This document shows, piece after piece, positions 1-64,000 of a DNA stretch of 64,000 bases; the stretch's first letter is position 1; every line of letters starts with the position of its first letter. Under the pieces are notes generated by a model. The model was given only the letters and a program-made list of their open reading frames with translations. It was not told where the DNA came from and searched no databases. This DNA is from Pyrobaculum sp. WP30 (GTDB lineage Archaea; Thermoproteota; Thermoprotei; Thermoproteales; Thermoproteaceae). The stretch covers positions 1,054,001 through 1,118,000 of the forward strand of contig CP012158.1 in assembly GCA_001189275.1 (NCBI GenBank), given 5' to 3'. The translations under genes were made by a program, and so were the position numbers.

Positions 1-723
1 GTAGGTTGCGAGAGTAGCTAGGTGGAGGTTACGTAGGTTGTAGTCGCTGTGGAATATCACCACAGCCCTGGGTGCAACGCTACCATACGGCGTTTTTACA
101 GTGACTACCCCGTAGGCGCCGCCCAAGTTGCCAGCGAGGCAGGGCAAGTCACCTACAAGATAGATATATAGCAACGACCCGTTGCTAATCTTAATTCCCC
201 ACGTGTTGTACATATAGGCGACAACGTCTGCGAGCAACGCCTGGAGCGGGCTGTTCGTATTGCAGTAGTCGCTCCGCGGAAGTACGCCCCAGGCTTTTGA
301 CGCAACCTCGTTAAGTATTAACCTTCCTTGGTATTCGGAGTAGAAATAATCTTTTACATATTTGAATGCGTATCTGATGAGGTTGAAGTCTGGCCTCTGC
401 ATGTATCCAGGTAGGGCGAATCCGACCAAGTACGCATTGACAAGAACTGAGGAGTAGCTACTGAGCAACCCCCCGTAACCTAGCCCTCCATGTGCCGGCT
501 CTGTGCTGAAGAGAGGCGTGCATTGATCAAGCGGAGCAGTTAGGAACTTGTCGCCCTCCTCCACTACGCACTGCATCTCGGCTCCAAGAATATTGACATG
601 CGTTCCGTTATGTTGAGGCTGTGTAGTATTTACATACAACAATGTCCATACACCCACGGGTCCAGCTTTTACAAGCACCACAAGTCCCAACAACACGAGC
701 ACCCACCCCCACATCCTGCTCAT
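1..723 (-). CDS. Secreted protein of unknown family, 3' end beyond the window
   Basis: The minus strand is open without a stop from the ATG at 723 to the left edge, giving 241 codons of a longer gene. Residues about 4-20 are a hydrophobic signal segment followed by Lys-Ala-Gly-Pro, so export is likely. The mature part looks soluble, with Cys near residues 52 and 68 and three N-glycosylation sequons (NTT, NGT, NGS). A TATA-like box centred near 747 sits 24 nt upstream of the ATG, which fits a leaderless transcript. I do not recognise the family. It may be a surface protein, given the glycosylation genes a few kb away, but that is inference. Confidence 0.75.
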   Translation of the reverse strand, partial: MSRMWGWVLVLLGLVVLVKAGPVGVWTLLYVNTTQPQHNGTHVNILGAEMQCVVEEGDKFLTAPLDQCTPLFSTEPAHGGLGYGGLLSSYSSVLVNAYLVGFALPGYMQRPDFNLIRYAFKYVKDYFYSEYQGRLILNEVASKAWGVLPRSDYCNTNSPLQALLADVVAYMYNTWGIKISNGSLLYIYLVGDLPCLAGNLGGAYGVVTVKTPYGSVAPRAVVIFHSDYNLRNLHLATLATY

Positions 724-2204
724 AAAAAAGGTCTGTATAGCAATATTTAACGTTTTTTCATAGCATCTTCGGCGCAGATGTATTTATGTATCAAGCCGTG
801 TTCTATATCTCAATCCGTAGAAAGATGAATATGTACTTACTTTCATGGATCCGTATTGATTTAATTTATATATTTCTATTAACTTTAATTTTAAATATAG
901 CGAAACAAGCAGATACAGCTACTATTATTTTTATTATAAAATTTTTGAAATATGTATAGAAGTGTTAACAACGGCATAAACGCTAATAACGGCAACCACT
1001 AGAAGACGTTTCGGTACGGCGCCTTTCGTGCCGCATGGGTAAGCCCGTACTCCTCGATTCTACATGTGATATAAACGCCAAATACCTAACGAGCCGCCCT
1101 GCCGCATAATAACTACGCCTTGAGGGGGTCAATACATAGAATTCACCGAGTTTTATTGGCTTGCAAGTTGGCGTTCACCAGCCTGTCAAAGTATAAGGTG
1201 GATTGTCTAGATGCGTCTCCCATTTACGACGGTCACGGGGGCCTCCGTGTATATCCCGTAGGCGAGCAGCGGGGGGAGGCCAGGCGGAGTGACGCTATTG
1301 AAGAACTACGAAGTCTCCAAGCGTTATAGCCGTCAACGTGACGTTTGGTTCGTCAAGCACAGAAATACGCTGGTGTTAATCACCTCAAGAGCCATCGACA
1401 GCTACCGGCAACGTTCTATGAGCCCAGCGCCGCCAGCCGCCTGGGCCTCCTCAGACGCAGACCCGCAGTACTGCAACGAGCCCTTGCCCTCAACATGCAG
1501 ACTTTCAACACCGGCCTGGACGTGACAACCCCACGCCCAATCATCACAGCAACCGCGCTGGTCATATTTCTCACATCGCCAAGGACGCGAGCCGCCGCGG
1601 CCGCCAAGACGTCGCACAGCTCTTGGATTGCTTGCTCAACGACAACGTCACGCAACGTGACTATGTAGTAGCTATAGATGTGTCACTCCACATCTCCGCG
1701 GTGGCCGCGGTGACGGTGAGATCTCGGTGCTGAGCTCCTGAGAAATGAGGCTATCTATGGAGTCTGCAGTGGTGCCGCCGCGCGACCAGCACCTGGCTCG
1801 TGGGATATCTCTCGTCTTTTCCACAAATAACCAACGTCAAACACCACGAAGCCCTCTAACTTCTGGGCAGTTTTGAACATGACGAAGGTTCGGTTTAGCT
1901 CGTATAAAATAACGTCAAAGACACATACATCAGACGCCTGTTGACAAGGACAGGCGCAGTGATTGAACCTGTCTCTGCATAGTCCTCTTGAAGTCGGCCC
2001 GGGCCTCCACCAAGACCTCAACATCGCCCTACTGCAGGCCCCTCGTGTTGTTATCTTTAAAGAGCCAAGCATCGAACGTCTCTGTGACGCCGGGCTTCAA
2101 CACAGAGTAATTCACCGCAACGACAATGCGGAGTAATGGCTTGGTCACCAGCGTTGTGGCTTGTTAGGATGCTTGTTTATATATTGCCTCGATTTAAACA
2201 TGAC
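724..2204. other. Intergenic and decayed stretch, AT-rich at 780-960
   Basis: About 1.5 kb without a convincing intact gene. Bases 780-960 are much richer in A/T than the rest of the window and contain a 44-codon hydrophobic ORF at 825-959 (+) of doubtful status. Between 1560 and 1733 the plus strand reads as protein-like sequence (containing DVAQLLDCLL and DYVVAIDVSL) with no start and a quick stop. Around 1860-1930 the minus strand also gives a short protein-like stretch. I read 1000-2100 as remnants of genes I cannot identify. Confidence 0.4.
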
Positions 2205-2828
2205 GTGTCTAGGTGCGGCAGAGCGCTTGTGGTGGCTGGGAGACCCTCTGAGGCGCAGGCGGCTGCGGAGGCTGTTTTCGCAGTTTTATTCCTCCTCCTG
2301 GGGGTACCCCTACGTAGACTATGCATCTCCAGCGTCAAGCTCTGCGAGTCTGAGGAGCCGCCGGAGAAGATCGGAGAGGTACTGGCCATGCCTGTGGACG
2401 TCGAGGTGGTAGACGGCGATGGGCCCTGCCGTCTAGTAGTGCGCAAACTGCTTCAGCTACCTGGCGCCGTCCAGGGGCTTGCGGGGGCGGCGCTGGCGGC
2501 GGGGGGCCTGGCGGCTGGTCTCTACGTGGCGTTTCGCTTGCTTCTCCACGGCGTCTTCCACTGGGTCTTGGCGCTTCTCGCCGCCTTTCTTGTGACGTGG
2601 GGTTTGGTGTTAATTGTGGGGGCTAGGGCTGTCTTGTCGCAGAGAGTTGCGGCAAGGCTGAAGGCGCAGTGGCCCTCTGTAAGGCTAGTTGCGGCGGCGT
2701 TGGTCGCCGTGGCGATCACCTACGCCTTTTTCTCCAAGGCTGAGCTGGCGGCTGTGGGCGCTTACCTACTCGTGGCTGTGGTGTTTATAGCTGTCGTGGT
2801 TGAGTATCTGCGTTCTAGCCGCATCTAA
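2205..2828 (+). CDS. Integral membrane protein, unknown
   Basis: A 207-aa protein if started at the GTG at 2205. The frame is open from an ATG at 2136, but those extra residues do not look like protein of this kind. A TATA-like element (tttatatat, about 2172-2180) lies 28 nt before 2205, slightly farther than the usual spacing here, so the start is uncertain. There are about five hydrophobic segments: one near the N-terminus, then a polar stretch of about 50 residues with several Cys, then four helices in the C-terminal half. The 3' end overlaps the convergent GT-C gene by 14 nt. No family recognised. It could be an accessory membrane protein of the glycosylation locus, but nothing in the sequence shows this. 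Confidence 0.55.
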   Translation: MSRCGRALVVAGRPSEAQAAAEAVFAVLFLLLGVPLRRLCISSVKLCESEEPPEKIGEVLAMPVDVEVVDGDGPCRLVVRKLLQLPGAVQGLAGAALAAGGLAAGLYVAFRLLLHGVFHWVLALLAAFLVTWGLVLIVGARAVLSQRVAARLKAQWPSVRLVAAALVAVAITYAFFSKAELAAVGAYLLVAVVFIAVVVEYLRSSRI

Positions 2829-5800
2829 AGAGGACTCCTCCATATACGGGGACGCATTGGCTGAGAAGCGACTGGAGTCGCGGGACGAGCTGAAGCACGT
2901 CGCCGCTGTACTGCCCGCCGGGGCGGGGGGCCTCCGCCAGGATATACACCGCGCCGGTCTGCCCTCCCCTCTCGAACGCGTCAAGTATCTGAAGCCCGAT
3001 CTGCGTCTCTGGGTTTTTCAGATCCGGCTCGGGATAGATTAGATAGGCCCTTACGCCGCGGCTCGGGTCGAAGAAGAGCGGCAACGCCCAAGTGCTGACT
3101 TGAGGCAACGCAAGCACCGCGGCGCCGTCTTCAACTACGCCTAGTGCAGACAGATAGAGATCAAGCCGTGGAGCGTCGAGCCGGTGTATAATTGGGATAT
3201 GCCACACGGCGAAGATCACATACAGCAGAGCCGCCAACGACACCACGTAGGCCACCCAGCCCCTCCGCAGGGAGGAGCCGGCGCTTAGACCCAGCAACAT
3301 TAGGTCCGCGCGGGCCAGCCGCACGGCGGCCTCCGGCATGCCGGCCAGTAAGGCGGAGAGGAAGAAGTGGAGCGGCCAGACGTATACACCTGCCGGAGCT
3401 CCCCGCCGCATGCCGTAGACTACAACCGCCGAGAGCAACGGCACGATAAACACAGCGTGGTAGCTAGACAGGTCGTAGAAAAGCGCAGAATAGCTGTGAG
3501 GAGCCGCCGCGCCCCCGCCCTCTGCCAGAAGACCATTAAGCAACTTGAAGAGGAACACGTTTCCCCCCGCCACGTAGCCGGCAAGATAGCCCCAGCGCCC
3601 CTTGACGAGCAACAGGAGGGAGACAGGTATGGAGTGGAAAAGCCCGAGATACGACTGAGACGCCGTGAACCCCGCGACGGCCCCCGCGGCGAGGTGCCTC
3701 CTCTTCTCGGCCAGGTAGAGAGAAGCCGGCAGACCTATCAGCAGGTAGAGCAACTCCATGACTCCGCCATCTGCTAATGTGTACAAAACGCCGTCCCACG
3801 TCGCCACGGCGACCGTTGTAGCTAACGCCGCGGCCCCGTCGCTACGGTGCAACAGCCAGAAGTAGAGGAAGTAGAGAGCCAAACCAGCAACGACGAGGAG
3901 GAAGGCCAGGAGCTTGAAAAACGAGATGAGGGGGAGAGACGATTTGGCAACGCTGTACATCAACGCCATCAGGAGGTGGACCGCGTTGGGATACTGGCTG
4001 TGCCAGAAATACGGCGTCTCGCCCACAGCAAACTTCATGGCTATGTAGATGTGGATGGCGGGGTCGTCGCCCGACGGCACCACGTCCCCCAGCTGGGCTC
4101 TATACGCCACCCACAGCACAGCGGAGGCAACAATAAGCAGGAGTAGATACGGGAGCCTCCGCCTATCTAGCAACAGAGCCAGCAGAGGCGGGGCTAGGAA
4201 GTAGAGGGGGTACTGCCGGGCCTCCACAGCCACAGGCGGGTCAAACCTAAGCCGTCTGTAGGCCAGGGCGTCTCCCGCCACGTCGAAGCAGTGAACATAT
4301 TCGTCGTATACGGCGAAGTAGCAGGTCAAGCCCCGGCCCCAGTAGATGCCGCTTTCTACATACGCCGCAGTTATGTTGGGAAGCCTAGCCAGAAGGGTAA
4401 GGGAGGCGTAGCGGCTTCCGTTGTACCAAACCCCCCGCATGATGAGCCTCGGGTAGGTGTATTCCCCGCCTCCCACGTAGACCTCCTCCGCATACGCCAC
4501 GCCGCCCCGCACCGGCACATAGGAGCCGTCCGCCTCCTCCACGACACCGCTGAGAAACCTGACCGTGGCGTTTCGGAAAATAAGCTTGTTGAACCTATCG
4601 ATGTAGACCCCCCTAGTCACGTTGACAGGCGGGAAGTAGCCGGCGAGGGGCAGAAGCCTCAGCACGCCGCTTCCCGGCTCCGGCCGCGCCCTTTCGCCAA
4701 CAACCTCCACCCAGCCAGATCCGCAGGAAACAGAAAACTCCGGCATCGCAACATCGCGGTACGCCACGCCTCCCAGGATCTTAACGCCGTTAACATACAC
4801 GTCGCCACCCCGAATTACGAGGTACCGCCAGTAGCCAGGCGGTAACTTAAACGAGGCGGGGCACCTCTCCACGGCGTAGAAGAAGAACTTGCCAAGGTAC
4901 GACACAGAGGACCTGGCGTATACGTCGGCCGGGTGAACTAAGGCATACGGAACGCCTGACGTCGCTACCCGATCAACGGAGGCGACGTCATCTGCCAAGA
5001 CCCCCAGCGGCGCATAAACGGCGGGCCATCCCAGCTCCTCGGTAGATAGCGGCCGCATTGTGTAGAGGAAGCCAGAACCCTCCACCGACCTGTACAGACA
5101 GAGGGTAGCGTTTCCCAGCGACTTGAGATAAAGCGCAGGCATCACCGGGTACTTATAGCGAAACAGCGCCATCGCCTCCTCTCCAGAGAGCCCGTTGACC
5201 CCCCACAGCAACGGGTAGCTGGAGCCGGTGTCGGCAATGACGACGCCGTTGCATGGCTCGTAGGCACCCGCGGGCTCAACCCACACGGCGCCGAACAGCA
5301 ACATCCCCACCACCCCAAACGGCACGACAAAGCGGACGCGGGGAGACACGGCAAGAGCTCGCCACGTAAAGACGGCCGCGGCAACGGGGATCAGCCTATC
5401 GTTGCTCAACACAACGGCGGCGAGGAGACTAAGGGCGATTGCAGAGACCACGCCTACAGCGTATAGGAGCAGATAAGCCACGGCGTCCCGCCAATCCCCC
5501 CTCACCAACAAGATAAGCATCAGCGGGAAAAGCGCCGCGGCAAAGCCCCCCGTAGTGACATATGCAAACGGCAACTTAACGTTCCACCCCAACCACCAGC
5601 CGGCAAGAGCCACCAGATAAAAGGCCAACGCAAAACGGCGCACCCAGCTGAGCTCTGGCAACCGCAGAAAGTTCAAGACGTAGAGCCCACCCACCAGAAG
5701 ACCCGCGGCCGCCCAGAAGGAAGAGCCGGTGTTTAAGTAAAGACCAGCAGAGGAGGCAAGGGCCGCCGCGAAAGCCTCCCGGCCGCCGAACCTGCCGCCG

Positions 5801-6630
5801 TATATCCACCTGAGAAGGTACGCCACTGCCACGTACGCCGGTCCGCCGACGTGGAACAAGACAGAGGCCGCCGCGAAGAAGTATGAAGGCCCCGCCAGGA
5901 GCATAGACGCAGAAAGCACGCTTATGGTGTAGGGATACACCCAAAACGGCGACGAAGAAGCCCAAGACTCCACGTAACCAGTCGCCGCAAGGCGCTCAAA
6001 GCTCGAATAAGAGAGAAGCACCGCAACGCCCGGGACAAAGGACCTGACCCACACCGCCTCCTCCGCAGACGTCTTCAGACGCCTGTATAGGTCGAAATAT
6101 GCAAAGGGGAGGATAAACACGGCGGCGACCCACTGACCCACGAAGACCGCCTTCTCAACGCCGAGACCCCTCACAAACAACAAAAACGCAAAGTACAACG
6201 TCGAGATTCCCCTATCAGCAAAAAACACATACCGATTTATGTCAACCCCCAGCTTAATAAAAAAAGGCCAGATACCCCATGCAAACACCACAAAGGCCGC
6301 CCCCATAAGCCAGACAGAAACCGGGTAGCTCCTCCCCCGCAGAAGAGCCGCCGCAACGCCGACTAGAGCCAGTAAACGGAACAACAGAGGCGGGACACCC
6401 ACGAGGCCCCCCAGCCCCACCGCCAACATCCCCACCACGAAGGCGGAGAAGACCTCCCGCGCGAAGAGGAGCCCCACCCCCAGCGGCACCCCCACCGCCG
6501 GGAACAAAGCCGCCAAAGCCGCAACCGCCAGGTACCCCAGCCTAGACTCAGCCCCCCTAAAAACCCACGCAGCAACCAGCAGAGAAACCCCAACAAAAAC
6601 CTCAATCGACGCCAAATATGCGGTAGACAT
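2815..6630 (-). CDS. Very large two-module GT-C-like membrane protein
   Basis: About 1271 aa. An ATG at 6675 is possible, but ATG 6630 gives only a 29-nt overlap with the upstream GT4 gene and begins a clean membrane protein. Residues 1-440 hold about a dozen transmembrane helices. Residues about 450-820 are a polar, beta-rich, probably extracytoplasmic domain. From about 830 a second membrane module starts with an SGDD motif near residue 850 and a QYPN motif shortly after, then more helices and a soluble tail. That second module matches the 479-aa protein at 11109-12548, including SGDD and QYPN. An acidic pair in the first outer loop is typical of GT-C glycosyltransferases, which use lipid-linked sugars. 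Donor and acceptor are unknown. Confidence 0.75.
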   Translation of the reverse strand: MSTAYLASIEVFVGVSLLVAAWVFRGAESRLGYLAVAALAALFPAVGVPLGVGLLFAREVFSAFVVGMLAVGLGGLVGVPPLLFRLLALVGVAAALLRGRSYPVSVWLMGAAFVVFAWGIWPFFIKLGVDINRYVFFADRGISTLYFAFLLFVRGLGVEKAVFVGQWVAAVFILPFAYFDLYRRLKTSAEEAVWVRSFVPGVAVLLSYSSFERLAATGYVESWASSSPFWVYPYTISVLSASMLLAGPSYFFAAASVLFHVGGPAYVAVAYLLRWIYGGRFGGREAFAAALASSAGLYLNTGSSFWAAAGLLVGGLYVLNFLRLPELSWVRRFALAFYLVALAGWWLGWNVKLPFAYVTTGGFAAALFPLMLILLVRGDWRDAVAYLLLYAVGVVSAIALSLLAAVVLSNDRLIPVAAAVFTWRALAVSPRVRFVVPFGVVGMLLFGAVWVEPAGAYEPCNGVVIADTGSSYPLLWGVNGLSGEEAMALFRYKYPVMPALYLKSLGNATLCLYRSVEGSGFLYTMRPLSTEELGWPAVYAPLGVLADDVASVDRVATSGVPYALVHPADVYARSSVSYLGKFFFYAVERCPASFKLPPGYWRYLVIRGGDVYVNGVKILGGVAYRDVAMPEFSVSCGSGWVEVVGERARPEPGSGVLRLLPLAGYFPPVNVTRGVYIDRFNKLIFRNATVRFLSGVVEEADGSYVPVRGGVAYAEEVYVGGGEYTYPRLIMRGVWYNGSRYASLTLLARLPNITAAYVESGIYWGRGLTCYFAVYDEYVHCFDVAGDALAYRRLRFDPPVAVEARQYPLYFLAPPLLALLLDRRRLPYLLLLIVASAVLWVAYRAQLGDVVPSGDDPAIHIYIAMKFAVGETPYFWHSQYPNAVHLLMALMYSVAKSSLPLISFFKLLAFLLVVAGLALYFLYFWLLHRSDGAAALATTVAVATWDGVLYTLADGGVMELLYLLIGLPASLYLAEKRRHLAAGAVAGFTASQSYLGLFHSIPVSLLLLVKGRWGYLAGYVAGGNVFLFKLLNGLLAEGGGAAAPHSYSALFYDLSSYHAVFIVPLLSAVVVYGMRRGAPAGVYVWPLHFFLSALLAGMPEAAVRLARADLMLLGLSAGSSLRRGWVAYVVSLAALLYVIFAVWHIPIIHRLDAPRLDLYLSALGVVEDGAAVLALPQVSTWALPLFFDPSRGVRAYLIYPEPDLKNPETQIGLQILDAFERGGQTGAVYILAEAPRPGGQYSGDVLQLVPRLQSLLSQCVPVYGGVLFRCG

Positions 6631-7660
6631 GCTCAGCCGTCTTGACGGGGTCCACCAACCTATAGATCTCCTCACTCAGCCTAAACCCAAGCTCCACAAG
6701 CTCCCGCCTCGACATAGCCATCAAAGACTCCATCTTCTCCACAAAACAGCCAACGTCGCCGCGTCGACATATATACCCCGCCGCCGAGGTACGCCCCTGA
6801 AACTCCCTAGCCACACACACATCAGAAGAAATAGGCACAACCCCCCTCGCCAGGGACTCCACCATCACGTAGCCAAAACTCTCCTCAGTAAAAGAGGGGA
6901 AGAGAACACCCCACGCCCGACCAAGCGCCTTAACAACCTCGCCACGAGACATACGGCCGCCCCAGAAGGTGCCCCCAACGGAGAAGCGCCCCCCGCGGCG
7001 CCAAAGCCCCACAACAGCGGCAAGAGCCACCGGAAACCCCTTGATAAAAGAACGCTCGCCCAGGTAGAGAAAAAGCGGGCGCTCCGCCGGCTCCCGCACC
7101 GGCGAGAGACGAGGCAAGAAGTTGTACAACACCCGAGCCCGCCCAAACCGCGGATCAAGCCTATAGAGGTTCTCCCTATGGCAACCCGACGGCACCAAAA
7201 CCTCGTCAGCCAACAAAACAAACTCCCTCATAACCCGCGAAAACCCGGAAAAAAAGCCATTAACCAACGCCCGCCGCGGCCCCCAGTTAAGCCAATCCAC
7301 AACCATATCCCCAAGCCCAGGCACGAAGTACCCCGAGTACCTAACCGGACAGAAGTTATGCAGATGAACAACCACGCGCAGACCAAGCCTCTTCGCCAAA
7401 GGCACCAAGAAATAGGCATACCGCGGAATATACACCACGTCAAAACCCCGCAGAAGCCTCCCCCAGCCCGGCAAAACGCCAGACAGCCAAAGCCTAGGCC
7501 TATCAGGGAAAAGACGCCAAACCCACACATCACCAGACAAAGAAAAAGACGCAACAACCACCTCAGCCCGCCTCCTCAACAAAAGATAGAGGTAGAAAGA
7601 AGAAACCTCAGCACCACCACCAAAAGGGTAAAATAACTCAGAAACAAAAAGAATCCTCAT
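6602..7660 (-). CDS. GT4-type glycosyltransferase
   Basis: 352 aa, expected to be cytoplasmic or membrane-associated and to transfer a sugar from a nucleotide donor. The N-terminus (MRILFVSELFYPFGGGAE) is the usual GT-B start with a Gly-rich loop. The C-terminal half has LYLGER followed by the GT4 signature near residue 250: PSFTEESFGYVMVESLARG, with the E-x7-E pattern. Start ATG 7660 has AT-rich DNA upstream. The gene lies 32 nt downstream of the secreted-protein gene and overlaps the large GT-C gene, so all three may be co-transcribed. The sugar specificity cannot be read from the sequence. Confidence 0.88.
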   Translation of the reverse strand: MRILFVSELFYPFGGGAEVSSFYLYLLLRRRAEVVVASFSLSGDVWVWRLFPDRPRLWLSGVLPGWGRLLRGFDVVYIPRYAYFLVPLAKRLGLRVVVHLHNFCPVRYSGYFVPGLGDMVVDWLNWGPRRALVNGFFSGFSRVMREFVLLADEVLVPSGCHRENLYRLDPRFGRARVLYNFLPRLSPVREPAERPLFLYLGERSFIKGFPVALAAVVGLWRRGGRFSVGGTFWGGRMSRGEVVKALGRAWGVLFPSFTEESFGYVMVESLARGVVPISSDVCVAREFQGRTSAAGYICRRGDVGCFVEKMESLMAMSRRELVELGFRLSEEIYRLVDPVKTAEHVYRIFGVD

Positions 7661-7692
7661 AAAAAAATTGGTTTATACCTATTGCCCGAACT

Positions 7693-10077
7693 TTACCGGA
7701 ACCTTACGTCGTCGCAAACTGAGACGAAACGGGACGTGCGCACCAGCTTGGGGGGATCGATTGTTGACAACTTGTAGACCTTGGCAGTCACGAAAAGCGG
7801 CGTAGCGTAGTTATACTCAAACACGATTATATACGCCGGCGCGTCTGTGAAGCTGTCCCGCTGGTCATTCAACAACTTGCCCGCGAAGTAGGTATCCTGG
7901 GCGTTGGCACCCCATATCTGTAGTATCACAGTGCCGTTCGGATCAACCGCAGTTGAAATTATAGCGTAGCCCACTGTTTTTTTATCCGTAATCGGCGCCC
8001 ATGTGTCGTTGGCAGTGAATAGCCGCGCCGTATTCCATACAGTTGTAAATAGGGAGCCTATGCACTGGCCACATGCAACGTAGTTTCTATCAAAGGCGAA
8101 CGGGAACGGCGCAGTCCTATAGTTGTGGATAAACGGCGCATACCAAGCAAAGTCCTGCGTATACCTCGTCAACATATTCACAACAGGGCCACCCACGGTG
8201 AATGTGGCACCGCCGCCCACAACACTCAATTGATTAAACATAAACGTCTTGCTAAAAGCAAATCTGTAGTACCTATCATAGAAGTATGGGAAGCTATTGC
8301 TTAACTTCGCCAGCACCACCGGCAGTCCGCCGAAGTACGTCCGGTTCACGAAGTTGTAAATGCCAGTGGTGGAGGAGCCAGTGTAGAGGTTCTGGAAGGC
8401 ACCTGGAGCGATGTCAAGTCCGTACCAAGGCGCACCGACGACATTAGCCACGTAGCCAAGGGCGAGGACGTCAGTGGGGTCGGCCATAGAACCAGCAACC
8501 CCAATTTTGAACTTGAAATTGGAGCCACAAATTCCAGTAGTAGCTGTACATTGAGCGGGAGAGAGAGTGGGCAGGTGGAGCACAGTCCTCTCTATTAATG
8601 CCTGTATGTACGGATCCGGCTTGTTGGAGGCGGCCCAGTTCGTGACGTTGTAGGCGTAGCCATAGACGAACATTACGCCACCTTTATACGTGACAGGAGA
8701 ACCTGCCACAGATTTATATTTTTTAGGATCAAGCGTGCTGTTGCTCCACTGCAGTATTACAAACGGTATGTTGCCAGAATCGCCGCCCTCGCTTTTGAGT
8801 GTAGCCTTCCTGTAGCCGGGTGATAGCACTATGTCGAAGTTTCTAAGCTTATATGGAATCAGCTTGGCCAAATTCAGAGGCGTGAACTCCGTGGCTGCGG
8901 GATACACGGCGGCAAACATGGTGATGTTCCTGAAATTGATTTCATAGTTCCTGTAATCGATTGCATAGGGTGTGGCATGGAGCAAGGTGTATGTCTTATT
9001 CCCGCATGACTTAGGTGTGAATATGGTCGCGTTGTAGGTGCCGGCTGCTGGAGCGCCGTTTACCTGGTCTATCTCAAACCTTATGCTGAAGGCGGTGCTG
9101 TTGAGGTACATGGGGTAGGGCAGTAGCTTGCTAGCAATACTTGCCGTCACAGAGTAGTTGTAGTATACGATGGCATAGGGCCAGGCCTTGGGGAATATCA
9201 GCGTGAAGTTTACGTCAATGATTACATAAGCCCCCAAGAGGTTGGGATCCAATGTGGACAAGTCAACTTTCTTATTGACACCGCCGGTGGCGATCAGAAG
9301 TCTCGGGCTGTCATATACAATCCTAAAGGGTTTGATGTCGCTAGAAGTGAAGGGCTGTAGGCTCCACTGCTTTGGCGGGTACGTCGGTTGTGTACCATAC
9401 TTCCCAGTGTTGAGACTCAAGGCAACCCCCCTGCCTCCCCCGGCGTGTGTTCTGTTGCTGTACACAGCAAATGCATGTAGGAAGATCCAGTAGTTTTTCT
9501 GGTTTGTGTCGTCTTTTATGGTGAGGTTGGCGGATAGGGTCCAGCCGTTGAGCCAGTCTGCCGGGCTGATGTAGTCAAATTTAGTTGTGGCCCATGTCTC
9601 GGTGACGACCAAGTCTTTGGTGGTGGTGTTGTATCTAGCTAAGGCTAGGCCTCCGCCTACGCCGTTGCTAAGTGTGGCTGCGAATTCGCCAAGGGCTGTG
9701 AAGCCTATGCCGATGCCGGTGGTGAGGTTTCTAAGGCCTGACCTTATGACGCCGGGTTTAATCGGCCCAGCGAACCACATATTGACGGGCGGGTTTAGGT
9801 TAACACCGAGGTACCGTAGCTGATTCGTGAGAGAGTAGTAATCGGCGAAGGCGGGTGAGCCGATGGCCACCAGTGCCTGGGGTGGCGTGCCGCCGAAGGG
9901 CCAGTGATCCGGCATCAGAGTGCCGACACAGGCGTTGGGGTAGCAGTTGTCGTAGAGCACGGTTGGCTTTGTGCCGGGGACGATGAGGGGCGCGGGTCTT
10001 TCGTAGGGGTACTGCGCAAGCGCCACGGCGGCTATTAACACCAACGCGAGCACGGGGGTTAGTTTAGTTGGGTGCAT
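7693..10077 (-). CDS. Large secreted, sequon-rich surface protein candidate
   Basis: 794 aa with a clear signal peptide: residues 1-21 hold Lys5 and a hydrophobic core, with cleavage likely after ALA and before QYPY. The rest is Thr-, Asn-, Tyr- and Pro-rich with little charge, as in archaeal S-layer or surface fibre proteins. About 15 N-x-S/T sequons are spread along it (NLT, NTT, NRT, NFT, NYS, NST, NAT, NKT, NIT and others). Pairs of Cys occur, for example CYPNAC near the N-terminus. There is no C-terminal membrane anchor. It has its own leaderless-type promoter and sits among glycosyltransferases, so it is a natural substrate candidate for them. No family is recognised; S-layer identity is inference. 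Confidence 0.8.
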   Translation of the reverse strand: MHPTKLTPVLALVLIAAVALAQYPYERPAPLIVPGTKPTVLYDNCYPNACVGTLMPDHWPFGGTPPQALVAIGSPAFADYYSLTNQLRYLGVNLNPPVNMWFAGPIKPGVIRSGLRNLTTGIGIGFTALGEFAATLSNGVGGGLALARYNTTTKDLVVTETWATTKFDYISPADWLNGWTLSANLTIKDDTNQKNYWIFLHAFAVYSNRTHAGGGRGVALSLNTGKYGTQPTYPPKQWSLQPFTSSDIKPFRIVYDSPRLLIATGGVNKKVDLSTLDPNLLGAYVIIDVNFTLIFPKAWPYAIVYYNYSVTASIASKLLPYPMYLNSTAFSIRFEIDQVNGAPAAGTYNATIFTPKSCGNKTYTLLHATPYAIDYRNYEINFRNITMFAAVYPAATEFTPLNLAKLIPYKLRNFDIVLSPGYRKATLKSEGGDSGNIPFVILQWSNSTLDPKKYKSVAGSPVTYKGGVMFVYGYAYNVTNWAASNKPDPYIQALIERTVLHLPTLSPAQCTATTGICGSNFKFKIGVAGSMADPTDVLALGYVANVVGAPWYGLDIAPGAFQNLYTGSSTTGIYNFVNRTYFGGLPVVLAKLSNSFPYFYDRYYRFAFSKTFMFNQLSVVGGGATFTVGGPVVNMLTRYTQDFAWYAPFIHNYRTAPFPFAFDRNYVACGQCIGSLFTTVWNTARLFTANDTWAPITDKKTVGYAIISTAVDPNGTVILQIWGANAQDTYFAGKLLNDQRDSFTDAPAYIIVFEYNYATPLFVTAKVYKLSTIDPPKLVRTSRFVSVCDDVRFR

Positions 10078-10089
10078 GTCACTACAATT

Positions 10090-11112
10090 TTACCCCTTTT
10101 TAAGTTTTTCGCTTAATTTGTGGTAGAGGGCTAGGTAGATGTGGGCGAACTCAGCCGGCTTGTTCAGGGGTTTTGCTGGGGGTGGGGGCCTCAGCAGCGC
10201 CTTTGCGATAGATGTTGGGTGGAGCTCTACTGTAAGTATGTTGGGGGTTTTTAGGAGGGTTGCGGCGGGGACTTGGGGGTGTGTGATGACTGGCGCTCCG
10301 AGGGTTGCGGCTTCGAATAGGGCTAGGGAGAAGCCTTCGGGGTGGCCTAGGTGTAGGTAGGTCTCTGCCTGGGTGAGTAGTTGGTACTTTTCCTCTTCTG
10401 TGGCGTGGGGTTTTATCTCGACGTCTTGGAGGCCGAGTCTTTTTATCGTTCTGTGGAGGTCCCGCCGCAGTGGGCCGTCTCCTATTATTACAAGTTTTAG
10501 GTCGGGGCGGAGCGTCTTTGCGATTTTGAAGGCTACCAGCGCCAGATGGTAGTTTTTGCGGGGCTCTAGGCGGCCTATCATGACGACTAGCCCCCGTTGC
10601 CGTGGCGTGTGTTGTATCTGGGGCGGGGTGTGGCGGAGTATGGGGGGTATTACGACGGCGTTTGGGGCGATTTTGTGGGGGGCGTGGAGCGCCAGCTTGG
10701 GGGCTTTCAGCTCGAGGATTTGGATAAGGCGTGCGAGGGGGTGTAGGCTTGCGGGTTCGAGGTGGTGTATCGTGGCGATGGTTCTGCGCGGGTGTAGATA
10801 CGCTAGGAGGTTGGGTAGGTGGGCGTTGGTGTGGAGCAGGCGGAACTTTATGGAGGTCAGCACCTTAGTTGCGTAGATGAGGAACTTGGCGGCTTTTAGG
10901 GGGCAGGTGTGCGGTAGCTCGCAGTCTCCGTAGATGCCGCCGTCGTAGAGGTCTACGCCGGCTAGTAGTCGCCGTGCTTCGGGGGTTGTCTTTCCGGCGA
11001 TTAGCGCCACTTTGTAGGTTTTTGTAGCTTCTGCGGCTAGTTCGACGAAGAACTTGTTCCCGCCGCTTGTGGTTGAGGCTATATCTATGACGTATACTAC
11101 GTCGTATATCAT
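10090..11112 (-). CDS. GT4-type glycosyltransferase
   Basis: 340 aa. The frame stays open upstream as far as 12354, but only the part from ATG 11112 resembles a protein family; the longer reading is an Arg/Pro-rich shadow of the neighbouring gene. The ATG overlaps the stop of the GT-C gene (ATGA), indicating translational coupling. Features of GT4: an N-terminal Rossmann half with TTSGGNKFF, the middle motif MIGRLEPRKNYHLAL, VIIGDGPLR, and the C-terminal HLGHPEGFSLALFEAATLG with the E-x7-E pattern. It probably adds one sugar to a lipid-linked or protein-linked glycan. It ends 12 nt before the surface protein gene. Confidence 0.88.
   Translation of the reverse strand: MIYDVVYVIDIASTTSGGNKFFVELAAEATKTYKVALIAGKTTPEARRLLAGVDLYDGGIYGDCELPHTCPLKAAKFLIYATKVLTSIKFRLLHTNAHLPNLLAYLHPRRTIATIHHLEPASLHPLARLIQILELKAPKLALHAPHKIAPNAVVIPPILRHTPPQIQHTPRQRGLVVMIGRLEPRKNYHLALVAFKIAKTLRPDLKLVIIGDGPLRRDLHRTIKRLGLQDVEIKPHATEEEKYQLLTQAETYLHLGHPEGFSLALFEAATLGAPVITHPQVPAATLLKTPNILTVELHPTSIAKALLRPPPPAKPLNKPAEFAHIYLALYHKLSEKLKKG
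10097..10104 (-). promoter_or_regulatory. TATA box of the secreted surface protein gene
   Basis: On the minus strand cttaaaaa is centred about 24 nt upstream of ATG 10077, inside the 3' end of the preceding GT4 gene. It allows the surface protein to be expressed independently of the glycosyltransferases upstream. Confidence 0.5.
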
Positions 11113-12548
11113 CTGATTTTCACTATGTAGATGGTTGCTCCTTGGTTTTTTACTACATACTTTACATCGCCGAGTTTGTAAATTTCGTCTTTTAGATGCT
11201 GTATGAATGTGGCCACGGCTTCGTCGTACCACTGGCCTGGTACTGGCTCCTGCACCACGAGCCAGCTGTAGCCGTGTATTGAGCCGTTTTGGATCTGGGC
11301 GAGGATCCGCCGCGCCTCCGCGGCCTCTGGGTCGTCGGCCGCCATGGCGTCTAGTATCTTCGGGGGGTAGAGGGAGATGGTGTTGTTGCACACTATTTTC
11401 ATGTATGTGGCTGTTTGTCCCGTGGCCACAACCCCGCCGTTGCATATCTCGTGGCTCAGGTCTAGCAACGTCTTGAGCGCATCGTAGTCTATCCTGTAGA
11501 GCCCGTGAGGCGTTGGGTTGCTTGAGGCGAGTCCGTAGAGCGCGGCGGTTGCTAGGAGTATTGCGGCTAGTGTCGCCGGTTTTTTCTCGGCGTTTGTGCT
11601 GAGGATGGCAACTAGGAGTATGACGACTGTGGGGAGCAGTCTGTATAGGCGGTAGGCTAGGTTCAACACAGCCACGGAGTGGAGCCAGGGGAGGAAGGCG
11701 GTTGTCAGGGCACCTGCGACGTAGAGGGAGGGGCTCGTCGCCGTGGCTAGGATCTTTCTTTCCTTCACGGCTAGGGCCAGCATAGCTACGGTAGCTACGT
11801 ATGCGTAGAAGGCGGCGTCGCCCCACCGTAGGTCGGGAGTGTAGGCGTAGTTGAGCCAGTTCTGTATAGCCCAGGCGGGGGGCTCCGCCGTGCCTACTGC
11901 GGCGGCGCCGCTCTTCTTGATGGTCAGGGCTAGGGTGACCCATTTGGGGGCTGTTGGGAGGAAGCCTGCAACCACGCCGTAGAGGAACCGCCGCCTGCCG
12001 CATTGAAGCATAACCGCGGGAAGCAGTGTCGCTAGGTAGACGATGCCGTAGTAATGCGTAAGGGCTAGCCCGGCGGCGACACCCGCCAGCAACGGCTTCT
12101 GGTTGTGTAGAAATATTAAGGAGGCGAGGTACATGCCGTGTGAGAAGAGGTTGAATATAGAGCCGTCTGCGAGCGTCCGCAGGTAGCCGGTTCCGTAGGC
12201 GGCGAGCCCCGCCGCGAGTGGTATAGCTATTTTCGGGTCTTTTTTCGAGATCTCGTAGAGAAGCAGGGCGAGGGGAATAAACGCGACGGCGAAGGCGAAG
12301 ATCTTTATGAACCATATCGCGTAGATGGGGTTGCCTGCGGCGGCTAGGTGACACGTTAAGTGGATGAAGTTGGGGTATTGGGAGGGGCCGTGGAGGTATT
12401 GATCAACTCCTTCGTAGAGACAGTGGGATATGTGGATTATCGTGTCATCGCCTGAGGGGAGCGGCGGTAGTAGCGTTAGCCGTGCGATGTGGTAGGCGTA
12501 GTACAAAGCTACTATCGTGGTCGCGGTTAGGGCGAGGGGGCGCCTCAC
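11109..12548 (-). CDS. GT-C-like membrane glycosyltransferase
   Basis: 479 aa from the GTG at 12548, which lies 25 nt past the stop of the truncated epimerase. The upstream extension in frame is an Arg/Ser-rich shadow. A first helix is followed by LPSGDD (residues about 31-35) and GPSQYPNFIHL, then about ten further helices and a soluble C-terminal domain of about 120 residues. The SGDD/QYPN region is shared with the second module of the 1271-aa protein at 2815-6630. The acidic motif in the first external loop is the hallmark of polyprenyl-phosphate-sugar-dependent GT-C enzymes. It would act at the outer membrane face. Substrate unknown. Confidence 0.78.
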   Translation of the reverse strand: MRRPLALTATTIVALYYAYHIARLTLLPPLPSGDDTIIHISHCLYEGVDQYLHGPSQYPNFIHLTCHLAAAGNPIYAIWFIKIFAFAVAFIPLALLLYEISKKDPKIAIPLAAGLAAYGTGYLRTLADGSIFNLFSHGMYLASLIFLHNQKPLLAGVAAGLALTHYYGIVYLATLLPAVMLQCGRRRFLYGVVAGFLPTAPKWVTLALTIKKSGAAAVGTAEPPAWAIQNWLNYAYTPDLRWGDAAFYAYVATVAMLALAVKERKILATATSPSLYVAGALTTAFLPWLHSVAVLNLAYRLYRLLPTVVILLVAILSTNAEKKPATLAAILLATAALYGLASSNPTPHGLYRIDYDALKTLLDLSHEICNGGVVATGQTATYMKIVCNNTISLYPPKILDAMAADDPEAAEARRILAQIQNGSIHGYSWLVVQEPVPGQWYDEAVATFIQHLKDEIYKLGDVKYVVKNQGATIYIVKIR

Positions 12549-12573
12549 GTGTATCTGGTTTTTGCCGCTGTGG

Positions 12574-12993
12574 TTACTTCGAGAGGCCGTAGGGCGACAG
12601 AGGCCTCGTGGGGTGGCTCTCGTCGATGGGGAGGCGCTGAGGCTCGCCGTAGACCGCCGCCGAGGAGATGTAGATGAGGTGGGCGCCCGTCTCGGCGCAC
12701 CGCTTGGCGACCCGCGCGGTGGCGGCGGCGTTGTTCCACATGTAGTCATAAGGCCTCTCCCAGCTCTCCTCCACGTTTATGTAGGCGGCGGCGTGCACCA
12801 CCGCATCAGCCGGCGGCAAGTCGACAGAGCGGACGTCGCCCACCACCAGCGGCACGCCAACCTCCTCAAGACGCCTCACTGCAGACGCCCTCTCCAGATT
12901 ATCCACCGCAACGACTTTGAACCCCCTCTCCGCGAGAAACGCCGCCACGTGACTACCGACGAAGTCAGCGCCGCTGGTTATGACGGCTTTCAT
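12574..12993 (-). pseudogene. Truncated NAD-dependent sugar epimerase (5' half copy)
   Basis: 139 codons from ATG 12993, overlapping the stop of the DPM-type gene (ATGA). The sequence follows the intact epimerase at 34328-35200 closely but ends at YGLSK with a TAA exactly at the catalytic Y-x3-K, so the whole substrate-binding half is missing. The dinucleotide-binding motif is also damaged: VTGGAGFVG of the intact copy has become ITSGADFVG. It cannot be an active epimerase. The intact coupling to the upstream gene suggests that the copy was once part of this operon. Confidence 0.88.
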
Positions 12994-14096
12994 TTTTTGA
13001 CGGCGCTTGCAACTGCCACTGATATTAGTACGGTGGCGATGATTTCCAGGAGTATTGCTGAGGTGGTGTAGGTCAGCCTGATGTATCTGGTCGCGTTGAA
13101 GAGGAGTATTACGTAGGTGAATAGGGCCGCCGACGCGGCTAGGGCGGCTATCCCCAACGCCAAGGTCCGCCTTGGCTTCTCGGTGAGCCATGTCCATATT
13201 ATTGTCCAAAGCACGGATAGCCCGTGGGCGACTGGGGATTCTGAGGACGTCCCCTCTTTATATCTAACAGTGGTTGGAACCTCTTCGATGCGTAGCTTCC
13301 TGCGGCTTGCTATATACACGGTCTGGGAGGAGATGCCCATCCACGTCTCCTCCAGCTCCTTTACCAAGACTTCTAGGGCTCTTCTATTGAAGGCTCTGAA
13401 GCCGTTCTCCGGGTCGCCTATTTTCACCCCGAAGAGCCGCAGCACAAGTCTAATTATCTGTATGCCAACCTTCCTGTAGGTGGGTACCTTGCTCGTCTTA
13501 AACCTATTGCCTATGACGACGTCAGCCCCCTCTTTTAGCTTCTCCAGAAACTTGGGTATGTCGGCTGGGTCGTGCTGGCCGTCGGCGTCTAGGAGGACCG
13601 CATATTGAGCGCCGGTAGATAGGGCGGCCCTCATCAGCGTCCTCACCGCGGCTCCATACCCCATGTTGTAGGGATGCCGAACCACCACCGCGCCGGCCTC
13701 CTCGGCCGCCTCGGCCGTGCCATCCCTCGAGCCGTCGTCTACTACAATGACCATGTCCACGTATTTCTTTGCTTCTCGGACGACGCCGGCTACGGTCTTT
13801 TCTTCGTTGTAGGCTGGGATTAAGGCTACAGTTGAGGCCTTGGGCAGATCCGGGAGAAGCGGCTCTGGGTACCCTCTGCGCGAGGCCACGTAGACGACTA
13901 CGCCCGTTATAAGCAGAGTGTGTCCTAGTGCAAGCGCGAGGAAGGTGACAACGGCATGGAGCAGACCTATTTTTCGGGTGTCGTTATACCAGCCTATGAG
14001 GAGCCAGAGGAGAAAGCCGGCGACAAGAAGCAAGAGCACACCCGCGGTGGCAAAATAGGTCAACGAGTGCCGGCCCAGACGAGAGAGATCAGCCAT
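12990..14096 (-). CDS. Polyprenyl-phosphate sugar synthase (DPM-like GT2) with membrane helices
   Basis: 368 aa. Two helices come first (residues about 12-34 and 45-68). The GT2 domain starts near residue 85 with TVALIPAYNEEKTV and has VVDDGSRDGT and LLDADGQHDP, the nucleotide-sugar and metal binding motifs, then RKLRIEEVPTTVRY. Two more helices form the C-terminus. The family moves a sugar from a nucleotide donor to dolichyl or polyprenyl phosphate, supplying GT-C enzymes such as those downstream. Start ATG 14096 has a TATA box (cttaaag, 14117-14124) 24 nt upstream and is the first gene of the operon. Which sugar is used is unknown. Confidence 0.9.
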   Translation of the reverse strand: MADLSRLGRHSLTYFATAGVLLLLVAGFLLWLLIGWYNDTRKIGLLHAVVTFLALALGHTLLITGVVVYVASRRGYPEPLLPDLPKASTVALIPAYNEEKTVAGVVREAKKYVDMVIVVDDGSRDGTAEAAEEAGAVVVRHPYNMGYGAAVRTLMRAALSTGAQYAVLLDADGQHDPADIPKFLEKLKEGADVVIGNRFKTSKVPTYRKVGIQIIRLVLRLFGVKIGDPENGFRAFNRRALEVLVKELEETWMGISSQTVYIASRRKLRIEEVPTTVRYKEGTSSESPVAHGLSVLWTIIWTWLTEKPRRTLALGIAALAASAALFTYVILLFNATRYIRLTYTTSAILLEIIATVLISVAVASAVKK

Positions 14097-14116
14097 GGGG
14101 GCCGCTGAGCTCTAGC

Positions 14117-14124
14117 CTTTAAGT
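14117..14124 (-). promoter_or_regulatory. TATA box of the glycosylation operon
   Basis: Minus-strand acttaaag is centred about 24 nt upstream of ATG 14096, the spacing expected for a leaderless crenarchaeal transcript. It probably drives the operon that runs leftward through the GT4 at 10090. Confidence 0.5.
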
Positions 14125-14171
14125 CTTATAACACTACAACTCTGAGATACCGCCAAAGCCTGGGGTAACGA

Positions 14172-14283
14172 GTCTTTATATATGGCTTCTTGCTGGTGAG
14201 GGAGTTGGTGCGTATGGAGGCTTTTATGAAGACTAGGCAATATGAATCACACCATCCTTCCGCCATCACCCCCAGCTAACTCC
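14172..14283 (+). other. TATA-like box followed by an inverted repeat; possible small RNA
   Basis: A plus-strand tttatatatgg at 14173-14183 is followed by gggagttggtg at 14201-14211 and ccagctaactccc at 14271-14283. These arms can pair (seven Watson-Crick pairs in GGGAGTT/AACTCCC, extended by wobbles) and enclose about 60 nt. No reading frame fits. I do not recognise a tRNA, C/D box RNA or RNase P RNA. The distance from the TATA box to the first arm is right for a transcript starting at the stem. Confidence 0.3.
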
Positions 14284-14345
14284 CACTGCGCGCATATCTG
14301 TCGCTCCTTGCCGTGATGCACGCGGCGACGGAGGAGCGTCTGGCT

Positions 14346-14699
14346 TCAGGGTGTTGCGGCTTTCCACCTCTTCGGCGTGTTTAGCCATTGTATTCCTAGG
14401 GCTATTGCCCTTTCCTCGTCTACCTCTATGCCGAGTCGCCTCGCCACGGCGTATCCCACGGCTTTGGCCAACACGCGTATCGGCGCGGCTAGGCGGAGCA
14501 CCTCCTCGGCGGCTTTTCTTAGGGCTTCGAGGAGGGTCGGCGATTTTAGACGGCCGCCCCTTCTGAGGTAGAGTATGGCCGCGTCGATGAGCGCCCTGGC
14601 GGCGGGGCCGACCCTAAACCACACGCCTCTACGCAAGGCGCGGCTTTTAAGCGCCGAAAGCGACACCAGCGAAGGCACAAACCCCACCGCCAGAAGCAT
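14346..14699 (-). CDS. Small conserved protein of a Thermoproteales repeat family
   Basis: 117 aa. A paralogue of the 119-aa protein at 23398-23757, with very similar sequence throughout. Shared features are MLLAxGFVPSLVSLSALKSRALR at the N-terminus, a central run ARALIDAAxLYLxRGGR, LLEALRKAAEEVLR, and a C-terminal IQWLNTPK or LQWLNTPK motif. It looks helical and basic, possibly membrane-associated through the first 15 residues. A TATA-like ttaataag near 14719-14726 lies 24 nt before the ATG. Function unknown. The two copies bracket the accessory region. Confidence 0.6.
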   Translation of the reverse strand: MLLAVGFVPSLVSLSALKSRALRRGVWFRVGPAARALIDAAILYLRRGGRLKSPTLLEALRKAAEEVLRLAAPIRVLAKAVGYAVARRLGIEVDEERAIALGIQWLNTPKRWKAATP

Positions 14700-14879
14700 A
14701 ACGGGGTATAAGAGGTGGTTAATAAGTCTTTTTCATATTGTCGGCGTGTTGGCTTGTCTTCTTTGTTCCAAATCGGCTGTTTGTTCCACAGATTCCTCGC
14801 GGCAACCGCCGATAGGTGTATCTGCACGGCTGTCCACGTGCGGCGTGGCTTATAGGCGGATGCGGCTGGGCCCAGCGCC

Positions 14880-15273
14880 GCGGGCACTCACCCAGGCGGG
14901 CCCGACGCTGTTGCGGCATTCTGGGGCCAGTAGCAGTCGGCGTCTGTTATGACGAACATCTCGCCTCAGGCCATTGCCGGCGCCGCGTTCAGAGCAACCG
15001 CCTTGCCGCGCCTCTCGGCTCCTCCACCATCCTGACGTCCAGGTCCGGGTGCGTCTGGGCCCACCTCCTCGCCCTCTCAGCTGTGCCGTCTGTGCTGGCC
15101 GAGTCGACGACGATTATCTCAAGTCGCGGGGTAACCGTGACCGCGGACGCGTACGCGGGGTCGGGCCTGACCCGCCACGGCTGTCTGATCCGCTTCTTGG
15201 CGGCGTAGTAGGCGAGGGGCGCGCCGAAGTGGGCCGCGGCGAGGGCGGCGCCGAGGGCGGTCAGGAGGTCCAT
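14880..15273 (-). pseudogene. Decayed GT2 glycosyltransferase
   Basis: From ATG 15273 the minus strand reads a membrane-anchor start (MDLLTALGAALAAAHFGAPL), then jumps directly to RLEIIVVDSASTDGTAERA, a GT2 core, with the usual PTYNE segment deleted. After EEPRG the frame shifts, and the next frame continues GKAVALNAAPAMA, an in-frame TGA, then EMFVITDADCYW, which holds the DxD motif. Only the N-terminal third of a GT2 remains. One deletion, one frameshift and one nonsense codon make function impossible. It is probably a relict of a once larger glycosylation gene set. Confidence 0.72.
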
Positions 15274-15528
15274 GGGGCGGGGCCTGATTCTACGCGGCGA
15301 AGGTGCGGGCGTAAGCGGTCGGCGACTAGTTCTTGCTGTCTCTGGGGGTTGACGTTTACGGCGGGGTGGGTCAGCGTGGGGTCTTGGCGTAGGCTGAGAG
15401 TGTGGCTGGTGCCGTCCGTAGAAGCTTGTGGCCGCGCCGCTCATGGGAGCGCTGGGTTGGGGGTCTCCCCAAGCGCTTAGGCGTCTGAACGCGAGGTGTC
15501 GAGGGCCGGCGTTTTCCCGTGGCTGTCG

Positions 15529-16509
15529 TCATGTATAGCGTTTGAGCTCCTGCGCGAGCTCCTGCTGGAGGGCTTCGACGTAGGTGTGCCAGTCTAGGTA
15601 GCCTCTCTGCTGTATTGTCTCTAGCGCCTTTTCGCCGGCGGCGCGTCTCATGGCGTTGGTCAGCGCCTCGGCGAGGGTTTTCATGGCCTTTCGATGGGTC
15701 TGGGTCGGCGGCGACGAGGGCTTGGGGATCAGCTGGATGGCGTTTTCGGTGTGCCGTACAGCCACTATGTAGTGCCGCTCTAGGTACTTGCGGAGGAGTT
15801 TGGCGTTTTCTCTTATGGCTCTTCTGAGGCCTGCGGGGCCCGCCAGCCTCCTCAGCTCCGGGGGCGCGAGGGCGTATAGGCTCCTCGCCACTTGCCAGGT
15901 CCAGGGTCTGTGCCAAAGGGGGATGGCGTATCTGTCGCTGTGTTCCTGCGTGGCGTGTATCCGCGCGGCTAGTCTCCATAGGGGGTGCGTCCTCACGCCT
16001 GCGCCTGTCGCGACTCTGAGCTCCGCCATGTGTAGCTCTGCGAATAGCTCCACGGCGAGCGTCTTCATGGCCTCGTACTCTTCGTCGAAGAGCTGGTAGA
16101 AGCTTGCGATGGGCCTCCCGTCGACGCGGCCTCTCGGCTCGGCCAGCACCTCGGCGGGTTCGTGCAGAATTCCGGCGAGCACCGGCACGTATTCATGCGC
16201 GTAGATGTCTATGTCTACGGCGAGCTCGGCCCTCCCCAGCCTGCCCTGCATCTTAATGGTTACGCCGCTGTGTCTGCTTAGGCGCTCCGCCACCGTCTTT
16301 ATGGCTTCTTCGTCTACGTGTTTGATGTCTACTGTGAAGGTTTCTTTTACTGCGTCTGGCACTCCTTTCCAGGCCTCCGCCTCCGCCGCGTCGAAGTTGC
16401 CGGCCCTCCTCAGCGCGGCCGCTAGGGCCAGGCCGAGCGCCGCAGACGCCCTCCGGTGGCTCGCGGGGCGGAGGCCCGTCTTGGGCTTCCAGATCTTTGC
16501 TGTGATCAT
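15529..16509 (-). CDS. PaREP2-like protein of unknown function
   Basis: 326 aa. The ATG at 16509 overlaps the stop of the nuclease-like gene (ATGA), so the two are translationally coupled. The protein has a VDIDIYAHEYVPVLAGILHEP segment around residue 100, an RIHATQEHSDRYAIPLWHR segment near 185, and helical charged ends. There are no transmembrane helices and no motif I can assign. A fragment of the same 3' end recurs at 19150-19325, so it belongs to a multicopy family. Assignment to the Pyrobaculum PaREP2 families is from general resemblance and genomic context only. It could equally be an unrelated Pyrobaculum-specific family. Confidence 0.6.
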   Translation of the reverse strand: MITAKIWKPKTGLRPASHRRASAALGLALAAALRRAGNFDAAEAEAWKGVPDAVKETFTVDIKHVDEEAIKTVAERLSRHSGVTIKMQGRLGRAELAVDIDIYAHEYVPVLAGILHEPAEVLAEPRGRVDGRPIASFYQLFDEEYEAMKTLAVELFAELHMAELRVATGAGVRTHPLWRLAARIHATQEHSDRYAIPLWHRPWTWQVARSLYALAPPELRRLAGPAGLRRAIRENAKLLRKYLERHYIVAVRHTENAIQLIPKPSSPPTQTHRKAMKTLAEALTNAMRRAAGEKALETIQQRGYLDWHTYVEALQQELAQELKRYT

Positions 16510-17054
16510 ATTGCAAGGACTGCGATTTCTTTGATTCCGTAGCTACGTAAAGTGTCGTGGAGCACTTTATATTTCTTTTTTGCCTTTAGAACAAGTGTAA
16601 CCTCTCCGAGACGGGGCGCGAGCACTAAGTCGCTTTGGTCGAGCTTTTCGTCGGTATGTCCGTAGATTGCCCGTATGATGTAGTCCTTCAGCAGTCTTTC
16701 TACCGTGGAGAGATGTTGTTGGGGGACTATGAGTAGAAGAGCCGCCTCTTGGATGCGTAGTTTGTTGAGCGTTGTTTCGGCTTTTTTGAGCAGTTTTCTT
16801 CCCAGCGTCGCGCCTGAACTCATACAGAGCTTCGCCTCTAGGAGGTACTTCTCCGTCGGGGTCTCGACGTAGGCGTCGACTCTATAGTCGGTGCCGGAGA
16901 TCTTGGGGTCTTCGGTGCAGACAACGTTGGTGATGTTTTGAAAGGTTGCGTGTAGCTTTGCGACGAGCACCTCGGCGTGTCTCTGGTAGAAGTCTTGGTG
17001 TGCTTCGTCGTATTTCTGCAGGTAGCTGAGGACGTCGTCGACGGAGGGGCTCAT
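16506..17054 (-). CDS. PD-(D/E)xK nuclease-like protein
   Basis: 182 aa. The N-terminal half is helical (YLQKYDEAHQDFYQRHAEVL). At residues about 55-75 DYRVDAYVETPTEKYLLEAKL gives an Asp on one strand and E-x-K on the next, the core of PD-(D/E)xK nuclease folds. The C-terminal half has alternating strands (AALLLIVPQQ, VTLVLKAKKKYKVL). The start ATG 17054 is the first good one. It is coupled to the PaREP2-like gene by an ATGA overlap, so the products may act together. The target (DNA, RNA or none) cannot be told. The motif is short, so this fold call is moderate. Confidence 0.58.
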   Translation of the reverse strand: MSPSVDDVLSYLQKYDEAHQDFYQRHAEVLVAKLHATFQNITNVVCTEDPKISGTDYRVDAYVETPTEKYLLEAKLCMSSGATLGRKLLKKAETTLNKLRIQEAALLLIVPQQHLSTVERLLKDYIIRAIYGHTDEKLDQSDLVLAPRLGEVTLVLKAKKKYKVLHDTLRSYGIKEIAVLAI

Positions 17055-17129
17055 GTTGCTGGCGGCGCTGTGTTAAGTGAGTTCGCCGCTTCTGAGGCCG
17101 GCGAGGCGTTGTGCTTGCCGGGGGCCGGC

Positions 17130-17372
17130 GATGTGTCGCGGCTTCCTTCAGCTTCCCCGCGGCTGGGTTTACTTTGAGGCCTAGGGTCTCAGCGTCGATC
17201 GGCACGACGTCCATCTCGTTGGACGCGGTATATGCGTGTAGGCCCTTCTGCCCACGCACCGTAGTGGCTTTGCCGTCATGGCCCCCTATTGTGGTGCAGT
17301 TGGAGTTCCTCGGCGGTTCTTCTCGCCACGGTTAAGGTGACGCCTATATCGACAAGCGCTTTGGCGGTGTCA
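17130..17372 (-). pseudogene. Degenerate retropepsin-like aspartyl protease gene
   Basis: Minus-strand DNA that aligns with most of the intact gene at 19574-19927: the C-terminal block ending GLKVNPAAGKLKEAAT matches GLEVDPVTGKLKEAAT, and the upstream part retains AKALVDIGVTL against AKALVDTGATL. The catalytic D-T-G is now D-I-G. Several frameshifts separate the pieces. At 17372 the homology stops exactly where the PaREP8-like gene begins, so the last eight codons of that gene are borrowed from this relict read in another frame. Confidence 0.75.
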
Positions 17373-17913
17373 AGGCTTTTTTCACCTCCTCCAGCGCGTG
17401 TTCAAGCTCCTCGCTCCACTTGATTCGTCCTTTGAGCGCCTCTACGCGTTTGATAAGCTCTTGTATTAGCTCCACCACGTCTGCGGCGGCTGACTCCCTC
17501 GTCGTGTATTTAGACAAAACTGCATCTGGATCCGGCCCGTGGTATTGGTATTCGTGGAGGTCTAGGGCGAGAGCCGTCACAAAAGTAATACCCTCGTGGC
17601 CGACATCCCTCAGCAGACGGGCAAGCTCTTTCATCTTTGTGGTGGGGACCCGCGGCACCGCCTTAGACTCCAGCCACCTCTTCTCCTCCTCCGTCTTGGC
17701 CAGAGCCTTGAGCTTCTCCAGCTCAAGTCTGAGGAGGGCGGCCAGAAGGGCCTTCCAGGCTTGGAAGGCTTTGCACGCGGCGTTTCGGGTGAGGCCCCTC
17801 TCCAGATACTCCAACGCCAGCTTCGCCTCCCCCAAAGTCTCAAGAAGCCTAGCCTCCACATACGCCGCATCGCTCGGCCTAGGCAGAGGCCTCTCCACAA
17901 GCTCAACAACCAT
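17344..17913 (-). CDS. PaREP1/PaREP8-like helical protein, copy 1
   Basis: 189 aa, start ATG 17913 with a TATA box (cttaaaag) centred 24 nt upstream. All-helical: residues 15-65 carry EARLALxYLERGLTRNAACKAFQAWKALL-type sequence, like the PaREP1/8 family (Pfam PF05942, grouped by Pfam with HEPN/KNTase_C helical bundles, as I recall). A conserved LLRDVGHEGITFVT block and YQYHGPDPD follow, then a coiled-coil C-terminus. Near-identical copies lie at 20239-20775 and 41500-42051. The last eight residues (TPPKRLSI) are not shared and derive from the adjoining protease relict. It lies 72 nt downstream of an ATPase gene. Function unknown; RNase activity as in some HEPN proteins is speculation. Confidence 0.8.
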   Translation of the reverse strand: MVVELVERPLPRPSDAAYVEARLLETLGEAKLALEYLERGLTRNAACKAFQAWKALLAALLRLELEKLKALAKTEEEKRWLESKAVPRVPTTKMKELARLLRDVGHEGITFVTALALDLHEYQYHGPDPDAVLSKYTTRESAAADVVELIQELIKRVEALKGRIKWSEELEHALEEVKKALTPPKRLSI

Positions 17914-17930
17914 GGAAGTGGCGGGGTCTT

Positions 17931-17942
17931 CTCTTAAAAGTC
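17931..17942 (-). promoter_or_regulatory. TATA box of PaREP8-like copy 1
   Basis: acttttaagag on the minus strand, centred 24 nt from ATG 17913. The same element and spacing occur before the copies at 20775 and 42051, so it is part of the duplicated unit. Confidence 0.5.
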
Positions 17943-17985
17943 TTTACGGCACAGAACCCCGCGCAGACGCCGCGGCGGCTGGATA

Positions 17986-19002
17986 TTAAGAAGACGCCGC
18001 ATCCCTCAGCGCCCTCCTCACCGCCTCTCTATGTATCGGCGTCTGCCAAGCCACGTTTTTGCCGATGCCGAGCTCTGGGTCTTTCTCGGGCGGCGGGGCG
18101 TCTATCCAGAAGTAGGGGTCTCTGTCGTACATGTTGTACACAATTAGGTTCCTCGCCTCCAGCTCTTTGACGAGCTCCTCCGGCGCGCCGCCGGCCCAAA
18201 GCACCTCCGGATCCTCCACAGCCTCCTCAAGCCACTTCCCCCACCGCAAAACGAACTCCGCCGTCAACCTCTTCTCCCGCAACACATCTCCCACGACCCT
18301 CTCCGCGGCCCAACCGGCCGTGTGGAGCCTCCCGAGCATCCTCGGGTTGCCGCCGGTCCACCTCCACGCCTCCTCAAACGGCGGCTTCGGTCCTGGCAGT
18401 TTCTCGTACAGTTGCTGGAAGCCCTCCTTCGGCATGTTCCACATGGGCCGTAGCTCGGCCCAGAGGTGTCTCCCGATTTCGCGTCTGCTTACGCCTTCGC
18501 TGGTGGCGACTAACACCACGATGTTTTCGTAGTCGTACACCGGGTGCTCTATTGTGTTTAGCAAGCCTTTCACGTATGCGGCGGCTTTGTCTAGCCCTAT
18601 TGCTTGGAAGACGTCGTCGGCGACTATGGCGATCCTTGTCTTCCGCGTCTTCAACACCTTCCGCACAAAGTCGAAGACAGCCCACGCCACGCGGCCCACA
18701 GCATCCTCAGCCACAGCCCGCTCCACAAACTCCAGAAAGGCCTTCTTGACGTCGGGAGGCGAGACCTCTGCCGCAAAAACTCTATCCACCGGATGTAGGT
18801 AGAATACGTCGTACCCCAGCTCCCTCAGCCCAGAGGCGGCCTGCCGGAGGAAGGCGGTTTTGCCGCAGCCCTCCGGGCCGAAGATCACCACGGGGAACCT
18901 GGTGCCTCTCTCCGCCCACTCCTCCACCTGCGCCATGGCGCGGTTCCTATCCACAAACTCCGTCTCGACGCCAGGCGCGATTTCGACCTTGATCCTCTTC
19001 AC
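17986..19002 (-). CDS. Archaeal AAA-type ATPase, repeat family, copy 1
   Basis: 338 aa. Walker A GPEGCGKT at residues 42-49, Walker B RIAIVADD at 123-130, a sensor-like VATSEG near 168, and a conserved C-terminal half with IGRHLWAELRPMWNM, GPKPPFEEAWRWTGGNP and a final IGKNVAWQTPIHREAVRR. The family resembles the archaeal ATPase_2 group (PF01637) of STAND-like P-loop proteins. No nuclease or membrane domain is attached. Five related genes occur in this window (also 20863, 22209, 37006 and 40207). It is followed 72 nt later by a PaREP8-like gene, an arrangement repeated at 20863/20239. The biological role is unknown. Confidence 0.85.
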   Translation of the reverse strand: MKRIKVEIAPGVETEFVDRNRAMAQVEEWAERGTRFPVVIFGPEGCGKTAFLRQAASGLRELGYDVFYLHPVDRVFAAEVSPPDVKKAFLEFVERAVAEDAVGRVAWAVFDFVRKVLKTRKTRIAIVADDVFQAIGLDKAAAYVKGLLNTIEHPVYDYENIVVLVATSEGVSRREIGRHLWAELRPMWNMPKEGFQQLYEKLPGPKPPFEEAWRWTGGNPRMLGRLHTAGWAAERVVGDVLREKRLTAEFVLRWGKWLEEAVEDPEVLWAGGAPEELVKELEARNLIVYNMYDRDPYFWIDAPPPEKDPELGIGKNVAWQTPIHREAVRRALRDAASS

Positions 19003-19149
19003 GCTTCGGTGGGCTTCAAATCAAATTTGAGCACTGGAGGTCATCTGATCGATGGCCACGATGCTCCGGCCGCCATCTTAGGGCAAACGGCAGCGGCGTC
19101 GGGCTTGCATCTGCCCCTCGCGGCGTCTTCCCGCCCTCTGCGCCGGCGG

Positions 19150-19325
19150 CTGTGGTCATATACGGCGTGTGAGCTCCTGCGCAAACTCCTGTTGGAGGGC
19201 TTCAACGTAGGTGTGCCAGTCTAGGTAGCCTTTCTGCGTATGGTCTCTAGCGCCTTTTCGCCGGCGGCGCGTCTCATGGCGTTAGTCAGCGCCTCGGCGA
19301 GGGTCTCTACGGCCTTTCGGCGGTG
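19150..19325 (-). pseudogene. 3' fragment of a PaREP2-like gene
   Basis: This stretch is nearly identical to 15531-15705, the last 55 or so codons and stop region of the PaREP2-like gene, with a one-base deletion near 19240. The 5' part is absent. Further right (19359-19411) comes DNA similar to 17060-17110, and then the intact protease gene. The order matches 15.5-17.4 kb, so this is the remains of a duplicated block. Confidence 0.72.
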
Positions 19326-19573
19326 TTGCGTCGGCGGCGCGGGGCCGTTGCGTGGCGCCGTGTTGAGCGACAGGTGGGTTCGCCTCTTCTGAGGCCGGCG
19401 AGGCCTTGTTGCGGCGCCTGACGGTTTGCGTCTTGTACGCCGGCTTGTTGGGCATCTGTGGGCGACGTTGCGTTTACCCGGGGGCTTCGCCGCTTAATGT
19501 GGCGACCGACCTGCTGTGCGTGTGTTAGATGTTGTTTTCCTGCGGTCTCCGGCGCACGCGGGCTCATCGGCGC

Positions 19574-19927
19574 TTAGAGTAGGTACGTCGCGGCTTCCTT
19601 CAGCTTCCCCGTGACTGGGTCTACTTCGAGGCCTAAGGTCTCCAGCGCCGTTGCGCCGATCAGCACAATCTCTATGTCGTCCGACACAAGTATGTGCGTG
19701 TAGGCTTTTCTGCCCATGACCTCCACGACGCCTACGCACTCGTCGAGTTCTGTAGCGCCCTTTGCAGTCATGACTCTCCTCCTGCCTATTGTGGGCAGTT
19801 GGAGCTCCTCGGCGATTCTTCTCGGGACCGCGGTCAAGGTGGCGCCCGTATCGACAAGCGCTTTGGCGGCCGCGTGCCTGCCTGTGTCGGGGTTCCTGAC
19901 CACTACCTCAACCCAGACGAGACCCAT
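19574..19927 (-). CDS. Retropepsin-like aspartyl protease domain protein
   Basis: 117 aa from ATG 19927. A TATA-like tatttatg lies about 22 nt upstream. Residues 22-30 read KALVDTGAT, the DTG catalytic motif of single-domain (dimeric) aspartic proteases, followed by a VPRRIAEEL helix and an LIGATALETLGLEVDP C-terminal block. The size is typical of clan AA retropepsin-like archaeal and bacterial proteins. There is no signal peptide, so it should be cytoplasmic. A second member is at 51540-51884 and a decayed one at 17130-17372. Substrates are unknown. Confidence 0.78.
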   Translation of the reverse strand: MGLVWVEVVVRNPDTGRHAAAKALVDTGATLTAVPRRIAEELQLPTIGRRRVMTAKGATELDECVGVVEVMGRKAYTHILVSDDIEIVLIGATALETLGLEVDPVTGKLKEAATYLL

Positions 19928-20238
19928 GAGTTAAACGGAACCTGTATTTATGTCCTTTCAGCGGATTTCTCCCTCAGCGGTTCTCCGCCTATGTGCCCCA
20001 TCGATAGCTCTTGTATTTTCTCTATGTTTCACGTTCTCGCTGAGTGATTTGACTCTTGAAGGGTCTGTCCTCTTCGTGAGCTCGGCATGGAGTCGAGGGG
20101 CCTAGGCGTGGGCCTCCCCCTGGCTTGGTCTAGCTCCGTTGCTGAGGATCTTAATCTCAGAGCGGCTCCATTTGTTGCCCGGCAAATGGAGGAGCCGCCG
20201 CATCATTAGCCGGCGCAGGTGGCGTTGTCCAAGAGACC
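19928..20238. other. Spacer with a long imperfect hairpin
   Basis: No gene seen. It contains the promoter of the protease gene at its left end and an inverted repeat at 20163-20200 described separately. The rest looks like non-coding or fully decayed DNA. Confidence 0.4.
20163..20200. repeat. Inverted repeat with a 3-nt bulge
   Basis: cggctccatttg and caaatggaggagccg face each other across an 8-nt loop: CGGCTC pairs with GAGCCG and CATTTG with CAAATG, leaving GAG bulged. It lies 40 nt beyond the stop of the PaREP8-like copy 2. It could be a terminator-like hairpin, a structured RNA or the end of a small mobile element. Confidence 0.55.
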
Positions 20239-20775
20239 TCAAGGCGTTAAGACTCTTTTCACCTCTTCCAGCGCTTTTTCCAACTCCTCGCCCCACTTGA
20301 CGCGGCTCCTCAGCGCCTCGATGCGTCTGGCGAGCTCTTGCAGTAGCTCGACTACATCCGCGGCGGCTGACTCCCTCGTCGCGTATTTAGACAGCGCCGT
20401 GTCTGGATCAGGGCCGTGGTACTGATAGTCGTGGAGGTCAAGCGCCTTATCGGTCACAAAAGTAATGCCCTCGTGGCCGACGTCTCTCAGCAGGTGAGAC
20501 AGCTCCTTCATCTTGGCGGCGGGGACCCGCGGCACGGCTTTCGACTCCAGCCACCTCTTCTCCTCCTTGGTCCTGGCCAGGGCCTTCAGCTTATCCAGCT
20601 CAAGCCGCAACAGAGCGGCCAGAAGGGCCTTCCACGCATGGAAGGCTTTACACGCGGCGTTTCTCGTAAGGCCCTCCTCAAGAAAGCGAAGCGCCAGACG
20701 GGTCTCCACGAGAGCCTCCAGAAGCCTAGCCTCTATATAGCCCTCGTCGGAGGGCTTGGGAAGCGGCTTCTCCAC
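20239..20775 (-). CDS. PaREP1/PaREP8-like helical protein, copy 2, start codon mutated
   Basis: 178 aa if started at the GTG at 20775. The sequence is close to copies 1 and 3: EARLALxFLEEGLTRNAACKAFHAW, LLRDVGHEGITFVT and YQYHGPDPD. In the other copies the start is ATG before GTT/GCT-GT-GAG codons. Here the same position (20790-20788) reads GCG. The TATA box (20808-20818) is intact and would place the mRNA 5' end at this lost ATG, so translation must use the GTG 15 nt inside or fail. It lies 87 nt downstream of the ATPase at 20863, and the intergenic DNA is nearly the same as between 17914 and 17985. Confidence 0.65.
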   Translation of the reverse strand: MEKPLPKPSDEGYIEARLLEALVETRLALRFLEEGLTRNAACKAFHAWKALLAALLRLELDKLKALARTKEEKRWLESKAVPRVPAAKMKELSHLLRDVGHEGITFVTDKALDLHDYQYHGPDPDTALSKYATRESAAADVVELLQELARRIEALRSRVKWGEELEKALEEVKRVLTP

Positions 20776-20862
20776 AAGCTCAACAACCGCGGGAACTCCT
20801 GCAGTCTTTTTTAAAAGTCTTTACGGCGTAGAACCCCGCGCGAACGCCGCGGCGGCTGGATA

Positions 20863-21879
20863 TTAAGAAGTCGCCGCCTCCATCAGCGCCCTCCTCACCG
20901 CCTCTCTGTGTATGGGGGTCTGCCAGGCGGCGTTCTTCCCGATGCCCAGCTCCGGGTCCCTCTCGGGGGGCGGCTGGTCGACCCAGAAGTAGGGGTCCCT
21001 CTCGTACATGTTGTAGATGATTAGATTCTTTTCCTCTAGTGCGTCTATCAACTCCTCAGATGCCTCGGGGCTCCAGAAGGCGTCGGGGTTCTCCACGGCT
21101 TGTTCAAGCCAGCCGCGCCACCTGGCCACGAAGGGAGACGATAGTACCTTCTCCCTTGCAACAGCTGTGACGACCTTGTCGACGTTCCAACTAGCCTCGT
21201 ACAGTCTTCGGAGCATGTCGGGGTTTCCGCCGGTCCACCTCCACACCTCTTCAAACGGCGGCTTTGGGCCCGGGATTCTCTCGTATAACTGCCGGAACCC
21301 CTCCATCGACATGTTCCACATGGGGGCGAGGTGGGCCCACCTATGCCTCCCGATCTCCCGCCGCGAGGCGCCTTCGCTGGTCGTCACGAGGACGACGATC
21401 TTCTCGTATCTGGATTCTGGATATTCGATTAGGTTTAACAGCGCTTTGACGTATGCTGCGGCCGCGTCCAGCCCTATGGCTTGGAAGACGTCGTCTGCTA
21501 TCACGGCGATTTTGCCCTGCCGCGCCTTCTGTAGCTTGCGGATGAAGTCTACGGCGGCCCACGTTATTCTGCCGAGGGCGTTTTCGCCCAAAGCCCTCTC
21601 CACAAACCGCATGAACTCGCTCTTTATGTCCGGCAGGTCGACCTCGGCCTCGAACTTCCGCTCTAGGGGGTGTAGATAGAAGACCTCGAACCCCAGCTCC
21701 CTCAGCATGGCGGAGGTTTGTAGAAGGAGGGCGGTCTTGCCGCATCCCTCCGGGCCAAATACGACGACGGGCCGCCAGGTGCTTTTCTCGGCCCACTCCT
21801 CCACCTGCTTAAGCGCCCTATCTCGATTGGTGAATTCCATCCAGAGACCTGGGGCGAATTTCAGCTCAACTTTATTCAT
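20863..21879 (-). CDS. Archaeal AAA-type ATPase, repeat family, copy 2
   Basis: 338 aa, the same length and architecture as the gene at 17986: Walker A GPEGCGKTALL near residue 42, Walker B KIAVIADDVFQAIG near 125, VTTSEGASRREIGRHRWAHL, GPKPPFEEVWRWTGGNP, and the C-terminal GIGKNAAWQTPIHREAVRR. ATG 21879 is preceded by two TATA-like runs (gatataaaa), the second centred 26 nt upstream. It forms a two-gene unit with the PaREP8-like gene at 20239. All motifs are present, so it should bind and hydrolyse ATP. Partners and role are unknown. Confidence 0.85.
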   Translation of the reverse strand: MNKVELKFAPGLWMEFTNRDRALKQVEEWAEKSTWRPVVVFGPEGCGKTALLLQTSAMLRELGFEVFYLHPLERKFEAEVDLPDIKSEFMRFVERALGENALGRITWAAVDFIRKLQKARQGKIAVIADDVFQAIGLDAAAAYVKALLNLIEYPESRYEKIVVLVTTSEGASRREIGRHRWAHLAPMWNMSMEGFRQLYERIPGPKPPFEEVWRWTGGNPDMLRRLYEASWNVDKVVTAVAREKVLSSPFVARWRGWLEQAVENPDAFWSPEASEELIDALEEKNLIIYNMYERDPYFWVDQPPPERDPELGIGKNAAWQTPIHREAVRRALMEAATS

Positions 21880-22208
21880 TTAACGGCTAGTTTTATATCT
21901 TTTTTATATCTTTCTTCATGAGCGGTCTCCACGTGAAGGACAGGTAGCATCGCCGGCGTGCATGAGGGGCGTGGGTCTGACCTCCTCCTCGCCCTAAAGG
22001 GCTCCACCTGGGGTGCGCCACCGGCGCTCCCGGCTTTCAGCCGCTCCTTCGGATGTCGTGGAGGTCTGGGCCGGGCCGCGGGTCATCCGCCCCGTCGGGG
22101 TTCGACGGAAGAAACTTGTACCTAGCTTCTCTCGTCTCCGCCTGGAGGGCGGTGCCTTTGGTTTTCTCGGCGTCGGTCCCGCCCTGGACTTCGATACGCT
22201 TGTCCCGA
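21880..22208 (-). other. Spacer with a decayed coding tail
   Basis: Contains the promoter of the ATPase at 20863. From about 22203 to 22040 one minus-strand frame reads IEVQGGTDAEKTKG, LQAETREARYKFLPSNPDGA and then stops after DIRRSG. It has no start and no family I recognise. It may be the end of a lost gene, possibly a transposon protein, but I cannot show this. A short palindrome gccctaaagggc lies near 21993. Confidence 0.35.
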
Positions 22209-23219
22209 TCATGTTATCTCCTTAAGCGCCCTTCTCACCGCTTCTCTGTGTATGGGGGTCTGCCAGGCTAGGTATTTCCCGATGCCTAGCTCGGGATCCC
22301 TCTGGGGGGGCGGCTGGTCTATCCAGAGGTGCTCCTGCCTGAGGTATACGTCCGTGACCAGGTTGTGCTCGACTAGTCTGTGCATCAGCGGTAGCCTCTC
22401 CCTGATGAACAGCGTGTCTGGGTCCTCGACCGCCTCGGCTAGCCACTCCCTCTCCTCCTTGCTTAACAATCTGGCGAATTCTAGCAAGCTCTTGGCCCTC
22501 ATGATTGCCTCGACGGCTTTATCCACGTCCCAATTGAGCTGGTATAGTTGTTTAAGTATGCCGGGGTTCCCGCCTGTGAGTCTCCACGCGTCTTCAAACG
22601 GCGGTTTGGCAGGTATCTTCCTGTACAGCTCCTCAAATCCGCCCTTCGGCATGTTCCACATCGTCGTTAAGTCAGCCCATCTATGCCTCCCTATCTCCCT
22701 CTTGGACAGGCCTTCGCTTGTGGCTACGAGCACCACGGCGTTTTCGTAGCTCTGGGGCGGGTATTCTATTAGGTTTAGTAGCCCCTTGACGTAGGCCGCC
22801 GCCTGTTGTAGTCCTATTGCTTGAAACACGTCGTCGACGATCACTGCGATCTTGGCCTTCCTAGCCTTCAACACCTTGTGTACGAAGTCGATTGCTCCCC
22901 AGGCTATCCTGCCGACTGCGTTCTCGGCGAGCGCCTTTTCTACGAACTGCATAAACGCGTTTTTGATGTCTGGCATCGTTACGTCTGCGTGGTAGGCCCT
23001 ATCCAGCGGGTTTAGGTAGAAGACCTCATAGCCGAGTTCTCTAAGCACCTCGGTTGCCTGCCTGAGCAGTGCCGACTTGCCGCAACCCTCGGGGCCGTAG
23101 ATAACCATTGGGAGCGCCGTACCCCTAACCGCCAGCTCCTCTACCTGCCTAATCGCTCTGTCTCTATCCGTGAACTCGACCTCAAGCCCGGGTAGGAGCG
23201 GCAACTTAACTCTCTTCAT
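22209..23219 (-). CDS. Archaeal AAA-type ATPase, repeat family, copy 3
   Basis: 336 aa with ATG at 23219. Walker A GPEGCGKSALLRQ near residue 42, Walker B KIAVIVDDVFQAIG, VATSEGLSKREIGRHRWADL, and the C-terminal IGKYLAWQTPIHREAVRR. Its insert before the C-terminal block (LLSKEEREWLAEAVEDPDTLF) differs from copies 1 and 2. Unlike them it has no PaREP8-like gene downstream and no clear TATA box at the expected distance. Upstream DNA instead holds a degenerate ATPase 3' end. Probably functional as an ATPase, but its expression is uncertain. Confidence 0.82.
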   Translation of the reverse strand: MKRVKLPLLPGLEVEFTDRDRAIRQVEELAVRGTALPMVIYGPEGCGKSALLRQATEVLRELGYEVFYLNPLDRAYHADVTMPDIKNAFMQFVEKALAENAVGRIAWGAIDFVHKVLKARKAKIAVIVDDVFQAIGLQQAAAYVKGLLNLIEYPPQSYENAVVLVATSEGLSKREIGRHRWADLTTMWNMPKGGFEELYRKIPAKPPFEDAWRLTGGNPGILKQLYQLNWDVDKAVEAIMRAKSLLEFARLLSKEEREWLAEAVEDPDTLFIRERLPLMHRLVEHNLVTDVYLRQEHLWIDQPPPQRDPELGIGKYLAWQTPIHREAVRRALKEIT

Positions 23220-23221
23220 CC

Positions 23222-23375
23222 CCGCCCGACCTCCTCAGGCGCCCACCTGACGGCCTTTCTATGTAGCGGCGTCTGTCAGGCTATGCTTATGCCGACTCCC
23301 AGCTCCAAATCCCTCTCGGATGGGGGTCTACCCATAGGTGCTCCTGTTCATGATGTCGGTTGCCGTGTTTAGCTC
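23222..23375 (-). pseudogene. Degenerate 3' end of another ATPase of the same family
   Basis: The minus strand matches the last 45 or so codons of the ATPases: remnants of the PIHREAVRRAL block (now PLHRKAVRW) and of the EHLWIDQ segment can be read, with stops and frameshifts between. The nucleotide order parallels 22215-22345. No Walker motifs remain. It is a leftover of a tandem copy directly upstream of the gene at 22209. Confidence 0.65.
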
Positions 23376-23397
23376 CGTCGGTTCCTGCGTATGTGTC

Positions 23398-23757
23398 TCA
23401 CGGCGGTTCGGCATTTTTTCTCCACTTCTTTGGGGTGTTGAGCCATTGTAGGCCGAGGGCCAGAGCCTTCTCCTCATCTGCCTGGATCCCGAGGCGCTTG
23501 GCAATGGCGTGTCCTATGGCTTTTGCAAAGAGGCGGATTGGCGTTGTGGCGCGGAGCACCTCCTCGGCGGCTTTTCTTAGGGCTTCGAGGAGGGCCTGCG
23601 ACTTTATGCGGCCGCCCCTTTTGAGGTAGAGTAGGGCGGCGTCGATGAGCGCCCTGGCGGCGGGGCTCACCCTAAACCAAGCTCCTTTGCGCAAGGCGCG
23701 GCTTTTAAGCGCCGAAAGCGACACAAGCGAAGGCACAAACCCCGCCGCCAGGAGCAT
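23398..23757 (-). CDS. Small conserved protein of a Thermoproteales repeat family, copy 2
   Basis: 119 aa, paralogous to 14346-14699 along its whole length, for example FVPSLVSLSALKSRALR at the N-terminus, ARALIDAALLYLKRGGR in the middle and LQWLNTPKKW near the end. A TATA box (gtatatatt) is centred 24 nt before ATG 23757. Helical and basic, function unknown. Differences between the copies are mostly conservative, which suggests that both are or were under selection. Confidence 0.65.
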   Translation of the reverse strand: MLLAAGFVPSLVSLSALKSRALRKGAWFRVSPAARALIDAALLYLKRGGRIKSQALLEALRKAAEEVLRATTPIRLFAKAIGHAIAKRLGIQADEEKALALGLQWLNTPKKWRKNAEPP

Positions 23758-23838
23758 GGCGGAAGTTTTGCTGGGGGTATATATTGGTTACGCTGACGGG
23801 GCCGGCGGATGCGCCTTCTTAAGGCCGCCGGTGTCGTC

Positions 23839-24687
23839 TTATTGCTTGTTGTCCGTCCCCAGAACCTCCTCCAGCGTGACAACTTCTCTCTTACTTTCGA
23901 TGAGCCATATCTTGAGCTCTTTTGCCTTTTGGGCGGCTGTGGGCTCTGCTAATAGCGTGTAGAACACCGGGACGAGTTTTCCGGAAATTTTGTCTGGCTG
24001 TCTGCGCAACAGCTCCTGCGCCCTCTCCAGGGCCTTCTCCACGTCGCGGCCGCCGGCTCTAACCTTCGCCTCGCCGACCGCAGTGACAGCGCCGGCGTTG
24101 CAGTAGATGTCAAACTCGTAATCCGAATCTAGACGCAACCGCTCGGCGGCGCATCTGTAGCCCCTCTGCTCCAGGAGGTACTGCACCATCTCGCGGCCGC
24201 TGTCCTCCACGCTGATGGTTATAGACTCGATCTGCTCCTTAGTGGCCATTCTGTTCTCGATACGCCTAATCTCAGCTCTTAGCTGCTCCACCGCCGTCTC
24301 GAGGTCCTGCTTGGTGGCGTATTGCTTCAAGTCTTCTTTAGTGACGAATCTCTCTTCAGCCCACTTCTTCAGTTGCTCCAAGTCTTGCTTCGTGGCGAAC
24401 TTCTCCTCGGCCCACTTCTTCAGCTGTTCTACTGCAGTCTCTAGGTCTTGTTTTGTGGCTAACTGCTTGAGGTCTTCTTTTGTCGCCACGTTGAGGGGCA
24501 CGGCGACGCTTTCGGCCACGGCTTGCGCCAGCCTCAGCTTTGCCTCTGGGTGTTTGGTGAGGAGGTCTAACAAAGCCTCGGCGATGCGGCCGTCGGACCT
24601 CAGCGCCTCTAGAAAGAGATCTCTAAAGAATATGGGCTCCCTCTCCACCAGCTCCCGCAAAGCCCGCTTGAGGATTTCAACATCCAC
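23839..24687 (-). CDS. DUF3782-like coiled-coil protein with nuclease-like domain
   Basis: 282 aa. Residues 1-65 are helical. Residues about 68-150 contain a repeated T-K-x-D-L-x2 unit (ATKEDLKQL, ATKQDLETA, VTKEDLKQY and so on), alternating with VEQLKKWAEEKF-type helices, a regular coiled coil. Residues about 165-270 form a domain with SDYEFDIYCNAGAVTAVGEAKV, an Asp/E-x-K arrangement of PD-(D/E)xK nucleases. This layout is typical of the archaeal DUF3782 family. There is no signal peptide. ATG 24687 has an AT-rich run upstream. Function not established for the family. Confidence 0.78.
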   Translation of the reverse strand: MDVEILKRALRELVEREPIFFRDLFLEALRSDGRIAEALLDLLTKHPEAKLRLAQAVAESVAVPLNVATKEDLKQLATKQDLETAVEQLKKWAEEKFATKQDLEQLKKWAEERFVTKEDLKQYATKQDLETAVEQLRAEIRRIENRMATKEQIESITISVEDSGREMVQYLLEQRGYRCAAERLRLDSDYEFDIYCNAGAVTAVGEAKVRAGGRDVEKALERAQELLRRQPDKISGKLVPVFYTLLAEPTAAQKAKELKIWLIESKREVVTLEEVLGTDNKQ

Positions 24688-24715
24688 GGTATAATGTTTA
24701 CCTTTTTTAAAAAGC

Positions 24716-25440
24716 TTAAGGTCTGCGGTGGATTGCCGTGTCGGCTAGTAGTGCGAGGACGGCTCCGGCTAGGGCGTAGTAGGCCCACTGGGCTAGCTTG
24801 TTGGCTGTATTTACGTCGCCTATGCCAAGGTAGTAGGCGGCTGTGGCTAATAGCACTGTGAAGGCTATGACTAGTCCCTGCGCCGCCCTCTCCAGGGCGG
24901 TGGGGGGCGGCTCCTCGGGCTTCTGGGGCGCCGGAGGTGGTGGCTGGGGGGACGGCATGGGTGGGAGGCAGTCTGTGGGGGGTTCGTGGCGCCTTGCGGT
25001 TCGCGCTACTGCGGCTTGTAGCCTGACTAGGGCGGTTGCGAGGGGGAGGAGGGCTATGGAGACTCCTCCCAGGAGTATGAGTATTATGGCGAGGGTGCCG
25101 AGTAGGCAGTGGGGCACCTCCTGGTAGAAGAAGCGGTAGGCTACCCATCCCGCCGGGCGGCGCCGGGGGCGGTGAGGAGGGCTCCTGCGAGGGTGAGGGG
25201 GAGGGTGGGGTTGAGGCGGTATGCGGGGGAGATCATCTTAGACGCTATGGGGGCGCCGTGTCAGGGCTTGAGCTTTCTTGCCGATGCGTTGTCTGTACTG
25301 TGTGGGGACTTCGGCGACGCGGGCGCCGTTGGCCGTGGCCTTGGCTAGTATGTCTACCTCTATGTCGAAATTGCGGGTCTCCAGGGGCGAAAGGGCTGGC
25401 GCCTTGTCTGTGTTGCGTCTCTCTGGCGTGTTGGCGCGGC
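24716..25440 (-). pseudogene. Decayed polyprenyl-phosphate GT2, C-terminal half
   Basis: Three frames joined in order reproduce the C-terminus of the GT2 at 35185-36084. First RNFDIEVDILAKATANGA plus RVAEVPTQYRQRIGKKA (about 25420-25250), then YRLNPTLPLTLAGALLTAPG (about 25230-25160), then WVAYRFFYQEVP leading into HCLLGTLAIILILLGGVS (from about 25140). The last frame stays open to 24716 and continues with a Pro-rich stretch and two further hydrophobic segments. An ORF of 133 codons (24716-25117) can thus be read, but its first part is a GT2 tail. The catalytic domain is missing. Whether the final membrane ORF is still expressed is unknown. Confidence 0.65.
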
Positions 25441-25656
25441 GTCTGTGTTGGGGCTCTCTCGGCGGCCCTCTCCGGGTTCTTTGATTATAGCGGCATGCTT
25501 CGAGTGGGGTCTGCGGTTACCTCGCCTCTTTGCTGTGGCTGTCCGCACGGTTGTGGGGCCGTGGGGGCTTGGGCTTTTGGCGGCCTCTCTGGGTATCCGC
25601 CTTGGCGTGTCTTGGCGGGTGGCGGCTGGGGGCTTCATCTGTTTAGGGGCGTGGGG

Positions 25657-26489
25657 TTATTGGCCTAGTTTTTGGAGTATCTCCTCGATTGGTAGGGCTG
25701 GGGTTGTCATGGTTATTTCTTTGACGTCGCTTGGCATGTATCTGAAGGCGGAGTATGCCGTGTGTAGGTCGCGGTGTGGTAGGTGTCTGCTGTATGCGGC
25801 GAGGAGGGCGTCTAGTTCGTTTTTTGTGCCTATGTCGAGGGCTGCGGCCTCGAGCGCTATTATCCATTTTAGGAGCCCCAGCTCCTCGGCCTTGTCGATG
25901 TACGCCTCTTCGGGCTCCTCGCCCGCTTCCAGCGCGGTATGTAGGGCGTAGCCTAGGCAGGTGGGCCTGTGGGGGGTGGCAAGGTGCAACGCGTAGAGCC
26001 AGCTTTTTCTGAAGCGGAGTTCTCTTCTGTAGGCGTCGGGGTCTCCGGTGGAGGTGGGCTTCGTGAGGTGTCTCAGCGTCTCCCTCAGCTGGAACTTCGA
26101 GCTGGCCGTCGCCCTTATCAAGCAACGGGGGCAACGCGGCGGCGTCTTCAGGCTTTGAGCGGAAGGCCTCCAGCACTGAGTCTATGGCCTGGGCCACCTC
26201 CTGGGGGTTCAGCCCCAGGGCCTCCTGGTAGCGTCTTAGGGTTGGGGGGCCTCCTCTCTCGGTGCGGTAGCCTAGCCGCTGGAGTCTCTCGAGTATCCAG
26301 GTTTGGTGGGGTCTTAGCCTCTCTACGTTTTGGAGGTGTTTTTGGAGGACTGTGTGGGTCGAGTCCTTTGGCTTCTGCGTAGGTGAGGAGGAGGGTGATT
26401 CTGGACGCTTGGTATATCCAGGTCCCGCGGGCGCCTGTGTGGAGGGTCTTTAGGCTCATGGTAGAGGAGAGGTAAACCTCTTTCCGCAA
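25657..26489 (-). pseudogene. Unidentified gene with two frameshifts
   Basis: Read on the minus strand: MRKEVYLSSTMSLKTLHTG at 26489, leading to LLLTYAEAKG. A frameshift near 26355 leads to STHTVLQKHLQNVERLRPHQ and on through GYRTERGGPPTL to AIDSVLEAFRSKPED. A second frameshift near 26120 leads to SSKFQLRETLRHLTKP and on to PIEEILQKLGQ. Together about 275 residues of continuous protein-like sequence with no obvious loss. I do not recognise the family. It could be a recent pseudogene, or the shifts could be assembly errors. Confidence 0.6.
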
Positions 26490-26640
26490 CGCGGCGCCTC
26501 GGCACGCCTCTAGAACCTGGCGGGTCTCCGTCGGGGGCGGCCGGCGTTGGAGTTGCGGCTTGGCCCGTAGGCTCTATCTGCCGGGCCTCGTGCGGCAGGG
26601 TCTGCCGTGTTCGTATATTTATGGGGGCGTCTTCGCACCT
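26490..26640. promoter_or_regulatory. Promoter region of the DUF1616-like gene
   Basis: A TATA box (gtatattta, 26613-26621) is centred 24 nt before ATG 26641. The open frame extends upstream to 26560, but those codons lie before the predicted transcript start. Confidence 0.5.
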
Positions 26641-27423
26641 ATGGATCTGCTGACTGGGTATAGGCTGTTGGTGGAGGCTACATCGGCCGGGGCTAACGTG
26701 ACGGTCCTCGCCGATGAGTTCAACAGGGCTCTTGAGGGCGGGGGGTCGCTGGGCCCCGACTTTGGCGTGCTGGCGCAGCGGCTGGCCGACGAGGCGAGGT
26801 GGTCGTTTTTTGTGTCTGTGGCCGTGGGGGTCGTTGTTTTGGCTGTGGTGGCCGTGGCGGCGGCGTTTCTATTCCGCTATAGGCGGAGGCTGGTGGGGTG
26901 GCTGTGGCTTTGGGTGTGGGGCGGCGGCCTCTTGAGGCCGGGGGGCGGGAGGCCGAGGACTTTGTTGTTTGACGGGGAGGTTTTGGCGGTGGTGGCGGCT
27001 GTGGCTGTGGTGGGGGTGGCGTTGACCGCGTCGCTTCTGTTGGGGCCGGCGGTTAGGGAGCCGTTTTCGGCAATCGGCTTGCTGGGGCCTGAGGGGAGGA
27101 TTGGGGGGTACCCGTCGGAGGTGGCGGTGGGGGTGCCGGTGAGGCTGCATGTCTATGTCTACAACCACATGGGGGTGCCGGTGTGGTTTGTGGTGTATGT
27201 GAAGGTGTCTAACTCGACTGGGGAGCCTCCTCTGCCGGAGCGGCCTGTCGTTACGCTTCAGAGGCTTCTGCTCCACAACGAGACGTGGATAGCGCCGTTT
27301 ACCGTCGTGCTTAACTCCACTGGGAGGCAGAGGGTTGTGGCTGAGCTGTGGGCTGTGTATCCAAACGGCACCGTGGCCTACACGGGGAGGTACGTCCAGC
27401 TTTGGGTAAACGTCAGGGGCTAG
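26641..27423 (+). CDS. Membrane protein with DUF1616-like extracellular domain
   Basis: 260 aa from ATG 26641. Residues about 1-55 are a soluble helical stretch. Helix 1 lies near 60-82 and helix 2 near 120-145. The C-terminal 115 residues read GYPSEVAVGVPVRLHVYVYN and carry sequons (NST, NET, NST, NGT), like the Ig-like end of archaeal DUF1616 proteins. The N-terminal multi-helix part of DUF1616 is instead present in the separate gene at 32348-32908. The gene converges on the DUF58 gene with a 4-nt overlap. Function unknown; probably exposed at the cell surface. Confidence 0.65.
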   Translation: MDLLTGYRLLVEATSAGANVTVLADEFNRALEGGGSLGPDFGVLAQRLADEARWSFFVSVAVGVVVLAVVAVAAAFLFRYRRRLVGWLWLWVWGGGLLRPGGGRPRTLLFDGEVLAVVAAVAVVGVALTASLLLGPAVREPFSAIGLLGPEGRIGGYPSEVAVGVPVRLHVYVYNHMGVPVWFVVYVKVSNSTGEPPLPERPVVTLQRLLLHNETWIAPFTVVLNSTGRQRVVAELWAVYPNGTVAYTGRYVQLWVNVRG

Positions 27424-28604
27424 AGGAGGATGCAGTCTCCCCGGCAGAGGGGCTTGGCGAGGGGGCGCTCGCCTATTAGGAGGTCGGCCTTGGGGGGTTC
27501 CTGCTTGGGCAGGAGGCCGGCGAGGTCGGCGTAGGCGGGGGCGGGCTTGGCGTCTAGGGCTTCCGCAAGTGCGACGAGGTTCTCCATGGCCTCTCTGTAG
27601 TTCCTCCTCTGGGCCTCCACACGTATGACTCCCCTCCTCGTGATGGCGAGGATCTCGGTTTTTTCTGCGCGTGTGAGGGCTGTTGCCACCGCCCCGGCGA
27701 GGGCCTCCAGGACCTTGTCCATGGCCTTGGGGGTTGTGGCGTAGAGGAGGGCGGCTATCCGCATCTCGCCGGCGGCTCTGCCTTCCAGCATCTTGACGGC
27801 GGGTTTCAAGATTTTGGCCATTTTTTTCCAGTGCAACCGCTTGAGGGGGTCGCCTGGGGTGTACTCCCGCAACCCTGTCACCTCCTCCACGTATCCGGCG
27901 ATGAGGCGGGCGCCGAGCTCCACGGCGGCGCGTACGCGGGGTATGACGTAGATGGGGGGGTGTCTGAGTCTCCTCCGGTAGGTGGCGGTCTTGGTGGGGC
28001 TGGTGTAGGTGAGGGTTATGGCTGGGGTGTAGAGCCCCGCCGTATCGAAGCGTAGCTTCATGTCGAAGTCTGCTTCGCCGTTGATGTATACGGTTCTGCC
28101 GTCGGGGAGCTGGGCCTGGGCGGGGGCGCCTGTCTTTATCTTCAGCCTGTAGGCTAGTGGCCGCCCGGCCACAGTCTCCAGCTTGCTCGGCGTCTCCAGG
28201 GCGGGTTTGTCGCGGGCGAACTTCACGTAGTACCAAATGGTCTCCGCCGCCGTGTAGGCCAGGGCGGGCGCGAGGGAGGGGCTCGACGCAGTGGCAACAG
28301 CGAAGATGAGGAGGTGGGCGTACCAGGGCAACGTGTTGTCTTTGGTCTTGGCTATGTGTAGAAGCGGGATCAGCGCCGCGGCGAACGCCGGCGAGAGGGG
28401 CGGGGGGAGGAGGGCGGCGGCGGCGTAGTGGAGGAGCAGGGCTGGGGTGTGGAGGCGGGCTAGGGGCTTGAGCTCTAGGGCGAGGAGGGCTAGGGCGGCT
28501 GTGGCTGGGATTGGGCTGGGCCAGGCGGCGGCTAGGTAGAGGAGGGGTAGCGCCCTGCGGGCGGCGTCATATATAGGTGGGGGGCTCCACCTGGGCGAGG
28601 GCAT
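27420..28604 (-). CDS. DUF58 family protein
   Basis: 394 aa. Several N-terminal hydrophobic segments (residues about 15-110) anchor it. A beta-rich part follows, and then the DUF58 signature near residue 250: GLREYTPGDPLKRLHWKKMAK, and a von Willebrand-A-like C-terminal half (EILAITRRG). DUF58 proteins accompany MoxR ATPases and are thought to help assemble or activate partner proteins. The ATG at 28604 overlaps the MoxR 3' end by 38 nt; no better start is seen. It is the last gene of the operon that begins at 32908. Confidence 0.88.
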   Translation of the reverse strand: MPSPRWSPPPIYDAARRALPLLYLAAAWPSPIPATAALALLALELKPLARLHTPALLLHYAAAALLPPPLSPAFAAALIPLLHIAKTKDNTLPWYAHLLIFAVATASSPSLAPALAYTAAETIWYYVKFARDKPALETPSKLETVAGRPLAYRLKIKTGAPAQAQLPDGRTVYINGEADFDMKLRFDTAGLYTPAITLTYTSPTKTATYRRRLRHPPIYVIPRVRAAVELGARLIAGYVEEVTGLREYTPGDPLKRLHWKKMAKILKPAVKMLEGRAAGEMRIAALLYATTPKAMDKVLEALAGAVATALTRAEKTEILAITRRGVIRVEAQRRNYREAMENLVALAEALDAKPAPAYADLAGLLPKQEPPKADLLIGERPLAKPLCRGDCILL

Positions 28605-29478
28605 CTTCTACCACTTGGCGTGGGTCTGTGTCTCCGTATTCGGGTTTGAGGATTATTCTGTGGTCTAGCGCGGGGTGGGCGGCTTTCTTCACGTCGTCTG
28701 GCACCACGTATGTGCGGTCCTCTAGGTGGGCTAGGGCGCGGGCGAGGCGGTATAGGGCTATGGGGGCTCTTGTGGAGAGGGGGACTGCGACTCTCTCGTC
28801 TCTGCGTATCTGTTCCGTGAGTTTGATTATGTAGTCTATTACGTCGTCTGCGACGTAGATGTTTTTTAGGTCTAGGGAGGGGGGCTCGGCGCTGGTGGGC
28901 TTCCCGTCGAGGGCTTCTAGGTGGTCGGAGAGCTTTACGACTTCGCGCTCGACGCGGGGGTCGACGTAGTCGATGTGTAGCGATGCCGTGAAGCGGTCTA
29001 ATATGGCGAGGGGGAGGGGCGCCGTGGCGCCGGCGGCTACCTCGGTTATGTTCATGGTGGCCATCACCATGTGGGGGGTGGGGAGGCGGAGGGTTGCGCC
29101 TTCTATCGTCGCGGTCCTCTCCTGCATGGGCTCTATCAGCGCCGAGAGGGTGCGGGGCGGGCCGCGGTTTATCTCGTCTATAAGCACCACGTTGTTGAAT
29201 ATGGGCCCCTTCACGATGCGCACCTCGCCTTGGGCGTAGACGCCGTAGCCTAATATGTCGGAGGGGAGGGTTTCGTTGGTCATCTGGACGCGGGCGAAGG
29301 TGCCGCCTATGGCTCTCGCCAGGGCCTTGGCTAGGGTGGTCTTGCCTCCGCCCACGGGGCCGAGGAGGAGGAGGTGGCCCCCGGCGAGGAGGGTGGCTAC
29401 GGCTATTTCTACCGTGCGGACGTCGCCTAGGTAGTAGGTGGCTACTGTCTTGACTATTTGGCGTGGCGCGGCGGTCAC
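28567..29478 (-). CDS. MoxR-family AAA+ ATPase
   Basis: 303 aa from the GTG at 29478. Walker A GPVGGGKTT at residues 40-48, Walker B VVLIDEINR near 95, and then GPPRTLSALIEPMQER, the typical MoxR loop, with a C-terminal lid containing VPLSTRAPIALYRLA. The longer upstream frame is a shadow. The GTG overlaps the TGA of the preceding gene (GTGA), and a TATA box (aaatataaa, 29497-29505) is centred 23 nt upstream, so it may also have its own promoter. MoxR ATPases act as chaperones with DUF58 proteins. The client is unknown, but the operon suggests a membrane or surface complex. Confidence 0.92.
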   Translation of the reverse strand: MTAAPRQIVKTVATYYLGDVRTVEIAVATLLAGGHLLLLGPVGGGKTTLAKALARAIGGTFARVQMTNETLPSDILGYGVYAQGEVRIVKGPIFNNVVLIDEINRGPPRTLSALIEPMQERTATIEGATLRLPTPHMVMATMNITEVAAGATAPLPLAILDRFTASLHIDYVDPRVEREVVKLSDHLEALDGKPTSAEPPSLDLKNIYVADDVIDYIIKLTEQIRRDERVAVPLSTRAPIALYRLARALAHLEDRTYVVPDDVKKAAHPALDHRIILKPEYGDTDPRQVVEDALAQVEPPTYI

Positions 29479-30104
29479 GCCGTTCTCTTTATTGCCAAAT
29501 ATAAAGATATTGCTGTGAGGACCGCGGGGGCGGCCCAGGGCCGCGCGTCGTCGAGGTGTTCGTGGAGGAGGTGGGCTGGGTCTGGGTCGGCGACGACGAC
29601 CTTCACCGGCAGTCTGCAGACCTCCTTCGCGAGCTGGAGGTTTTTGTCTATGGCGCGGTTGGAGAAGAGGGCGGCGTGGTAGATGTAGATGGTTTTGTTG
29701 CCGGTTTTTACGGCGAGGGCGAGGGGGAAGGGGCCGCGGGTTGTTCCGGCGAAGCTCCCGGGGCTTGTGTATACGATGGGGGTGCCGGGGCCTGTGAGGG
29801 GCGTTGCGTTTGGAGCCACGGCCGGCCTGCCTCGGGCGTTGGCGATGGGGGCTCTGGGGTTGCCGTTGTTTATGAATGGGTCTACTATGGGCGTGCGGCT
29901 GGCCGAGACGTTGTACTGGGGTAGGCCTGCGCCGGGGGCTAGCACGAAGACGTCGGCTTGGTCCGCCAGCGTGCACATCGCGGCGAATTTGGATAAGCCG
30001 TCGGGGCCTGGGTTGTGGGGGCTGTACGGCGTGGTGGAGGGCGTAAGCATAAGCAGTAGGAGCGCCGTCGCTAGGGCGGCTAGAGCTGGTCTAAGCATCG
30101 CCAT
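29475..30104 (-). CDS. Membrane-anchored protein, DUF4350-like
   Basis: 209 aa. An N-terminal hydrophobic segment (residues 5-22), an outer or lumenal alpha/beta domain (ADVFVLAPG, TIYIYHAALFSN, VKVVVADPD) and a final hydrophobic stretch ending in IKRTA. In many prokaryotes a DUF4350 protein of this layout sits next to MoxR, DUF58 and DUF4129 genes. The sequence similarity I can see is weak, so the family name rests mainly on position and topology. The ATG at 30104 (or 30098) overlaps the upstream gene by about 25 nt. Confidence 0.6.
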   Translation of the reverse strand: MAMLRPALAALATALLLLMLTPSTTPYSPHNPGPDGLSKFAAMCTLADQADVFVLAPGAGLPQYNVSASRTPIVDPFINNGNPRAPIANARGRPAVAPNATPLTGPGTPIVYTSPGSFAGTTRGPFPLALAVKTGNKTIYIYHAALFSNRAIDKNLQLAKEVCRLPVKVVVADPDPAHLLHEHLDDARPWAAPAVLTAISLYLAIKRTA

Positions 30105-31456
30105 CCCTCGGCGAGTTCTGCCGGAGTCGGCGTGTGGGGGGAGTACGCGGCTCTTTCGGCTAGGGTGACGATGTGCCGGAGGCAGTTTTGGTTTTTCGCG
30201 TGTTGCGTCACCTTGGCGGCGTATTCGCGGTAGGTGTAAATCCTGCTGTATCTAACGCCTGACCTCTCGCCGAGGATGTAAAACGCGTGGGCTAGGAGCC
30301 TCAACGCCTCCTCGGCTTGTATAGTCAACACGGCGCTCTGGGGGGCCGCGCCTCTTACCTCTCTATACAGCTCCTCAACCTCCTCCTTTCTAGCCCTCTT
30401 CACCAGTATAAACACTACGGCGGCCGCGGCGGCGAGCGGTACAAAGTTTGCCACGTTGATTATAAACACCCGCTGGGTCGTCGATGCGCTTCTATACGGC
30501 GGGGCCTGCGCCGTACGCAACACCAGGTCGTAGAAGCCGGTGGCCACGTCGAGGGGGACGGATCCGTTGTAGGGCCTCCCGGCGACGTAGAGAACGGCCG
30601 ACACGTTTGGAGTAACCGAGTAGCGGATCTCAGCCGGAAGACCTGCGATGAGTACGGGGGGCGCCTCCAGCCTCGCCTGGGGGGTTTCAGCCACTATTTC
30701 TACTGCGACTGCGGCGGTGGCTGGGGCGTAGGGGCCTCTGCCCTCGGCGTGTGCGGTGATCTTCTGCATGCCGGGCGTAAGGGCGGCGGTTGGTATATCA
30801 ACCGCGGCCTCGCCGCGTGTCTCAACGACGTAAGTCCGCCCGCCCACGGAGATGCGTACCGCGCGCGGTATTGGGGGGTCTTGGCGTATGTAGATAGTCA
30901 GCACATCCCCCCACTTGACCTGGCGGGGGGCTGAGAGGCGCAGGGTTGTCTCGTTGTATAACACCTCCACCGTGGCTGTGGCGTTGGACTCCAAGTACGG
31001 CTCGCCGGGGAGCGGTTTGTAGACTGCGCGGATCTCCACCTGGGGCTTGTACACGCCGACTCTCAGCTCCGCCTGGAAGCGGCCTTTGTCGTCTGTGGTG
31101 GCAAATGTCGCGAGGGTTTTGTCTACGTAGATGGCCACCAATTGCCTCGGGAGGGGGCCTCTTGGCGTGTTTAAGATGCCGGATGCCACCACGGCGCCGC
31201 CTGCAACTACCTTATCGGGCTGTACATGTAGCGTTATGTTTGTCGATATGGGTTTCGGTTGCTTAACTGTGAGCTGTATCCCCAGCTCCTCGGCGTAGTG
31301 GAGTATAAGCCGCCGCAGGTCCGGGTCCGACTTGACCAGCTCTACGAGTTGCCGGATGTCCGGCGTAGGTGCCAGCTGGGGGCCTGTGGGTCTGTGTAAC
31401 GCAACTATGAGAAGGAGAAGGGCCGTCGCAATGGCCACTGCAAACGCGCGCCTCAT
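30080..31456 (-). CDS. Signal-anchored beta-domain protein with DUF4129-like tail
   Basis: 458 aa. Signal or anchor at residues 5-20; a large outer region of Ig-like beta domains (about 70-330), with repeated patterns such as VAIYVDKTLATFATTDDKGRF; one transmembrane helix near 335-355 (VPLAAAAAVVFILV); then a cytoplasmic helical tail of about 110 residues, with EEVEELYREVRG and SRIYTYREYAAKV, the kind of tail known as DUF4129. Such proteins pair with MoxR/DUF58 and resemble transglutaminase-associated membrane proteins. It overlaps its neighbours on both sides (ATGA with the gene before). Role unknown; it may sense or bind something outside. Confidence 0.72.
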   Translation of the reverse strand: MRRAFAVAIATALLLLIVALHRPTGPQLAPTPDIRQLVELVKSDPDLRRLILHYAEELGIQLTVKQPKPISTNITLHVQPDKVVAGGAVVASGILNTPRGPLPRQLVAIYVDKTLATFATTDDKGRFQAELRVGVYKPQVEIRAVYKPLPGEPYLESNATATVEVLYNETTLRLSAPRQVKWGDVLTIYIRQDPPIPRAVRISVGGRTYVVETRGEAAVDIPTAALTPGMQKITAHAEGRGPYAPATAAVAVEIVAETPQARLEAPPVLIAGLPAEIRYSVTPNVSAVLYVAGRPYNGSVPLDVATGFYDLVLRTAQAPPYRSASTTQRVFIINVANFVPLAAAAAVVFILVKRARKEEVEELYREVRGAAPQSAVLTIQAEEALRLLAHAFYILGERSGVRYSRIYTYREYAAKVTQHAKNQNCLRHIVTLAERAAYSPHTPTPAELAEGWRCLDQL

Positions 31457-31698
31457 ATCTTCAACACCGCCAGTATCCTCAGGGCGGCGAAGTAGGCAAA
31501 TGCGACGAGTAGCACCACCCCTACGGCTGTGTGGACAATGTTGAGGGGGCGGGGGAGCGGCCGGAGAAACGGGGTAGATACCCAGAAAAGCAACGTCGCC
31601 ACAGACGTCACCACGTCTATCCCGTGGACTTTGAGGTAGATGAGAAACGCCGCCGCGACGCCGGAGAGCACCAGGTAGGCGGTAAGTGCGGTCTTCAT
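31453..31698 (-). CDS. Small membrane protein with three helices
   Basis: 81 aa, almost entirely hydrophobic: helices at about residues 5-23, 28-45 and 55-78. The start ATG 31698 and the stop both overlap neighbouring genes as ATGA, a firm sign that this short ORF is translated as part of the operon. No family recognised. Probably a membrane subunit of the MoxR-associated complex. Confidence 0.72.
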   Translation of the reverse strand: MKTALTAYLVLSGVAAAFLIYLKVHGIDVVTSVATLLFWVSTPFLRPLPRPLNIVHTAVGVVLLVAFAYFAALRILAVLKI

Positions 31699-32363
31699 CG
31701 CAACACCACTCTGAGGGCCTTCCCGTGGCTGCTCTCCTCCACTATTTCGACGGGTTTTTTCAACACCTCTGCGGCGACTGCGGCGGTTGCAGACGCCACG
31801 ACGCCCCCCAGGGCGGGCCTGACGAGGAGCCTGCCGTAGAGATCCGGCGCGGAGATGCCGCGATACTCCACCACTACTCCGTCGGGTCTCTCGGCCACAG
31901 ACACCGACCTGGCGAGGCCCAGCACGTTGACTACGCAACCCCTGAGGGCCTCGGCGAGGTCTCCCGGCAGTTCGCCGCAGAGCTCCAAGGCCTTGGTGCC
32001 GGGCGTGGAGAGCACCACGGCGGGGCCTGCCTTGGTTTTGAAGATGAGCGCGTCTCTGGGCACCGCCTCTGGCCTCTCGGCGGCGACCACCGCGATGGGC
32101 CTCCCAGCAAGCGACGACGGGAAGTAGTACGCCTTGGGGGGCACCCCCGCCGTTTGTATCAAGGCCGAGGCGTTTTCCCACCCTGCCTCGCCCAGCTTGG
32201 AGAGCACCCTTTCGCGGGCGGCGGGCTCCCAGGCTGTGAGGAGGCCGGTTGTCAGCACGGCGAGGCCGAGGGCCAGCAGTGGGGCTAGGTTGGGCTGCAC
32301 CAACGCCAGGACGGATATCGCAACCCCCAGAACTATCAGGGAGGGGCCTAGGTCGTTTTGCAT
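31695..32363 (-). CDS. Membrane protein of the MoxR operon, unknown
   Basis: 222 aa from ATG 32363. The frame is open far upstream, but that part is an Arg-rich shadow of the flippase gene. Two hydrophobic segments (residues about 8-22 and 25-42), then a soluble alpha/beta domain with IAVVAAERPEAVPRDALIF and AVVLSTPGTKALELCGELP, and a C-terminal KALRVVLR. It overlaps the DUF1616 gene by 16 nt. I do not recognise the family. Its position suggests a cytoplasmic domain held at the membrane near MoxR/DUF58. Confidence 0.68.
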   Translation of the reverse strand: MQNDLGPSLIVLGVAISVLALVQPNLAPLLALGLAVLTTGLLTAWEPAARERVLSKLGEAGWENASALIQTAGVPPKAYYFPSSLAGRPIAVVAAERPEAVPRDALIFKTKAGPAVVLSTPGTKALELCGELPGDLAEALRGCVVNVLGLARSVSVAERPDGVVVEYRGISAPDLYGRLLVRPALGGVVASATAAVAAEVLKKPVEIVEESSHGKALRVVLR

Positions 32364-32908
32364 ACCGCCGAGAGGGCCTCCGTCCTGTATTTCCTGTAGG
32401 CGGCGTAGATGGCCAGCGCCGCCGTCAACGCGGCGAGGCTGGCCGCCACGGGCCCCAGCCTTATGCCGAAGGGGGTGTAGTTTAGGAGTAGGCCGACGAG
32501 GGGGACCAGGGCCAGGCTTAGGCCTATGGAGAGGGCCAGCCGCTCCAGGGGGGTCAGCTCGTCGCCTCTGGGGTACAGCGCCTCGACGAGGACGTATCCT
32601 GGGAGGAAGAGGACGTAGAAGGTGCCGAGGAGGTAGCGGAGGTAGAGGAGCGGGGGGTATGTCGCGTAGAGCGCCAGGGCGGCTGCGGCGGCTGTGAGGC
32701 CGAGCACGGTCCAGAGCCAGGCCCCGCCTGGGCCGAGGACGTAGGCTAGTGTTGTGTCTGTGCCGGTCTCGACGGCGATTTCGCCGCGTTTTATCCTCAT
32801 CATGAGCTCGTAGGCCACTTCGTATTTCGACTTCCCGGTTCGCCTTGCGACGTCTTCCACGGCTTCTCTGACCGTGGCGCACCTCTTGGCGTATGGGGTG
32901 AAGTCCAC
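32348..32908 (-). CDS. DUF1616 membrane protein
   Basis: 186 aa from the GTG at 32908. Residues 1-50 are a small helical cytoplasmic domain (TGKSKYEVAYELMMRIKRG). Four helices follow with the DUF1616 signature FYVLFLPGYVLVEALYP plus ELTPLERLALSIGLSLALVPL. The usual C-terminal Ig-like domain is missing; a protein with such a domain is encoded separately at 26641, beyond the other end of the operon. First gene of the MoxR operon, with a promoter shared with the divergent flippase. Confidence 0.82.
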   Translation of the reverse strand: MDFTPYAKRCATVREAVEDVARRTGKSKYEVAYELMMRIKRGEIAVETGTDTTLAYVLGPGGAWLWTVLGLTAAAAALALYATYPPLLYLRYLLGTFYVLFLPGYVLVEALYPRGDELTPLERLALSIGLSLALVPLVGLLLNYTPFGIRLGPVAASLAALTAALAIYAAYRKYRTEALSAVCKTT

Positions 32909-32921
32909 GCCGGCCGCTCAC

Positions 32922-32936
32922 TTTATAAATATAAAC
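32922..32936. promoter_or_regulatory. Bidirectional leaderless promoter
   Basis: The 15 bp tttataaatataaac hold two overlapping TATA boxes. Rightward, tttataaat is centred about 23 nt before the flippase GTG at 32949. Leftward, the complement of aaatataaac is centred about 24 nt before the DUF1616 GTG at 32908. Only 40 bp separate the two start codons, so the two operons probably compete for TBP/TFB. Confidence 0.65.
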
Positions 32937-32948
32937 GTTGCCTCCGCC

Positions 32949-34298
32949 GTGTCTGTATACAGGGCGGGGCTGTGGCTCTACATGTCCAGCATAGCCTCCC
33001 AGCTGGGGGGTTACCTCTTCTGGTTCGTGGCGGCAGTGTCTGTTAGGGCTTCCGTGCTGGGCGAGGTGGCGTATCTCGCCACGCTGGCTTCCATAGCCAC
33101 CGCCCTGCTGACTTTGGGGGTCCCCACCGCCGTTATGAGGCTGTGGCCAGCCACTGGGGATGAAAGATACGCCGAGGGCGCCTTGGCCTTCGCAGTTGCG
33201 GCGGCCGCCGGGTCGCTCTTGTTCGCCTTGTGGCGGCCGGTGTTGGCGCTTCTGGTGGTGTCTGGCCTCCTGTCGACGTATTACACGGCTTATTTCCAGA
33301 CAACCTACAACACGAGGCCGGTGTTTTACGCCACCGTCGTAGGCCAGACGGCTAGGGTCGCGGCGGCGCCTCTCCTGGCGCCTCTGGGCCCCGACGCCTT
33401 GGCCGCCACCTACTCCATCCCCGGCTTTCTGTTGACGGGGCTCGGCGCCGCGGCGTTTCGCCTCAGGCCTAGGGTTTTCGGGATGCGGGAGCTGGCTAGG
33501 GCGGGCGTCGCCGCGTGGCTCCCCGGCGCAGTTGCTGTGTTGGGGACTAACCTGGGCGTAGTAGCCGCCTACAACTTGGCGCATGCGGAGACTGCCGGCT
33601 ACGTATATATCGCCCAGATCTTGGCGGGGGCGGCGGTGGGGGTGTCTACGATCGTGACGGGGGTTCTTCTCCCGTATCTCTCCTCCTCTGGGGAGCCAGA
33701 CGCGGCGGCTGTGAAGGCGTATAGGCTGGCCTTGGCGATGTCGGTGCCTCTTGCCGCGGCGTTGGTGACGGGAGGCGTACACTTTTTGTCTATCCTGGGC
33801 CGGCAATACGCCGAAGCGGCCGCCGCCCTGGCTGTGTTTACCGTCGCCAATCTGATCGGCCTCGCGGCGGGTTCTCTGGGCGGTCTAATGTATGCCAAGG
33901 GCCTCTACATGCCTTCTCTAGCGGTGGGCATGGCGGCCAACGTAACGAGGATCGCGCTCTACGCATTGCTGGGGTCCAGCGACGTGGGCGTCGCCGTTTC
34001 GTTCCTAGTGGGGTCTCTTGTGGCTGTGATGCTCTATGTAGTGTTCCAGAGACCTGTGGCGTGGGAGATGGCGGCGGTGACGCCCAGGGCCCTCTTGGCC
34101 TCCCTCCCGGCTTTTGTGTTGGCCCCGTTTGGGGTCCTTCCCGCGGCGGCCGGTGCCGTGGCTGGATACGCCTTGGTCGTGCGCCTTAGGCTTGTTACGA
34201 GGGGCGAGCTGGCCGACTTGGCCCGGCAGATCCTCCCCTCAAATCTTTATGTGCTGGTGGCGCCGGTGGCGTCGAAAGTTCTTGACGTGCTTGATTAA
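32949..34298 (+). CDS. Polysaccharide/lipid-linked sugar flippase (MOP superfamily)
   Basis: 449 aa from the GTG at 32949, chosen because the TATA box sits 23 nt upstream. An in-frame ATG at 32874 would fall before the promoter. About 12-14 transmembrane helices are evenly spaced, with a MATE/Wzx-like N-terminus (SQLGGYLFWFVAAVSVRASV plus LATLASIATALLTLGVP). The family moves polyprenyl-phosphate-linked glycans across the membrane. It lies directly upstream of an epimerase and a GT2, which fits glycan assembly for export or N-glycosylation. Confidence 0.85.
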   Translation: MSVYRAGLWLYMSSIASQLGGYLFWFVAAVSVRASVLGEVAYLATLASIATALLTLGVPTAVMRLWPATGDERYAEGALAFAVAAAAGSLLFALWRPVLALLVVSGLLSTYYTAYFQTTYNTRPVFYATVVGQTARVAAAPLLAPLGPDALAATYSIPGFLLTGLGAAAFRLRPRVFGMRELARAGVAAWLPGAVAVLGTNLGVVAAYNLAHAETAGYVYIAQILAGAAVGVSTIVTGVLLPYLSSSGEPDAAAVKAYRLALAMSVPLAAALVTGGVHFLSILGRQYAEAAAALAVFTVANLIGLAAGSLGGLMYAKGLYMPSLAVGMAANVTRIALYALLGSSDVGVAVSFLVGSLVAVMLYVVFQRPVAWEMAAVTPRALLASLPAFVLAPFGVLPAAAGAVAGYALVVRLRLVTRGELADLARQILPSNLYVLVAPVASKVLDVLD

Positions 34299-34327
34299 TA
34301 GATTTAAAGCGGTGTCTATAGCCACTT

Positions 34328-35200
34328 GTGAGAGTTGTGGTTACTGGCGGCGCGGGGTTTGTCGGTAGCCACGTGGCGGCGTATCTCGCGGAGAGGGGGT
34401 TCAAAGTCGTTGCGGTAGATAATCTGGAGAGGGCGTCTGCGGTGAGGCGTCTTGAGGAGGTGGGCGTGTCGCTGGTGGTGGGCGACGTCCGTTTTGTCGA
34501 CTTGCCGCCTGCAGAGGCCGTGGTACACGCCGCCGCCTACATAAACGTGGAGGAGAGTTGGGAGAGGCCTTATGAATACATGTGGAACAACGCCGCCGCC
34601 ACCGCACGCATCGCCAAGCAGTGCGCCAAGACGAGCACCCGCCTCATCTACATCTCCTCAGCGGCTGTCTACGGCGAACCCCAACACCTCCCCATCAACG
34701 AAAACCACCCCACGAGACCTCTTTCGCCCTACGGACTCTCAAAGCTGGCGGGGGAGCAGGTAGCGCAGATGCTCGCGCCGGGGGCCGCCGTGCTCCGTCT
34801 CTTCAACGTCTACGGCCCAGGCCAGACGGGGCCCTACGCCGGCGTCGTCTCGAAATTCATCGAGAGGGCCAAGGGGAGCCTCCCCCCAGTCATCTACGGC
34901 GACGGGACGCAGACCCGCGACTTCGTACATGTGGCCGACGTGGCCCGTTTCGTCGAAGTCGTCCTCGACCGCGGCGCCGCTGGCGTCTTCAACGTGGGGA
35001 CCGGCAGGTCCGTCTCTATAAGAGAACTAGCTACCATTGTGATGCGGCTGGCTGGGCTGGGCGGCGAGCCTCTCTACGCCCCGCCGAGACCCGGCGACAT
35101 CAAACACAGTGTTGCCGACGTGACAAAGGCCAAATTGCTGGGCTGGCAACCCCAGATCCCGCTGGAGGAGGGGCTGAGGGAGCTATGGACTACTTGGTGA
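34328..35200 (+). CDS. NAD-dependent nucleotide-sugar epimerase/dehydratase
   Basis: 290 aa from the GTG at 34328, with a TATA box (gatttaaag) 23 nt upstream. Extended SDR fold: TGGAGFVGSH at residues 6-15, D-N-L after strand 2, ISSAAVYGE with the catalytic Ser near 110, and YGLSK with Tyr/Lys near 136. The C-terminal half has LRLFNVYGPGQ, TRDFVHVADVA and NVGTGRSVSI. Closest in type to UDP-glucose/galactose 4-epimerases; the exact substrate is not evident. A 5' half copy lies at 12574-12993. The last 16 nt overlap the GT2 gene. Confidence 0.92.
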   Translation: MRVVVTGGAGFVGSHVAAYLAERGFKVVAVDNLERASAVRRLEEVGVSLVVGDVRFVDLPPAEAVVHAAAYINVEESWERPYEYMWNNAAATARIAKQCAKTSTRLIYISSAAVYGEPQHLPINENHPTRPLSPYGLSKLAGEQVAQMLAPGAAVLRLFNVYGPGQTGPYAGVVSKFIERAKGSLPPVIYGDGTQTRDFVHVADVARFVEVVLDRGAAGVFNVGTGRSVSIRELATIVMRLAGLGGEPLYAPPRPGDIKHSVADVTKAKLLGWQPQIPLEEGLRELWTTW

Positions 35201-36084
35201 TCCTCCCGACGCTTAACGAGCGGGAGGGCTTGGCTAAGACTCTCGACGAGCTTTTTTCAGTGGGTGTGCCGCCTGACAAAATCTTGGTGGTTGACGGCGG
35301 CTCCACCGACGGCACCTGCGACGTGGCGCGGGAGAGGGGGGTCCGTTGCATTATGCAGGAGGGGAGGGGGAAGGCCGCCGCCGTAAAGACGGCGTTTAAA
35401 TACGCAGATGCCAACGTGTTGATCGTCATGGACGCCGACTTCACCTACCCCGCCCAGCATGTGAGAGACCTTCTGGCCCAGGACTGCGACGAGGTCATCG
35501 GCGCCAGGGTGGAGGTGGAGCCCGGCGCTCAGCGGCTTCTCTACCGCTTCGGCAACTGGGTTTTGACAAAGTGGTTTAACCTCATCTTCGGCACTGATCT
35601 GACAGACGTCTTGAGCGGGATGTATGCCGTGAGGAGGGAGGCCGTGGCCGACATGGAGTTCGCCTCGCGGGGCTTCGGCATAGAGTCTGAAATCGCGGCC
35701 CACGTGGCGTCCACAGGCGGCACCATCTGCGAGGTGCCGATTCGCTACAGGAGGAGGGTGGGCCGGAAGAAGCTCGGCCTCCGCCACGGCCTCCACATCG
35801 CGTGGGACATGGCGGCGTTGGCTCCGCGCTACAACCCGGCCTTCTTCCTCTCCTTCGCCGCCGCCCTCCTCGCCCTGCCCGGGCTCGGCATCGCCGCCTG
35901 GGTCGCCTACAAGTGGGTCTTCCTAGGCGTGAAGCACTACGTCTGGGGCATCATAGCCTTCGCCCTGGTGGCCGGAGGCGTCTCGGCCGGCGCGGTGGCT
36001 GTGCTCACCCTATACCTCAAGAGGATGGAGATAAGGATATTGCGGGCCTTGAGGCGGCAGTCGGCGGGGGCAAAGACGTCATGA
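35185..36084 (+). CDS. Polyprenyl-phosphate GT2 glycosyltransferase
   Basis: 299 aa from ATG 35185, overlapping the epimerase gene. The longer frame upstream is a shadow. GT2 motifs: VILPTLNEREGL at the N-terminus, VVDGGSTDGT near residue 35, VMDADFTYP near 82, and DLTDVLSGMYAVRREAV. GFGIESEIAAHV and EVPIRYRRRVGRKK are typical of dolichyl-phosphate glucose/mannose synthases. Two C-terminal helices. It should load a sugar onto polyprenyl phosphate on the inner face, for the flippase or a GT-C enzyme. A decayed relative is at 24716-25440. Confidence 0.9.
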   Translation: MDYLVILPTLNEREGLAKTLDELFSVGVPPDKILVVDGGSTDGTCDVARERGVRCIMQEGRGKAAAVKTAFKYADANVLIVMDADFTYPAQHVRDLLAQDCDEVIGARVEVEPGAQRLLYRFGNWVLTKWFNLIFGTDLTDVLSGMYAVRREAVADMEFASRGFGIESEIAAHVASTGGTICEVPIRYRRRVGRKKLGLRHGLHIAWDMAALAPRYNPAFFLSFAAALLALPGLGIAAWVAYKWVFLGVKHYVWGIIAFALVAGGVSAGAVAVLTLYLKRMEIRILRALRRQSAGAKTS

Positions 36085-36330
36085 CTCAGCCATAGACGAC
36101 GGGGGGCTGCGAGGAAACATGCGGAGCGGCCCGGGATAAAGAGGCGGCGCCGGAGGAAGCATCCCAAGGCTACAGACGCCTCGAGCGCTGGCAAAGTCGC
36201 CGCGGTCGGCCCGCTCCAGGTTCGGGGGCTGAACAGGGGAACGCCGAGAGGTTTTACGTCGTCTCTCTTCGTCCCAATGCCGGCGGGCGTCTGTGGGTTT
36301 AGGTTTTTAAAGATTTGGCTCTACCCATCT

Positions 36331-36804
36331 GTGCAGGTCTTAGTTACGGCGAGCATCTACCGGAGGCTTGAGGCGGAGGCCGAGAGGAGGGGCGCCGCCG
36401 TGGATGAGGTTGCTGTCGAGCTTCTGGAGGCGGCGCTGGGGGCCTCGCTTGATCCGCCAGAACGCGCCGAGTTCCACCGCAGTCTTGCGGAGAAGTTCCT
36501 GCGGGAGGCCGAGGAACTGCTGGCTAGGGGCGACTACGTCCAAGCCTCCGAGAAGGCTTGGGGCGCCGCGGCGCAGATAGTCAAGGCCGCGGCGGCTAAG
36601 GCTGGGAAGGAGCTGAGGAGCCACGGCGACCTCTGGCAGTTCGTGAGTGAGATAGCCGGGGAGGACAGAGAGCTGAGGAGACTCTGGAGCACGGCGAACT
36701 CTCTGCATCAGAACTTCTACGAGGGCTGGATGCCGCCGGAGGACGTTAGGTACGCGGTTGAAGACGTGAAGCGGTTCGTCGAGAGACTGAAGAGGATGCT
36801 CTAG
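36331..36804 (+). CDS. PaREP1 family protein
   Basis: 157 aa from the GTG at 36331, which lies 23 nt after a TATA box (tttttaaag, 36304-36312). An ATG at 36277 in frame is upstream of that promoter. Residues 1-40 form a ribbon-helix-helix-like or helical start (VTASIYRRLEAEAERRG, VAVELLEAAL). Then the PaREP1 core (Pfam PF05942): FHRSLAEKFLREAEELLARG followed by YVQASEKAWGAAAQIVKAAA and a C-terminal helix ending VKRFVERLKRML. PaREP1 proteins are multicopy in Pyrobaculum and belong to the HEPN-like helical bundles. No partner gene is adjacent. Function unknown. Confidence 0.85.
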   Translation: MQVLVTASIYRRLEAEAERRGAAVDEVAVELLEAALGASLDPPERAEFHRSLAEKFLREAEELLARGDYVQASEKAWGAAAQIVKAAAAKAGKELRSHGDLWQFVSEIAGEDRELRRLWSTANSLHQNFYEGWMPPEDVRYAVEDVKRFVERLKRML

Positions 36805-37005
36805 TGCAGGTCCGGCGATAGCGGCAGGCGGCCATAGAGGACCGCGCTCCTCAACGTCTCTTGTCCTCCGCCTGCGTGCAAGGCCACTCGGCGTCTCGAC
36901 TCGCCGAGCCACACGGAGGTTGAGCAAAATGGCATGCGGGGACGTTTCTTGGATAGGATGGCCATTGCGAGGCTAGAGGGGGCCAAGCGGTGCTGAGAAG
37001 ACGGC

Positions 37006-38013
37006 CTACGTCTCCCTCAGCGCCCTCCTCACGGCTTCTCTGTGTATGGGGGTCTGCCAAGCGGCGTTCTTCCCAATGCCTAGTTCAGGGTTTCTCTCGG
37101 GGGGCGGGGCGTCTATCCAGAAGTAGGGGTCTCTGTCGTACATGTTGTACATAATTAGGTTCCTCGCCTCCAGCTCTCTTATCAGCTCCTCCGGCGCGCC
37201 GCTTGTCCAGAGCGCATCTGGATCCTCCACAGCCTCCTCAAGCCACCTCCTCCACTGACGGGTAAATTCCGCAGACAGCTTCTTATTCTGCATTAGGTGG
37301 AGAACCACCTCCTCCACATCCCATCCAGCCTTATACAGCCTTGTCAGCATCTCTGGATTGCCGCCGGTCCACTTCCACACGTCCTCGAAGGGGGGCTTGG
37401 GACCCGGCAGTTTTTCATACAGCTGGTGGAAGCCCTCCAGCGGCATGTTCCACATAGGCGTCAACTCGGCCCATCTATGCCTCCCGATCTCTCCCCGAGT
37501 GACCCCCTCGCTGGTGGCGACCACAGCCACTATCCCCTCGTAGCTCCTCGGCGGGTATTCGATTAGGTTCAGGAGGCTCTTTACGTATATGCCGGCCTTG
37601 TCCAGCCCAACGGCTTGAAACGCCTCGTCGACGAGTATGGCCACCCTCCTCCTGCCCCATCTCTTCAGCAACTCCCTCCCTACGTCCAGCGCCAACGTGG
37701 CGAGCTTGAGCTGGGCTATGCCGAACGCCTCCGAAGCCGCCTCAGCCAACCTCCTGACGACCTCACCCGCCTCCGTATGGGCGATGAAGAACCTATGCAG
37801 AGGAACGATGTAGAACACGTCGTACCCCAGCCCCCTCAGCGCCTCGGCGGCTTGCCGGAGGAAGGCAGTCTTCCCACAGCCCTCCGGGCCGAGGATGACG
37901 ACGGGCCACCTCGTGCTTTTCTCAGCCCACTCCACCACCTACGCAAGGGCGCGATCCCTATCCACAAGCTCAACCCCTAGCCCGGGGAGGAGATTGAGAG
38001 TAATTCTCCTCAT
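37006..38013 (-). pseudogene. ATPase of the repeat family, copy 4, interrupted by TAG
   Basis: The full gene would run from ATG 38013 (MRRITLNLLPGLGVELVDRD) to 37006, 335 aa. A TAG at 37941-37939 replaces the Gln codon found at this place in the other copies (xLAQVxEWA). A TATA-like gcttaag 25 nt upstream is intact. Downstream of the stop everything is preserved: Walker A GPEGCGKTAFLRQ, Walker B RVAILVDEAFQAVG, VATSEGVTRGEIGRHRWAEL, GPKPPFEDVWKWTGGNP and IGKNAAWQTPIHREAVRR. Restart at the GTG at 37938 or 37935 would yield a protein lacking about 24 residues but with every motif. A recent nonsense mutation, or an N-terminally shortened active gene. Confidence 0.75.
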
Positions 38014-38774
38014 GTGCCAGCCGACCTCCACGTACTTAAGCATTCCAGCTATCCTAGACCTGCCGTAGACTGCCCGACGCTGTCTCGCCGGCGGCCCTCC
38101 TCCACTAGCCGGAGACATCTATGCGGCCTTTCCACGCCTCCCTCCTCAGCCGGTTAGCGACACAGCGGTTCCGACAGAGGCAGTTGAAGCCGCTGCCTTT
38201 CGGCGGTGTCAGCTCTGCCCGGCCGATCCTATCGAGCCCGACGGCCGCCTGCGGATGCGGCTGCCTCTCTTCAGCACAGAGACGGCTTCCCCACCTCGAC
38301 ATTTTGGTTGACGGTTTGCTGGGCGAGCTGGACCGGCATCTAGATTACCCTTAAACTACAGCTTGTATTTGTCCCCTCTACCCCCCTCCGCCGCGTAGAC
38401 AGCCGCCTCTTCGACGGTTCTCCAGTACGATCCACGACGGTGTAAAGCTGGGCGGCGGATCCTCCGACTCGCCGGCGGCCGCCTCCCCCACGTTCCACAA
38501 AACTTCCCCCAAGACTTGATGAATCTGCCCCGAGGGGCGAGCCGTCAATAGTAAAGCCGGGGTTCCGCGGAGCCGCCTTAAGCACGCCGCGGCCCTCTGG
38601 ACGGCGGGCGCAACGCTGCCGGCCCTTCGGCGGGCTGTGTGGCGGGCTGGTCCTCGGGCTCGCAGGCCACCTCGTCGATGGACAGGCGTGGAGTAATCCG
38701 CAGGCCGGCGTGAGCGCGGGTCCCATACGGCTGGAGGCGGGGTGTTAATTTTTATAATCTGAGTTATTATAACT
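38014..38774. other. Long spacer without a supported gene
   Basis: About 760 bp between the interrupted ATPase and the DUF234 ATPase. Short open frames exist on both strands, but they are Arg/Pro/Ser-rich and have no promoter or family resemblance. The left end holds the ATPase promoter (about 38034-38043) and the right end a TATA box (ttttataa, 38750-38757) for the next gene. Confidence 0.4.
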
Positions 38775-40133
38775 GTGGTTATATTTCTAGACAGGCAGGT
38801 GGAGCTGGCGTTGCTCCGGCGGGAGCTCAAGAGGCGGGGCTTCGGCTTGTTGGTAATATACGGCAGGAGGCGGGTGGGCAAGACCGCGCTGGTGCTGAAA
38901 GCCACCGAGGACATGAGGAGGCTTTACTACCTGGCCGTGGAGAGGGGTAACCTGCCCCGGCTCAAGAGGGCGGCGATGGCGCTGGACCCCCAGGCGCGTT
39001 ACGTGGAGGAGGACTGGGAGGCCCTCTTCGCCTTTCTGGCCCAGAGAGTAGATGTGGTGGTGATTGACGAATTCCCCAACCTAATAGCCGAAGACAAGGC
39101 GGTGCTTTCGACCCTCCAAGCCGTGGTGGACCAGATGCTCAGCGGCACTAACATGAAGCTGGTGCTGGTTGGCTCCTCCGTCTCCGTCATGACGTCGAGG
39201 GTTCTCAGCTACAAGAGCCCCCTCTACGGCCGGAAGACGCTGGCCATGCACGTGAAGCCGGTGCCTTTCCTTGAGTACCGCTGCTTCTTCCCGGAGAGGC
39301 CCGCGGAGGAGCTCGTCGAAATTCACGGCTTCGCCGGAGGCGTACCGCACTACATGCTTAAGATCGGGAAGCCCTTCTGGCAGTTCCTCGACGCGGAGCT
39401 GAGGGAAAAAACCTTCATACTGGACGAGGGCGACTTCCTCCTGCGGTACGAGTTCGAAGACGTCTCGACCTACAAGCTCATACTGGAGGCGGTGGCGGCT
39501 GGGCGCGGCACCCTCGGCGAGATAAGGGACTACGCCCGGCTGAAGGCCACCGACATCACGCCCTACTTGAGAAACCTCGCCCAGGCAGGCCTCATAGAGA
39601 AGACGAAGCCCGTCTTGGGGAGAGGCCGCTACAGATACCGCATAGCGGATCGCTTCCTCAACTTCTGGTTCCGCTTCATAAACCCAAACAGGTCGGCCAT
39701 AGAGGAGGGCCTCTACACGGCGGACGACGTGAAGAGGGAATACCCCCAGTACCTCGGCCCGGTGTTTGAAGACGTGGCCAGAGAGGTCGTAATAGAGGAG
39801 ATGAGAGCCGGCAGGCTACCCCGCACCGCGCGGCTCGGCCCCCAGTGGTGGACTAGCAAGTCGGGTCCTCAGGAGATAGACCTGCTGGCGCTGGGCCGCG
39901 GCGTTGCAGTGGCTGTAGAGGTGAAGTGGAGCGACGGGGTGGACCCCGAGGAGGTCGCCGAAAGTCTCGCGGCCAAGGTCGCCCAGCTGGGCCTGGAGAC
40001 GAAGACCATCTACGTGGTGGTGGCCAAAAGCTTTGCGAAAAAGGTCGACAAGCTCCGCGGCGACCCGCTAAAAACCTACGACCTAACATACATCGACCAG
40101 CTGATGAAAGCCAGGGCCCAAACCGCCGCCTAA
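38775..40133 (+). CDS. ATPase_2 domain protein with C-terminal DUF234 nuclease-like domain
   Basis: 452 aa from the GTG at 38775, 22 nt after a TATA box. N-terminal P-loop ATPase: FLDRQVELALLRREL, Walker A YGRRRVGKTAL near residue 32, Walker B VDVVVIDEFPN near 98, VLVGSSVSVM. A winged-helix part follows (TLGEIRDYARLKATDITPYL, with GRYRYRIADRFLNFWFRFI). The C-terminal DUF234 domain has PQEIDLLALG and VAVAVEVKWSD, a PD-(D/E)xK-like D/E-x-K core. Length and layout are standard for the archaeal ATPase_2 plus DUF234 family, whose function is not settled. It is distinct from the five shorter ATPases in the window. Confidence 0.9.
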   Translation: MVIFLDRQVELALLRRELKRRGFGLLVIYGRRRVGKTALVLKATEDMRRLYYLAVERGNLPRLKRAAMALDPQARYVEEDWEALFAFLAQRVDVVVIDEFPNLIAEDKAVLSTLQAVVDQMLSGTNMKLVLVGSSVSVMTSRVLSYKSPLYGRKTLAMHVKPVPFLEYRCFFPERPAEELVEIHGFAGGVPHYMLKIGKPFWQFLDAELREKTFILDEGDFLLRYEFEDVSTYKLILEAVAAGRGTLGEIRDYARLKATDITPYLRNLAQAGLIEKTKPVLGRGRYRYRIADRFLNFWFRFINPNRSAIEEGLYTADDVKREYPQYLGPVFEDVAREVVIEEMRAGRLPRTARLGPQWWTSKSGPQEIDLLALGRGVAVAVEVKWSDGVDPEEVAESLAAKVAQLGLETKTIYVVVAKSFAKKVDKLRGDPLKTYDLTYIDQLMKARAQTAA

Positions 40134-40206
40134 GGCGCCCCGCCAACGCCAGCGCGGCACAGAAACGCCGCCGCAGAGAGACCAAAAGAAGCCTAAGCAA
40201 CGCCAG

Positions 40207-41208
40207 CTAGACCGCGTCAAGAACCCTCTTGACGGCTTCTCTGTGTATGGGGGTTTGCCAAGCCACATTTCTGCCTATGCCGAGTTCTGGGTCTGTCTCG
40301 GGCGGCGGGGCGTCTGCCCAGAATATTTGTTGTCTTTCGTATATGTTGTAGAGGATGAGGTTTCTCTCCACCAGTTGCCTAATCAACTCCTCGGGGGCGT
40401 CTGGGCTCCACAACGCCTCGGGATCCTCGACAGCCTTCTCAAGCCAGCCCCTCCACCTCGCCACGAAATCCGGCGTCAGCCTCTTCTCTCTGATAAGCCG
40501 CGTCACCACGACGCCGCTGTCCCAGCTGGTTAAGTAAAGCCTAGAAAGCATCCCCGGGTTCCCGCCGGCAAGCCGCCAAGCCTCCTCAAACGGCGGCTTG
40601 GGGCCCGGCAGTTTCTCATACAGTTGCTGGAACCCCTCCCTTGGCATATTCCACATGGGCATTACGTCGGCCCACCTATGGCGGCCGATTTCACTTCTCG
40701 ACACGCCCTCGCTGGTGGCGGCGACGGCGATTATCCTCTCGTAGTCTCTTGGCGGGTACTCGACGAGGTTTAGCAACTTTTTGACGTATAGGCCGGCTTT
40801 TTCGATGCCTATAGCCTGGAAGGCCTCGTCGACGAGCACCGCTACTCTCTTCTTCCCACGCCTAATCAGCTCCTTGATCACTTCAATCGCCAGATACGCA
40901 AGCTTAACCTCCGCAACGCCGGAGACCTCAGACGCGGCCTCAGCAAGTCTCCTAGCCACCTCAGCCACGTCTGTATGAGCAGTGAAATCCACATGAGAAA
41001 CATCGACATAGACCACGTCGTAGCCAAACCCCCTAAGCACCTCGGCGGCCTGCCTCAAAAAAGCAGACTTGCCGCAACCCTCCGGGCCGAAGATAACCAC
41101 GGGAAACAAAGCCCCCCTCTCCGCCCACGTCGCAACCTGGCCAAGCCCCACCTCTCTATCCACGAACTCCACGTCCAGGTTAGCAAACTTCACAGCAACT
41201 CTCCTCAC
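40207..41208 (-). CDS. Archaeal AAA-type ATPase, repeat family, copy 5
   Basis: 333 aa from ATG 41208, 25 nt after a TATA-like tttaataat. Walker A GPEGCGKSAFLRQ near residue 42, Walker B RVAVLVDEAFQAIG, ATSEGVSRSEIGRHRWADV, GPKPPFEEAWRLAGGNP, and IGRNVAWQTPIHREAVKR. In the segment before Walker B (HTDVAEVARRLAEAASEVSG) it matches copy 4 and differs from copies 1-3, so there are two subfamilies. A PaREP8-like gene lies 292 nt upstream on the same strand, the reverse order of the 17.3-21.9 kb units. Role unknown. Confidence 0.85.
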   Translation of the reverse strand: MRRVAVKFANLDVEFVDREVGLGQVATWAERGALFPVVIFGPEGCGKSAFLRQAAEVLRGFGYDVVYVDVSHVDFTAHTDVAEVARRLAEAASEVSGVAEVKLAYLAIEVIKELIRRGKKRVAVLVDEAFQAIGIEKAGLYVKKLLNLVEYPPRDYERIIAVAATSEGVSRSEIGRHRWADVMPMWNMPREGFQQLYEKLPGPKPPFEEAWRLAGGNPGMLSRLYLTSWDSGVVVTRLIREKRLTPDFVARWRGWLEKAVEDPEALWSPDAPEELIRQLVERNLILYNIYERQQIFWADAPPPETDPELGIGRNVAWQTPIHREAVKRVLDAV

Positions 41209-41499
41209 AAAAAACCCAGACTACCAACTTTAATAATTTCCCCAAATCTGCCGACTCCTAGACCCATCGACACCGCCAAGTATCACGCCAGCACCACGCC
41301 CAGCCCCGCCGAACCTGCCCCGGGCCTCGCCCACTAGAAGCTCCAGCTAACCAACAACCAGAATCATATATATCATTTTTCTCCTCACATCTCGGTGGAT
41401 GCTCTTGTAATTATGCTTTGTACAGGTCATGGCTAGGTTTCAGAAACGCGCGTAAAGTAGCCAATAACAGCGGTTCAAACGACGCCGCCGGTCTAGAAG

Positions 41500-42051
41500 C
41501 TAACGTGTTAAAGCCCTCCTCACCTCTTCTAGCGCTTTTTCTAGCTCGTCGCCCCACTTGATGCGTTTTTTAAGCGTCTCAACGCGCCTGGCGAGTTCTT
41601 GTATCAGCTCTACCACGTCTGCGGCGGCGGACTCCCTCGTCGTGTATTTAGACAGCGCCATGTCTGGATCAGGGCCGTGATACTGGTAGTCGTGGAGGTC
41701 AAGCGCCTTATCGGTCACAAAAGTAATGCCCTCGTGGCCGACGTCTCTTAGCAGGCGAGACAGCTCTTTCATCTTGGTCGTCGGGACCCGAGGCACGGCC
41801 CTCGACTCAAGCCACCTCCTCTCCTCCTCCGTCTTGGCCAGGGCCTTCAGCTTCTCTAGCTCAAGCCGGAGGAGGGCGGCCAAAAGGGCCTTCCAGGCCT
41901 GGAAGGCTTTACACGCGGCGTTTCTCGTAAGGCCCCTCTCAAGATACTTCAACGCCAGCCGGGCCTCGCCCAGAGCCTCAAGAAGCCGGGCCTCGATATA
42001 GCCCTCGTCAGAGGGCTTGGGAAGGGGCTTCTCCACAAGCTCGACAGCCAT
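41500..42051 (-). CDS. PaREP1/PaREP8-like helical protein, copy 3
   Basis: 183 aa from ATG 42051, with the conserved TATA box (cttaaaag, about 42071-42078) 24 nt upstream. Nearly identical to copies 1 and 2: EARLLEALGEARLALKYLERG, LTRNAACKAFQAWKALL, LLRDVGHEGITFVTDKALDL, YQYHGPDPD and EVRRALTR at the end. Unlike copy 1 it has no foreign tail, and unlike copy 2 its ATG is intact, so this is the best reference copy. The DNA upstream also repeats the ggaagtggtgggg stretch found before copy 1. Confidence 0.82.
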   Translation of the reverse strand: MAVELVEKPLPKPSDEGYIEARLLEALGEARLALKYLERGLTRNAACKAFQAWKALLAALLRLELEKLKALAKTEEERRWLESRAVPRVPTTKMKELSRLLRDVGHEGITFVTDKALDLHDYQYHGPDPDMALSKYTTRESAAADVVELIQELARRVETLKKRIKWGDELEKALEEVRRALTR

Positions 42052-42502
42052 GGAAGTGGTGGGGTCGTCTCTTAAAAGTCTTTTTGGGCTGCGGGGCTGT
42101 GGGTGTCTGTTAACGTCTTCGTCTGTTGTTTTGTTGTACTCTATGTCGTATGTATTGCGACGGGCGTGGTGGTCTTAAGTTCTGTAAGGAGTCGTAAACG
42201 TATCGTGGTGTTGTGGTTTTGTTAATCGTCTTGTGGACGTTGATTCAACGTAGTGGGGTTGTTTAGTGTACTGTGATCTGGAGGCGGTGAGGGCGGCTTG
42301 TTGAAAGATGTCGTTGGTGAGGGTAGGGCATTTCGCGGTGGCGCGGGGTGTCTCTACCGTGGGTTTAGGGTGGACTGCAGATCGGGGCAGTGCAGGTTGG
42401 CCGTGGCCGCTGGTTGTGCCGGAGTTGTTCTTTGTCTTATATGGATGGGGCGCGGCACTGGGGGGTGTGATACAATTTAAAATCTGCGTAACGAGTTGCG
42501 GC
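42052..42502. other. Spacer with divergent promoter and a tiny membrane ORF
   Basis: The left end carries the PaREP8-like promoter. A 40-codon plus-strand ORF at 42103-42225 is very hydrophobic and starts 28 nt past the centre of the same (near-palindromic) TATA element, but nothing else supports it. The right end has a TATA box (aatttaaaa, 42474-42482) for the next gene. Confidence 0.35.
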
Positions 42503-42739
42503 GTGGATGTGGCGGTTGAGTTTCTTTGGCGGGTTGTCTCTGTTTTTGCGTGGACGGCGGGGGGTCTCTTCGTTGCTAGATTCCTCTCGGCTAGGGCTTG
42601 GCTGTTTGTGGGCCTTTCCCGCCGGCTTGGGGTGCCCGGCGGTTTGTTTGTGGTGGGCCTCGGCGAGGCGAGGGCGGCCCACGCCGCGTTGGCCCAGCTT
42701 CTCAGGGGGGGGCGAGGTGGACTTCCGGCACGTGCTTAA
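42503..42739 (+). CDS. Nucleoside-recognition (gate)-like membrane protein, N-terminal part
   Basis: 78 aa from the GTG at 42503, 25 nt after a TATA box. Two helices (residues about 4-30 and 35-60), then GLGEARAAHAALAQLLRGG, a motif like that of archaeal nucleoside-recognition or gate-domain proteins, and a short odd tail (RGGLPARA). The frame ends just after a run of eight G at 42705-42712. Deleting one G would join it smoothly to the next ORF (RGGEVDFRHVLK). So this is probably the first part of a single split gene. Confidence 0.6.
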   Translation: MDVAVEFLWRVVSVFAWTAGGLFVARFLSARAWLFVGLSRRLGVPGGLFVVGLGEARAAHAALAQLLRGGRGGLPARA

Positions 42740-43370
42740 GTTTTCCTTCGTGACGTGGCCTGTGCGCGTGGTGCTTCTGCACCTACGGCTGGGCGTGGTG
42801 CCGGTGGCTGTGGGGTCTCTGGGCCTCCTCGGCGTCGTGTATCTCGGCTTGGTCTACCTCCCCTCGCTGGTGGGGATGGTGCTTGGGCTTTGGCTGGGCC
42901 GCGGCCTGCGGTGGCCTGAGGCGGACGCCGCCGCGGCGCGGCTCTCGGCGCCGTCTATCTTCCGCACGGCTCTCTCGGTGGCTGGGCGCTACGCCGTCTT
43001 TGAGGCGGTCTTCCTCGTGCTGGATCTGTGGAATGTGAGAATCCGGCTGGACTGGCTTCCGCTTAGCCCCGAGGCCGTGGCGGCGGCGTCGCTGGCGGCG
43101 GTGAGACCGACGCTGGGTATCATGGCGGCGGCGCCGTCTTACTGGGGCGGCCGCGTCTCGGCTGGGGAGGTCCTCGCCGCGCTTCTGCTGGGCAGGATGG
43201 TGTACATGGCGTTGCAGGAGTTCCCCCGGGCCACTGTGCAGTTCTACGGCTCGATATATCCGCCAGCCGTCGCCGGGAGGCTTGTGTTGTACACGGCTAC
43301 TGTCCTCTTCGCAGTCTCCCTGCCCGTCGCCGCCCTACTGCTCTGGCTCGCCGCCACGAAAAGCCTATAG
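42717..43370 (+). CDS. Nucleoside-recognition-like membrane protein, C-terminal part
   Basis: 217 aa if started at the GTG at 42717, overlapping the previous frame by 23 nt. Five or six helices: residues about 15-50, 60-75, 100-115 and the C-terminal 185-215, with a polar stretch between. The G-rich run just before the GTG could act as a ribosome binding site, so separate translation is possible. In the related single-chain family the two parts are one polypeptide. No ligand can be inferred. Confidence 0.62.
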   Translation: MDFRHVLKFSFVTWPVRVVLLHLRLGVVPVAVGSLGLLGVVYLGLVYLPSLVGMVLGLWLGRGLRWPEADAAAARLSAPSIFRTALSVAGRYAVFEAVFLVLDLWNVRIRLDWLPLSPEAVAAASLAAVRPTLGIMAAAPSYWGGRVSAGEVLAALLLGRMVYMALQEFPRATVQFYGSIYPPAVAGRLVLYTATVLFAVSLPVAALLLWLAATKSL

Positions 43371-43688
43371 ACAGAGGGGCAAAGGCGACTGTCGACGAGC
43401 CACTCAGCCCTCTGACGGCTAAGGGCGCCGGTCGCGTCATGTCTATCCTCAAGACCTCATGAAGAGGAGGGGATTAGGCTTGAGGGGGCGAAGCTTGTTG
43501 TGATGTTCGCCCCGGCGGCGTCTAGAGAGGGTCGAAGATGTTAAGAAGGCGGTTGAGAAGGAGACCGTAGGTGCAGAGGGGCGTGGATGGTAGACAAGAG
43601 ACTTGTTGGAGTTTTAAAACTTCGACAAGAATGTAGCCGATGTCGAGGAGAAGATCTGTGCCGTGTTTATGCGGGGGTGGACGTAGGG
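43371..43688 (+). other. Decayed coding stretch
   Basis: No intact gene. Plus-strand pieces such as EEGIRLEGAKLVVMFAPAAS (about 43460-43525) and VEDVKKAVEKETVGAEGRGW (about 43528-43590) look protein-like but lie in different frames and lack a start. Family not recognised. Confidence 0.35.
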
Positions 43689-44000
43689 CTACTGGAGGCC
43701 TGCGGCGAATAGGAGGGCCTTCAGGTCCTCGGGATCGGGCGGCTTTTTGAAGTTGGCGACGTAGTTGAGGAGGAGGGCCTTAAGGGCCTCCCATTGCCAT
43801 GGCTCGGCGGGGTATCTGCCGGCGGGGGTCTCCACGGCGCCGTCTACGTACCGCAGGCGGAGGTGCCCCACGGCCGCCTCGTGTGGGGTTACCTCAAGCG
43901 TCAGGCCGGCCTCTTCGGCGGCTTTTTTGGCGTTGGCGTATATACGCGGCGTCGAGTCTTCGCCGAAGCGGAGCTTGTCTGCCGGGTTTATGACCGTCAC
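43689..44000 (-). CDS. Small conserved protein, unknown
   Basis: 103 aa from the GTG at 44000. This start is preferred to upstream ones because a TATA box (cttttta, about 44020-44027) is centred 23-24 nt before it. Soluble, with VTVINPADKLRFGEDSTPRI, a helical ANAKKAAEEAGL segment, AVGHLRLRYVDGAVETPAG, and a C-terminal helix followed by PPDPEDLKALLFAAG. It may be a DNA-binding or enzyme-accessory protein; I do not recognise it. It lies just downstream of a small ORF and the radical SAM gene on the same strand. Confidence 0.6.
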   Translation of the reverse strand: MTVINPADKLRFGEDSTPRIYANAKKAAEEAGLTLEVTPHEAAVGHLRLRYVDGAVETPAGRYPAEPWQWEALKALLLNYVANFKKPPDPEDLKALLFAAGLQ

Positions 44001-44020
44001 GGTCTCGTCCCGTTGTGTCT

Positions 44021-44254
44021 TTAAAAAGATAAGAGGTCCCACTCCAAGATGTAGTCGCATATGTCTGCGATAAATCTCCCGTGTCTCAGCGCCTTGGCGG
44101 CGGCTGGGTGGACCCCGGCGAGGCGCCACTGGGGATCTCTAATTCTCTCTCTAGTTATTAATACTCTCTGTTTTCTCTTATTCACGTACACATAAAACAC
44201 AGGTAAAGAGAATGCCGTGTTTATATACACAACAGGTAAAAACGCCTCAACCAC
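44021..44254 (-). CDS. Small ORF after the radical SAM gene, unknown
   Basis: 77 aa from a GTG at 44254, overlapping the radical SAM stop by 8 nt. It starts with a hydrophobic stretch (AFLPVVYINTAFSLPVFYVYV) followed by a basic segment (NKRKQRVLITRERIRD) and HPAAAKALRHGRFIADICDYI. The overlap suggests coupling to the upstream gene. No family recognised. The TATA box of the next gene lies in its last codons. Confidence 0.5.
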   Translation of the reverse strand: MVEAFLPVVYINTAFSLPVFYVYVNKRKQRVLITRERIRDPQWRLAGVHPAAAKALRHGRFIADICDYILEWDLLSF

Positions 44255-45047
44255 GGCGGCGGGCTTCTCGCCACTCCTCCTCCACGTCTCGGCAACGGAC
44301 CCCCACCTCTGCGCAAAACTCCTCTATGGTCTTCTTGACGCGGCTCCACCACCGGGGGGTGGGCTCCACGCGGCGGTAGCGCGCGGCTAGGTGGGCGTCT
44401 GCCCTCGGCTTGGGGCGGTAGCGGTCGTAGATGAGCTCCGCCCCTATCTCCCCGGCGAATTTCACCACCTCGGCGATGTCCTGGGGGCCGTCGTTGAAGC
44501 CGGGCACCACCGGCCCTAGGAAGATCCAGACCTTCACCCCAGCCGCGGCGAGTTTGGCGGCGGCGCGGGCCCTGGCGAAGGGGTGGGCGGCGAGCGGCTC
44601 GAGGATCCTCGCCTTGTCTCGCATGGTCGTTATTGTGAAGCCCACGTCTACGGCGTCTCTATGGCGCGTCAAGACGTCGAGGTCGCGAACCACCAAGCCG
44701 GACTTGGTCTGGATGGAGACGTGGAAGCTGGCTTGGGCTAGTATCTCCACCGCGCCGCGGGTCAGCTTGTATCTCGCCTCGGGGGGCTGGTAGGGGTCTG
44801 TGATGGTGGAGAGCCCCACGATCCCCGGCTTGGCCTTGGCCACCTCCCGCCTGAGGAGCTCCAAGAGGTTTATCTTGACGTACACCACCTGGCCCCACGC
44901 CGCGGCGGGCGGCCCCCTGGTGAAGTCCATGGCGTAGCAGTAGAGACAGCCGTGGAGACAACCCACGTAGGGGTTCAGGGAATAGTCGTACTCCGGGAGG
45001 CCCGACGGCGCGAGGGCGCGGCTGACTCTGATCTCGTATATCTTCAC
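44247..45047 (-). CDS. Radical SAM protein (SplB-like)
   Basis: 266 aa. The [4Fe-4S]/SAM motif C-x3-C-x2-C is GCLHGCLYCYA near residues 30-40. It is followed by VGLSTITDPYQPPEARY, STI and FTITTMRDKARILEP, VWIFLGPVVPGFND and ELIYDRYRPKPRAD. These are typical of the SPL-like radical SAM group found widely in archaea. The real substrate is unknown; DNA photolesion repair is only one possibility. ATG 45047 overlaps the stop of the 88-aa gene. Confidence 0.88.
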   Translation of the reverse strand: MKIYEIRVSRALAPSGLPEYDYSLNPYVGCLHGCLYCYAMDFTRGPPAAAWGQVVYVKINLLELLRREVAKAKPGIVGLSTITDPYQPPEARYKLTRGAVEILAQASFHVSIQTKSGLVVRDLDVLTRHRDAVDVGFTITTMRDKARILEPLAAHPFARARAAAKLAAAGVKVWIFLGPVVPGFNDGPQDIAEVVKFAGEIGAELIYDRYRPKPRADAHLAARYRRVEPTPRWWSRVKKTIEEFCAEVGVRCRDVEEEWREARRRG

Positions 45048-45310
45048 AGGTCGACCTCCAAGACTTGTCCAACCTCAACGTCGCCTAGGTACAGCCTCCC
45101 GTTTTTCACGGTCTTCTTCACGCCGCCGACCTCCCCCTCCCGGGGGAGGAAGAGTCTTATCTGCGAGTCGCCTTTTTCCCACTTGGCCGCGGTTTCTGCG
45201 GCCCCGTCTTTGACGCGGGCCGCGTTGCCGTGTTCGTCCACGGCCACGCCGCCGAAGTCCGCCACGACGATTTTCTTGCCGTATGTCCGCAGAACCGCGA
45301 TCTTAACCAC
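45044..45310 (-). CDS. Small beta-rich protein coupled to radical SAM
   Basis: 88 aa (start codon near 45310, ATGA overlap with the radical SAM gene). Reads as alternating strands: VKIAVLRTYGKKIVVADFGG, VAVDEHGN, QIRLFLPREGEV, GRLYLGDVEVGQVLEVDL. No cysteine or membrane segment. Not a family I know. The coupling suggests a partner or accessory of the radical SAM protein. Confidence 0.62.
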   Translation of the reverse strand: MVKIAVLRTYGKKIVVADFGGVAVDEHGNAARVKDGAAETAAKWEKGDSQIRLFLPREGEVGGVKKTVKNGRLYLGDVEVGQVLEVDL

Positions 45311-45525
45311 GTGTATGCGGGGGTTTCGGCTTAAAAATCTTCACCGCCCAGCCGCCGCTGGTTTGTGACTTGTTGTGACGAGGTCTACGATGTAGCCTAG
45401 GCGGTGGAAACATCTGCTGTCGCCGGGGGGTCTGGAGGGGAGGTTTTCGGGGGCGGACTGGGGCGGGAGGGTGTGCATCTTTCGCACCTTAGGGAGAGTT
45501 ATTAAGGCGGGTTGATGTGTGGGTT

Positions 45526-45996
45526 GTGAATGTGTGGCTTCCTCTGCTGGTGGTGTTTTCGTTGGGTGGGGTTGCGGCGTCTCTCCTGGTGGTGTATCTC
45601 TTCTATGTGTTGGGCACGTTGCCGCCTGGTTGCTACGCGGATCTCGAGGTTCTGCCCGGCGTCACGATGGACTGCGTAAGGGTGCTGACCAGCGAATACG
45701 CCTACGTGCCGGTTCCCGTGCTCGGCCGGGTGCCGCTGGACGTGGCGGCGGCTGTCTGGTTCGTGGTGAACATCGGGGCGGCTCTGTGGCTTTACAAGAC
45801 GCTGTCGCGGGGGGCGGCCCGTTTCGTCTTCTGGTGGCGCCTCCTGGGCCTCGCCATCTTGCCGTATCTCCTCTATCTGGAGTTCGCCGTGTTGAAGGCG
45901 GTCTGCATCTACTGCACCGTTATGCATGTCTTCATCTTGGCGGATTTCGTCGTGATTTCTATCTTCCTCCGGAAGATGGCGCCGCTGATAAGGTAG
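45526..45996 (+). CDS. VKOR family protein (thiol oxidase partner)
   Basis: 156 aa from the GTG at 45526, 23 nt after a TATA-like ttattaag. Four helices (residues about 5-30, 70-92, 102-118 and 128-150). The redox-active C-x-x-C (CIYC, residues 127-130) starts the last helix, and Cys36 and Cys50 in the first loop can serve as the shuttle pair. VKOR homologues reoxidise a thioredoxin-like DsbA using quinone and drive disulfide formation. Pyrobaculum-type archaea are known for many disulfide-bonded proteins. No DsbA gene is adjacent. The 3' end overlaps the convergent aldo/keto reductase. Confidence 0.85.
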   Translation: MNVWLPLLVVFSLGGVAASLLVVYLFYVLGTLPPGCYADLEVLPGVTMDCVRVLTSEYAYVPVPVLGRVPLDVAAAVWFVVNIGAALWLYKTLSRGAARFVFWWRLLGLAILPYLLYLEFAVLKAVCIYCTVMHVFILADFVVISIFLRKMAPLIR

Positions 45997-46891
45997 CGCC
46001 GTGGCGGCGCCAGAGCTCCTCCAGCCTCTCCAGGTGGTCCCGGGGCAGGAGCCTGCTGTCTGAGGCGGCGGCGTATTCCTCAAGCTCCTCCGGCGCCGTG
46101 GCGGTGACCACCACGCTGGCCACTGGGAAGGAGAGCACGTACTTGACGGCGTATTGCGCCAGCGTGAGGCCCAGCTCTCTGGCCAGCGGCGCCACCTCCC
46201 TCTCCACGACGGCCCTCGCCTTCAGCATCCACTCCCTGGGCCGCAGGGATCGGTGGTCTGTGGGGTTTGGGTTGAACCTGTCGGTGAGTACGCCGGTGGC
46301 GTCGGGCACCCTGACCAGTAACCCGCTTCCGCCGCGCCTGATGAACTCCCTGCCGGGGTCCTGCTCCAGTATGTTAAAGACGAACATCACGGCGTCTAGC
46401 CCGGCCTCCAAGGCGGCGAGGCCCTCCTCCAGGACATAGGTCTCGGGCCCCAGGGCTGCGCCGACACACCTCGCCAGCGTTCCCCTCTGCGCCTTGAGCC
46501 AGGTCGCGGTTTTCCTCACGGCGTCGGCCGTGGGGTTGTGGATCATGAGTATGTCCGGCCGCCTGCCGAGCCGCTCCGCCGACTTGGCCGCGGCCCAGCC
46601 TAAGTAGTCGGGGTCGAAGCGCCTAGTCGGCTTCTCGAAGTGGTAGAAGTCGTAGCCCACCTTGGTGGAGAGGACCACGTCGTGTCCCCTCAGCCACTGG
46701 CCGAGGAGCTCCTCGCTCCTCCCCCCGCCGTATACATCCGCCGTGTCGAAGAGGTTTATGCCCAGGTCCAGGGCCTTGTTAACCAGCCTCCGCGCCTCCT
46801 CGTCGCTCAGCCTATAAAGCTCGCTCCCCACCACCCACCCGCCGAGGCCGATCTCAGACACCTCAAGCCCGCAGAGGGTCCTCCGGCGCAT
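45959..46891 (-). CDS. Aldo/keto reductase
   Basis: 310 aa. N-terminus LCGLEVSEIGLGGWVVGSEL, catalytic Asp/Tyr region LFDTADVYGGGRSEELLGQWL near residues 50-70, the Lys in VVLSTKVGYDF near 80, and LMIHNP for the His position, where many members have H. It should be an NADPH-dependent (beta/alpha)8 reductase of small carbonyls; the substrate is not predictable. A TATA box (agatttaaact, about 46909-46918) lies 23 nt before ATG 46891, at the 3' end of the phosphoesterase gene. Confidence 0.9.
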   Translation of the reverse strand: MRRRTLCGLEVSEIGLGGWVVGSELYRLSDEEARRLVNKALDLGINLFDTADVYGGGRSEELLGQWLRGHDVVLSTKVGYDFYHFEKPTRRFDPDYLGWAAAKSAERLGRRPDILMIHNPTADAVRKTATWLKAQRGTLARCVGAALGPETYVLEEGLAALEAGLDAVMFVFNILEQDPGREFIRRGGSGLLVRVPDATGVLTDRFNPNPTDHRSLRPREWMLKARAVVEREVAPLARELGLTLAQYAVKYVLSFPVASVVVTATAPEELEEYAAASDSRLLPRDHLERLEELWRRHGATLSAAPSSGGR

Positions 46892-46913
46892 GTATCCTCC
46901 GCGAACGGCAGAT

Positions 46914-47615
46914 TTAAACTGCGATTACCATTTCCCGCCTGCAGTAGATCCTCGGGAGTATCTCGCCGAGGCCCCTCGTCACGTACATGACGGCCTCCCC
47001 CCTCCGGTAGAGACCCCAGGTGTAGCCGAAGTAGCTGATGGTGTAGACAGGGACGTTAAGCGGCAGGCAAATTTGGCCGCCATGGGTATGACCTGCGAGG
47101 TAGATCCCCCGCCGCGCCGCCTGGAAGGCGTCCGGCGAGTGGACGAGGACTACGTCTGCGTCGGCCGCGGCGGGGTAGCTCCGCGGGTCGTCCCGCCAGT
47201 CCAGCCCGTGGATCCTCAGGCCGCCTAGCTGAACCCAGTCGTCCGCCAGCACATGGACGCCCGCGTCTTCAAGCGCCTTGACCCCCTGCCTCAGGGGGAA
47301 CTTCCCCCTGCTCCAGTGCTCGTGGTTGCCCAAGACAGCCACCTTAGGCCCTGGGAGCCGTCTCAGCGTCTCCACAACGACGTCGAGACTCGGCGTTTCT
47401 CCGTCGTAGGTGTCGCCTCCTATGAGGAGGAGGTCGTAGGGGGGTAGGTCCAGCCGCCTGACGCCGTGGAGGTGGAGGTCGGAGATAAACACCACCCTCT
47501 TCCCAAGCCCCAGCCGGAGCTCGGCGACGTCGGCGCCGGCCAGCGGCGCCCCGAAACCGGCCGCGGTAATCGCCGCCGCGCCGCCTATTGAGGTCAGGAA
47601 GACGCGGCGCCTCAT
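46914..47615 (-). CDS. Exported metallophosphoesterase
   Basis: 233 aa. The N-terminus MRRRVFLTSIGGAAAITAAG has twin Arg followed by a hydrophobic core, resembling a Tat signal or anchor. Metallophosphoesterase motifs in order: VFISDLHLHG (D-x-H), LIGGDTYDGE, VLGNHEHW, VLVHSPD and AGHTHGGQ. These bind two metal ions in calcineurin-like phosphatases; the YkuE-like lipid A hydrolase group has the same layout. ATG 47615 overlaps the LysJ/ArgD stop (ATGA). Substrate unknown, perhaps a phospho-lipid or nucleotide outside the cell. Confidence 0.87.
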   Translation of the reverse strand: MRRRVFLTSIGGAAAITAAGFGAPLAGADVAELRLGLGKRVVFISDLHLHGVRRLDLPPYDLLLIGGDTYDGETPSLDVVVETLRRLPGPKVAVLGNHEHWSRGKFPLRQGVKALEDAGVHVLADDWVQLGGLRIHGLDWRDDPRSYPAAADADVVLVHSPDAFQAARRGIYLAGHTHGGQICLPLNVPVYTISYFGYTWGLYRRGEAVMYVTRGLGEILPRIYCRREMVIAV

Positions 47616-48763
47616 TGCGCCTCAGCTTTTCTCAACACGTCCACCACGGCGGCCTGCACCACCTCCATGTCCTCCTTCGTGGTCATATAAGGCGGGAGGA
47701 ACCGCAGGGTGTTTACGCCGGCGGTTAGGGCCATCACGCCTCTCTCCATGAGGGGCTGGAGGAACTGATCCGCCTTGACCCTCAGCTCCAGGCCCAGCAT
47801 GAGGCCCATGCCCTTCACCCTCACGGCGAGTCTGCTCCCGGTCTCCGCCAGGGCCTTGGCCAGCTCCGCCCCCGCCCTCTCCGCCTTGGCGGGCACGTCT
47901 TCCTCCCTCACCAGTCTGGAGGCGGCCGCCGCGGCGGCCATGACGACGGCGTTGCCCGCGAAGGTGGAGCCGTGTTCCCCAGGCTCAAAGACGTCGCCGA
48001 ACTCCTCCCTCGCCACGGCGAGACCTATGGGCAGGCCGCCGGCGACGGGCTTCCCCGCGGTGAAGATGTCCGGCTCCACGCCGTATTTCTGGAAGGCCCA
48101 GACGGCGCCGGTGCGGCCGAAGCCTGTCTGGACCTCGTCTATTATGAGGAGGGCGCCCCTCCTGGCGGCCTCGTCGCGGAGGGCCTTTAGGAACTCCGGG
48201 GTGGCTGGGTTGACGCCGCCTTCGCCTTGTATAGGCTCCACCACTACGCAACAGGCGTCTTCGCCCACCACCTTGTCCACTTCAGACGGTACGTTGAATT
48301 TGCCGAACCTCACGTGGGGGTAGAGGGGCTCGAAGGCCTTGCGGTACTTCTCGTTCCAGGTGATAGACAGCGACCCCATGGTCCTGCCGTGGAAGCTGTT
48401 GGTGAAGGCCACTATGGTGGGCTTCTTGGTGATCTTCTTGGCGATTTTTATGGCGACCTCCACCGCCTCGGTGCCCGTGTTTTGTAGGAAGACTGTTCCG
48501 AACTTGGCGGGGAGGAGGCGGGAGAACTCCTCCATGAACCGCTCCCGGGCCGGCGTGGAGAAGTTGAGGGGGACGGCCCACACCTCCTCTATCTGCCGTC
48601 TCACCGCCTCCATTATCTTGGGGTTGGCGTGGCCGAGGAAAACCACGCCGTGGTTGGTGTTGCAGTCCACGTACCGCCTCCCCTGGTCGTCCCAGACATA
48701 TTGCATGAAGCCCCGCACGATTCTGACGCCGTATTCGCGGTAGTAGCGAGCCAGCCTGGCCAT
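47612..48763 (-). CDS. lysJ: Acetylornithine / LysW-gamma-lysine aminotransferase
   Basis: 383 aa, class III PLP aminotransferase. Key residues: NTGTEAVEVAIK, FHGRTMGSLS, EPIQGEGG, IIDEVQTGFGRTG (Asp209 contacts the PLP ring N), FTAGKPVAGGLPIG with the Schiff-base Lys238, and GSTFAGN. In Thermoproteales the same enzyme usually serves the LysW-dependent lysine (and arginine) route, hence the symbol, but ArgD-type use cannot be excluded. No other lys/arg genes are adjacent. A TATA box (tatataaat, about 48781-48789) is centred 23 nt before ATG 48763. Confidence 0.85.
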   Translation of the reverse strand: MARLARYYREYGVRIVRGFMQYVWDDQGRRYVDCNTNHGVVFLGHANPKIMEAVRRQIEEVWAVPLNFSTPARERFMEEFSRLLPAKFGTVFLQNTGTEAVEVAIKIAKKITKKPTIVAFTNSFHGRTMGSLSITWNEKYRKAFEPLYPHVRFGKFNVPSEVDKVVGEDACCVVVEPIQGEGGVNPATPEFLKALRDEAARRGALLIIDEVQTGFGRTGAVWAFQKYGVEPDIFTAGKPVAGGLPIGLAVAREEFGDVFEPGEHGSTFAGNAVVMAAAAAASRLVREEDVPAKAERAGAELAKALAETGSRLAVRVKGMGLMLGLELRVKADQFLQPLMERGVMALTAGVNTLRFLPPYMTTKEDMEVVQAAVVDVLRKAEAQ

Positions 48764-48819
48764 GGGTTGGAATACACCTATATATAAATTTGGCGATGCT
48801 CCGGAGGGCTTAGGCGGCG

Positions 48820-48897
48820 TCAGTAGTACTCAACCTCGTATATGGGCTGGGCCTTCTTCCTTAGGAGCTTGACCCAGATGTTGTTCCTGAGGTCCAT
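48820..48897 (-). CDS. 25-residue leaderless micro-gene
   Basis: ATG 48897 opens a 25-codon frame (MDLRNNIWVKLLRKKAQPIY, then a five-residue tail) ending in TGA at 48820. A strong TATA box (cttatattt, 48916-48924) is centred 23 nt upstream, the exact spacing of the real leaderless genes here, and no other gene uses it. The peptide is basic and amphipathic. I do not recognise it. It could be a small ribosomal or membrane-binding peptide, or the frame could be chance on a non-coding RNA. Confidence 0.5.
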   Translation of the reverse strand: MDLRNNIWVKLLRKKAQPIYEVEYY

Positions 48898-48975
48898 GTC
48901 TCCACGGCCTCGGGGAAATATAAGGCCAGCGGTTGCTTAGGAGGCGGATTTTTATACTACGGCTCACCCGTATAC

Positions 48976-49215
48976 GTGACAAATCCCATGAGGCAGATCT
49001 TCAACAAGTTGAGGTGGACGGGGCGTCGGGCCTACTTTAGGTACCTCAACAGGCCAGGCGGCGAGGAGGTGGCCTCCACAGACGACGTGGTGGAGGTGGG
49101 CGCTAACGGGGTGGTGGTGTCCCGCGGCGGGAGGGAGAGCTACATCCCGTACCACCGCATCGTGGAGATCCGCCTGGACACGGGCGAGGTCCTCCTTGAG
49201 AGGAGGCGCGGCTAG
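48976..49215 (+). CDS. DUF504 / MJ1316-type RNA end recognition domain protein
   Basis: 79 aa from the GTG at 48976, 23 nt after a TATA box (ttttata, 48950-48956). An in-frame ATG is at 48988. Matches the small archaeal DUF504 domain: [39 protein letters not shown]. In eukaryotes the homologous domain occurs in RNA-processing proteins and is predicted to recognise cyclic phosphate or RNA ends. Its last bases overlap the convergent trpF gene by 4 nt. Confidence 0.85.
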
Positions 49216-49835
49216 CCTCTCCCCAGCGCCTTGAGGAGGGCCCTGACCTTCCCCATGTCTTTAACGCCGGGGCTCGCCTCCACGCCGCTGGCCACGTCCA
49301 CCATGTAGGGCCTCAGCGCCGCCACGAGGTGGGCGTTCTCCGGCGCGACGCCACCCGCCACAGCCACCTTCCCCAGCCCAACCACCTGCCTCAGCGCGGC
49401 CAGCGGTATCTTGAGCCCGCCCTCGTACCGCTCCCGGCTACTCTTGTCGGCGTCCACCAGCACGTATTCGTGGGGTCTCCTCAGCAACTCCTCCACCGCG
49501 GCCCTCAAGTCCGCCCCGGGCCTATACACGGCCACGGGCGCAAGCGCGACTCCTCGGGAGGCGGCGTAGTCGTAATCCTCCTCCGCCAGCGCGCCGTGGT
49601 GTTGCACAACAGATATGCCGCTCTCAGCGGCGAGGTCCACCGCCTCCTTGGGCGGCAGCGACGCAGTCACCAGCACCGACCTGCTCCTCCGCACAGCGGC
49701 TCTCAAGGCCCCAAGGGCCTCCGGCCTGACGGCGCGGGGGCTCGTCGGCTCCACTATGAACCCTATATACTCCACAACCCCGTCCAGCGCCTCGGCATCG
49801 GCCAGCCTGGCGACGCCACATATCTTAACCAACAC
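49212..49835 (-). CDS. trpF: Phosphoribosylanthranilate isomerase
   Basis: 207 aa from the GTG at 49835, with an AT-rich TATA-like element near 49855-49862, 24 nt upstream. TIM-barrel isomerase motifs: [12 protein letters not shown] (catalytic Cys near residue 6), [30 protein letters not shown] (catalytic Asp), [11 protein letters not shown] and [15 protein letters not shown]. It converts phosphoribosylanthranilate to CdRP in tryptophan synthesis. It is transcribed on the opposite strand from the rest of the trp cluster. trpC is not in the window. Confidence 0.92.
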
Positions 49836-49877
49836 GGCTTTTATGAATTAGCCAGTTTAATAGTCACCCGGCTTTTA

Positions 49878-50140
49878 CCTGGGCGGAGGTTTTAAAGAGG
49901 GTCTACCCGGCGCTGTCGGCGCGTTACAAAGTAGACGGCAGATCCCAGGTCTTGTAGACCTGGCCTGGCACTCCCCTCGAAGGACGTCGACTTGTTTATT
50001 GAAGAACCCTCTTGAGCTGTCGCGGCTAGTTGCCGAGGCTCTTGGGCTTTTAGAGGGGCGGTTTGAGTTCTTCAGGAGGGGGGATAACCAGATTCTTCAC
50101 TTCTTCGCAAGGAACGGGCGGAACAAAACGCGGAACTAGG
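49878..50140 (+). pseudogene. Frameshifted nucleotidyltransferase-like fragment
   Basis: Plus-strand remnants in two or three frames: AEVLKRVYPALSARYKVDG, then LPSKDVDLFIEEPS (an Asp-x-Asp on a strand, as in nucleotidyltransferase-fold proteins), then LELSRLVAEALGLLEGRFEF and on to ILHFFARNGR. Stops at about 49957 and 50012 interrupt them. The family call is tentative and rests on the K-D-V-D-L-F-I pattern. The remnant fills the gap between trpF and the trpB promoter. Confidence 0.5.
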
Positions 50141-50233
50141 CGGAGCGGCGGCTCCACGTCTCTCTATTCTTTCGGCTTTTTGTAAATATATAACACATGG
50201 CGCGTATTATATACTGCACGTGGTGGGGTTTAG

Positions 50234-50279
50234 TTTTTAAGGTGGGTTTTTCTCGGGCTTTATGTCCTCGGGGTGGTAG
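50234..50279 (+). promoter_or_regulatory. trpB promoter with a leaderless five-codon ORF (MSSGW)
   Basis: A TATA box (tttttaa, 50234-50240) is centred 25 nt before an ATG at 50262. That ATG starts Met-Ser-Ser-Gly-Trp-stop (TAG at 50277-50279), whose frame overlaps the trpB GTG at 50273. Transcription starting at the usual distance would place this AUG at or near the 5' end of the mRNA, where crenarchaeal ribosomes initiate well. trpD has the same arrangement. Confidence 0.5.
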
Positions 50280-51526
50280 ATAGGTGGTACAACATCGCGG
50301 CTGATCTGCCGGGGGTGTTGCCCCCTCCGAAGGACCCGGAGGAGGGTGAGAGCAGGATCGCCTTGTTGACCAGGATCCTCCCCTCCGCGCTCATCGACCA
50401 GGAGTTCACGGCGGAGAGGTGGGTGCCGATACCTGAGGAGGTGCGGGACGTGTACAGGAGGGTTGGGCGCCCGACCCCTCTGTTTAGGGCGGAGGGGTTC
50501 GAGAGGGCTCTTGGGACCGGGGTCCACATCTATTATAAGTACGAAGGGGTTCTGCCGGTGGGTAGCCACAAGCTTAACACGGCCGTGGCGCAGGCGTACT
50601 ACGCCAAGGTGGACGGCGCGGTGGAGGTGGCGACGGAGACCGGCGCGGGGCAGTGGGGCATGGCGGTGTCGCTGGCGGCGGCGCTGTTTGGACTGAGGGC
50701 AACGGTGTTTATGACCCGGTCCTCCTACAACAGCAAGAGGCAGAGGCTGGCGTTTATGAGGGCCTACGGCGCCACGGTGCACCCAAGCCCCAGCGACGTC
50801 ACCGATACCGGGAGGCGCCACTACAGGCCGGACCACCCGGGCTCTCTGGGCATCGCCATCTCGGAGGCGGTGGAGTACGTCCTAACTGGCGAGAGGCGCA
50901 GGTATCTGCCGGGTAGCGTCATGGAGTTCGTCCTCCTGCACCAGACCGTCATTGGGCTTGAGGCCGTTGGGCAGATGCCGGAGGAGCCCGACGTGGCCGT
51001 GGCCTGCGTCGGCGGGGGCTCCAACTTCGGCGGCTTCACCTACCCCATGATAGGCGCCAAGCTCAGGAGGGAGGGGTTCGCGAAGACGAGGTTCGTCGCC
51101 GTGGAGTCCGCCGCGGCGCCTAAGCTCACGAGGGGGGAGTACCGCTACGACTTCCCAGACGCCACAGGCATCCTCCCACTCATAAGGATGTTCACCCTGG
51201 GCCACGACTACGTCCCGCCGCCGGTGCACGCCGCGGGTCTCAGGTACCACGGAGCCGCGCCCAGCCTCTCTCTGCTCAAGAGGCTTGGCCTCGTAGAGGC
51301 CGTGGCGTACAGCCAGGAGGAGGTGATGCAAGCTGCCCTCCTCTTCGCCAGGTCCGAAGGCGTAATACCTGCGCCTGAGTCCGCCCACGCCGTCAAGGCC
51401 GCCGCAGACCTCGCCAAGAAGCTGCCGCCGGGTTCGGTGATCGTCTTTAACATGTCTGGCCACGGCCTCCTCGACGTAGACGCCTACGAGAAGGCCCTGG
51501 AGTGGGTTAAAGATATAACAACGTGA
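50273..51526 (+). CDS. trpB: Tryptophan synthase beta chain, TrpB2 type
   Basis: 417 aa from the GTG at 50273; no other in-frame start lies nearby. It condenses indole with serine. The PLP-binding Lys100 is in VGSHKLNTA, followed by ETGAGQWG (catalytic Glu of the COMM region), VACVGGGSNFGG (phosphate cup) and FNMSGHGLLD. The long N-terminus (YNIAADLPGVLPPPKDPEEG) and the RPTPLFRA region mark the TrpB2 subclass common in hyperthermophiles. Its trpA lies at the far end of the cluster, and trpF just before it on the other strand. Confidence 0.95.
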   Translation: MVDRWYNIAADLPGVLPPPKDPEEGESRIALLTRILPSALIDQEFTAERWVPIPEEVRDVYRRVGRPTPLFRAEGFERALGTGVHIYYKYEGVLPVGSHKLNTAVAQAYYAKVDGAVEVATETGAGQWGMAVSLAAALFGLRATVFMTRSSYNSKRQRLAFMRAYGATVHPSPSDVTDTGRRHYRPDHPGSLGIAISEAVEYVLTGERRRYLPGSVMEFVLLHQTVIGLEAVGQMPEEPDVAVACVGGGSNFGGFTYPMIGAKLRREGFAKTRFVAVESAAAPKLTRGEYRYDFPDATGILPLIRMFTLGHDYVPPPVHAAGLRYHGAAPSLSLLKRLGLVEAVAYSQEEVMQAALLFARSEGVIPAPESAHAVKAAADLAKKLPPGSVIVFNMSGHGLLDVDAYEKALEWVKDITT

Positions 51527-51539
51527 AGAGTTACATCAC

Positions 51540-51884
51540 ATGGGCTTAACCTTCGCCGAGGTCGAGATCGTGGGCAGGTCTTACAAGGCGCTCATAGATA
51601 CAGGCTTCAACGGAGAGGTGCTGGTGAGCAGGAGGGTGGCTGAGGAGGTGGGGCTTAAGCCCTTTAGGACTAAGGAGAGGGTGACTGTAGACGGGAGGAG
51701 GATTAAGGTGGAGGTGGCGGTGGCAGTCATCAAGCTGTGGGGGGAGGAGACTGAGGTTTTTGTAGAGATACTCGACGAGCTTCCGCTGGACGTGCTCATT
51801 GGCGTACAAGCCCTCGAGCGGCTTGGATACGTAGTTGACCCCGTAAGCGGCCGGCTGGAGAAGGTGGGGCTGTTGGCGGTATAG
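51540..51884 (+). CDS. Retropepsin-like aspartyl protease domain protein
   Basis: 114 aa from ATG 51540, 13 nt after trpB, with a TATA-like agatataac near 51508-51518 inside trpB. Residues 19-24 read LIDTGF, the D-T-G active site, followed by EVLVSRRVAEEVGL, DVLIGVQALERLGYVVDP and SGRLEKVGLL. The same fold and size as 19574-19927, but the sequences are clearly different. A lone protease domain between trpB and trpD is unusual. There is no signal peptide. Substrate unknown, and a role in Trp metabolism is not implied by sequence. Confidence 0.8.
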   Translation: MGLTFAEVEIVGRSYKALIDTGFNGEVLVSRRVAEEVGLKPFRTKERVTVDGRRIKVEVAVAVIKLWGEETEVFVEILDELPLDVLIGVQALERLGYVVDPVSGRLEKVGLLAV

Positions 51885-51938
51885 TTTATTAACTCCTCTT
51901 TTCCGGTCCATATGGCTTCGGGGTGGCTCAAATACTAA
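51885..51938 (+). promoter_or_regulatory. trpD promoter with a leaderless eight-codon ORF (MASGWLKY)
   Basis: A TATA-like tttatta (51885-51891) is centred 24 nt before an ATG at 51912, which opens Met-Ala-Ser-Gly-Trp-Leu-Lys-Tyr-stop (51912-51938). The trpD GTG at 51923 lies 11 nt inside in another frame, the same offset as at trpB. The stretch tcggggtgg containing the GTG is identical in the two leaders. Confidence 0.5.
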
Positions 51939-52912
51939 AAAGACTGTCCGGTGGCGAAGCCTTATCTCTAGACGAGTCCTACCTCCTCGCCCGGGAGATC
52001 CTCTCCGGGGGTCTCAACGACGTGGCGGTTGCTGCAACCTTAACCGCCATGCGGTGTAGGGGGGAGACAGCGGAGGAGGTGGCTGGGTTTGTGAAATTTG
52101 CCAGAGAAGTCGCCGTGAAGGTCCCGCTTAGGGTTGAGGCGATCGACACCGCAGGTACAGGCGGCGACGGGGCAGGTACGATAAACCTCTCCACTGCCGC
52201 CGCTGTGGTGGCCGCAGCCGCCGGGGCGAGAGTGTTGAAACATGGCAACAGGTCGGCCTCCGGCCTCTTCGGTAGCGCCGACTTCGTAGAGGCGGTTGGC
52301 TACAACCTAGATGTGGGGCCTGAGAAGGCGGCGGAGATGGTTGAGCGGGTTGGCTTCGCCTTCGTATTCGCGCCTAAATACCACCCGGCCTTCGCCAAGG
52401 TGGCCCCCGTCCGGAGGCAACTGCCCTTCCGCACTGTCTTCAACATAGTGGGCCCTTTGGCAAATCCGGGCCTCGTCAAGCGGCAACTCATCGGCGTCTC
52501 GGAGAGGCGCCTCCTCGACGTGGTGGGCGGCGTGGCCTCCATGCTTCTTGATACGGCGCTTGTGGTCTACGGCTCGGGGGTGGACGAAGTGAGCGCGGAG
52601 GGGCCTACTGAGGTGGTGGAGGTACGGCGGGGCAGGGCTGAGCGGTACGTGGTGACGCCTGAGGACTTCGGCGTTCAGAAGACGCCTATCCCCAGGGCGT
52701 CCAGCAGGGAGGAGGCGGTGGCCCTCGCCTTGGCGGGGCTGAGAGGCGAGCACAGGGAGGCCATGGTCGCCATAGCGGTGAACGCATCCGCCGCGTTATA
52801 CGTCGCTGGCGTGGCCAGAGACTTCAGAGACGGGTACGGGCTGGCCGTTAACGCGATAAGGGAGGGGGCGGCGTATAGGAAGCTTATGGAGGCGGTGGAG
52901 GCGTCGCGATGA
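51923..52912 (+). CDS. trpD: Anthranilate phosphoribosyltransferase
   Basis: 329 aa from the GTG at 51923. Transfers phosphoribose from PRPP to anthranilate. Motifs: DTAGTGGDGAGTINLST (PRPP loop, residues about 74-90), KHGNRSASGLFGSAD, PVRRQLPFRTVFNIVGPLAN, and YGSGVDEVSAEGPTEV. The N-terminal helical domain (LLAREILSGG) is complete. The stop overlaps trpE as ATGA. An upstream ATG at 51912 is in another frame and forms the MASGWLKY mini-ORF. Confidence 0.95.
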   Translation: MAQILKRLSGGEALSLDESYLLAREILSGGLNDVAVAATLTAMRCRGETAEEVAGFVKFAREVAVKVPLRVEAIDTAGTGGDGAGTINLSTAAAVVAAAAGARVLKHGNRSASGLFGSADFVEAVGYNLDVGPEKAAEMVERVGFAFVFAPKYHPAFAKVAPVRRQLPFRTVFNIVGPLANPGLVKRQLIGVSERRLLDVVGGVASMLLDTALVVYGSGVDEVSAEGPTEVVEVRRGRAERYVVTPEDFGVQKTPIPRASSREEAVALALAGLRGEHREAMVAIAVNASAALYVAGVARDFRDGYGLAVNAIREGAAYRKLMEAVEASR

Positions 52913-54180
52913 AGATCCCGCTGTCTAGGCTTCCGGCTCCGCGGGAGCTGGCGCATGCGCTGTATCTCTCGGGGGAGGACTTCGTGGCTTTGTTGGAGTC
53001 GGGCCAGGGGTTCGCCGAGCGGGCGCGGTATACCGTGGTGGCGTGGGGCGTGGAGAGGGCGTATGTGGCGAGGGGGGCCGACTTGCAACAGGTACTGTAC
53101 GAGGCCCAGCGTAGCTTGAAGCCGGGCGGGGGGCCTTTCGGCGGGGAGCTGGCGATAGGCGCCTTGACGTATGAGGCGGCGTATTACCTGGAGCCGCATC
53201 TCCTCAAATACGGCAAGGTGGACCGCGAGCTCCCCGCGGCGTTTTTAGTGGTGCCCGCGGGCTACCTCGTGTATGACAAGTTGCTAGGCAGGGCTTATCT
53301 GAGGGGCGAGCTCCCCAGGGCCGCCGCCCCGAGGGAGGGGCCGCTTGACGTGGCGGGCCCCGTGGCGGGGACGGACCCCGTGGAGTTCATGCGGTGGGTC
53401 GCCGAGGCGCGTCGGATGATAACAGAGGGCGAGATCCTGCAGGCTGTCCTCTCCAGGTGGGTGGAGTACAGAGCCAAGGGCGACCTCTTTAGGCTGTACA
53501 CGGCGCTCGCCGAGACGAACCCCTCGCCGTATATGTATTTTCTGAAATACGGCGACGTCAACCTCGTGGGGACGTCGCCGGAGTTGCTGGTCAAGGTGGG
53601 CAACGGCAGGGTGGAGACCCACCCCATCGCGGGGACGAGGCCCAGAGGCGGCACGGAGGAGGAGGACCTGGCCCTTGAGGAGGATATGCTCAGAGACGAG
53701 AAGGAGCTGGCGGAGCACGTAATGCTTGTGGATTTGGCGAGAAACGACGTGGGGAGGGTCTGCCAGCTTGGGTCGGTGAGGGTTGAGGAGCTCTTCGCCG
53801 TGGAGAAATACAGCAGGGTTCAGCACTTGGTGTCGCGGGTGTGGTGTCTCCTAGACAGGCGGTTCGCGCCGGTGGATGCCCTCCTGGCGACGCACCCGGC
53901 GGGCACCGTGTCGGGCGCGCCTAAGGTGAGGGCCATGGAGATAATCGCCGAGCTTGAAGACAGGCCTAGGGGTCTCTACGCGGGCGCGGTGGGCTTCATG
54001 GCGCCGTCTCTGCTGGAGTTCGCCATAGTCATCAGGACCATCATAGTGAGGGACGAAACGTTAAAAATCCAGGCGGGCGCCGGCGTCGTGTATGACTCCA
54101 CGCCGGAGAGAGAGCTCCGGGAGACGGAGTCTAAGCTATCTGCCCTCAAGGCCGTGGTGGAGGGGGGGCCATGGACTTGA
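52909..54180 (+). CDS. trpE: Anthranilate synthase component I
   Basis: 423 aa from ATG 52909 (ATGA overlap with trpD). Converts chorismate and ammonia to anthranilate. The LLES element at residues 28-31 is part of the tryptophan feedback site, so inhibition by Trp is likely. The C-terminal chorismate-binding domain has EILQAVLSRWVE, GTSPELLVKV, HPIAGTRPRGGTEEED, LVDLARNDVGRV, HPAGTVSGAPKVRAMEII and YAGAVGFM. Shorter than many bacterial TrpE proteins, as is common in archaea. It overlaps trpG by 10 nt. Confidence 0.95.
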   Translation: MKIPLSRLPAPRELAHALYLSGEDFVALLESGQGFAERARYTVVAWGVERAYVARGADLQQVLYEAQRSLKPGGGPFGGELAIGALTYEAAYYLEPHLLKYGKVDRELPAAFLVVPAGYLVYDKLLGRAYLRGELPRAAAPREGPLDVAGPVAGTDPVEFMRWVAEARRMITEGEILQAVLSRWVEYRAKGDLFRLYTALAETNPSPYMYFLKYGDVNLVGTSPELLVKVGNGRVETHPIAGTRPRGGTEEEDLALEEDMLRDEKELAEHVMLVDLARNDVGRVCQLGSVRVEELFAVEKYSRVQHLVSRVWCLLDRRFAPVDALLATHPAGTVSGAPKVRAMEIIAELEDRPRGLYAGAVGFMAPSLLEFAIVIRTIIVRDETLKIQAGAGVVYDSTPERELRETESKLSALKAVVEGGPWT

Positions 54181-54752
54181 CGCTGATTGTGGACAACTAC
54201 GACAGCTTTGTCTACAACATCGCCCACTACGTGGGTGAGCTGGGTAGCCGGCCGCTTGTGCTCAGAAACGACGAAGTCACCGTCAAAATAGTGGAGCGGA
54301 TCAGGCCGGACAGGATAATAATATCGCCGGGGCCTGGCCACCCGGCGAATCCGCGCGACGTGGGGAACTCCCCCGACATAGTGAGGGAGTTCAGCGGGAG
54401 GATACCCATGCTGGGCGTCTGCCTAGGCCACCAGATAATCGGCTACGTCTTCGGGGCCCGCATCAGACAAGCCAGGACGATTAAACACGGCAAGGTCGGC
54501 CAGGTCAGACACGTGGGCGGCCCGCTGTACCGCGGCGTCCCCGAGGTGTTTCCAGCTGTCCGCTACCACAGCCTCGTGGTGGACGACCTCCCGCCGGCGC
54601 TGGCGGCGGAGGCCTACTCGCTGGACGACAACGAGGTGATGGGGCTGAGACACGTGGAGCACCTCACGTTCGGCGTCCAGTTCCACCCCGAGTCCATAGC
54701 GTCGCCCCACGGCAAGAGGATCCTCAAGAACTTCCTGGACCTGGTGATATGA
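54171..54752 (+). CDS. trpG: Anthranilate synthase component II (glutamine amidotransferase)
   Basis: 193 aa from ATG 54171. Class I glutaminase: DNYDSFVYNIAHYVGELG at the N-terminus, SPGPGHP, the nucleophile Cys in MLGVCLGHQIIGY near residue 84, VRYHSLVVDDLP, and the His/Glu pair in GVQFHPESIAS near 170. It supplies ammonia to TrpE. It overlaps trpE and trpA (ATGA), so the E-G-A genes are tightly coupled. Confidence 0.95.
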   Translation: MDLTLIVDNYDSFVYNIAHYVGELGSRPLVLRNDEVTVKIVERIRPDRIIISPGPGHPANPRDVGNSPDIVREFSGRIPMLGVCLGHQIIGYVFGARIRQARTIKHGKVGQVRHVGGPLYRGVPEVFPAVRYHSLVVDDLPPALAAEAYSLDDNEVMGLRHVEHLTFGVQFHPESIASPHGKRILKNFLDLVI

Positions 54753-55444
54753 AGAGGCTCGGCGTGTACATATTGGCGGGCTGGCCCAGCGCTGAGGTCT
54801 ACAGAAGGGCCGTAACCGCCGCGGCGCAGGTCGCAGATTTCGTGGAGCTGGGCCTCCCCAGCAGAAACCCTAAATACGACGGGCCTTTCATAAGGAGGGC
54901 GCACGGCGAGGCGGAGCCTGTGGAGCTGGGCCTGGTTCCCGGCGAGGTTTACGTGATGGCGTATTGGGAGGACCACGCGGCGAAGCCCGAGGCGCTTTTC
55001 GAGGCCGCGGCCGCCGCGGGGGCTAGGGGGGTGCTGGCGCCTGACCTCCTCATCGACTTCCCCCCGGAGCTCGGGCGGTATGTGGAGCTGACGCGAAGGT
55101 TCAAGATGGAGCCCGTCTTCTTCGTGCCGGGCAAGTTCCCACACGGCCTCGTCCGGCGGCTTGCCTCGTACCGCCCAGCCTTCATATACCTGGGGCTCTA
55201 CGCGGCCACTGGCATAGAGCTACCCGTATACGTGGAGCGGAACATAAAGGTGTTTAGGGAGGTGGCGCCGGAGGTGTTCCTCGTGGCTGGGTTCGCCATA
55301 GACAGCCCCCAGAAGGCGGCCGCGGTGGTGAGGGCGGGGGCTGACGCCGTGGTCGTGGGCACCGCGTTTCTGAGGAGGCTTAGGAGCTCCGTTGAGGAGG
55401 CCGTGGCGTTTCTCAGGGAGATAAAGAGGGCGCTACAGGAGTAA
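54749..55444 (+). CDS. trpA: Tryptophan synthase alpha chain, short form
   Basis: 231 aa, about 20-30 residues shorter than usual TrpA proteins. Catalytic Glu in FVELGLPSRNPKYDGP (residues about 30-46) takes the place of the usual ELGxPFSDPxADGP; Asp of ADxLLxD is present in VLAPDLLIDFPPEL; YLGLYAATGIELP and VAGFAIDSPQKAA, then ADAVVVGTAF, form the phosphate-binding end. It should split indole-glycerol phosphate and feed TrpB. The 3' end overlaps the convergent transporter by 12 nt. Confidence 0.92.
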   Translation: MKRLGVYILAGWPSAEVYRRAVTAAAQVADFVELGLPSRNPKYDGPFIRRAHGEAEPVELGLVPGEVYVMAYWEDHAAKPEALFEAAAAAGARGVLAPDLLIDFPPELGRYVELTRRFKMEPVFFVPGKFPHGLVRRLASYRPAFIYLGLYAATGIELPVYVERNIKVFREVAPEVFLVAGFAIDSPQKAAAVVRAGADAVVVGTAFLRRLRSSVEEAVAFLREIKRALQE

Positions 55445-56698
55445 GAGGAGGGGCAGGTACACCGCCACGTTTACAGCCGTGACGACGGCCCCGTATTTCA
55501 GGAATTCGAAGAAGGTGACCGTGGTGGAGAACCTCTTCTCCAGGACCTCCAGTATTATGATGTTGGAGGCGGCGCCGAGCAGGGTTAGGTTCCCCGCTAC
55601 TGTGCTGGCCATGGCCAGAGCGAGCCAGGCCTTGGCGTCTGCGCCTATCTCCGTCAAATAGGCGGAGAAGAGGTTTACGAAGGGGACGTTGCTGAGGATC
55701 TGGCTCAGCGCGAGGGAGAGGGCGGTTATGGCCAGGAGGTCGGCGGCTGTGCCCTGGTAGCTCGGCAGTGCGGCTGAGATGAGGGGTTGCAAGACACCGC
55801 CGTCCCACACAGCCTTCATGGCTATGAACATGGCCGCGAAGAAGAGTATGGTGCCCCAGTCCACCCGCGAAATCACGTCGCGTGGGTCCGTGGCGAAGAA
55901 GTAGAGAAGCGTCGCCACGACGAAGGGTATCAGCCCTATGTTGCGTATGTGGGGCGCCCCGCTCAGCGCCGCCACGTCGTTTGCCACCATGGCACCCACC
56001 GCCGCGGCCAGGCCCGCGGCGGCAAGGACGGCGTCTCTCCTGTTTCTAACAGCCTCCCAGGGGCTCGCCAACACGGCCACTCTTTCGTTTTTCACCTGCA
56101 TCATCTTGAGCAGAAGAAGCGGCGTAACCACCAGATTTATCAGCGTGGGCACCGCCAGGGCCTTGACGAAGGTAATGAAGGGGGCTTGCATGTTTGACGT
56201 GACTGAAATCAGCATGTTCTGCGGGTTCCCGACGGGGGTCATCACAGACCCCACGGTGAGGGAGTAGGCCAGTAGGAGGAAGGCGAATTTCGGCGGGAGA
56301 CCCGCGGCGCGCGCCAGCACCGCGGCGATGGGCGGCCCCATGAGAGCCACCGTGTCGTTTACGGCCACGGCGGCCAGCAAGCCGAAGAGGAGGGAGGCCC
56401 CCAGGGCTAGGCCGTACCGCGTCTTAAATAGGCCGAGGAACCAGTAGGCGATCGCGTCGAGGAGGCCGCTGGACTCAGCCAGCGCCACTATGGAGAACAT
56501 GCCAACTAAGAAAAACAACACTTCGAAGTTGACCACGGCGGGCACCTGGTCCACCGAGAGAGGCCCCGGCACTATAGCCACGAAGGCGGCCAGGGACATG
56601 ATCGACCAGACGGGCAACTTGGGGAACTTGGGCCTCGCCAGCATCCCCCCGATGATGAAAAAGATGATAACGAGGGAGTAAAGCTCGCCGTAGGCCAC
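55433..56698 (-). CDS. ArsB/NhaD-type ion transporter
   Basis: 421 aa with about 11-12 helices. Ion transporter superfamily (CitMHS-like, PF03600) features: NFEVLFFLVGMFSIVALAES, AAVAVNDTVALMGPP, MTPVGNPQNMLIS (the conserved G-N-P-Q loop) and a second copy near ASTVAGNLTLLGAASN. Such proteins export arsenite or exchange Na+/H+. No ars genes are nearby, so the substrate remains open. The start near 56698 is divergent from the TauE gene, with a shared AT-rich region of 41 bp. Confidence 0.88.
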   Translation of the reverse strand: MAYGELYSLVIIFFIIGGMLARPKFPKLPVWSIMSLAAFVAIVPGPLSVDQVPAVVNFEVLFFLVGMFSIVALAESSGLLDAIAYWFLGLFKTRYGLALGASLLFGLLAAVAVNDTVALMGPPIAAVLARAAGLPPKFAFLLLAYSLTVGSVMTPVGNPQNMLISVTSNMQAPFITFVKALAVPTLINLVVTPLLLLKMMQVKNERVAVLASPWEAVRNRRDAVLAAAGLAAAVGAMVANDVAALSGAPHIRNIGLIPFVVATLLYFFATDPRDVISRVDWGTILFFAAMFIAMKAVWDGGVLQPLISAALPSYQGTAADLLAITALSLALSQILSNVPFVNLFSAYLTEIGADAKAWLALAMASTVAGNLTLLGAASNIIILEVLEKRFSTTVTFFEFLKYGAVVTAVNVAVYLPLLLLL

Positions 56699-56739
56699 TG
56701 GGCCACCAACATTTATATGGTTTATAAATTTCTACCTCT

Positions 56740-57591
56740 ATGTCTCCCGAGTTTTTGTTTACTGTCTTGTTGTTGCTCAGCGCCGTGGCCGGCTTCGTGG
56801 GCTCCCTCACAGGTCTAGGCGGCGGCGTGGTGCTGGTGCCGGTTTACACGCTCGTGTTGGGCGTGCCCATCGAGTACGCAACAGGCGCGTCGCTTGTATC
56901 CACCATAGCCACGTCGCTTGGCACCAGCGTTGCCTACGTCCGCGACAGAATCACCAATGTGAGAATAGGTATGTCGCTTGAGGTTGCCACATCGTTGGGG
57001 GCGTTGACCGGGTCTCTGGCTGTGGCGCTGATATACTCCCTAGGCTTTCAGCGGCTGGTATATGTGGTATTCGGCACCGTGTTGTTGCTGTCTTCCTACA
57101 CCCAGATGAAGGTGTTGAATACGGCCAGGCGGGCGGCGCCTCCGCCTGACCGCTGGACTAAGCGGCTGAGGCTCTACGGGCGGTACTACGACGCTTTGGA
57201 GGGCCGGGAGGTTGAGTACTACGGGGTGCGGTGGTGGCTCGGCGCATTGATTATGTTTTCCGCCGGGGTGGTGTCGGGCTTCCTCGGCATAGGCGGCGGC
57301 GCCTTGAAGGTGTTGGCGATGGACTGGGCCATGGCCTTGCCCATAAAGGTTTCGACGGCGACCAGCAACTTCATGATAGGCGTAACGGCGGCCACCAGTA
57401 GCGCCGTTTATTGGGCCCACGGCTACATCCAGCCGTTTCTGGCGTCGGCCACGGCCCTGGGCGTTCTTCTCGGAGCCTTCGCCGGGAGCAAGATCCTGCC
57501 ACGGCTCAAGAGCAAATCCGTCAGGCTGATATTCACGGCGATACTGATCATCCTGGGTCTCCAGATGATTTTGAGGGGGGTATGGAGCTAG
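56740..57591 (+). CDS. TauE/SafE-type anion (sulfite) exporter
   Basis: 283 aa from ATG 56740; of two TATA-like boxes, atttatatgg (56711-56720) is 24 nt upstream. Eight or so helices in two halves with the family signatures GFVGSLTGLGGGVVLVPVYT plus YATGASLVSTIATSLGTS, and in the second half GVVSGFLGIGGGALKVLAM plus KVSTATSNFMIGVTAATSS. Members carry sulfite, sulfoacetate or related anions. Overlaps the DUF1634 gene by 10 nt. Confidence 0.9.
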   Translation: MSPEFLFTVLLLLSAVAGFVGSLTGLGGGVVLVPVYTLVLGVPIEYATGASLVSTIATSLGTSVAYVRDRITNVRIGMSLEVATSLGALTGSLAVALIYSLGFQRLVYVVFGTVLLLSSYTQMKVLNTARRAAPPPDRWTKRLRLYGRYYDALEGREVEYYGVRWWLGALIMFSAGVVSGFLGIGGGALKVLAMDWAMALPIKVSTATSNFMIGVTAATSSAVYWAHGYIQPFLASATALGVLLGAFAGSKILPRLKSKSVRLIFTAILIILGLQMILRGVWS

Positions 57592-57941
57592 AAGACTTGG
57601 TGGTTTTAGTGATGCGGGCCGGCCTTTTGGTAAGCGTGGCCCTGCTGATCGGAGGTGTTTTGATGACGCCTCTAGGCCCCGCTGGGGTGGCGGACGTGCA
57701 CTCCCCAGTGAACTCCTCCGCGTATCCCCTCTCAAGGCTTCTCCACACTCTGCCCTCCGCACCCTCTGCAGTCGCGGTGATGTTCATGGGTCTTGCGGCG
57801 TTGCTCGCCACGCCCCTAATCAGGGTGGCGCTCGCAGTCCTCGAGTTCGCAAAGGAGGGGGACTGGATCTACCTGGGGCTCACCTTCCTCGTCCTCCTTA
57901 TACTTTTAATATCTCTCTTTCTGCCCTCGATACGTGGTTGA
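57582..57941 (+). CDS. DUF1634 membrane protein
   Basis: 119 aa from ATG 57582, overlapping the TauE stop. Three helices: VMRAGLLVSVALLIGGVLMTP, VMFMGLAALLATPLIRVALAVLEF (with the preceding segment), and IYLGLTFLVLLILLISLFL. This small family sits next to TauE/SafE genes in many prokaryotes and probably forms part of the transport system. The function is not known experimentally to me. Confidence 0.85.
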   Translation: MELEDLVVLVMRAGLLVSVALLIGGVLMTPLGPAGVADVHSPVNSSAYPLSRLLHTLPSAPSAVAVMFMGLAALLATPLIRVALAVLEFAKEGDWIYLGLTFLVLLILLISLFLPSIRG

Positions 57942-58353
57942 CATAACGCCGATCGGCTACGTGAAACACGAATACCCAGACGATGAGGTGAAGAGGATGA
58001 GGTTTGTAGATGCCGTGGTTGAGATCCTGCCGGAGTACGAAGAGGGGCTTAGTGGGCTTGAGGAGTTCAGCCACATCATCATCTTGGCGTGTCTACATAA
58101 GTTCCGGAGCCGGCCTCTCGTAGTTAGGCCGAAGCGGGTAGTGGGGGCGCCGGAGGTCGGCGTCTTCGCCACAGACAGCCCCGACAGGCCTAACCCAATT
58201 GCGGTGTCCATCGTCCGCCTCCTCCGGAGGGAGGGGGGGACGTTGCACGTAGACGGCGTAGATCTCTTCGACGGGACGCCTGTCCTCGACATAAAGGGCT
58301 TCTCGCCGAAGCGCTGTCCAGAATCCCCTAAGGCGCCTTGGTGGGCCGATTGA
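57934..58353 (+). CDS. trmO: TrmO/TsaA-like tRNA methyltransferase
   Basis: 139 aa starting at a GTG at 57934 that overlaps the DUF1634 stop. Signature of the UPF0066/TrmO family: ITPIGYVKHEYPDDEV at the N-terminus, LEEFSHIIILACLHK, GVFATDSPDRPNPIAVSIV and the C-terminal LDIKGFSPKRCPESPKAPWW, a small beta-barrel that binds SAM. Bacterial TrmO methylates t6A37 of tRNA-Thr; the archaeal homologues share the barrel. Its place between two TauE-type exporters is probably operon economy. Confidence 0.88.
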   Translation: MVDITPIGYVKHEYPDDEVKRMRFVDAVVEILPEYEEGLSGLEEFSHIIILACLHKFRSRPLVVRPKRVVGAPEVGVFATDSPDRPNPIAVSIVRLLRREGGTLHVDGVDLFDGTPVLDIKGFSPKRCPESPKAPWWAD

Positions 58354-58354
58354 G

Positions 58355-59152
58355 ATGTTGCCTCTAGCCCCCCTCCACTACGTCTTAAGCGCCGTCAGCG
58401 GCTTCGTCGTGGGGTTCACCTTAGGTTTAATAGGCGGCGGAGGGTCGATATTGGCCATTCCGCTTCTCCTGTATTTTGTGGGGCTGGCGAACCTAGGCGG
58501 CTATCCTCCAGATTATATCGATCACCTAGTGGTGGGCACCACGGCGTTGGCCGTGGGGCTAAACGCCTTCATCAACGCCTATATGCACTGGAGGAGGGGA
58601 AATGTGGCGCTGAGAGAGGGGGCTGTCTTCGCCGGGGTGGGCGCCGTGGGTAGCTTCGTCGGCGCCAACGTAGGCCTTGGCGTCAGAGGCGAACTGCTCC
58701 TCTTCCTCTTCGGCATCTTTATGATAGCTGTCGCAGTCTACGTGTGGAAGGGTGACGGGGATGGGGGCCGACGCGCGTCCCGGCGCGGGTCGAGCTGGGC
58801 TAGGCTCGTGCCGACGGCCTTCGCCGTGGGCTTCGCCTCGGGCTTCTTCGGCATAGGCGGGGGGTTTCTGGTGGTGCCGGGGCTGTTGTTCAGCACGGGC
58901 GTCGACATCTTAAAGGCCGTAGGGACTTCGTTGATTTCCGTGGGGACGTTCGGCGTGGTGACAGCCGCCGCCTACCTCTTGAAGGGGCTTGTGGAGCCTC
59001 TGATCAGCCTTCTGTATTTAGCAGGCGGCGTGGCCGGCGGCTATGCGGGAGCCCGGGCCGCCTCGGCCGTCCCCCGGAGGACGTTGCGGAAAATATTCGC
59101 AGGTATGTTAATCGCCGTGGCCGTGTACGTAATGGCTAGGAACCTTCCGTGA
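58355..59152 (+). CDS. TauE/SafE-type anion exporter, second copy
   Basis: 265 aa from ATG 58355, one base after the TrmO stop. Signatures: GFVVGFTLGLIGGGGSILAI, VVGTTALAVGLNAFINAY, GFASGFFGIGGGFLVVPGLL and DILKAVGTSLISVGTFGVVTAAAY. The two internal repeats of the family are evident. It is only distantly like the exporter at 56740, so the pair is not a recent duplication. Together with DUF1634 it suggests two related anion exporters, perhaps for sulfur-oxidation products. Confidence 0.9.
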   Translation: MLPLAPLHYVLSAVSGFVVGFTLGLIGGGGSILAIPLLLYFVGLANLGGYPPDYIDHLVVGTTALAVGLNAFINAYMHWRRGNVALREGAVFAGVGAVGSFVGANVGLGVRGELLLFLFGIFMIAVAVYVWKGDGDGGRRASRRGSSWARLVPTAFAVGFASGFFGIGGGFLVVPGLLFSTGVDILKAVGTSLISVGTFGVVTAAAYLLKGLVEPLISLLYLAGGVAGGYAGARAASAVPRRTLRKIFAGMLIAVAVYVMARNLP

Positions 59153-59191
59153 TGTTGCGTTAAGTTTTTAAGTCAACACGTTCCAGAACCT

Positions 59192-59356
59192 ATGCCGTCT
59201 CATGGATCGTTGACTAAGGCTGGGAAGGTGAGGAACCAGACCCCCAAGATACCTCCAAAGCCTAAGAAAGACCTGCCGCCGAGGAGGAGGAACATTAGGA
59301 ACTACAAGAGGAAGATTCTATACGCCTCCTCATCTCAAGCCTCCGCCGAGGCTTAA
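59192..59356 (+). CDS. rps30e: 30S ribosomal protein eS30
   Basis: 54 aa. The N-terminus MPSHGSLTKAGKVRNQTPKI is the archaeal S30e signature, followed by a Lys/Arg-rich PPKPKKDLPPRRRNIRNYKR and a less usual Ser/Ala tail (SSSQASAEA). ATG 59192 lies 24 nt after a TATA box (tttttaag, 59165-59172), so it is a leaderless single gene. The protein binds the small ribosomal subunit near the decoding centre. It is easily missed because of its length. Confidence 0.93.
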   Translation: MPSHGSLTKAGKVRNQTPKIPPKPKKDLPPRRRNIRNYKRKILYASSSQASAEA

Positions 59357-59362
59357 CGCTTA

Positions 59363-60499
59363 ATGCTACTTGTTTTTTTGGCCGTAGTGCTATTCATCAT
59401 AGGCGCCACCCTGTCTCGTAGAGTTGACGTCTCTATTTCACTCGCCGCAGGTGCCGTCGCCTACGGCGTAGCCGCCTTTGGGCCCGGGGTCTTGGCCGCC
59501 ACAGCCGCCGCCTTCAATATGTCTATGGCCTACGTCTTGACGTCGCTTATCTTCGCCATGGCTCTCGGCTTTTTGCTAAGGGAACAAAAGACCCGCATCG
59601 CCAGCGGCCTCTCGGCTCTGGGGGCCAGGGCGGCTGCCTTCGCCATACCCGCCGCCATAGGCCTACTCCCCATGCCCGGCGGGGCTTACGTCAGCGCGGT
59701 GGTCGTAGACCCTCTATATGACAAGATGGGGCTTAAAAGCCACCAGAAGACCTTCCTCAACTACTGGATGCGGCACATATGGATCCCGGTCTGGCCCCTC
59801 TTTCAGGGCGTCTTGATTACGGCGGCTGTCCTCGGCGTCTCGGTGTGGCAGGTGGTGGAGTGGGCGTGGCCGGGCGCCCTCTTCGCCGCGGCGGCGGGAG
59901 TCGCGGTGGCCGCCTCGCTCGTCAAGCCAGTCCCCGTGGCTGGGGATCCACGTGACTTAACGGCCCTCTGGCCTCTCGCGGCTGTGGCCGCGCTCTCCTT
60001 TCTAGTGCCTCTCCCCCTGGCGGTGGGGGCTGTTTATCTGGCCTACGTCGTGGTTAATAATGTGGGTAGAGATCAGCTCGCCGCCTCGTTGAAGTACGCC
60101 CTTAACCCGCGGATACTTGCGATAATTGTGTTTTCTCTAGTCTTCGCCCAGTACATAAAGGAAAGCGGACTAGGCGCCCAGCTGGCCCAGGCCCTGGGCC
60201 CCTACTCCGGCCTCGCCGTCTTCTTGATACCCTTCGCCGTGGGTTTAGCCACCGGCGTGGAGTTCACCTTCGCCGGCCTCGCCTTTCCGCCCATATCGTC
60301 TCTTATCCACGGACCTGCCTTGGCCTTGGCCTTCGCGGGGGGTTTTCTCGGCGTGATGCTCAGCCCTGCTCATTCTTGTTTCGTCTTAACCCGAGAGTAC
60401 TACCAAGCAGACGTCGGCATGGTATACCGCCTCTTGGCCAAGGCCACCGCCGCTGTCGTGGCACTGTCGGCGGCATACTACGTATTGATCTTTTATTGA
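59363..60499 (+). CDS. DUF401 family permease
   Basis: 378 aa, about ten helices. Starts with a hydrophobic LLVFLAVVLFIIGATLSRRV, then AIGLLPMPGGAYVSAVVVDPL (the conserved P-M-P-G-G loop), MRHIWIPVWPLFQGVLI, and near the end VEFTFAGLAFPPISSL and SPAHSCFVLTREYYQ. These are characteristic of the archaeal DUF401 group, related to gluconate-type and CitMHS-type permeases. Substrate unknown. The gene starts 6 nt after rps30e and probably shares its promoter. Confidence 0.85.
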   Translation: MLLVFLAVVLFIIGATLSRRVDVSISLAAGAVAYGVAAFGPGVLAATAAAFNMSMAYVLTSLIFAMALGFLLREQKTRIASGLSALGARAAAFAIPAAIGLLPMPGGAYVSAVVVDPLYDKMGLKSHQKTFLNYWMRHIWIPVWPLFQGVLITAAVLGVSVWQVVEWAWPGALFAAAAGVAVAASLVKPVPVAGDPRDLTALWPLAAVAALSFLVPLPLAVGAVYLAYVVVNNVGRDQLAASLKYALNPRILAIIVFSLVFAQYIKESGLGAQLAQALGPYSGLAVFLIPFAVGLATGVEFTFAGLAFPPISSLIHGPALALAFAGGFLGVMLSPAHSCFVLTREYYQADVGMVYRLLAKATAAVVALSAAYYVLIFY

Positions 60500-60515
60500 C
60501 GACGCCTCTTTCATC

Positions 60516-61073
60516 GTGCTTGTGGTTGTCGTCGGACCCATGTTTGCGGGCAAGACCACAGAGTTGATCCGCCGGGTGGAGCGGCAGGTCATAGCAGGGC
60601 GGCGGGCCATCGTCTTTAAGCCTTCTCTAGACGCGAGGTACGACGCCTCTAAGGTAGCCGCCCACAACGGCCTCAAGTTCGACGCCTATGTGGTGCCGCC
60701 TGACGAGACCGGCGTCGAGGCTATATACAAACTGGGGTTTGAGTACGATGTGGTCGCCGTGGACGAGATCCAGTTCTTCCCCCCAAGCCTTGCGGAGGTT
60801 CTTGACGCGTTGGCAAGCCACAGAGTGGTAATTGCCGCAGGTCTAAACCTCGACTTCCGCGGCGAGCCTTTTGAAACCACCATGCGCGCGATGGCGTATG
60901 CAGACAAGGTGGTGTCTCTAACCGCCGTCTGTAAAACATGTGGAAGACCGGCCACCCGGACGCAACGCCTCATAGACGGCAGACCCGCCCCTAGAGACAG
61001 CCCCCGCATCTTAATAGGCGGGGGGGAGACCTACGAAGCTCGGTGTAGGAGACACCACCTCGTCCCTAAATAG
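60516..61073 (+). CDS. tdk: Thymidine kinase
   Basis: 185 aa from a GTG at 60516, 24 nt after a TATA-like cttttatt at the end of the previous gene. Type II thymidine kinase: P-loop GPMFAGKTTELIRR at residues 7-20, FKPSLDARYD, VVAVDEIQFF (catalytic Glu near 83), AAGLNLDFRGEPF, and the zinc site CKTCGRPATRTQR with a second half near YEARCRRHH. It phosphorylates thymidine in the salvage pathway. Length is typical. Confidence 0.93.
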   Translation: MLVVVVGPMFAGKTTELIRRVERQVIAGRRAIVFKPSLDARYDASKVAAHNGLKFDAYVVPPDETGVEAIYKLGFEYDVVAVDEIQFFPPSLAEVLDALASHRVVIAAGLNLDFRGEPFETTMRAMAYADKVVSLTAVCKTCGRPATRTQRLIDGRPAPRDSPRILIGGGETYEARCRRHHLVPK

Positions 61074-61130
61074 GTTATATTCACCGAATTTTTGAATGAA
61101 TATTTTTAAAGGTAAAAAGTTTCTGTGCCT

Positions 61131-61454
61131 ATGGCGGAACTCGCCAACTACCAAAAAGTAGTTATTGACCAAGACACTTGTATCAGTTGCGGCGCCTGCG
61201 TCGCCGCCTGTCCCTACCAGGCCCTTGAGCTCGACGAAAACGGCAAATCCAGACTCATTTGGGAGATGTGCAGAGACGACTTCTCCTGCGTCGCCGTGTG
61301 TCCCGTCAAGTGTATCTACAAGACAAGCGAGGCCCCGGCGGAGTTCAAGGCCAAGACGGGCTGGTATAAGTTCGGCAAGGCCCTCTCTCCCGAGGAACAG
61401 AAGGCATACGAAGAGTGGAAGTCGAAATACGGCGTCACAGCCCCACCCGTCTAG
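61131..61454 (+). CDS. Ferredoxin
   Basis: 107 aa from ATG 61131, 24 nt after a TATA box (tttttaaag). A GTG 6 nt upstream is less likely. The first cluster motif is C-x2-C-x2-C-x3-C-P (CISCGACVAACP, residues 17-28). A second, irregular set follows (Cys47, Cys53, Cys57-Pro and Cys61). This suggests one normal [4Fe-4S] site and a second modified or [3Fe-4S] site. The C-terminal 40 residues are charged and may aid stability. An electron carrier in the cytoplasm. Confidence 0.9.
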   Translation: MAELANYQKVVIDQDTCISCGACVAACPYQALELDENGKSRLIWEMCRDDFSCVAVCPVKCIYKTSEAPAEFKAKTGWYKFGKALSPEEQKAYEEWKSKYGVTAPPV

Positions 61455-61491
61455 GCGAGAAACATATTTCTCTCTATACTCAATCTTTTTT

Positions 61492-62586
61492 GTGGGGATC
61501 TGCCGGCTCTGCGGCATGTCGAGGATATTGACATCAGACGCAATAGGGGTCTGCGTGGACTGCCTCAGGTATAGGCCAAGACAAGCTCTTGAAATAGCGG
61601 CAAAGGCGCACAGAACCAGCCGAGCCAAGTTTAGGCTCCCCCCGGCGCCGCCCGCCGGCGGCGTTCCCTGTGGAGTCTGCGGCCGTGGATGCGCAATCCC
61701 AGAAGGCGCGGCGGGCTACTGCGGTCTTGTGAAAAACTTAGGTGGGAGGTTGACTAGGCCGGGCGGAGACGTCAAGATGGGGGTCTTGACGTATTATTAC
61801 GACCCCATACCCACCAACTGCGTCGCGGATTGGGTCTGTCCAGCTACCACGGGGAGGGGCTACCCGAAATACGCCAAGACCCCGCTCGGCGAGAAGGGCT
61901 ACTACAACTTGGCCGTCTTCTACGGCGCCTGTAGCCTAGACTGTCTCTACTGCCAAAACTGGCAGTATCGAAAATACCCCGCAAACCCCCAGCTGGTGTC
62001 GGTGGAGGAGCTCGAGAAGGCCATGACCCGTAGAGTTACATGCGTCTGTTTCTTCGGAGGCGACCCGGCCCCCCAGACGGTGCACGCCCTGTTGGTGGCC
62101 CGGAGAGCCGCCGAGAAGGGCGTAAGGGTCTGCTGGGAGACCAGCGGCCAGCTAGCGCCGCATCTCCTGGATAAGGTGGTGGAGGTCTCTCTTAAGACGG
62201 GGGGTATAGTCAAGTTTGACCTTAAGGCCTTTACGCCGAGTGTCTACAAGGCGCTTACAGACGGCGAGGTGGACGTCGCCCTAAGGAATTTTAAAGTAGC
62301 CGCCCGCCGCTTCCGAGAGAGGCCGGAGGTGCCGCTGGTGGTCGCCTCTATACTGCTTGTGCCGGGCTACGTCGACGAGGTGGAGGTAGACCTCTTAACC
62401 AAGTTCGTAGCACAAATAAACCCGGAGATACCGACGCGTTTCTTAGCCTTCCACCCGGATTACATGCTCCGCGACTTGCCGCCTACGTCTAGGAGGCACG
62501 CGGAGGCGGCGGTTAAAATCGCTAGGGAGAACGGCCTCGCGGAGGTGTCCCTGGGGAATGAGTGGCTCCTGGGCGACTACTACTGA
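61492..62586 (+). CDS. AmmeMemoRadiSam-type radical SAM enzyme with zinc-ribbon N-terminus
   Basis: 364 aa from the GTG at 61492, 25 nt after catattt. The open frame upstream to 61165 is a shadow of the ferredoxin gene. Residues 3-25 form a Cys4 zinc ribbon (CRLCG and CVDC), and CGVCGRGCAIPEGAAGYCG follows at about 60-78. The radical SAM triad is C-x3-C-x2-C in GACSLDCLYCQNW near 145. Then FFGGDPAPQ, CWETSGQL and FDLKAFTPSVYKAL. It resembles activating-enzyme-like (PflA-related) members. Neighbouring memo or amm genes are not seen. Substrate unknown. Confidence 0.87.
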   Translation: MGICRLCGMSRILTSDAIGVCVDCLRYRPRQALEIAAKAHRTSRAKFRLPPAPPAGGVPCGVCGRGCAIPEGAAGYCGLVKNLGGRLTRPGGDVKMGVLTYYYDPIPTNCVADWVCPATTGRGYPKYAKTPLGEKGYYNLAVFYGACSLDCLYCQNWQYRKYPANPQLVSVEELEKAMTRRVTCVCFFGGDPAPQTVHALLVARRAAEKGVRVCWETSGQLAPHLLDKVVEVSLKTGGIVKFDLKAFTPSVYKALTDGEVDVALRNFKVAARRFRERPEVPLVVASILLVPGYVDEVEVDLLTKFVAQINPEIPTRFLAFHPDYMLRDLPPTSRRHAEAAVKIARENGLAEVSLGNEWLLGDYY

Positions 62587-63710
62587 CGGCAATAGGGCTT
62601 AACGTGTTTAAAGACGTCTTCCAGCCGGGGCCTCCCCTTAAACACCACCACGTTGGGGAGCAACTGCCTCCAGGTGGCCATGGCTAGCTCCTCATTGACA
62701 AGGACCAGGAGGGGCTTCCCCACCTTGGCGATCTTTTCGTATTTCCGCCTGAGGTAGTCGGGGGTCCAGAACCCCACGATTTCGATGTATAGATCGCCTA
62801 TTTTGAAGTCGGGGATGTAGACTCTGCCCCCGACGACGAGGACCTCGGGCTCTCGTTGCACAGGGCATACCCTGGAGACCTGCCGGTAGAACTCCTGCTC
62901 TACGGAGCTGTCAAACTCCTCGGCCTCCGTGGGGTTCTTCGGCATGTCTGGAGCGGTGGCGTTGCTTTCTCTGAAGGTGTAGATTTTCTCGTTTAGCTTC
63001 ACCGCCGCCTCTATGCTCCACCGCCCGGCCGCTGTTATGTAGGGCACGAGCTTGGCGAGGCGGACGCCGTAGCGCTCTATCTGTCTAAGCGCCGAGGCGG
63101 GGCCGTCGAAGTGGAACTCCAAGTCGCCGCTTCTCTCCTCTGCTATATACATCAGCCTCAGACCCTTGACCGCCCTCACGAGGCTCTTCACGACAACGGG
63201 GGCGTTGGGCAACGTGGCCTTGACGTAGAGCGACTTGAAGAGGAGGGTCTGGATGAGGGCCAAGTTGTAGCGCCGCACCAGCTCAGCGGGGTCGACCCCC
63301 GGCGGCTTCAACACGGCTCTGTTCTCCTCGTACGCCTTCATGAACAGCCTCTTCACCTCTGCGGCGCCCATGCGCAGCTTAGCCGCGGCGGCTTCGAAGA
63401 TCTTCTCCCGCTCCTCCGGCGTAAGTGGGAAGCCCGCGGCGGAGGACGCCTTGAACACCTCCAGCCTCACCCGCGCCACCAGGCGGCTGTCCACCTCCTC
63501 CACCTCCATCAGTTGCTCCACAAGCCTTGCGAGACCGCCCAGTAGCTTCCTGTCCCCTCTGAGCGCCTCCACGGCTTTTCTGAAGTCGCCTAGGGTTTTC
63601 GCTCCCCGGGCCGCCTCAAGCACCTCCGCCGCCGCGGACACGTCTGAAAGATAGGCCGGCTTGATCTCCTTGCCCCGCCTTGTGACTCGTAGGTAGTCTA
63701 GGGGTATCAC
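62580..63710 (-). CDS. bax1: DUF790 family nuclease (Bax1)
   Basis: 376 aa, overlapping the XPB gene start region (ATGA). Starts MIPLDYLRVTRRGKEIKPAY; an N-terminal helical part; then YNLALIQTLLFKSLYVKA. The C-terminal nuclease-like half has FDSSVEQEFYRQV, VYIPDFKIGDLYIEIVGFW (PD-(D/E)xK-like Asp and Glu) and YEKIAKVGKPLLVLVNEEL. Bax1 binds the archaeal XPB helicase and cuts at bubble or fork structures in nucleotide excision repair. It lies directly downstream of XPB, as is usual. Confidence 0.92.
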   Translation of the reverse strand: MIPLDYLRVTRRGKEIKPAYLSDVSAAAEVLEAARGAKTLGDFRKAVEALRGDRKLLGGLARLVEQLMEVEEVDSRLVARVRLEVFKASSAAGFPLTPEEREKIFEAAAAKLRMGAAEVKRLFMKAYEENRAVLKPPGVDPAELVRRYNLALIQTLLFKSLYVKATLPNAPVVVKSLVRAVKGLRLMYIAEERSGDLEFHFDGPASALRQIERYGVRLAKLVPYITAAGRWSIEAAVKLNEKIYTFRESNATAPDMPKNPTEAEEFDSSVEQEFYRQVSRVCPVQREPEVLVVGGRVYIPDFKIGDLYIEIVGFWTPDYLRRKYEKIAKVGKPLLVLVNEELAMATWRQLLPNVVVFKGRPRLEDVFKHVKPYCRQ

Positions 63711-64000
63711 GCCACGCCCTTCTTCCGTCTCTTGGCTGTGTTGACCTCCCTGGTGCTGGCGGTGATCACCTCATATATCTTCGCCTTGTGGGGTTTGAGC
63801 CTGAGGGCTCTGCCCATCCTCTGTATGAACTGCCTCGCGCTTGATGTACCGCCTAGTATCACCACCACGTCGACGTCGGGCACATCGACGCCTTCGTCGA
63901 GCACCTTCCCCGTGACAAGCGCCTTGAGCTCTCCTCTTCTGAAGGCGGCCATTATCTGCTCCCTCTCGTGTCCCGAGATGTCGTGCGTGACCAGGGGAAT
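63707..64000 (-). CDS. xpb: XPB-type DNA repair helicase, C-terminal part
   Basis: Only the last 97 codons are in the window; the gene continues past the right edge. Helicase domain 2 motifs are visible: VTGKVLDEGVDVPDVDVVV (motif V) and ARQFIQRMGRALR (motif VI with the arginine finger). IPLVTHDISGHEREQIMAAF is the preceding part, and a basic C-terminal tail ends KRRKKGVA. It is coupled to bax1 by a 4-nt overlap. SF2 helicase that opens DNA for repair. Confidence 0.92.
   Translation of the reverse strand: MPLVTHDISGHEREQIMAAFRRGELKALVTGKVLDEGVDVPDVDVVVILGGTSSARQFIQRMGRALRLKPHKAKIYEVITASTREVNTAKRRKKGVA

What the first reader, a model, noticed from the sequence alone, without database searches (positions are those of the whole stretch)
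17344..42051. Repeated ATPase plus PaREP8-like pairs
Five P-loop ATPase genes (two subfamilies) and three near-identical PaREP8-like helical proteins occur in 25 kb. Two pairs have the same order, and even the 70-90 bp between the genes is copied. A third pair is in reverse order. An ATPase accompanied by a small HEPN-like helical protein, with fast decay of copies, is what one sees in conflict or toxin-type systems, but no toxin motif (R-x4-6-H) is clearly conserved; only R-D-V-G-H is.
Basis: partly seen in the sequence, partly recalled or inferred. Interest (0 to 1): 0.6.

Follow-up and report, generated by a model that had tools for sequence, protein, structure and literature searches.

The report
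STAND-like ATPases beside HEPN-fold PaREP8 proteins
In this heat-loving archaeon, members of a switch-like ATPase family repeatedly sit beside small proteins of the HEPN family, best known for toxin and antiviral RNA-cutting enzymes, which makes the ATPase the best lead so far to what these very common but unexplained archaeal proteins work with.

Summary
The 25 kb contain five ATPase genes of one PF01637 subfamily (one broken by an in-frame TAG) and three PaREP8 genes (PF05942; 79-85% identical to the first copy). The PaREP8 model has a HEPN fold. The ATPase model has a STAND core (top PDB match CED-4; plant NLRs, Dark and Avs3 also listed) without sensor repeats.

The pairing is not local. 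In the whole genome 10 of 12 ATPase sites lie within 0.5 kb of a PF05942 gene (rotation null 0.33, maximum 4). In other Thermoproteota 48 of 122 ATPase sites have a HEPN gene within 0.5 kb: PaREP8, PaREP1, or HepT fused to a nucleotidyltransferase; 49 of 56 such neighbours share the strand. But it is not obligate: most PaREP8 genes and about 60% of ATPase sites stand apart.

The copied intergenic DNA is largely PaREP8's own promoter. Partners do not co-duplicate, and ATPases are mosaics exchanging segments.

Best explanation: a loosely paired, reshuffling stress or conflict module in which an ATPase switch controls a HEPN partner. No function was tested. The PaREP8-HEPN link was known; I found no report of the ATPase link.

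The parts
17344..17913 (-). PaREP8 (HEPN-fold) gene of pair 1
   Evidence: PF05942 E=2e-26; AlphaFold2 pLDDT 92.9; Foldseek 2q00 and 2hsb, probability 1.0
17914..17985 (-). 72-bp gap holding PaREP8's own TATA-like promoter (AAAGACTTTTAAGAGA, about 26 nt before ATG)
   Evidence: nearly the same sequence precedes the PaREP8 gene at chromosome position 187527 (+), which is convergent with its ATPase
17986..19002 (-). STAND-like ATPase of pair 1
   Evidence: PF01637 E=1e-68; AlphaFold2 pLDDT 90.4; Foldseek top match CED-4, also NLRs, Dark, Avs3
20239..20775 (-). PaREP8 gene of pair 2; usual GTG start changed to GCG, so initiation is probably impaired
20776..20862 (-). 87-bp gap with the same PaREP8 promoter; alike to the gap of pair 1 at 54 of 60 positions
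20863..21879 (-). STAND-like ATPase of pair 2
22209..23219 (-). STAND-like ATPase, tandem with the ATPase of pair 2; other C-terminal allele
   Evidence: PF01637 E=2e-65
36277..36804 (+). PaREP1-type HEPN gene, convergent with the broken ATPase
   Evidence: PF05942 E=1e-29 and PF05168 HEPN E=7e-7
37006..38013 (-). ATPase with in-frame TAG at codon 25 (37939-37941): broken copy
40207..41208 (-). STAND-like ATPase of pair 3; shares a converted tract with the ATPase at chromosome position 1779520
   Evidence: third-position run, 0 of 300 shuffles reach it
41500..42051 (-). PaREP8 gene of pair 3, upstream of its ATPase, with the same promoter as pair 1

Best explanation
The ATPase and PaREP8 are two partly independent gene cassettes that work together when both are present: a STAND-type ATPase switch (nucleotide-binding domain plus winged-helix domain, no sensor repeats) that binds and controls a HEPN-fold partner, probably one acting on RNA, in a stress or conflict response. 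The HEPN slot is exchangeable (PaREP8, PaREP1, HepT fused to a nucleotidyltransferase). Partners are reshuffled within a genome rather than kept as strict cognate pairs, and the ATPases diversify by swapping segments. Shown here: predicted folds, adjacency, its enrichment, mosaic ATPases, separate promoter-like sequences. Inferred: physical interaction, control of the HEPN partner by ATP state, RNA as target, biological role.
For: Own genome: 10 of 12 ATPase sites within 500 bp of a PF05942 gene, rotation null mean 0.33, maximum 4 in 20,000. Other Thermoproteota: HEPN genes at 0.62 per kb within 0.5 kb of ATPase sites, 0.11 per kb at 0.5-3 kb, about 0.06 beyond; 56 of 229 immediate neighbours are HEPN genes against 47 of 687 at gene offsets 3 to 6, Fisher p=1e-11; 49 of 56 co-oriented, in both orders. 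Three HEPN families take the partner place, one a HepT-like ribonuclease family member fused to a nucleotidyltransferase (PF01934 E=1e-23). The ATPase model matches CED-4, NLRs, Dark and Avs3. Within-genome partner trees are discordant (r=-0.13) while between-species r=0.73. ATPase segments are exchanged: the copies at 1779520 and 1032501 agree at 79% of third positions in one segment and 37% in another.
Against: Not obligate: 74 of 122 ATPase sites have no HEPN gene within 0.5 kb, and 60 of 76 PaREP8 loci have no ATPase of this broad family there. DUF234 ATPases of the same superfamily also sit near HEPN genes in 5 of 30 cases, so specificity is moderate (31/71 against 5/30, p=0.012). PaREP8 lacks the R of the HEPN R-x4-6-H motif, so nuclease activity is uncertain. 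PaREP8 appears to have its own promoter, so co-transcription is not implied in the window. No interaction or activity data.
Confidence: 0.45

Rival explanations
1. Neighbourhood without function: both families are expanding, fast-decaying genes that collect in the same variable, recombination-prone islands, and their adjacency reflects shared insertion and duplication sites.
For: PaREP density is raised for kilobases around ATPases (about 0.045 per kb against roughly 0.014 genome-wide); PaREP8 moves with its own promoter; DUF234 ATPases also show some proximity; P. oguniense/P. arsenaticum differences are rich in paREP1/8 regions (PMC3558965).
Against: Density jumps about tenfold exactly at the adjacent gene rather than declining smoothly; 32 of 33 close PaREP8 neighbours share the strand; the pairing recurs across genera and orders and with different HEPN families; no inverted repeats were found in the island.
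Confidence: 0.27
2. PaREP8 is not a nuclease but an RNA- or nucleotide-binding adaptor for the ATPase, which is the active part; the HEPN fold is used only for binding.
For: The R of R-x4-6-H is missing while one His is nearly invariant; PMC3710099 notes the same for the family and proposes a receptor role for its nematode relatives.
Against: E29, R43, N44, H120 and Q123 are nearly invariant, which looks like more than a scaffold; the same ATPases also sit beside MNT-HepT fusions of a ribonuclease family.
Confidence: 0.18
3. A classical toxin-antitoxin pair with strict cognate partners (PaREP8 toxin, ATPase antitoxin), as postulated for HEPN plus ParA/Soj-like ATPase dyads.
For: Compact, often overlapping, co-oriented two-gene arrangement; precedent in PMC3710099.
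Against: Partner trees within the genome are discordant; most PaREP8 genes have no ATPase beside them; ATPases are broken while the neighbouring HEPN gene persists (L143, L144).
Confidence: 0.08

Closest known systems
PaREP1/PaREP8 family (Pfam PF05942; HEPN-T Parep1/8 of PMC3710099)
   Same: The small protein is a member; HEPN fold, conserved His, R of the motif missing, expanded in Pyrobaculum, as published.
   Different: The published operon contexts are tandem PaREPs and MNT or REase (DUF1626) genes; the ATPase partner was not among those listed.
Archaeal ATPase_2 (Pfam PF01637), STAND-like
   Same: Walker A GPEGCGK, Walker B with DD/DE, GGNP motif, NBD and winged-helix core; model resembles CED-4, NLRs and Avs3.
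   Different: No fused effector, no sensor repeats; the HEPN protein is a separate gene.
HEPN (MAE_18760) plus ParA/Soj-like ATPase dyad (PMC3710099)
   Same: HEPN gene beside an ATPase gene, with the ATPase in the place of the MNT antitoxin.
   Different: Different HEPN and ATPase families; here the pairing is facultative and the order not fixed.
MNT-HepT (type VII) toxin-antitoxin
   Same: HEPN protein in a small two-gene context; an MNT-HepT fusion is one of the alternative neighbours of this ATPase.
   Different: PaREP8 pairs have no nucleotidyltransferase and PaREP8 lacks the R-x4-6-H motif.
PDC-S27 and PDC-S01 candidate defence ATPases (PADLOC)
   Same: PF01637-type ATPases in archaeal islands; one (38775-40133) lies in this window.
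   Different: They carry a fused PD-(D/E)XK-like domain (PMC12988326); the five ATPases studied have only weak local matches.

Membership tests
PaREP1/PaREP8 (PF05942) | Match over the Pfam gathering score | tested here: met
   92.5 bits against 24.4
HEPN superfamily | HEPN helical fold | tested here: met
   AlphaFold2 pLDDT 92.9; Foldseek best 2q00 and 2hsb (HEPN), probability 1.0, TMt 0.63-0.65; E-values weak, 0.02-0.2
HEPN superfamily | R-x4-6-H catalytic motif | tested here: not met
   H120 in 31 of 32 HMM-selected relatives, but no conserved R 5-7 residues before it; R-D-V-G-H not conserved
ATPase_2 (PF01637) | Match over the Pfam gathering score | tested here: met
   221-233 bits against 33.2
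STAND NTPases | NBD plus winged-helix core with Walker A and B | tested here: met
   invariant G45 C46 G47 K48 and D129
STAND NTPases | Fused effector domain and C-terminal sensor repeats | tested here: not met
   Protein ends after the winged-helix region at 338 aa
Toxin-antitoxin module | Adjacent, co-oriented genes more often than expected | tested here: met
   49 of 56 co-oriented; Fisher p=1e-11 for adjacency
Toxin-antitoxin module | Strict, co-inherited partners | tested here: not met
   Within-genome tree correlation -0.13, permutation p=0.68; most PaREP8 loci lack an ATPase
Toxin-antitoxin module | Toxicity of one gene, neutralised by the other | not testable with these tools
   Needs expression experiments
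Transposable element | Terminal inverted repeats or transposase with the unit | tested here: not met
   No inverted repeats of 40 nt or more in 15000-45000; no transposase domain in the ORFs scanned there

The most novel reading that the evidence does not exclude
A split NLR-like system in archaea: a minimal STAND core and a HEPN effector encoded as separate, exchangeable cassettes, with a family of mosaic ATPases diversified by gene conversion (broken copies possibly serving as donors), giving a repertoire of switches that use a shared pool of HEPN effectors.
Probability: 0.13. Interest if true: 0.78.

Novelty: new variant of a known kind. Interest (0 to 1): 0.48.

Why it matters
PaREP1/8 proteins (26 matches in this genome, up to 43 in relatives) and the archaeal PF01637 ATPases are abundant families without known function. 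A recurrent link between the two, extending to MNT-HepT proteins, gives a testable partner hypothesis for both and suggests that archaea may use STAND-type switches with HEPN effectors encoded in separate genes.

Tried and rejected
R-D-V-G-H as a catalytic motif: rejected on 73 relatives and on an independent set. Copying of the pair as one unit: pairs 1 and 2 do arise from a duplication that includes flanking genes, but across the genome ATPase and PaREP8 trees disagree, and the copied gap is largely PaREP8's own promoter. Carriage by known viruses: scans of IMG/VR with the PaREP8 and ATPase profiles found no relative. Membership in catalogued defence systems: no PADLOC match for PaREP8 and only weak P-loop matches for the ATPases. 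RNA family or tRNA in the window, or CRISPR-like repeats in its first 15 kb: none. PDB sequence profiles gave only P-loop or coiled-coil matches. The first gene-conversion test, on all polymorphic sites, was discounted as sensitive to conserved regions and repeated on third positions.

Full report
1. What is there. The window lies at 1054001-1118000 of a complete 1.99-Mb genome, evidently a Pyrobaculum or close relative (one same-genus genome, G006, has the length of P. oguniense TE7). Between 17344 and 42051 there are five genes of one PF01637 subfamily and three PaREP8 genes of PF05942. Pairs 1 and 2 are ATPase then PaREP8; pair 3 is PaREP8 then ATPase. The ATPase at 37006-38013 has a TAG at codon 25. 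The ATPase at 22209-23219 is tandem with that of pair 2. A sixth PF01637 gene at 38775-40133 (+) carries DUF234 and matches PADLOC PDC-S27; it is a different subfamily. Pairs 1 and 2 belong to a duplication that also copied flanking genes (15520-17370 against 19143-19870).

2. What the proteins are. PaREP8 is PF05942; its AlphaFold2 model (pLDDT 92.9, 73 sequences) matches 2q00 and the HEPN protein 2hsb best, with probability 1.0 but weak E-values. That PaREP1/8 is a HEPN family lacking the R of R-x4-6-H but keeping the H is published (PMC3710099). In relatives chosen by profile only, E25, E29, R43, K48, Q51, H120, Q123, D128 and S134 are nearly invariant; the 73-sequence set was fetched with patterns containing R43 and H120, so its conservation there is partly by construction. 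R-D-V-G-H is not a family motif (R102 in 5 of 73). The ATPase model (pLDDT 90.4) has CED-4 as top PDB match, with plant NLRs, Dark and Avs3 in the list alongside ordinary AAA+ proteins; the highest query TM-scores among the listed matches (0.45-0.50) are for NLR, CED-4 and Dark. It ends after the winged-helix region, so it has neither fused effector nor sensor repeats.

3. Is the association real? In the own genome PF05942 has 26 matches and the ATPase subfamily 13 genes plus a fragment. Ten of 12 ATPase sites have a PF05942 gene within 500 bp; rotating the PaREP positions gives 0.33 on average and at most 4 in 20,000 trials. In the other genomes of the family, PaREP density is 0.40 per kb within 0.5 kb of an ATPase and about 0.045 per kb from 1 to 7 kb, so the effect is adjacency on top of island clustering. 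Across 398 Thermoproteota genomes the ATPase occurs in 53, in 21 genera. Reading 54 further regions from these and clustering neighbours without prior labels, the commonest neighbour families are other ATPases and PaREP8 (26 loci each), PaREP1 (12 loci) and a nucleotidyltransferase-HepT fusion (9 loci) (Pfam confirmation). Counting all HEPN families, 48 of 122 ATPase sites have one within 500 bp; 56 of 229 immediate neighbours are HEPN genes against 47 of 687 at offsets 3 to 6 (p=1e-11), and 49 of 56 are co-oriented, HEPN downstream 27 and upstream 22 times. From the PaREP8 side, 16 of 76 loci in named genomes have an ATPase within 500 bp (Pyrobaculum, Thermoproteus, Vulcanisaeta, Caldivirga, Pyrolobus, Calditenuaceae and others); ATPase is the commonest neighbour family there.

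4. Limits of the association. It is facultative. Outside the order only 7 of 25 sites have a HEPN neighbour within 500 bp, mostly HepT or MNT-HepT. A control with DUF234 ATPases of the same superfamily gives 5 of 30, against 31 of 71 for this subfamily in the same family of genomes including the own (p=0.012; without the own genome p=0.085). Gene calls were simple longest-ORF choices, HEPN detection used profiles built here, and regions were sampled from best ATPase matches, so the exact fractions are approximate.

5. How the parts evolve. In the eight own-genome pairs, ATPase and PaREP8 distances are uncorrelated (r=-0.13, p=0.68), while across species the correlation is 0.73; permuting partners within genomes makes no significant difference to it (p=0.34). 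So partners are reshuffled, or copies are homogenised separately. ATPases are mosaics: the first 65 residues of the gene at 106711 are 95% identical to those of the gene at 315912, but its central part belongs to the other allele. At third codon positions the genes at 1779520 and 1032501 agree at 79% in one segment and 37% in another, and two tracts pass a global run test on third positions (p below 0.02). PaREP8 genes carry their own TATA-like box about 26 nt before the start, nearly identical upstream of pair 1, pair 3, the convergent copy at 187527 and, more loosely, a copy not next to an ATPase. This explains most of the copied 70-90 bp. Pair 2 has lost the start codon (GTG to GCG). Broken ATPases are frequent elsewhere too.

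6. How it probably works. Inference: the ATPase is a nucleotide-controlled switch that binds a HEPN partner and holds or triggers it. The partner place can be filled by PaREP8, PaREP1 or MNT-HepT. Whether PaREP8 cuts RNA is open, because R of the motif is absent. Reshuffling of partners argues against strict toxin-antitoxin pairs. The main rival, that both families merely collect in the same islands, remains possible (0.27).

7. Against the literature. The HEPN survey lists operons of Parep1/8 with tandem PaREPs or MNT and REase genes, HEPN fused to STAND NTPases in bacteria, and a HEPN plus ParA/Soj ATPase dyad postulated as toxin-antitoxin (PMC3710099). PMC2701414 found paREP1 without MNT partners. 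A 2026 survey of archaeal immunity does not mention PaREP (PMC12988326). I found no report of the PF01637-PaREP8 link in the open library; subscription papers, including the P. aerophilum genome paper, were not readable. Hence a new variant of a known kind (HEPN with NTPase), with function undemonstrated.

Noticed in passing
38775-40133 (+): ATPase with DUF234 domain matching candidate defence family PDC-S27 (PADLOC E=5e-35), lying between two of the ATPases studied.
   Followed up: partly
19574-19927 (-), remnant near 16882-17259: Clan AA aspartic protease (TIGR03698) in the duplicated block; similar protease genes lie near PaREP8 in L135, L160, L195 and L197.
   Followed up: no
16506-17054 (-): Protein without Pfam match whose DYRVDAYVETPTEKYLLEAKL stretch looks like a PD-(D/E)XK nuclease core; lies downstream of pair 1.
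   Followed up: no
23839-24687 (-): Coiled-coil protein with a 51-bp tandem repeat and a nuclease-like C-terminus; similar coiled-coil proteins recur beside PaREP8 and the ATPases in other genomes (L189, L290).
   Followed up: partly
L261, L265, L279: AAA_15/AAA_21 (OLD-like) ATPase genes recur within two genes of the STAND-like ATPases in several genomes.
   Followed up: no
L175, L200, L205: A second, divergent PF01637 subfamily sits 98-198 bp from PaREP8 in Vulcanisaeta and Caldivirga, so the link may extend to other ATPases.
   Followed up: partly
28567-29976 and 30080-31456 (-): MoxR-type AAA ATPase followed by a DUF4129 protein, inside the same stretch.
   Followed up: no
14989-15444 and 34858-36084: Family 2 glycosyltransferase matches on either side of most of the ATPase/PaREP stretch, so it may lie in a surface-polysaccharide region.
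   Followed up: no

What the first reader, a model, noticed from the sequence alone, without database searches (positions are those of the whole stretch)
42503..43370. Membrane gene split at a run of eight G
Two overlapping frames join into one nucleoside-recognition-type protein if one G of the G8 run at 42705-42712 is removed. Homopolymer slippage (real phase variation, programmed shifting or a sequencing error) would switch between the full protein and a 78-aa fragment.
Basis: partly seen in the sequence, partly recalled or inferred. Interest (0 to 1): 0.5.

Follow-up and report, generated by a model that had tools for sequence, protein, structure and literature searches.

The report
Membrane gene broken at eight Gs
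A membrane-protein gene of a heat-loving archaeon is interrupted by what looks like one extra G in a run of eight, most likely a base-count error or a recent chance slip rather than a built-in switch.

Summary
The break is real in the assembly. An N-terminal frame starting at GTG 42503 and a C-terminal frame ending at 43370 meet at a G8 run, 42705-42712. Codon usage changes frame there. All 8 near-full-length orthologues found outside the window's genome encode one continuous protein across the site. So this is one gene with a single-base frame break, not two genes.

The tract is not conserved: the 8 relatives have 3-6 G there, in frame. RNA folding shows nothing unusual. The C-terminal part evolves no faster than in its sister, so any real break is probably recent; the N-terminal part is less clear. 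G8 is rare rather than favoured: 1 in the window against 11.65 expected.

This is the pattern of a singleton frameshift. I favour a one-base consensus error (about 0.5) over a recent real slip (about 0.35). A phase switch (about 0.08) has no direct support. No conspecific genome or reads were available, so error and mutation cannot be separated here. The label 'nucleoside-recognition type' is not supported: no Pfam Gate match at this locus.

The parts
42476..42483 (+). TATA-like box (TTTAAAAT), centre 23.5 nt before the GTG, as expected for a leaderless archaeal transcript
   Evidence: sequence; spacing rule recalled; that Pyrobaculum does not use Shine-Dalgarno on first cistrons is in a passage of PMC2943090
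42503..42739 (+). N-terminal reading frame as assembled, 78 aa; homology to relatives ends at the G run
42705..42712 (+). G8 run where the reading frame changes
42714..43370 (+). C-terminal reading frame (218 aa plus stop), 48-64% identical to 8 orthologues

Best explanation
This is one ordinary gene for a conserved, helical, probably membrane protein of Pyrobaculum and near relatives, of unknown role. In this assembly its frame is broken by one extra G in a homopolymer. The most likely cause is a base-count error in the consensus, so that the living cell makes the full protein of about 288 aa. Shown: one gene, a frame break at the run, no conservation of the run. Inferred: that the extra base is not in the DNA.
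For: 8 of 8 near-full-length orthologues are one open frame through the site and align to both halves without a gap at the junction. The N-terminal half is still 47% identical to the nearest relative. The C-terminal half shows no excess of private changes against its sister (22 to 22, 22 to 23, 22 to 20, 23 to 18, 18 to 15 with five outgroups). dN/dS of the 3' part against the closest MAG is 0.53, within the 0.11-0.56 of five neighbouring genes (only 7 changes in 78 codons). A TATA-like box lies at leaderless distance from the GTG. A second G run in a gene of the same genome (G10 in a KaiC-like ATPase, C1:1769820-1769829) also sits at a frame change; 6 of 6 matches in 5 relatives read through that site in one frame with no run of 8 or more G there. 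The GeneTack authors expect homology-confirmed singleton frameshifts to be sequencing errors rather than genuine indels (PMC3711429, passages seen).
Against: No reads, platform information or second genome of the species were available. The same GeneTack paper elsewhere lists indel mutation and sequencing error side by side for singletons. [quoted passage not shown] The window protein has a longer end branch than its sister (0.63 against 0.42). In the N-terminal half, 2 of 5 outgroup tests show excess private changes (12 to 3 and 14 to 4, chi2 5.40 and 5.56), and its identity to the five other genus orthologues is 32-43% where the sister L010 has 42-52%. The closest MAG has its own one-base deletion later in the same gene, though that contig has another such deletion and a repeated stretch.
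Confidence: 0.5

Rival explanations
1. A real, recent one-base slippage mutation lengthened the run and inactivated the gene in the sequenced strain. The cell would make the 78-aa N-terminal fragment, perhaps with some reinitiation at GTG 42717 or 42732.
For: Homopolymer; runs of 7 or more G or C are scarce in the window (6 G and 0 C against 17.2 and 8.0 by a Markov estimate), which suggests such runs are costly here; MutS and MutL reported absent from the first Pyrobaculum genomes; longer branch and some excess change in the N-terminal half. Loss is tolerated in the genus: 3 of the 10 other genus genomes (G004, G006, G009) gave no match at E 0.001.
Against: No other lesion was seen in either half, and the gene is kept in 6 of the 10 other genus genomes (G008 holds a 3' fragment).
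Confidence: 0.35
2. Phase variation: the run changes length often, so that a population holds cells with and without the full membrane protein.
For: The genus carries long G tracts (a G10 match in 11 of 11 genomes); G000 has 20 runs of 8-14 G, 14 of them 10 or longer (merged by hand, recounted). Surface proteins are typical targets of phase variation (PMC3711429). [quoted passage not shown]
Against: Eight G is short beside the 10-14 class; none of 8 orthologues has 7 or more G here. By a simple codon model 16 of the 19 other runs in G000 lie outside predicted coding segments. The passages of PMC2831843 that I saw stress poly-A and poly-T, not poly-G.
Confidence: 0.08
3. Programmed +1 ribosomal frameshifting or transcriptional slippage makes the full protein from the G8 gene.
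For: A homopolymer and an overlap of the two frames.
Against: Orthologues do not need it; no unusual RNA structure (z 0.19).
Confidence: 0.02
4. Two separate, translationally coupled genes: an SD-like GAGGTG at 42714-42719 and a GTG at 42732 overlapping the upstream stop TAA 42737-42739.
For: The overlap is present. By geometry alone the junction resembles some operon boundaries of the window.
Against: No relative examined encodes two proteins with this boundary (8 of 8 single frames).
Confidence: 0.02

Closest known systems
Singleton homopolymer frameshifts (sequencing error or indel mutation) as classified in the GeneTack survey, PMC3711429 (passages seen)
   Same: One genome, homology-confirmed frame break, no relative found with the same break
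   Different: Nothing that I could test
Slipped-strand phase-variable (contingency) genes with homopolymer tracts
   Same: Homopolymer inside a gene for a probable membrane protein
   Different: Tract short and not found in relatives; no length variation shown
Pyrobaculum aerophilum G-run variability (recalled from Fitz-Gibbon et al. 2002; paper not held)
   Same: Same genus, G tracts
   Different: Recalled only; not tested on this locus

Membership tests
Phase-variable (contingency) gene | Repeat tract within the gene whose length change switches the frame | tested here: met
   G8 at the frame break
Phase-variable (contingency) gene | Length variation among cells or strains | not testable with these tools
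   No reads and no conspecific genome; the exact-flank pattern matches only G000 of 11 genus genomes, as expected at this divergence
Phase-variable (contingency) gene | Tract kept in orthologues (common, not universal) | tested here: not met
   3-6 G in 8 of 8 orthologues
Programmed frameshift gene | Frame break conserved across relatives | tested here: not met
   8 of 8 single frames
Programmed frameshift gene | Stimulatory RNA structure | tested here: inconclusive
   z 0.19 for 42660-42790; pseudoknots not modelled
Nucleoside recognition (Gate, PF07670) protein | Match to the Gate profile | tested here: not met
   No Gate match for P0001, P0002, L010, L014 or L019, L010, L017; the Gate scan of 11 genomes up to E 10 does not list this locus
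Nucleoside recognition (Gate, PF07670) protein | Fold of known nucleoside transporter structures | tested here: inconclusive
   Model of a relative, mean pLDDT 79.6, 5-sequence alignment; no Foldseek match at E 0.001; best VIA-align Z 6.6, rmsd 10.1 over 97 residues
Singleton frameshift | Homologues span the break in one frame and none found shares the break | tested here: met

The most novel reading that the evidence does not exclude
Poly-G tracts in Pyrobaculum act as contingency switches in an archaeon that may lack classical mismatch repair; this membrane gene and the KaiC-like ATPase with a G10 tract are two such switches caught in the off position.
Probability: 0.07. Interest if true: 0.6.

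Novelty: new member of a known kind. Interest (0 to 1): 0.12.

Why it matters
For annotation it matters a little: the gene should be read as one protein with a possible consensus error. If length variation were shown in culture it would be direct evidence of poly-G phase variation in a hyperthermophilic archaeon. My searches of open-licence PubMed Central text (listings, plus passages of six papers) did not show such a case, but the general idea of homopolymer switches, archaea included, is in print (PMC2831843).

Tried and rejected
Nucleoside-recognition identity: not supported by Pfam, NCBIfam or a Gate scan. Known structure: no hit for the alignment profile in the PDB sequences up to E 10, and no convincing fold match (middling Z for helical proteins means little). 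Selection test against the closest MAG: 78 codons and 7 changes, too few to decide. Upstream half in that MAG (G008): not found; its contig begins at residue 138 of the C-terminal query. Exact-flank length variants in IMG/VR: none. A paper search did not identify the strain.

Frame-change geometry in the window: I copied the segments by hand and checked 31 same-strand frame changes. By geometry alone this junction does not stand out: its upstream stop is 32 nt past the boundary, as at two others. Two places (about 17100 and 26095) are clearer outliers, with stops 218 and 452 nt past, and were not followed up. It is the homology to relatives that marks this junction as a break. The genome-wide run scan rests on a simple codon model trained on the window and may miss genes of other composition.

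Corrections to my notebook: 14 runs of 10 or more G (not 13) and 15 of 9 or more (not 14), recounted; its '5 Pyrobaculum' is 6 genomes of the window's genus plus 2 of a sister genus.

Full report
What is there. The window lies in a single-contig genome of 1,993,257 bases. I take the genus to be Pyrobaculum, from named records with the same gene: P. oguniense TE7 and a Pyrobaculum MAG. At 42705-42712 is a run of eight G. The frame that starts at GTG 42503 runs through it to a stop at 42739 and gives 78 aa. The frame after the run is open from 42492 and ends at 43370. A TATA-like TTTAAAAT at 42476-42483 is centred 23.5 nt before the GTG, which fits a leaderless transcript beginning at that GTG; this is my reading of the sequence.

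One gene, not two. A search of 41 genomes with the downstream part found matches in 11, the window's own included. Eight of the other ten hold a near-full-length orthologue (48-64% identity over the C-terminal part): six in the same genus and two in a sister genus. All eight are one open frame across the site, and both halves of the window's gene align to them with nothing missing at the junction. The ninth, G008 (a MAG, 74% complete), holds only a 3' fragment; the tenth, G020, has two distant copies at 28% identity. Two weak second hits (L021 in G003, L022 in G002) were left out of the count. Codon usage, trained on 38 long open frames of the window, favours the upstream frame before the run and the downstream frame after it, and a Viterbi path changes frame at 42704/42711. 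By geometry alone the junction resembles some operon boundaries; the homology decides.

Is the tract conserved? No. At the homologous codons the eight relatives carry 3, 3, 4, 4, 5, 5, 6 and 6 G. A search of 11 genus genomes for the exact flanks with any 5-11 bases between them matches only the window's genome, which says little at this divergence.

Is the run unusual? G8 occurs once in the window, where 100 dinucleotide shuffles give 11.65 on average. Runs of 7 or more G or C are rarer than a Markov estimate (6 G and 0 C against 17.2 and 8.0); runs of 6 or more G or C are close to it, and runs of 7 or more A or T (3 each against 0.5 and 1.7) are not depleted. In the whole genome, merging the overlapping matches gives 20 runs of 8 or more: five of 8 G, one of 9, one of 10, four of 11, three of 12, five of 13 and one of 14 (recounted). 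The run here belongs to the short class.

Does the rest of the gene look dead? The C-terminal part does not: it has about as many private changes as its sister with each of five outgroups. The N-terminal part is less clear: two of five tests show an excess (12 to 3 and 14 to 4), one leans the other way (6 to 10), and its identity to the five other genus orthologues, 32-43%, is below the sister's 42-52%. The end branch is 0.63 against 0.42 for the sister. Against the closest MAG the 3' part has dN/dS 0.53 from 7 changes; five neighbours range from 0.11 to 0.56. The MAG has a one-base deletion near 43221 in this gene, but also one near 45539 in a VKOR-family gene and a repeated stretch, so its frames cannot be relied on.

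A second case in the same genome. The 19 other runs of 8 or more G were read in 16 fetched stretches. A codon model puts 2 inside one coding segment (13 and 14 G), 1 at a same-strand frame change (10 G, C1:1769820-1769829), and 16 in segments it calls non-coding, some of them at gene edges. The G10 case breaks a KaiC-family ATPase (PF06745, E 2.5e-19 for the part before the run; no family for the part after it). Six of six matches in five relatives read through that site in one frame without a run of 8 or more G there; two of those loci carry long runs elsewhere, L059 a G17 run 448 nt before the match and L054 a G14 run 633 nt after its start. So this genome has at least two poly-G frame breaks in genes whose relatives read through. 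Errors or chance slips at G runs would give this, and switches might too.

What the protein is. Pfam and NCBIfam give no match above cut-off for the two window parts or the relatives scanned. Gate (PF07670) matches one other gene of G000 but not this one. An AlphaFold2 model of a relative (5 sequences, mean pLDDT 79.6) is all helical and has no convincing structural match. A conserved, probably membrane-embedded protein of unknown role is as far as the evidence goes.

Mechanism and verdict. The pattern is a singleton frame break at a homopolymer. The GeneTack authors expect homology-confirmed singletons to be sequencing errors rather than indel mutations, though elsewhere they list both (PMC3711429, passages). 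One-base slips in short runs are prominent in Sulfolobus acidocaldarius, and the first Pyrobaculum genomes were noted to lack MutS and MutL (PMC4471258, passages); here two MutS-domain genes are nevertheless present in G000, and the NucS family PF01939 matches in 11 of 11 genus genomes, above cut-off in 10. I put 0.5 on consensus error, 0.35 on a recent real slip, 0.08 on phase variation, and 0.02 each on programmed shifting and on two coupled genes. Reads decide it, and none were available.

Noticed in passing
G000 C1:1884797-1887741 (locus L060, 2298-5242, minus strand): Two adjacent genes of 487 and 494 aa, each with a MutS domain V match (PF00488, E 3.2e-14 and 7.1e-16); of 11 genus genomes only G005 also has a match, although the first Pyrobaculum genomes were described as lacking MutS.
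   Followed up: partly
G000 C1:1769820-1769829 (locus L043, 2001-2010, minus strand): A KaiC-family ATPase gene changes frame at a G10 run; six matches in five relatives have no such run there, but a paralogue in G004 (L059) carries a G17 run 448 nt before the matched part.
   Followed up: partly
G000 C1:190418-190430 (locus L031, 2001-2013) and C1:966668-966681 (locus L038, 2001-2014): Runs of 13 and 14 G inside predicted coding segments that stay open through the run; the first gene matches ATPase_2, the second no Pfam family. Not compared with relatives.
   Followed up: no
window 41500-42051: PaREP1/PaREP8 family gene (PF05942, E 1.9e-28), with several DNA-level matches each in G004, G006 and G009.
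   Followed up: no
window about 26095 and about 17100: Two further same-strand frame changes by codon usage where the upstream frame stays open 452 and 218 nt past the boundary; possible frameshifts or overlapping frames.
   Followed up: no
window 43123-46886 against locus L028: The closest MAG contig aligns at 92-97% DNA identity but has one-base deletions in two genes and a repeated stretch, so it looks error-prone.
   Followed up: partly
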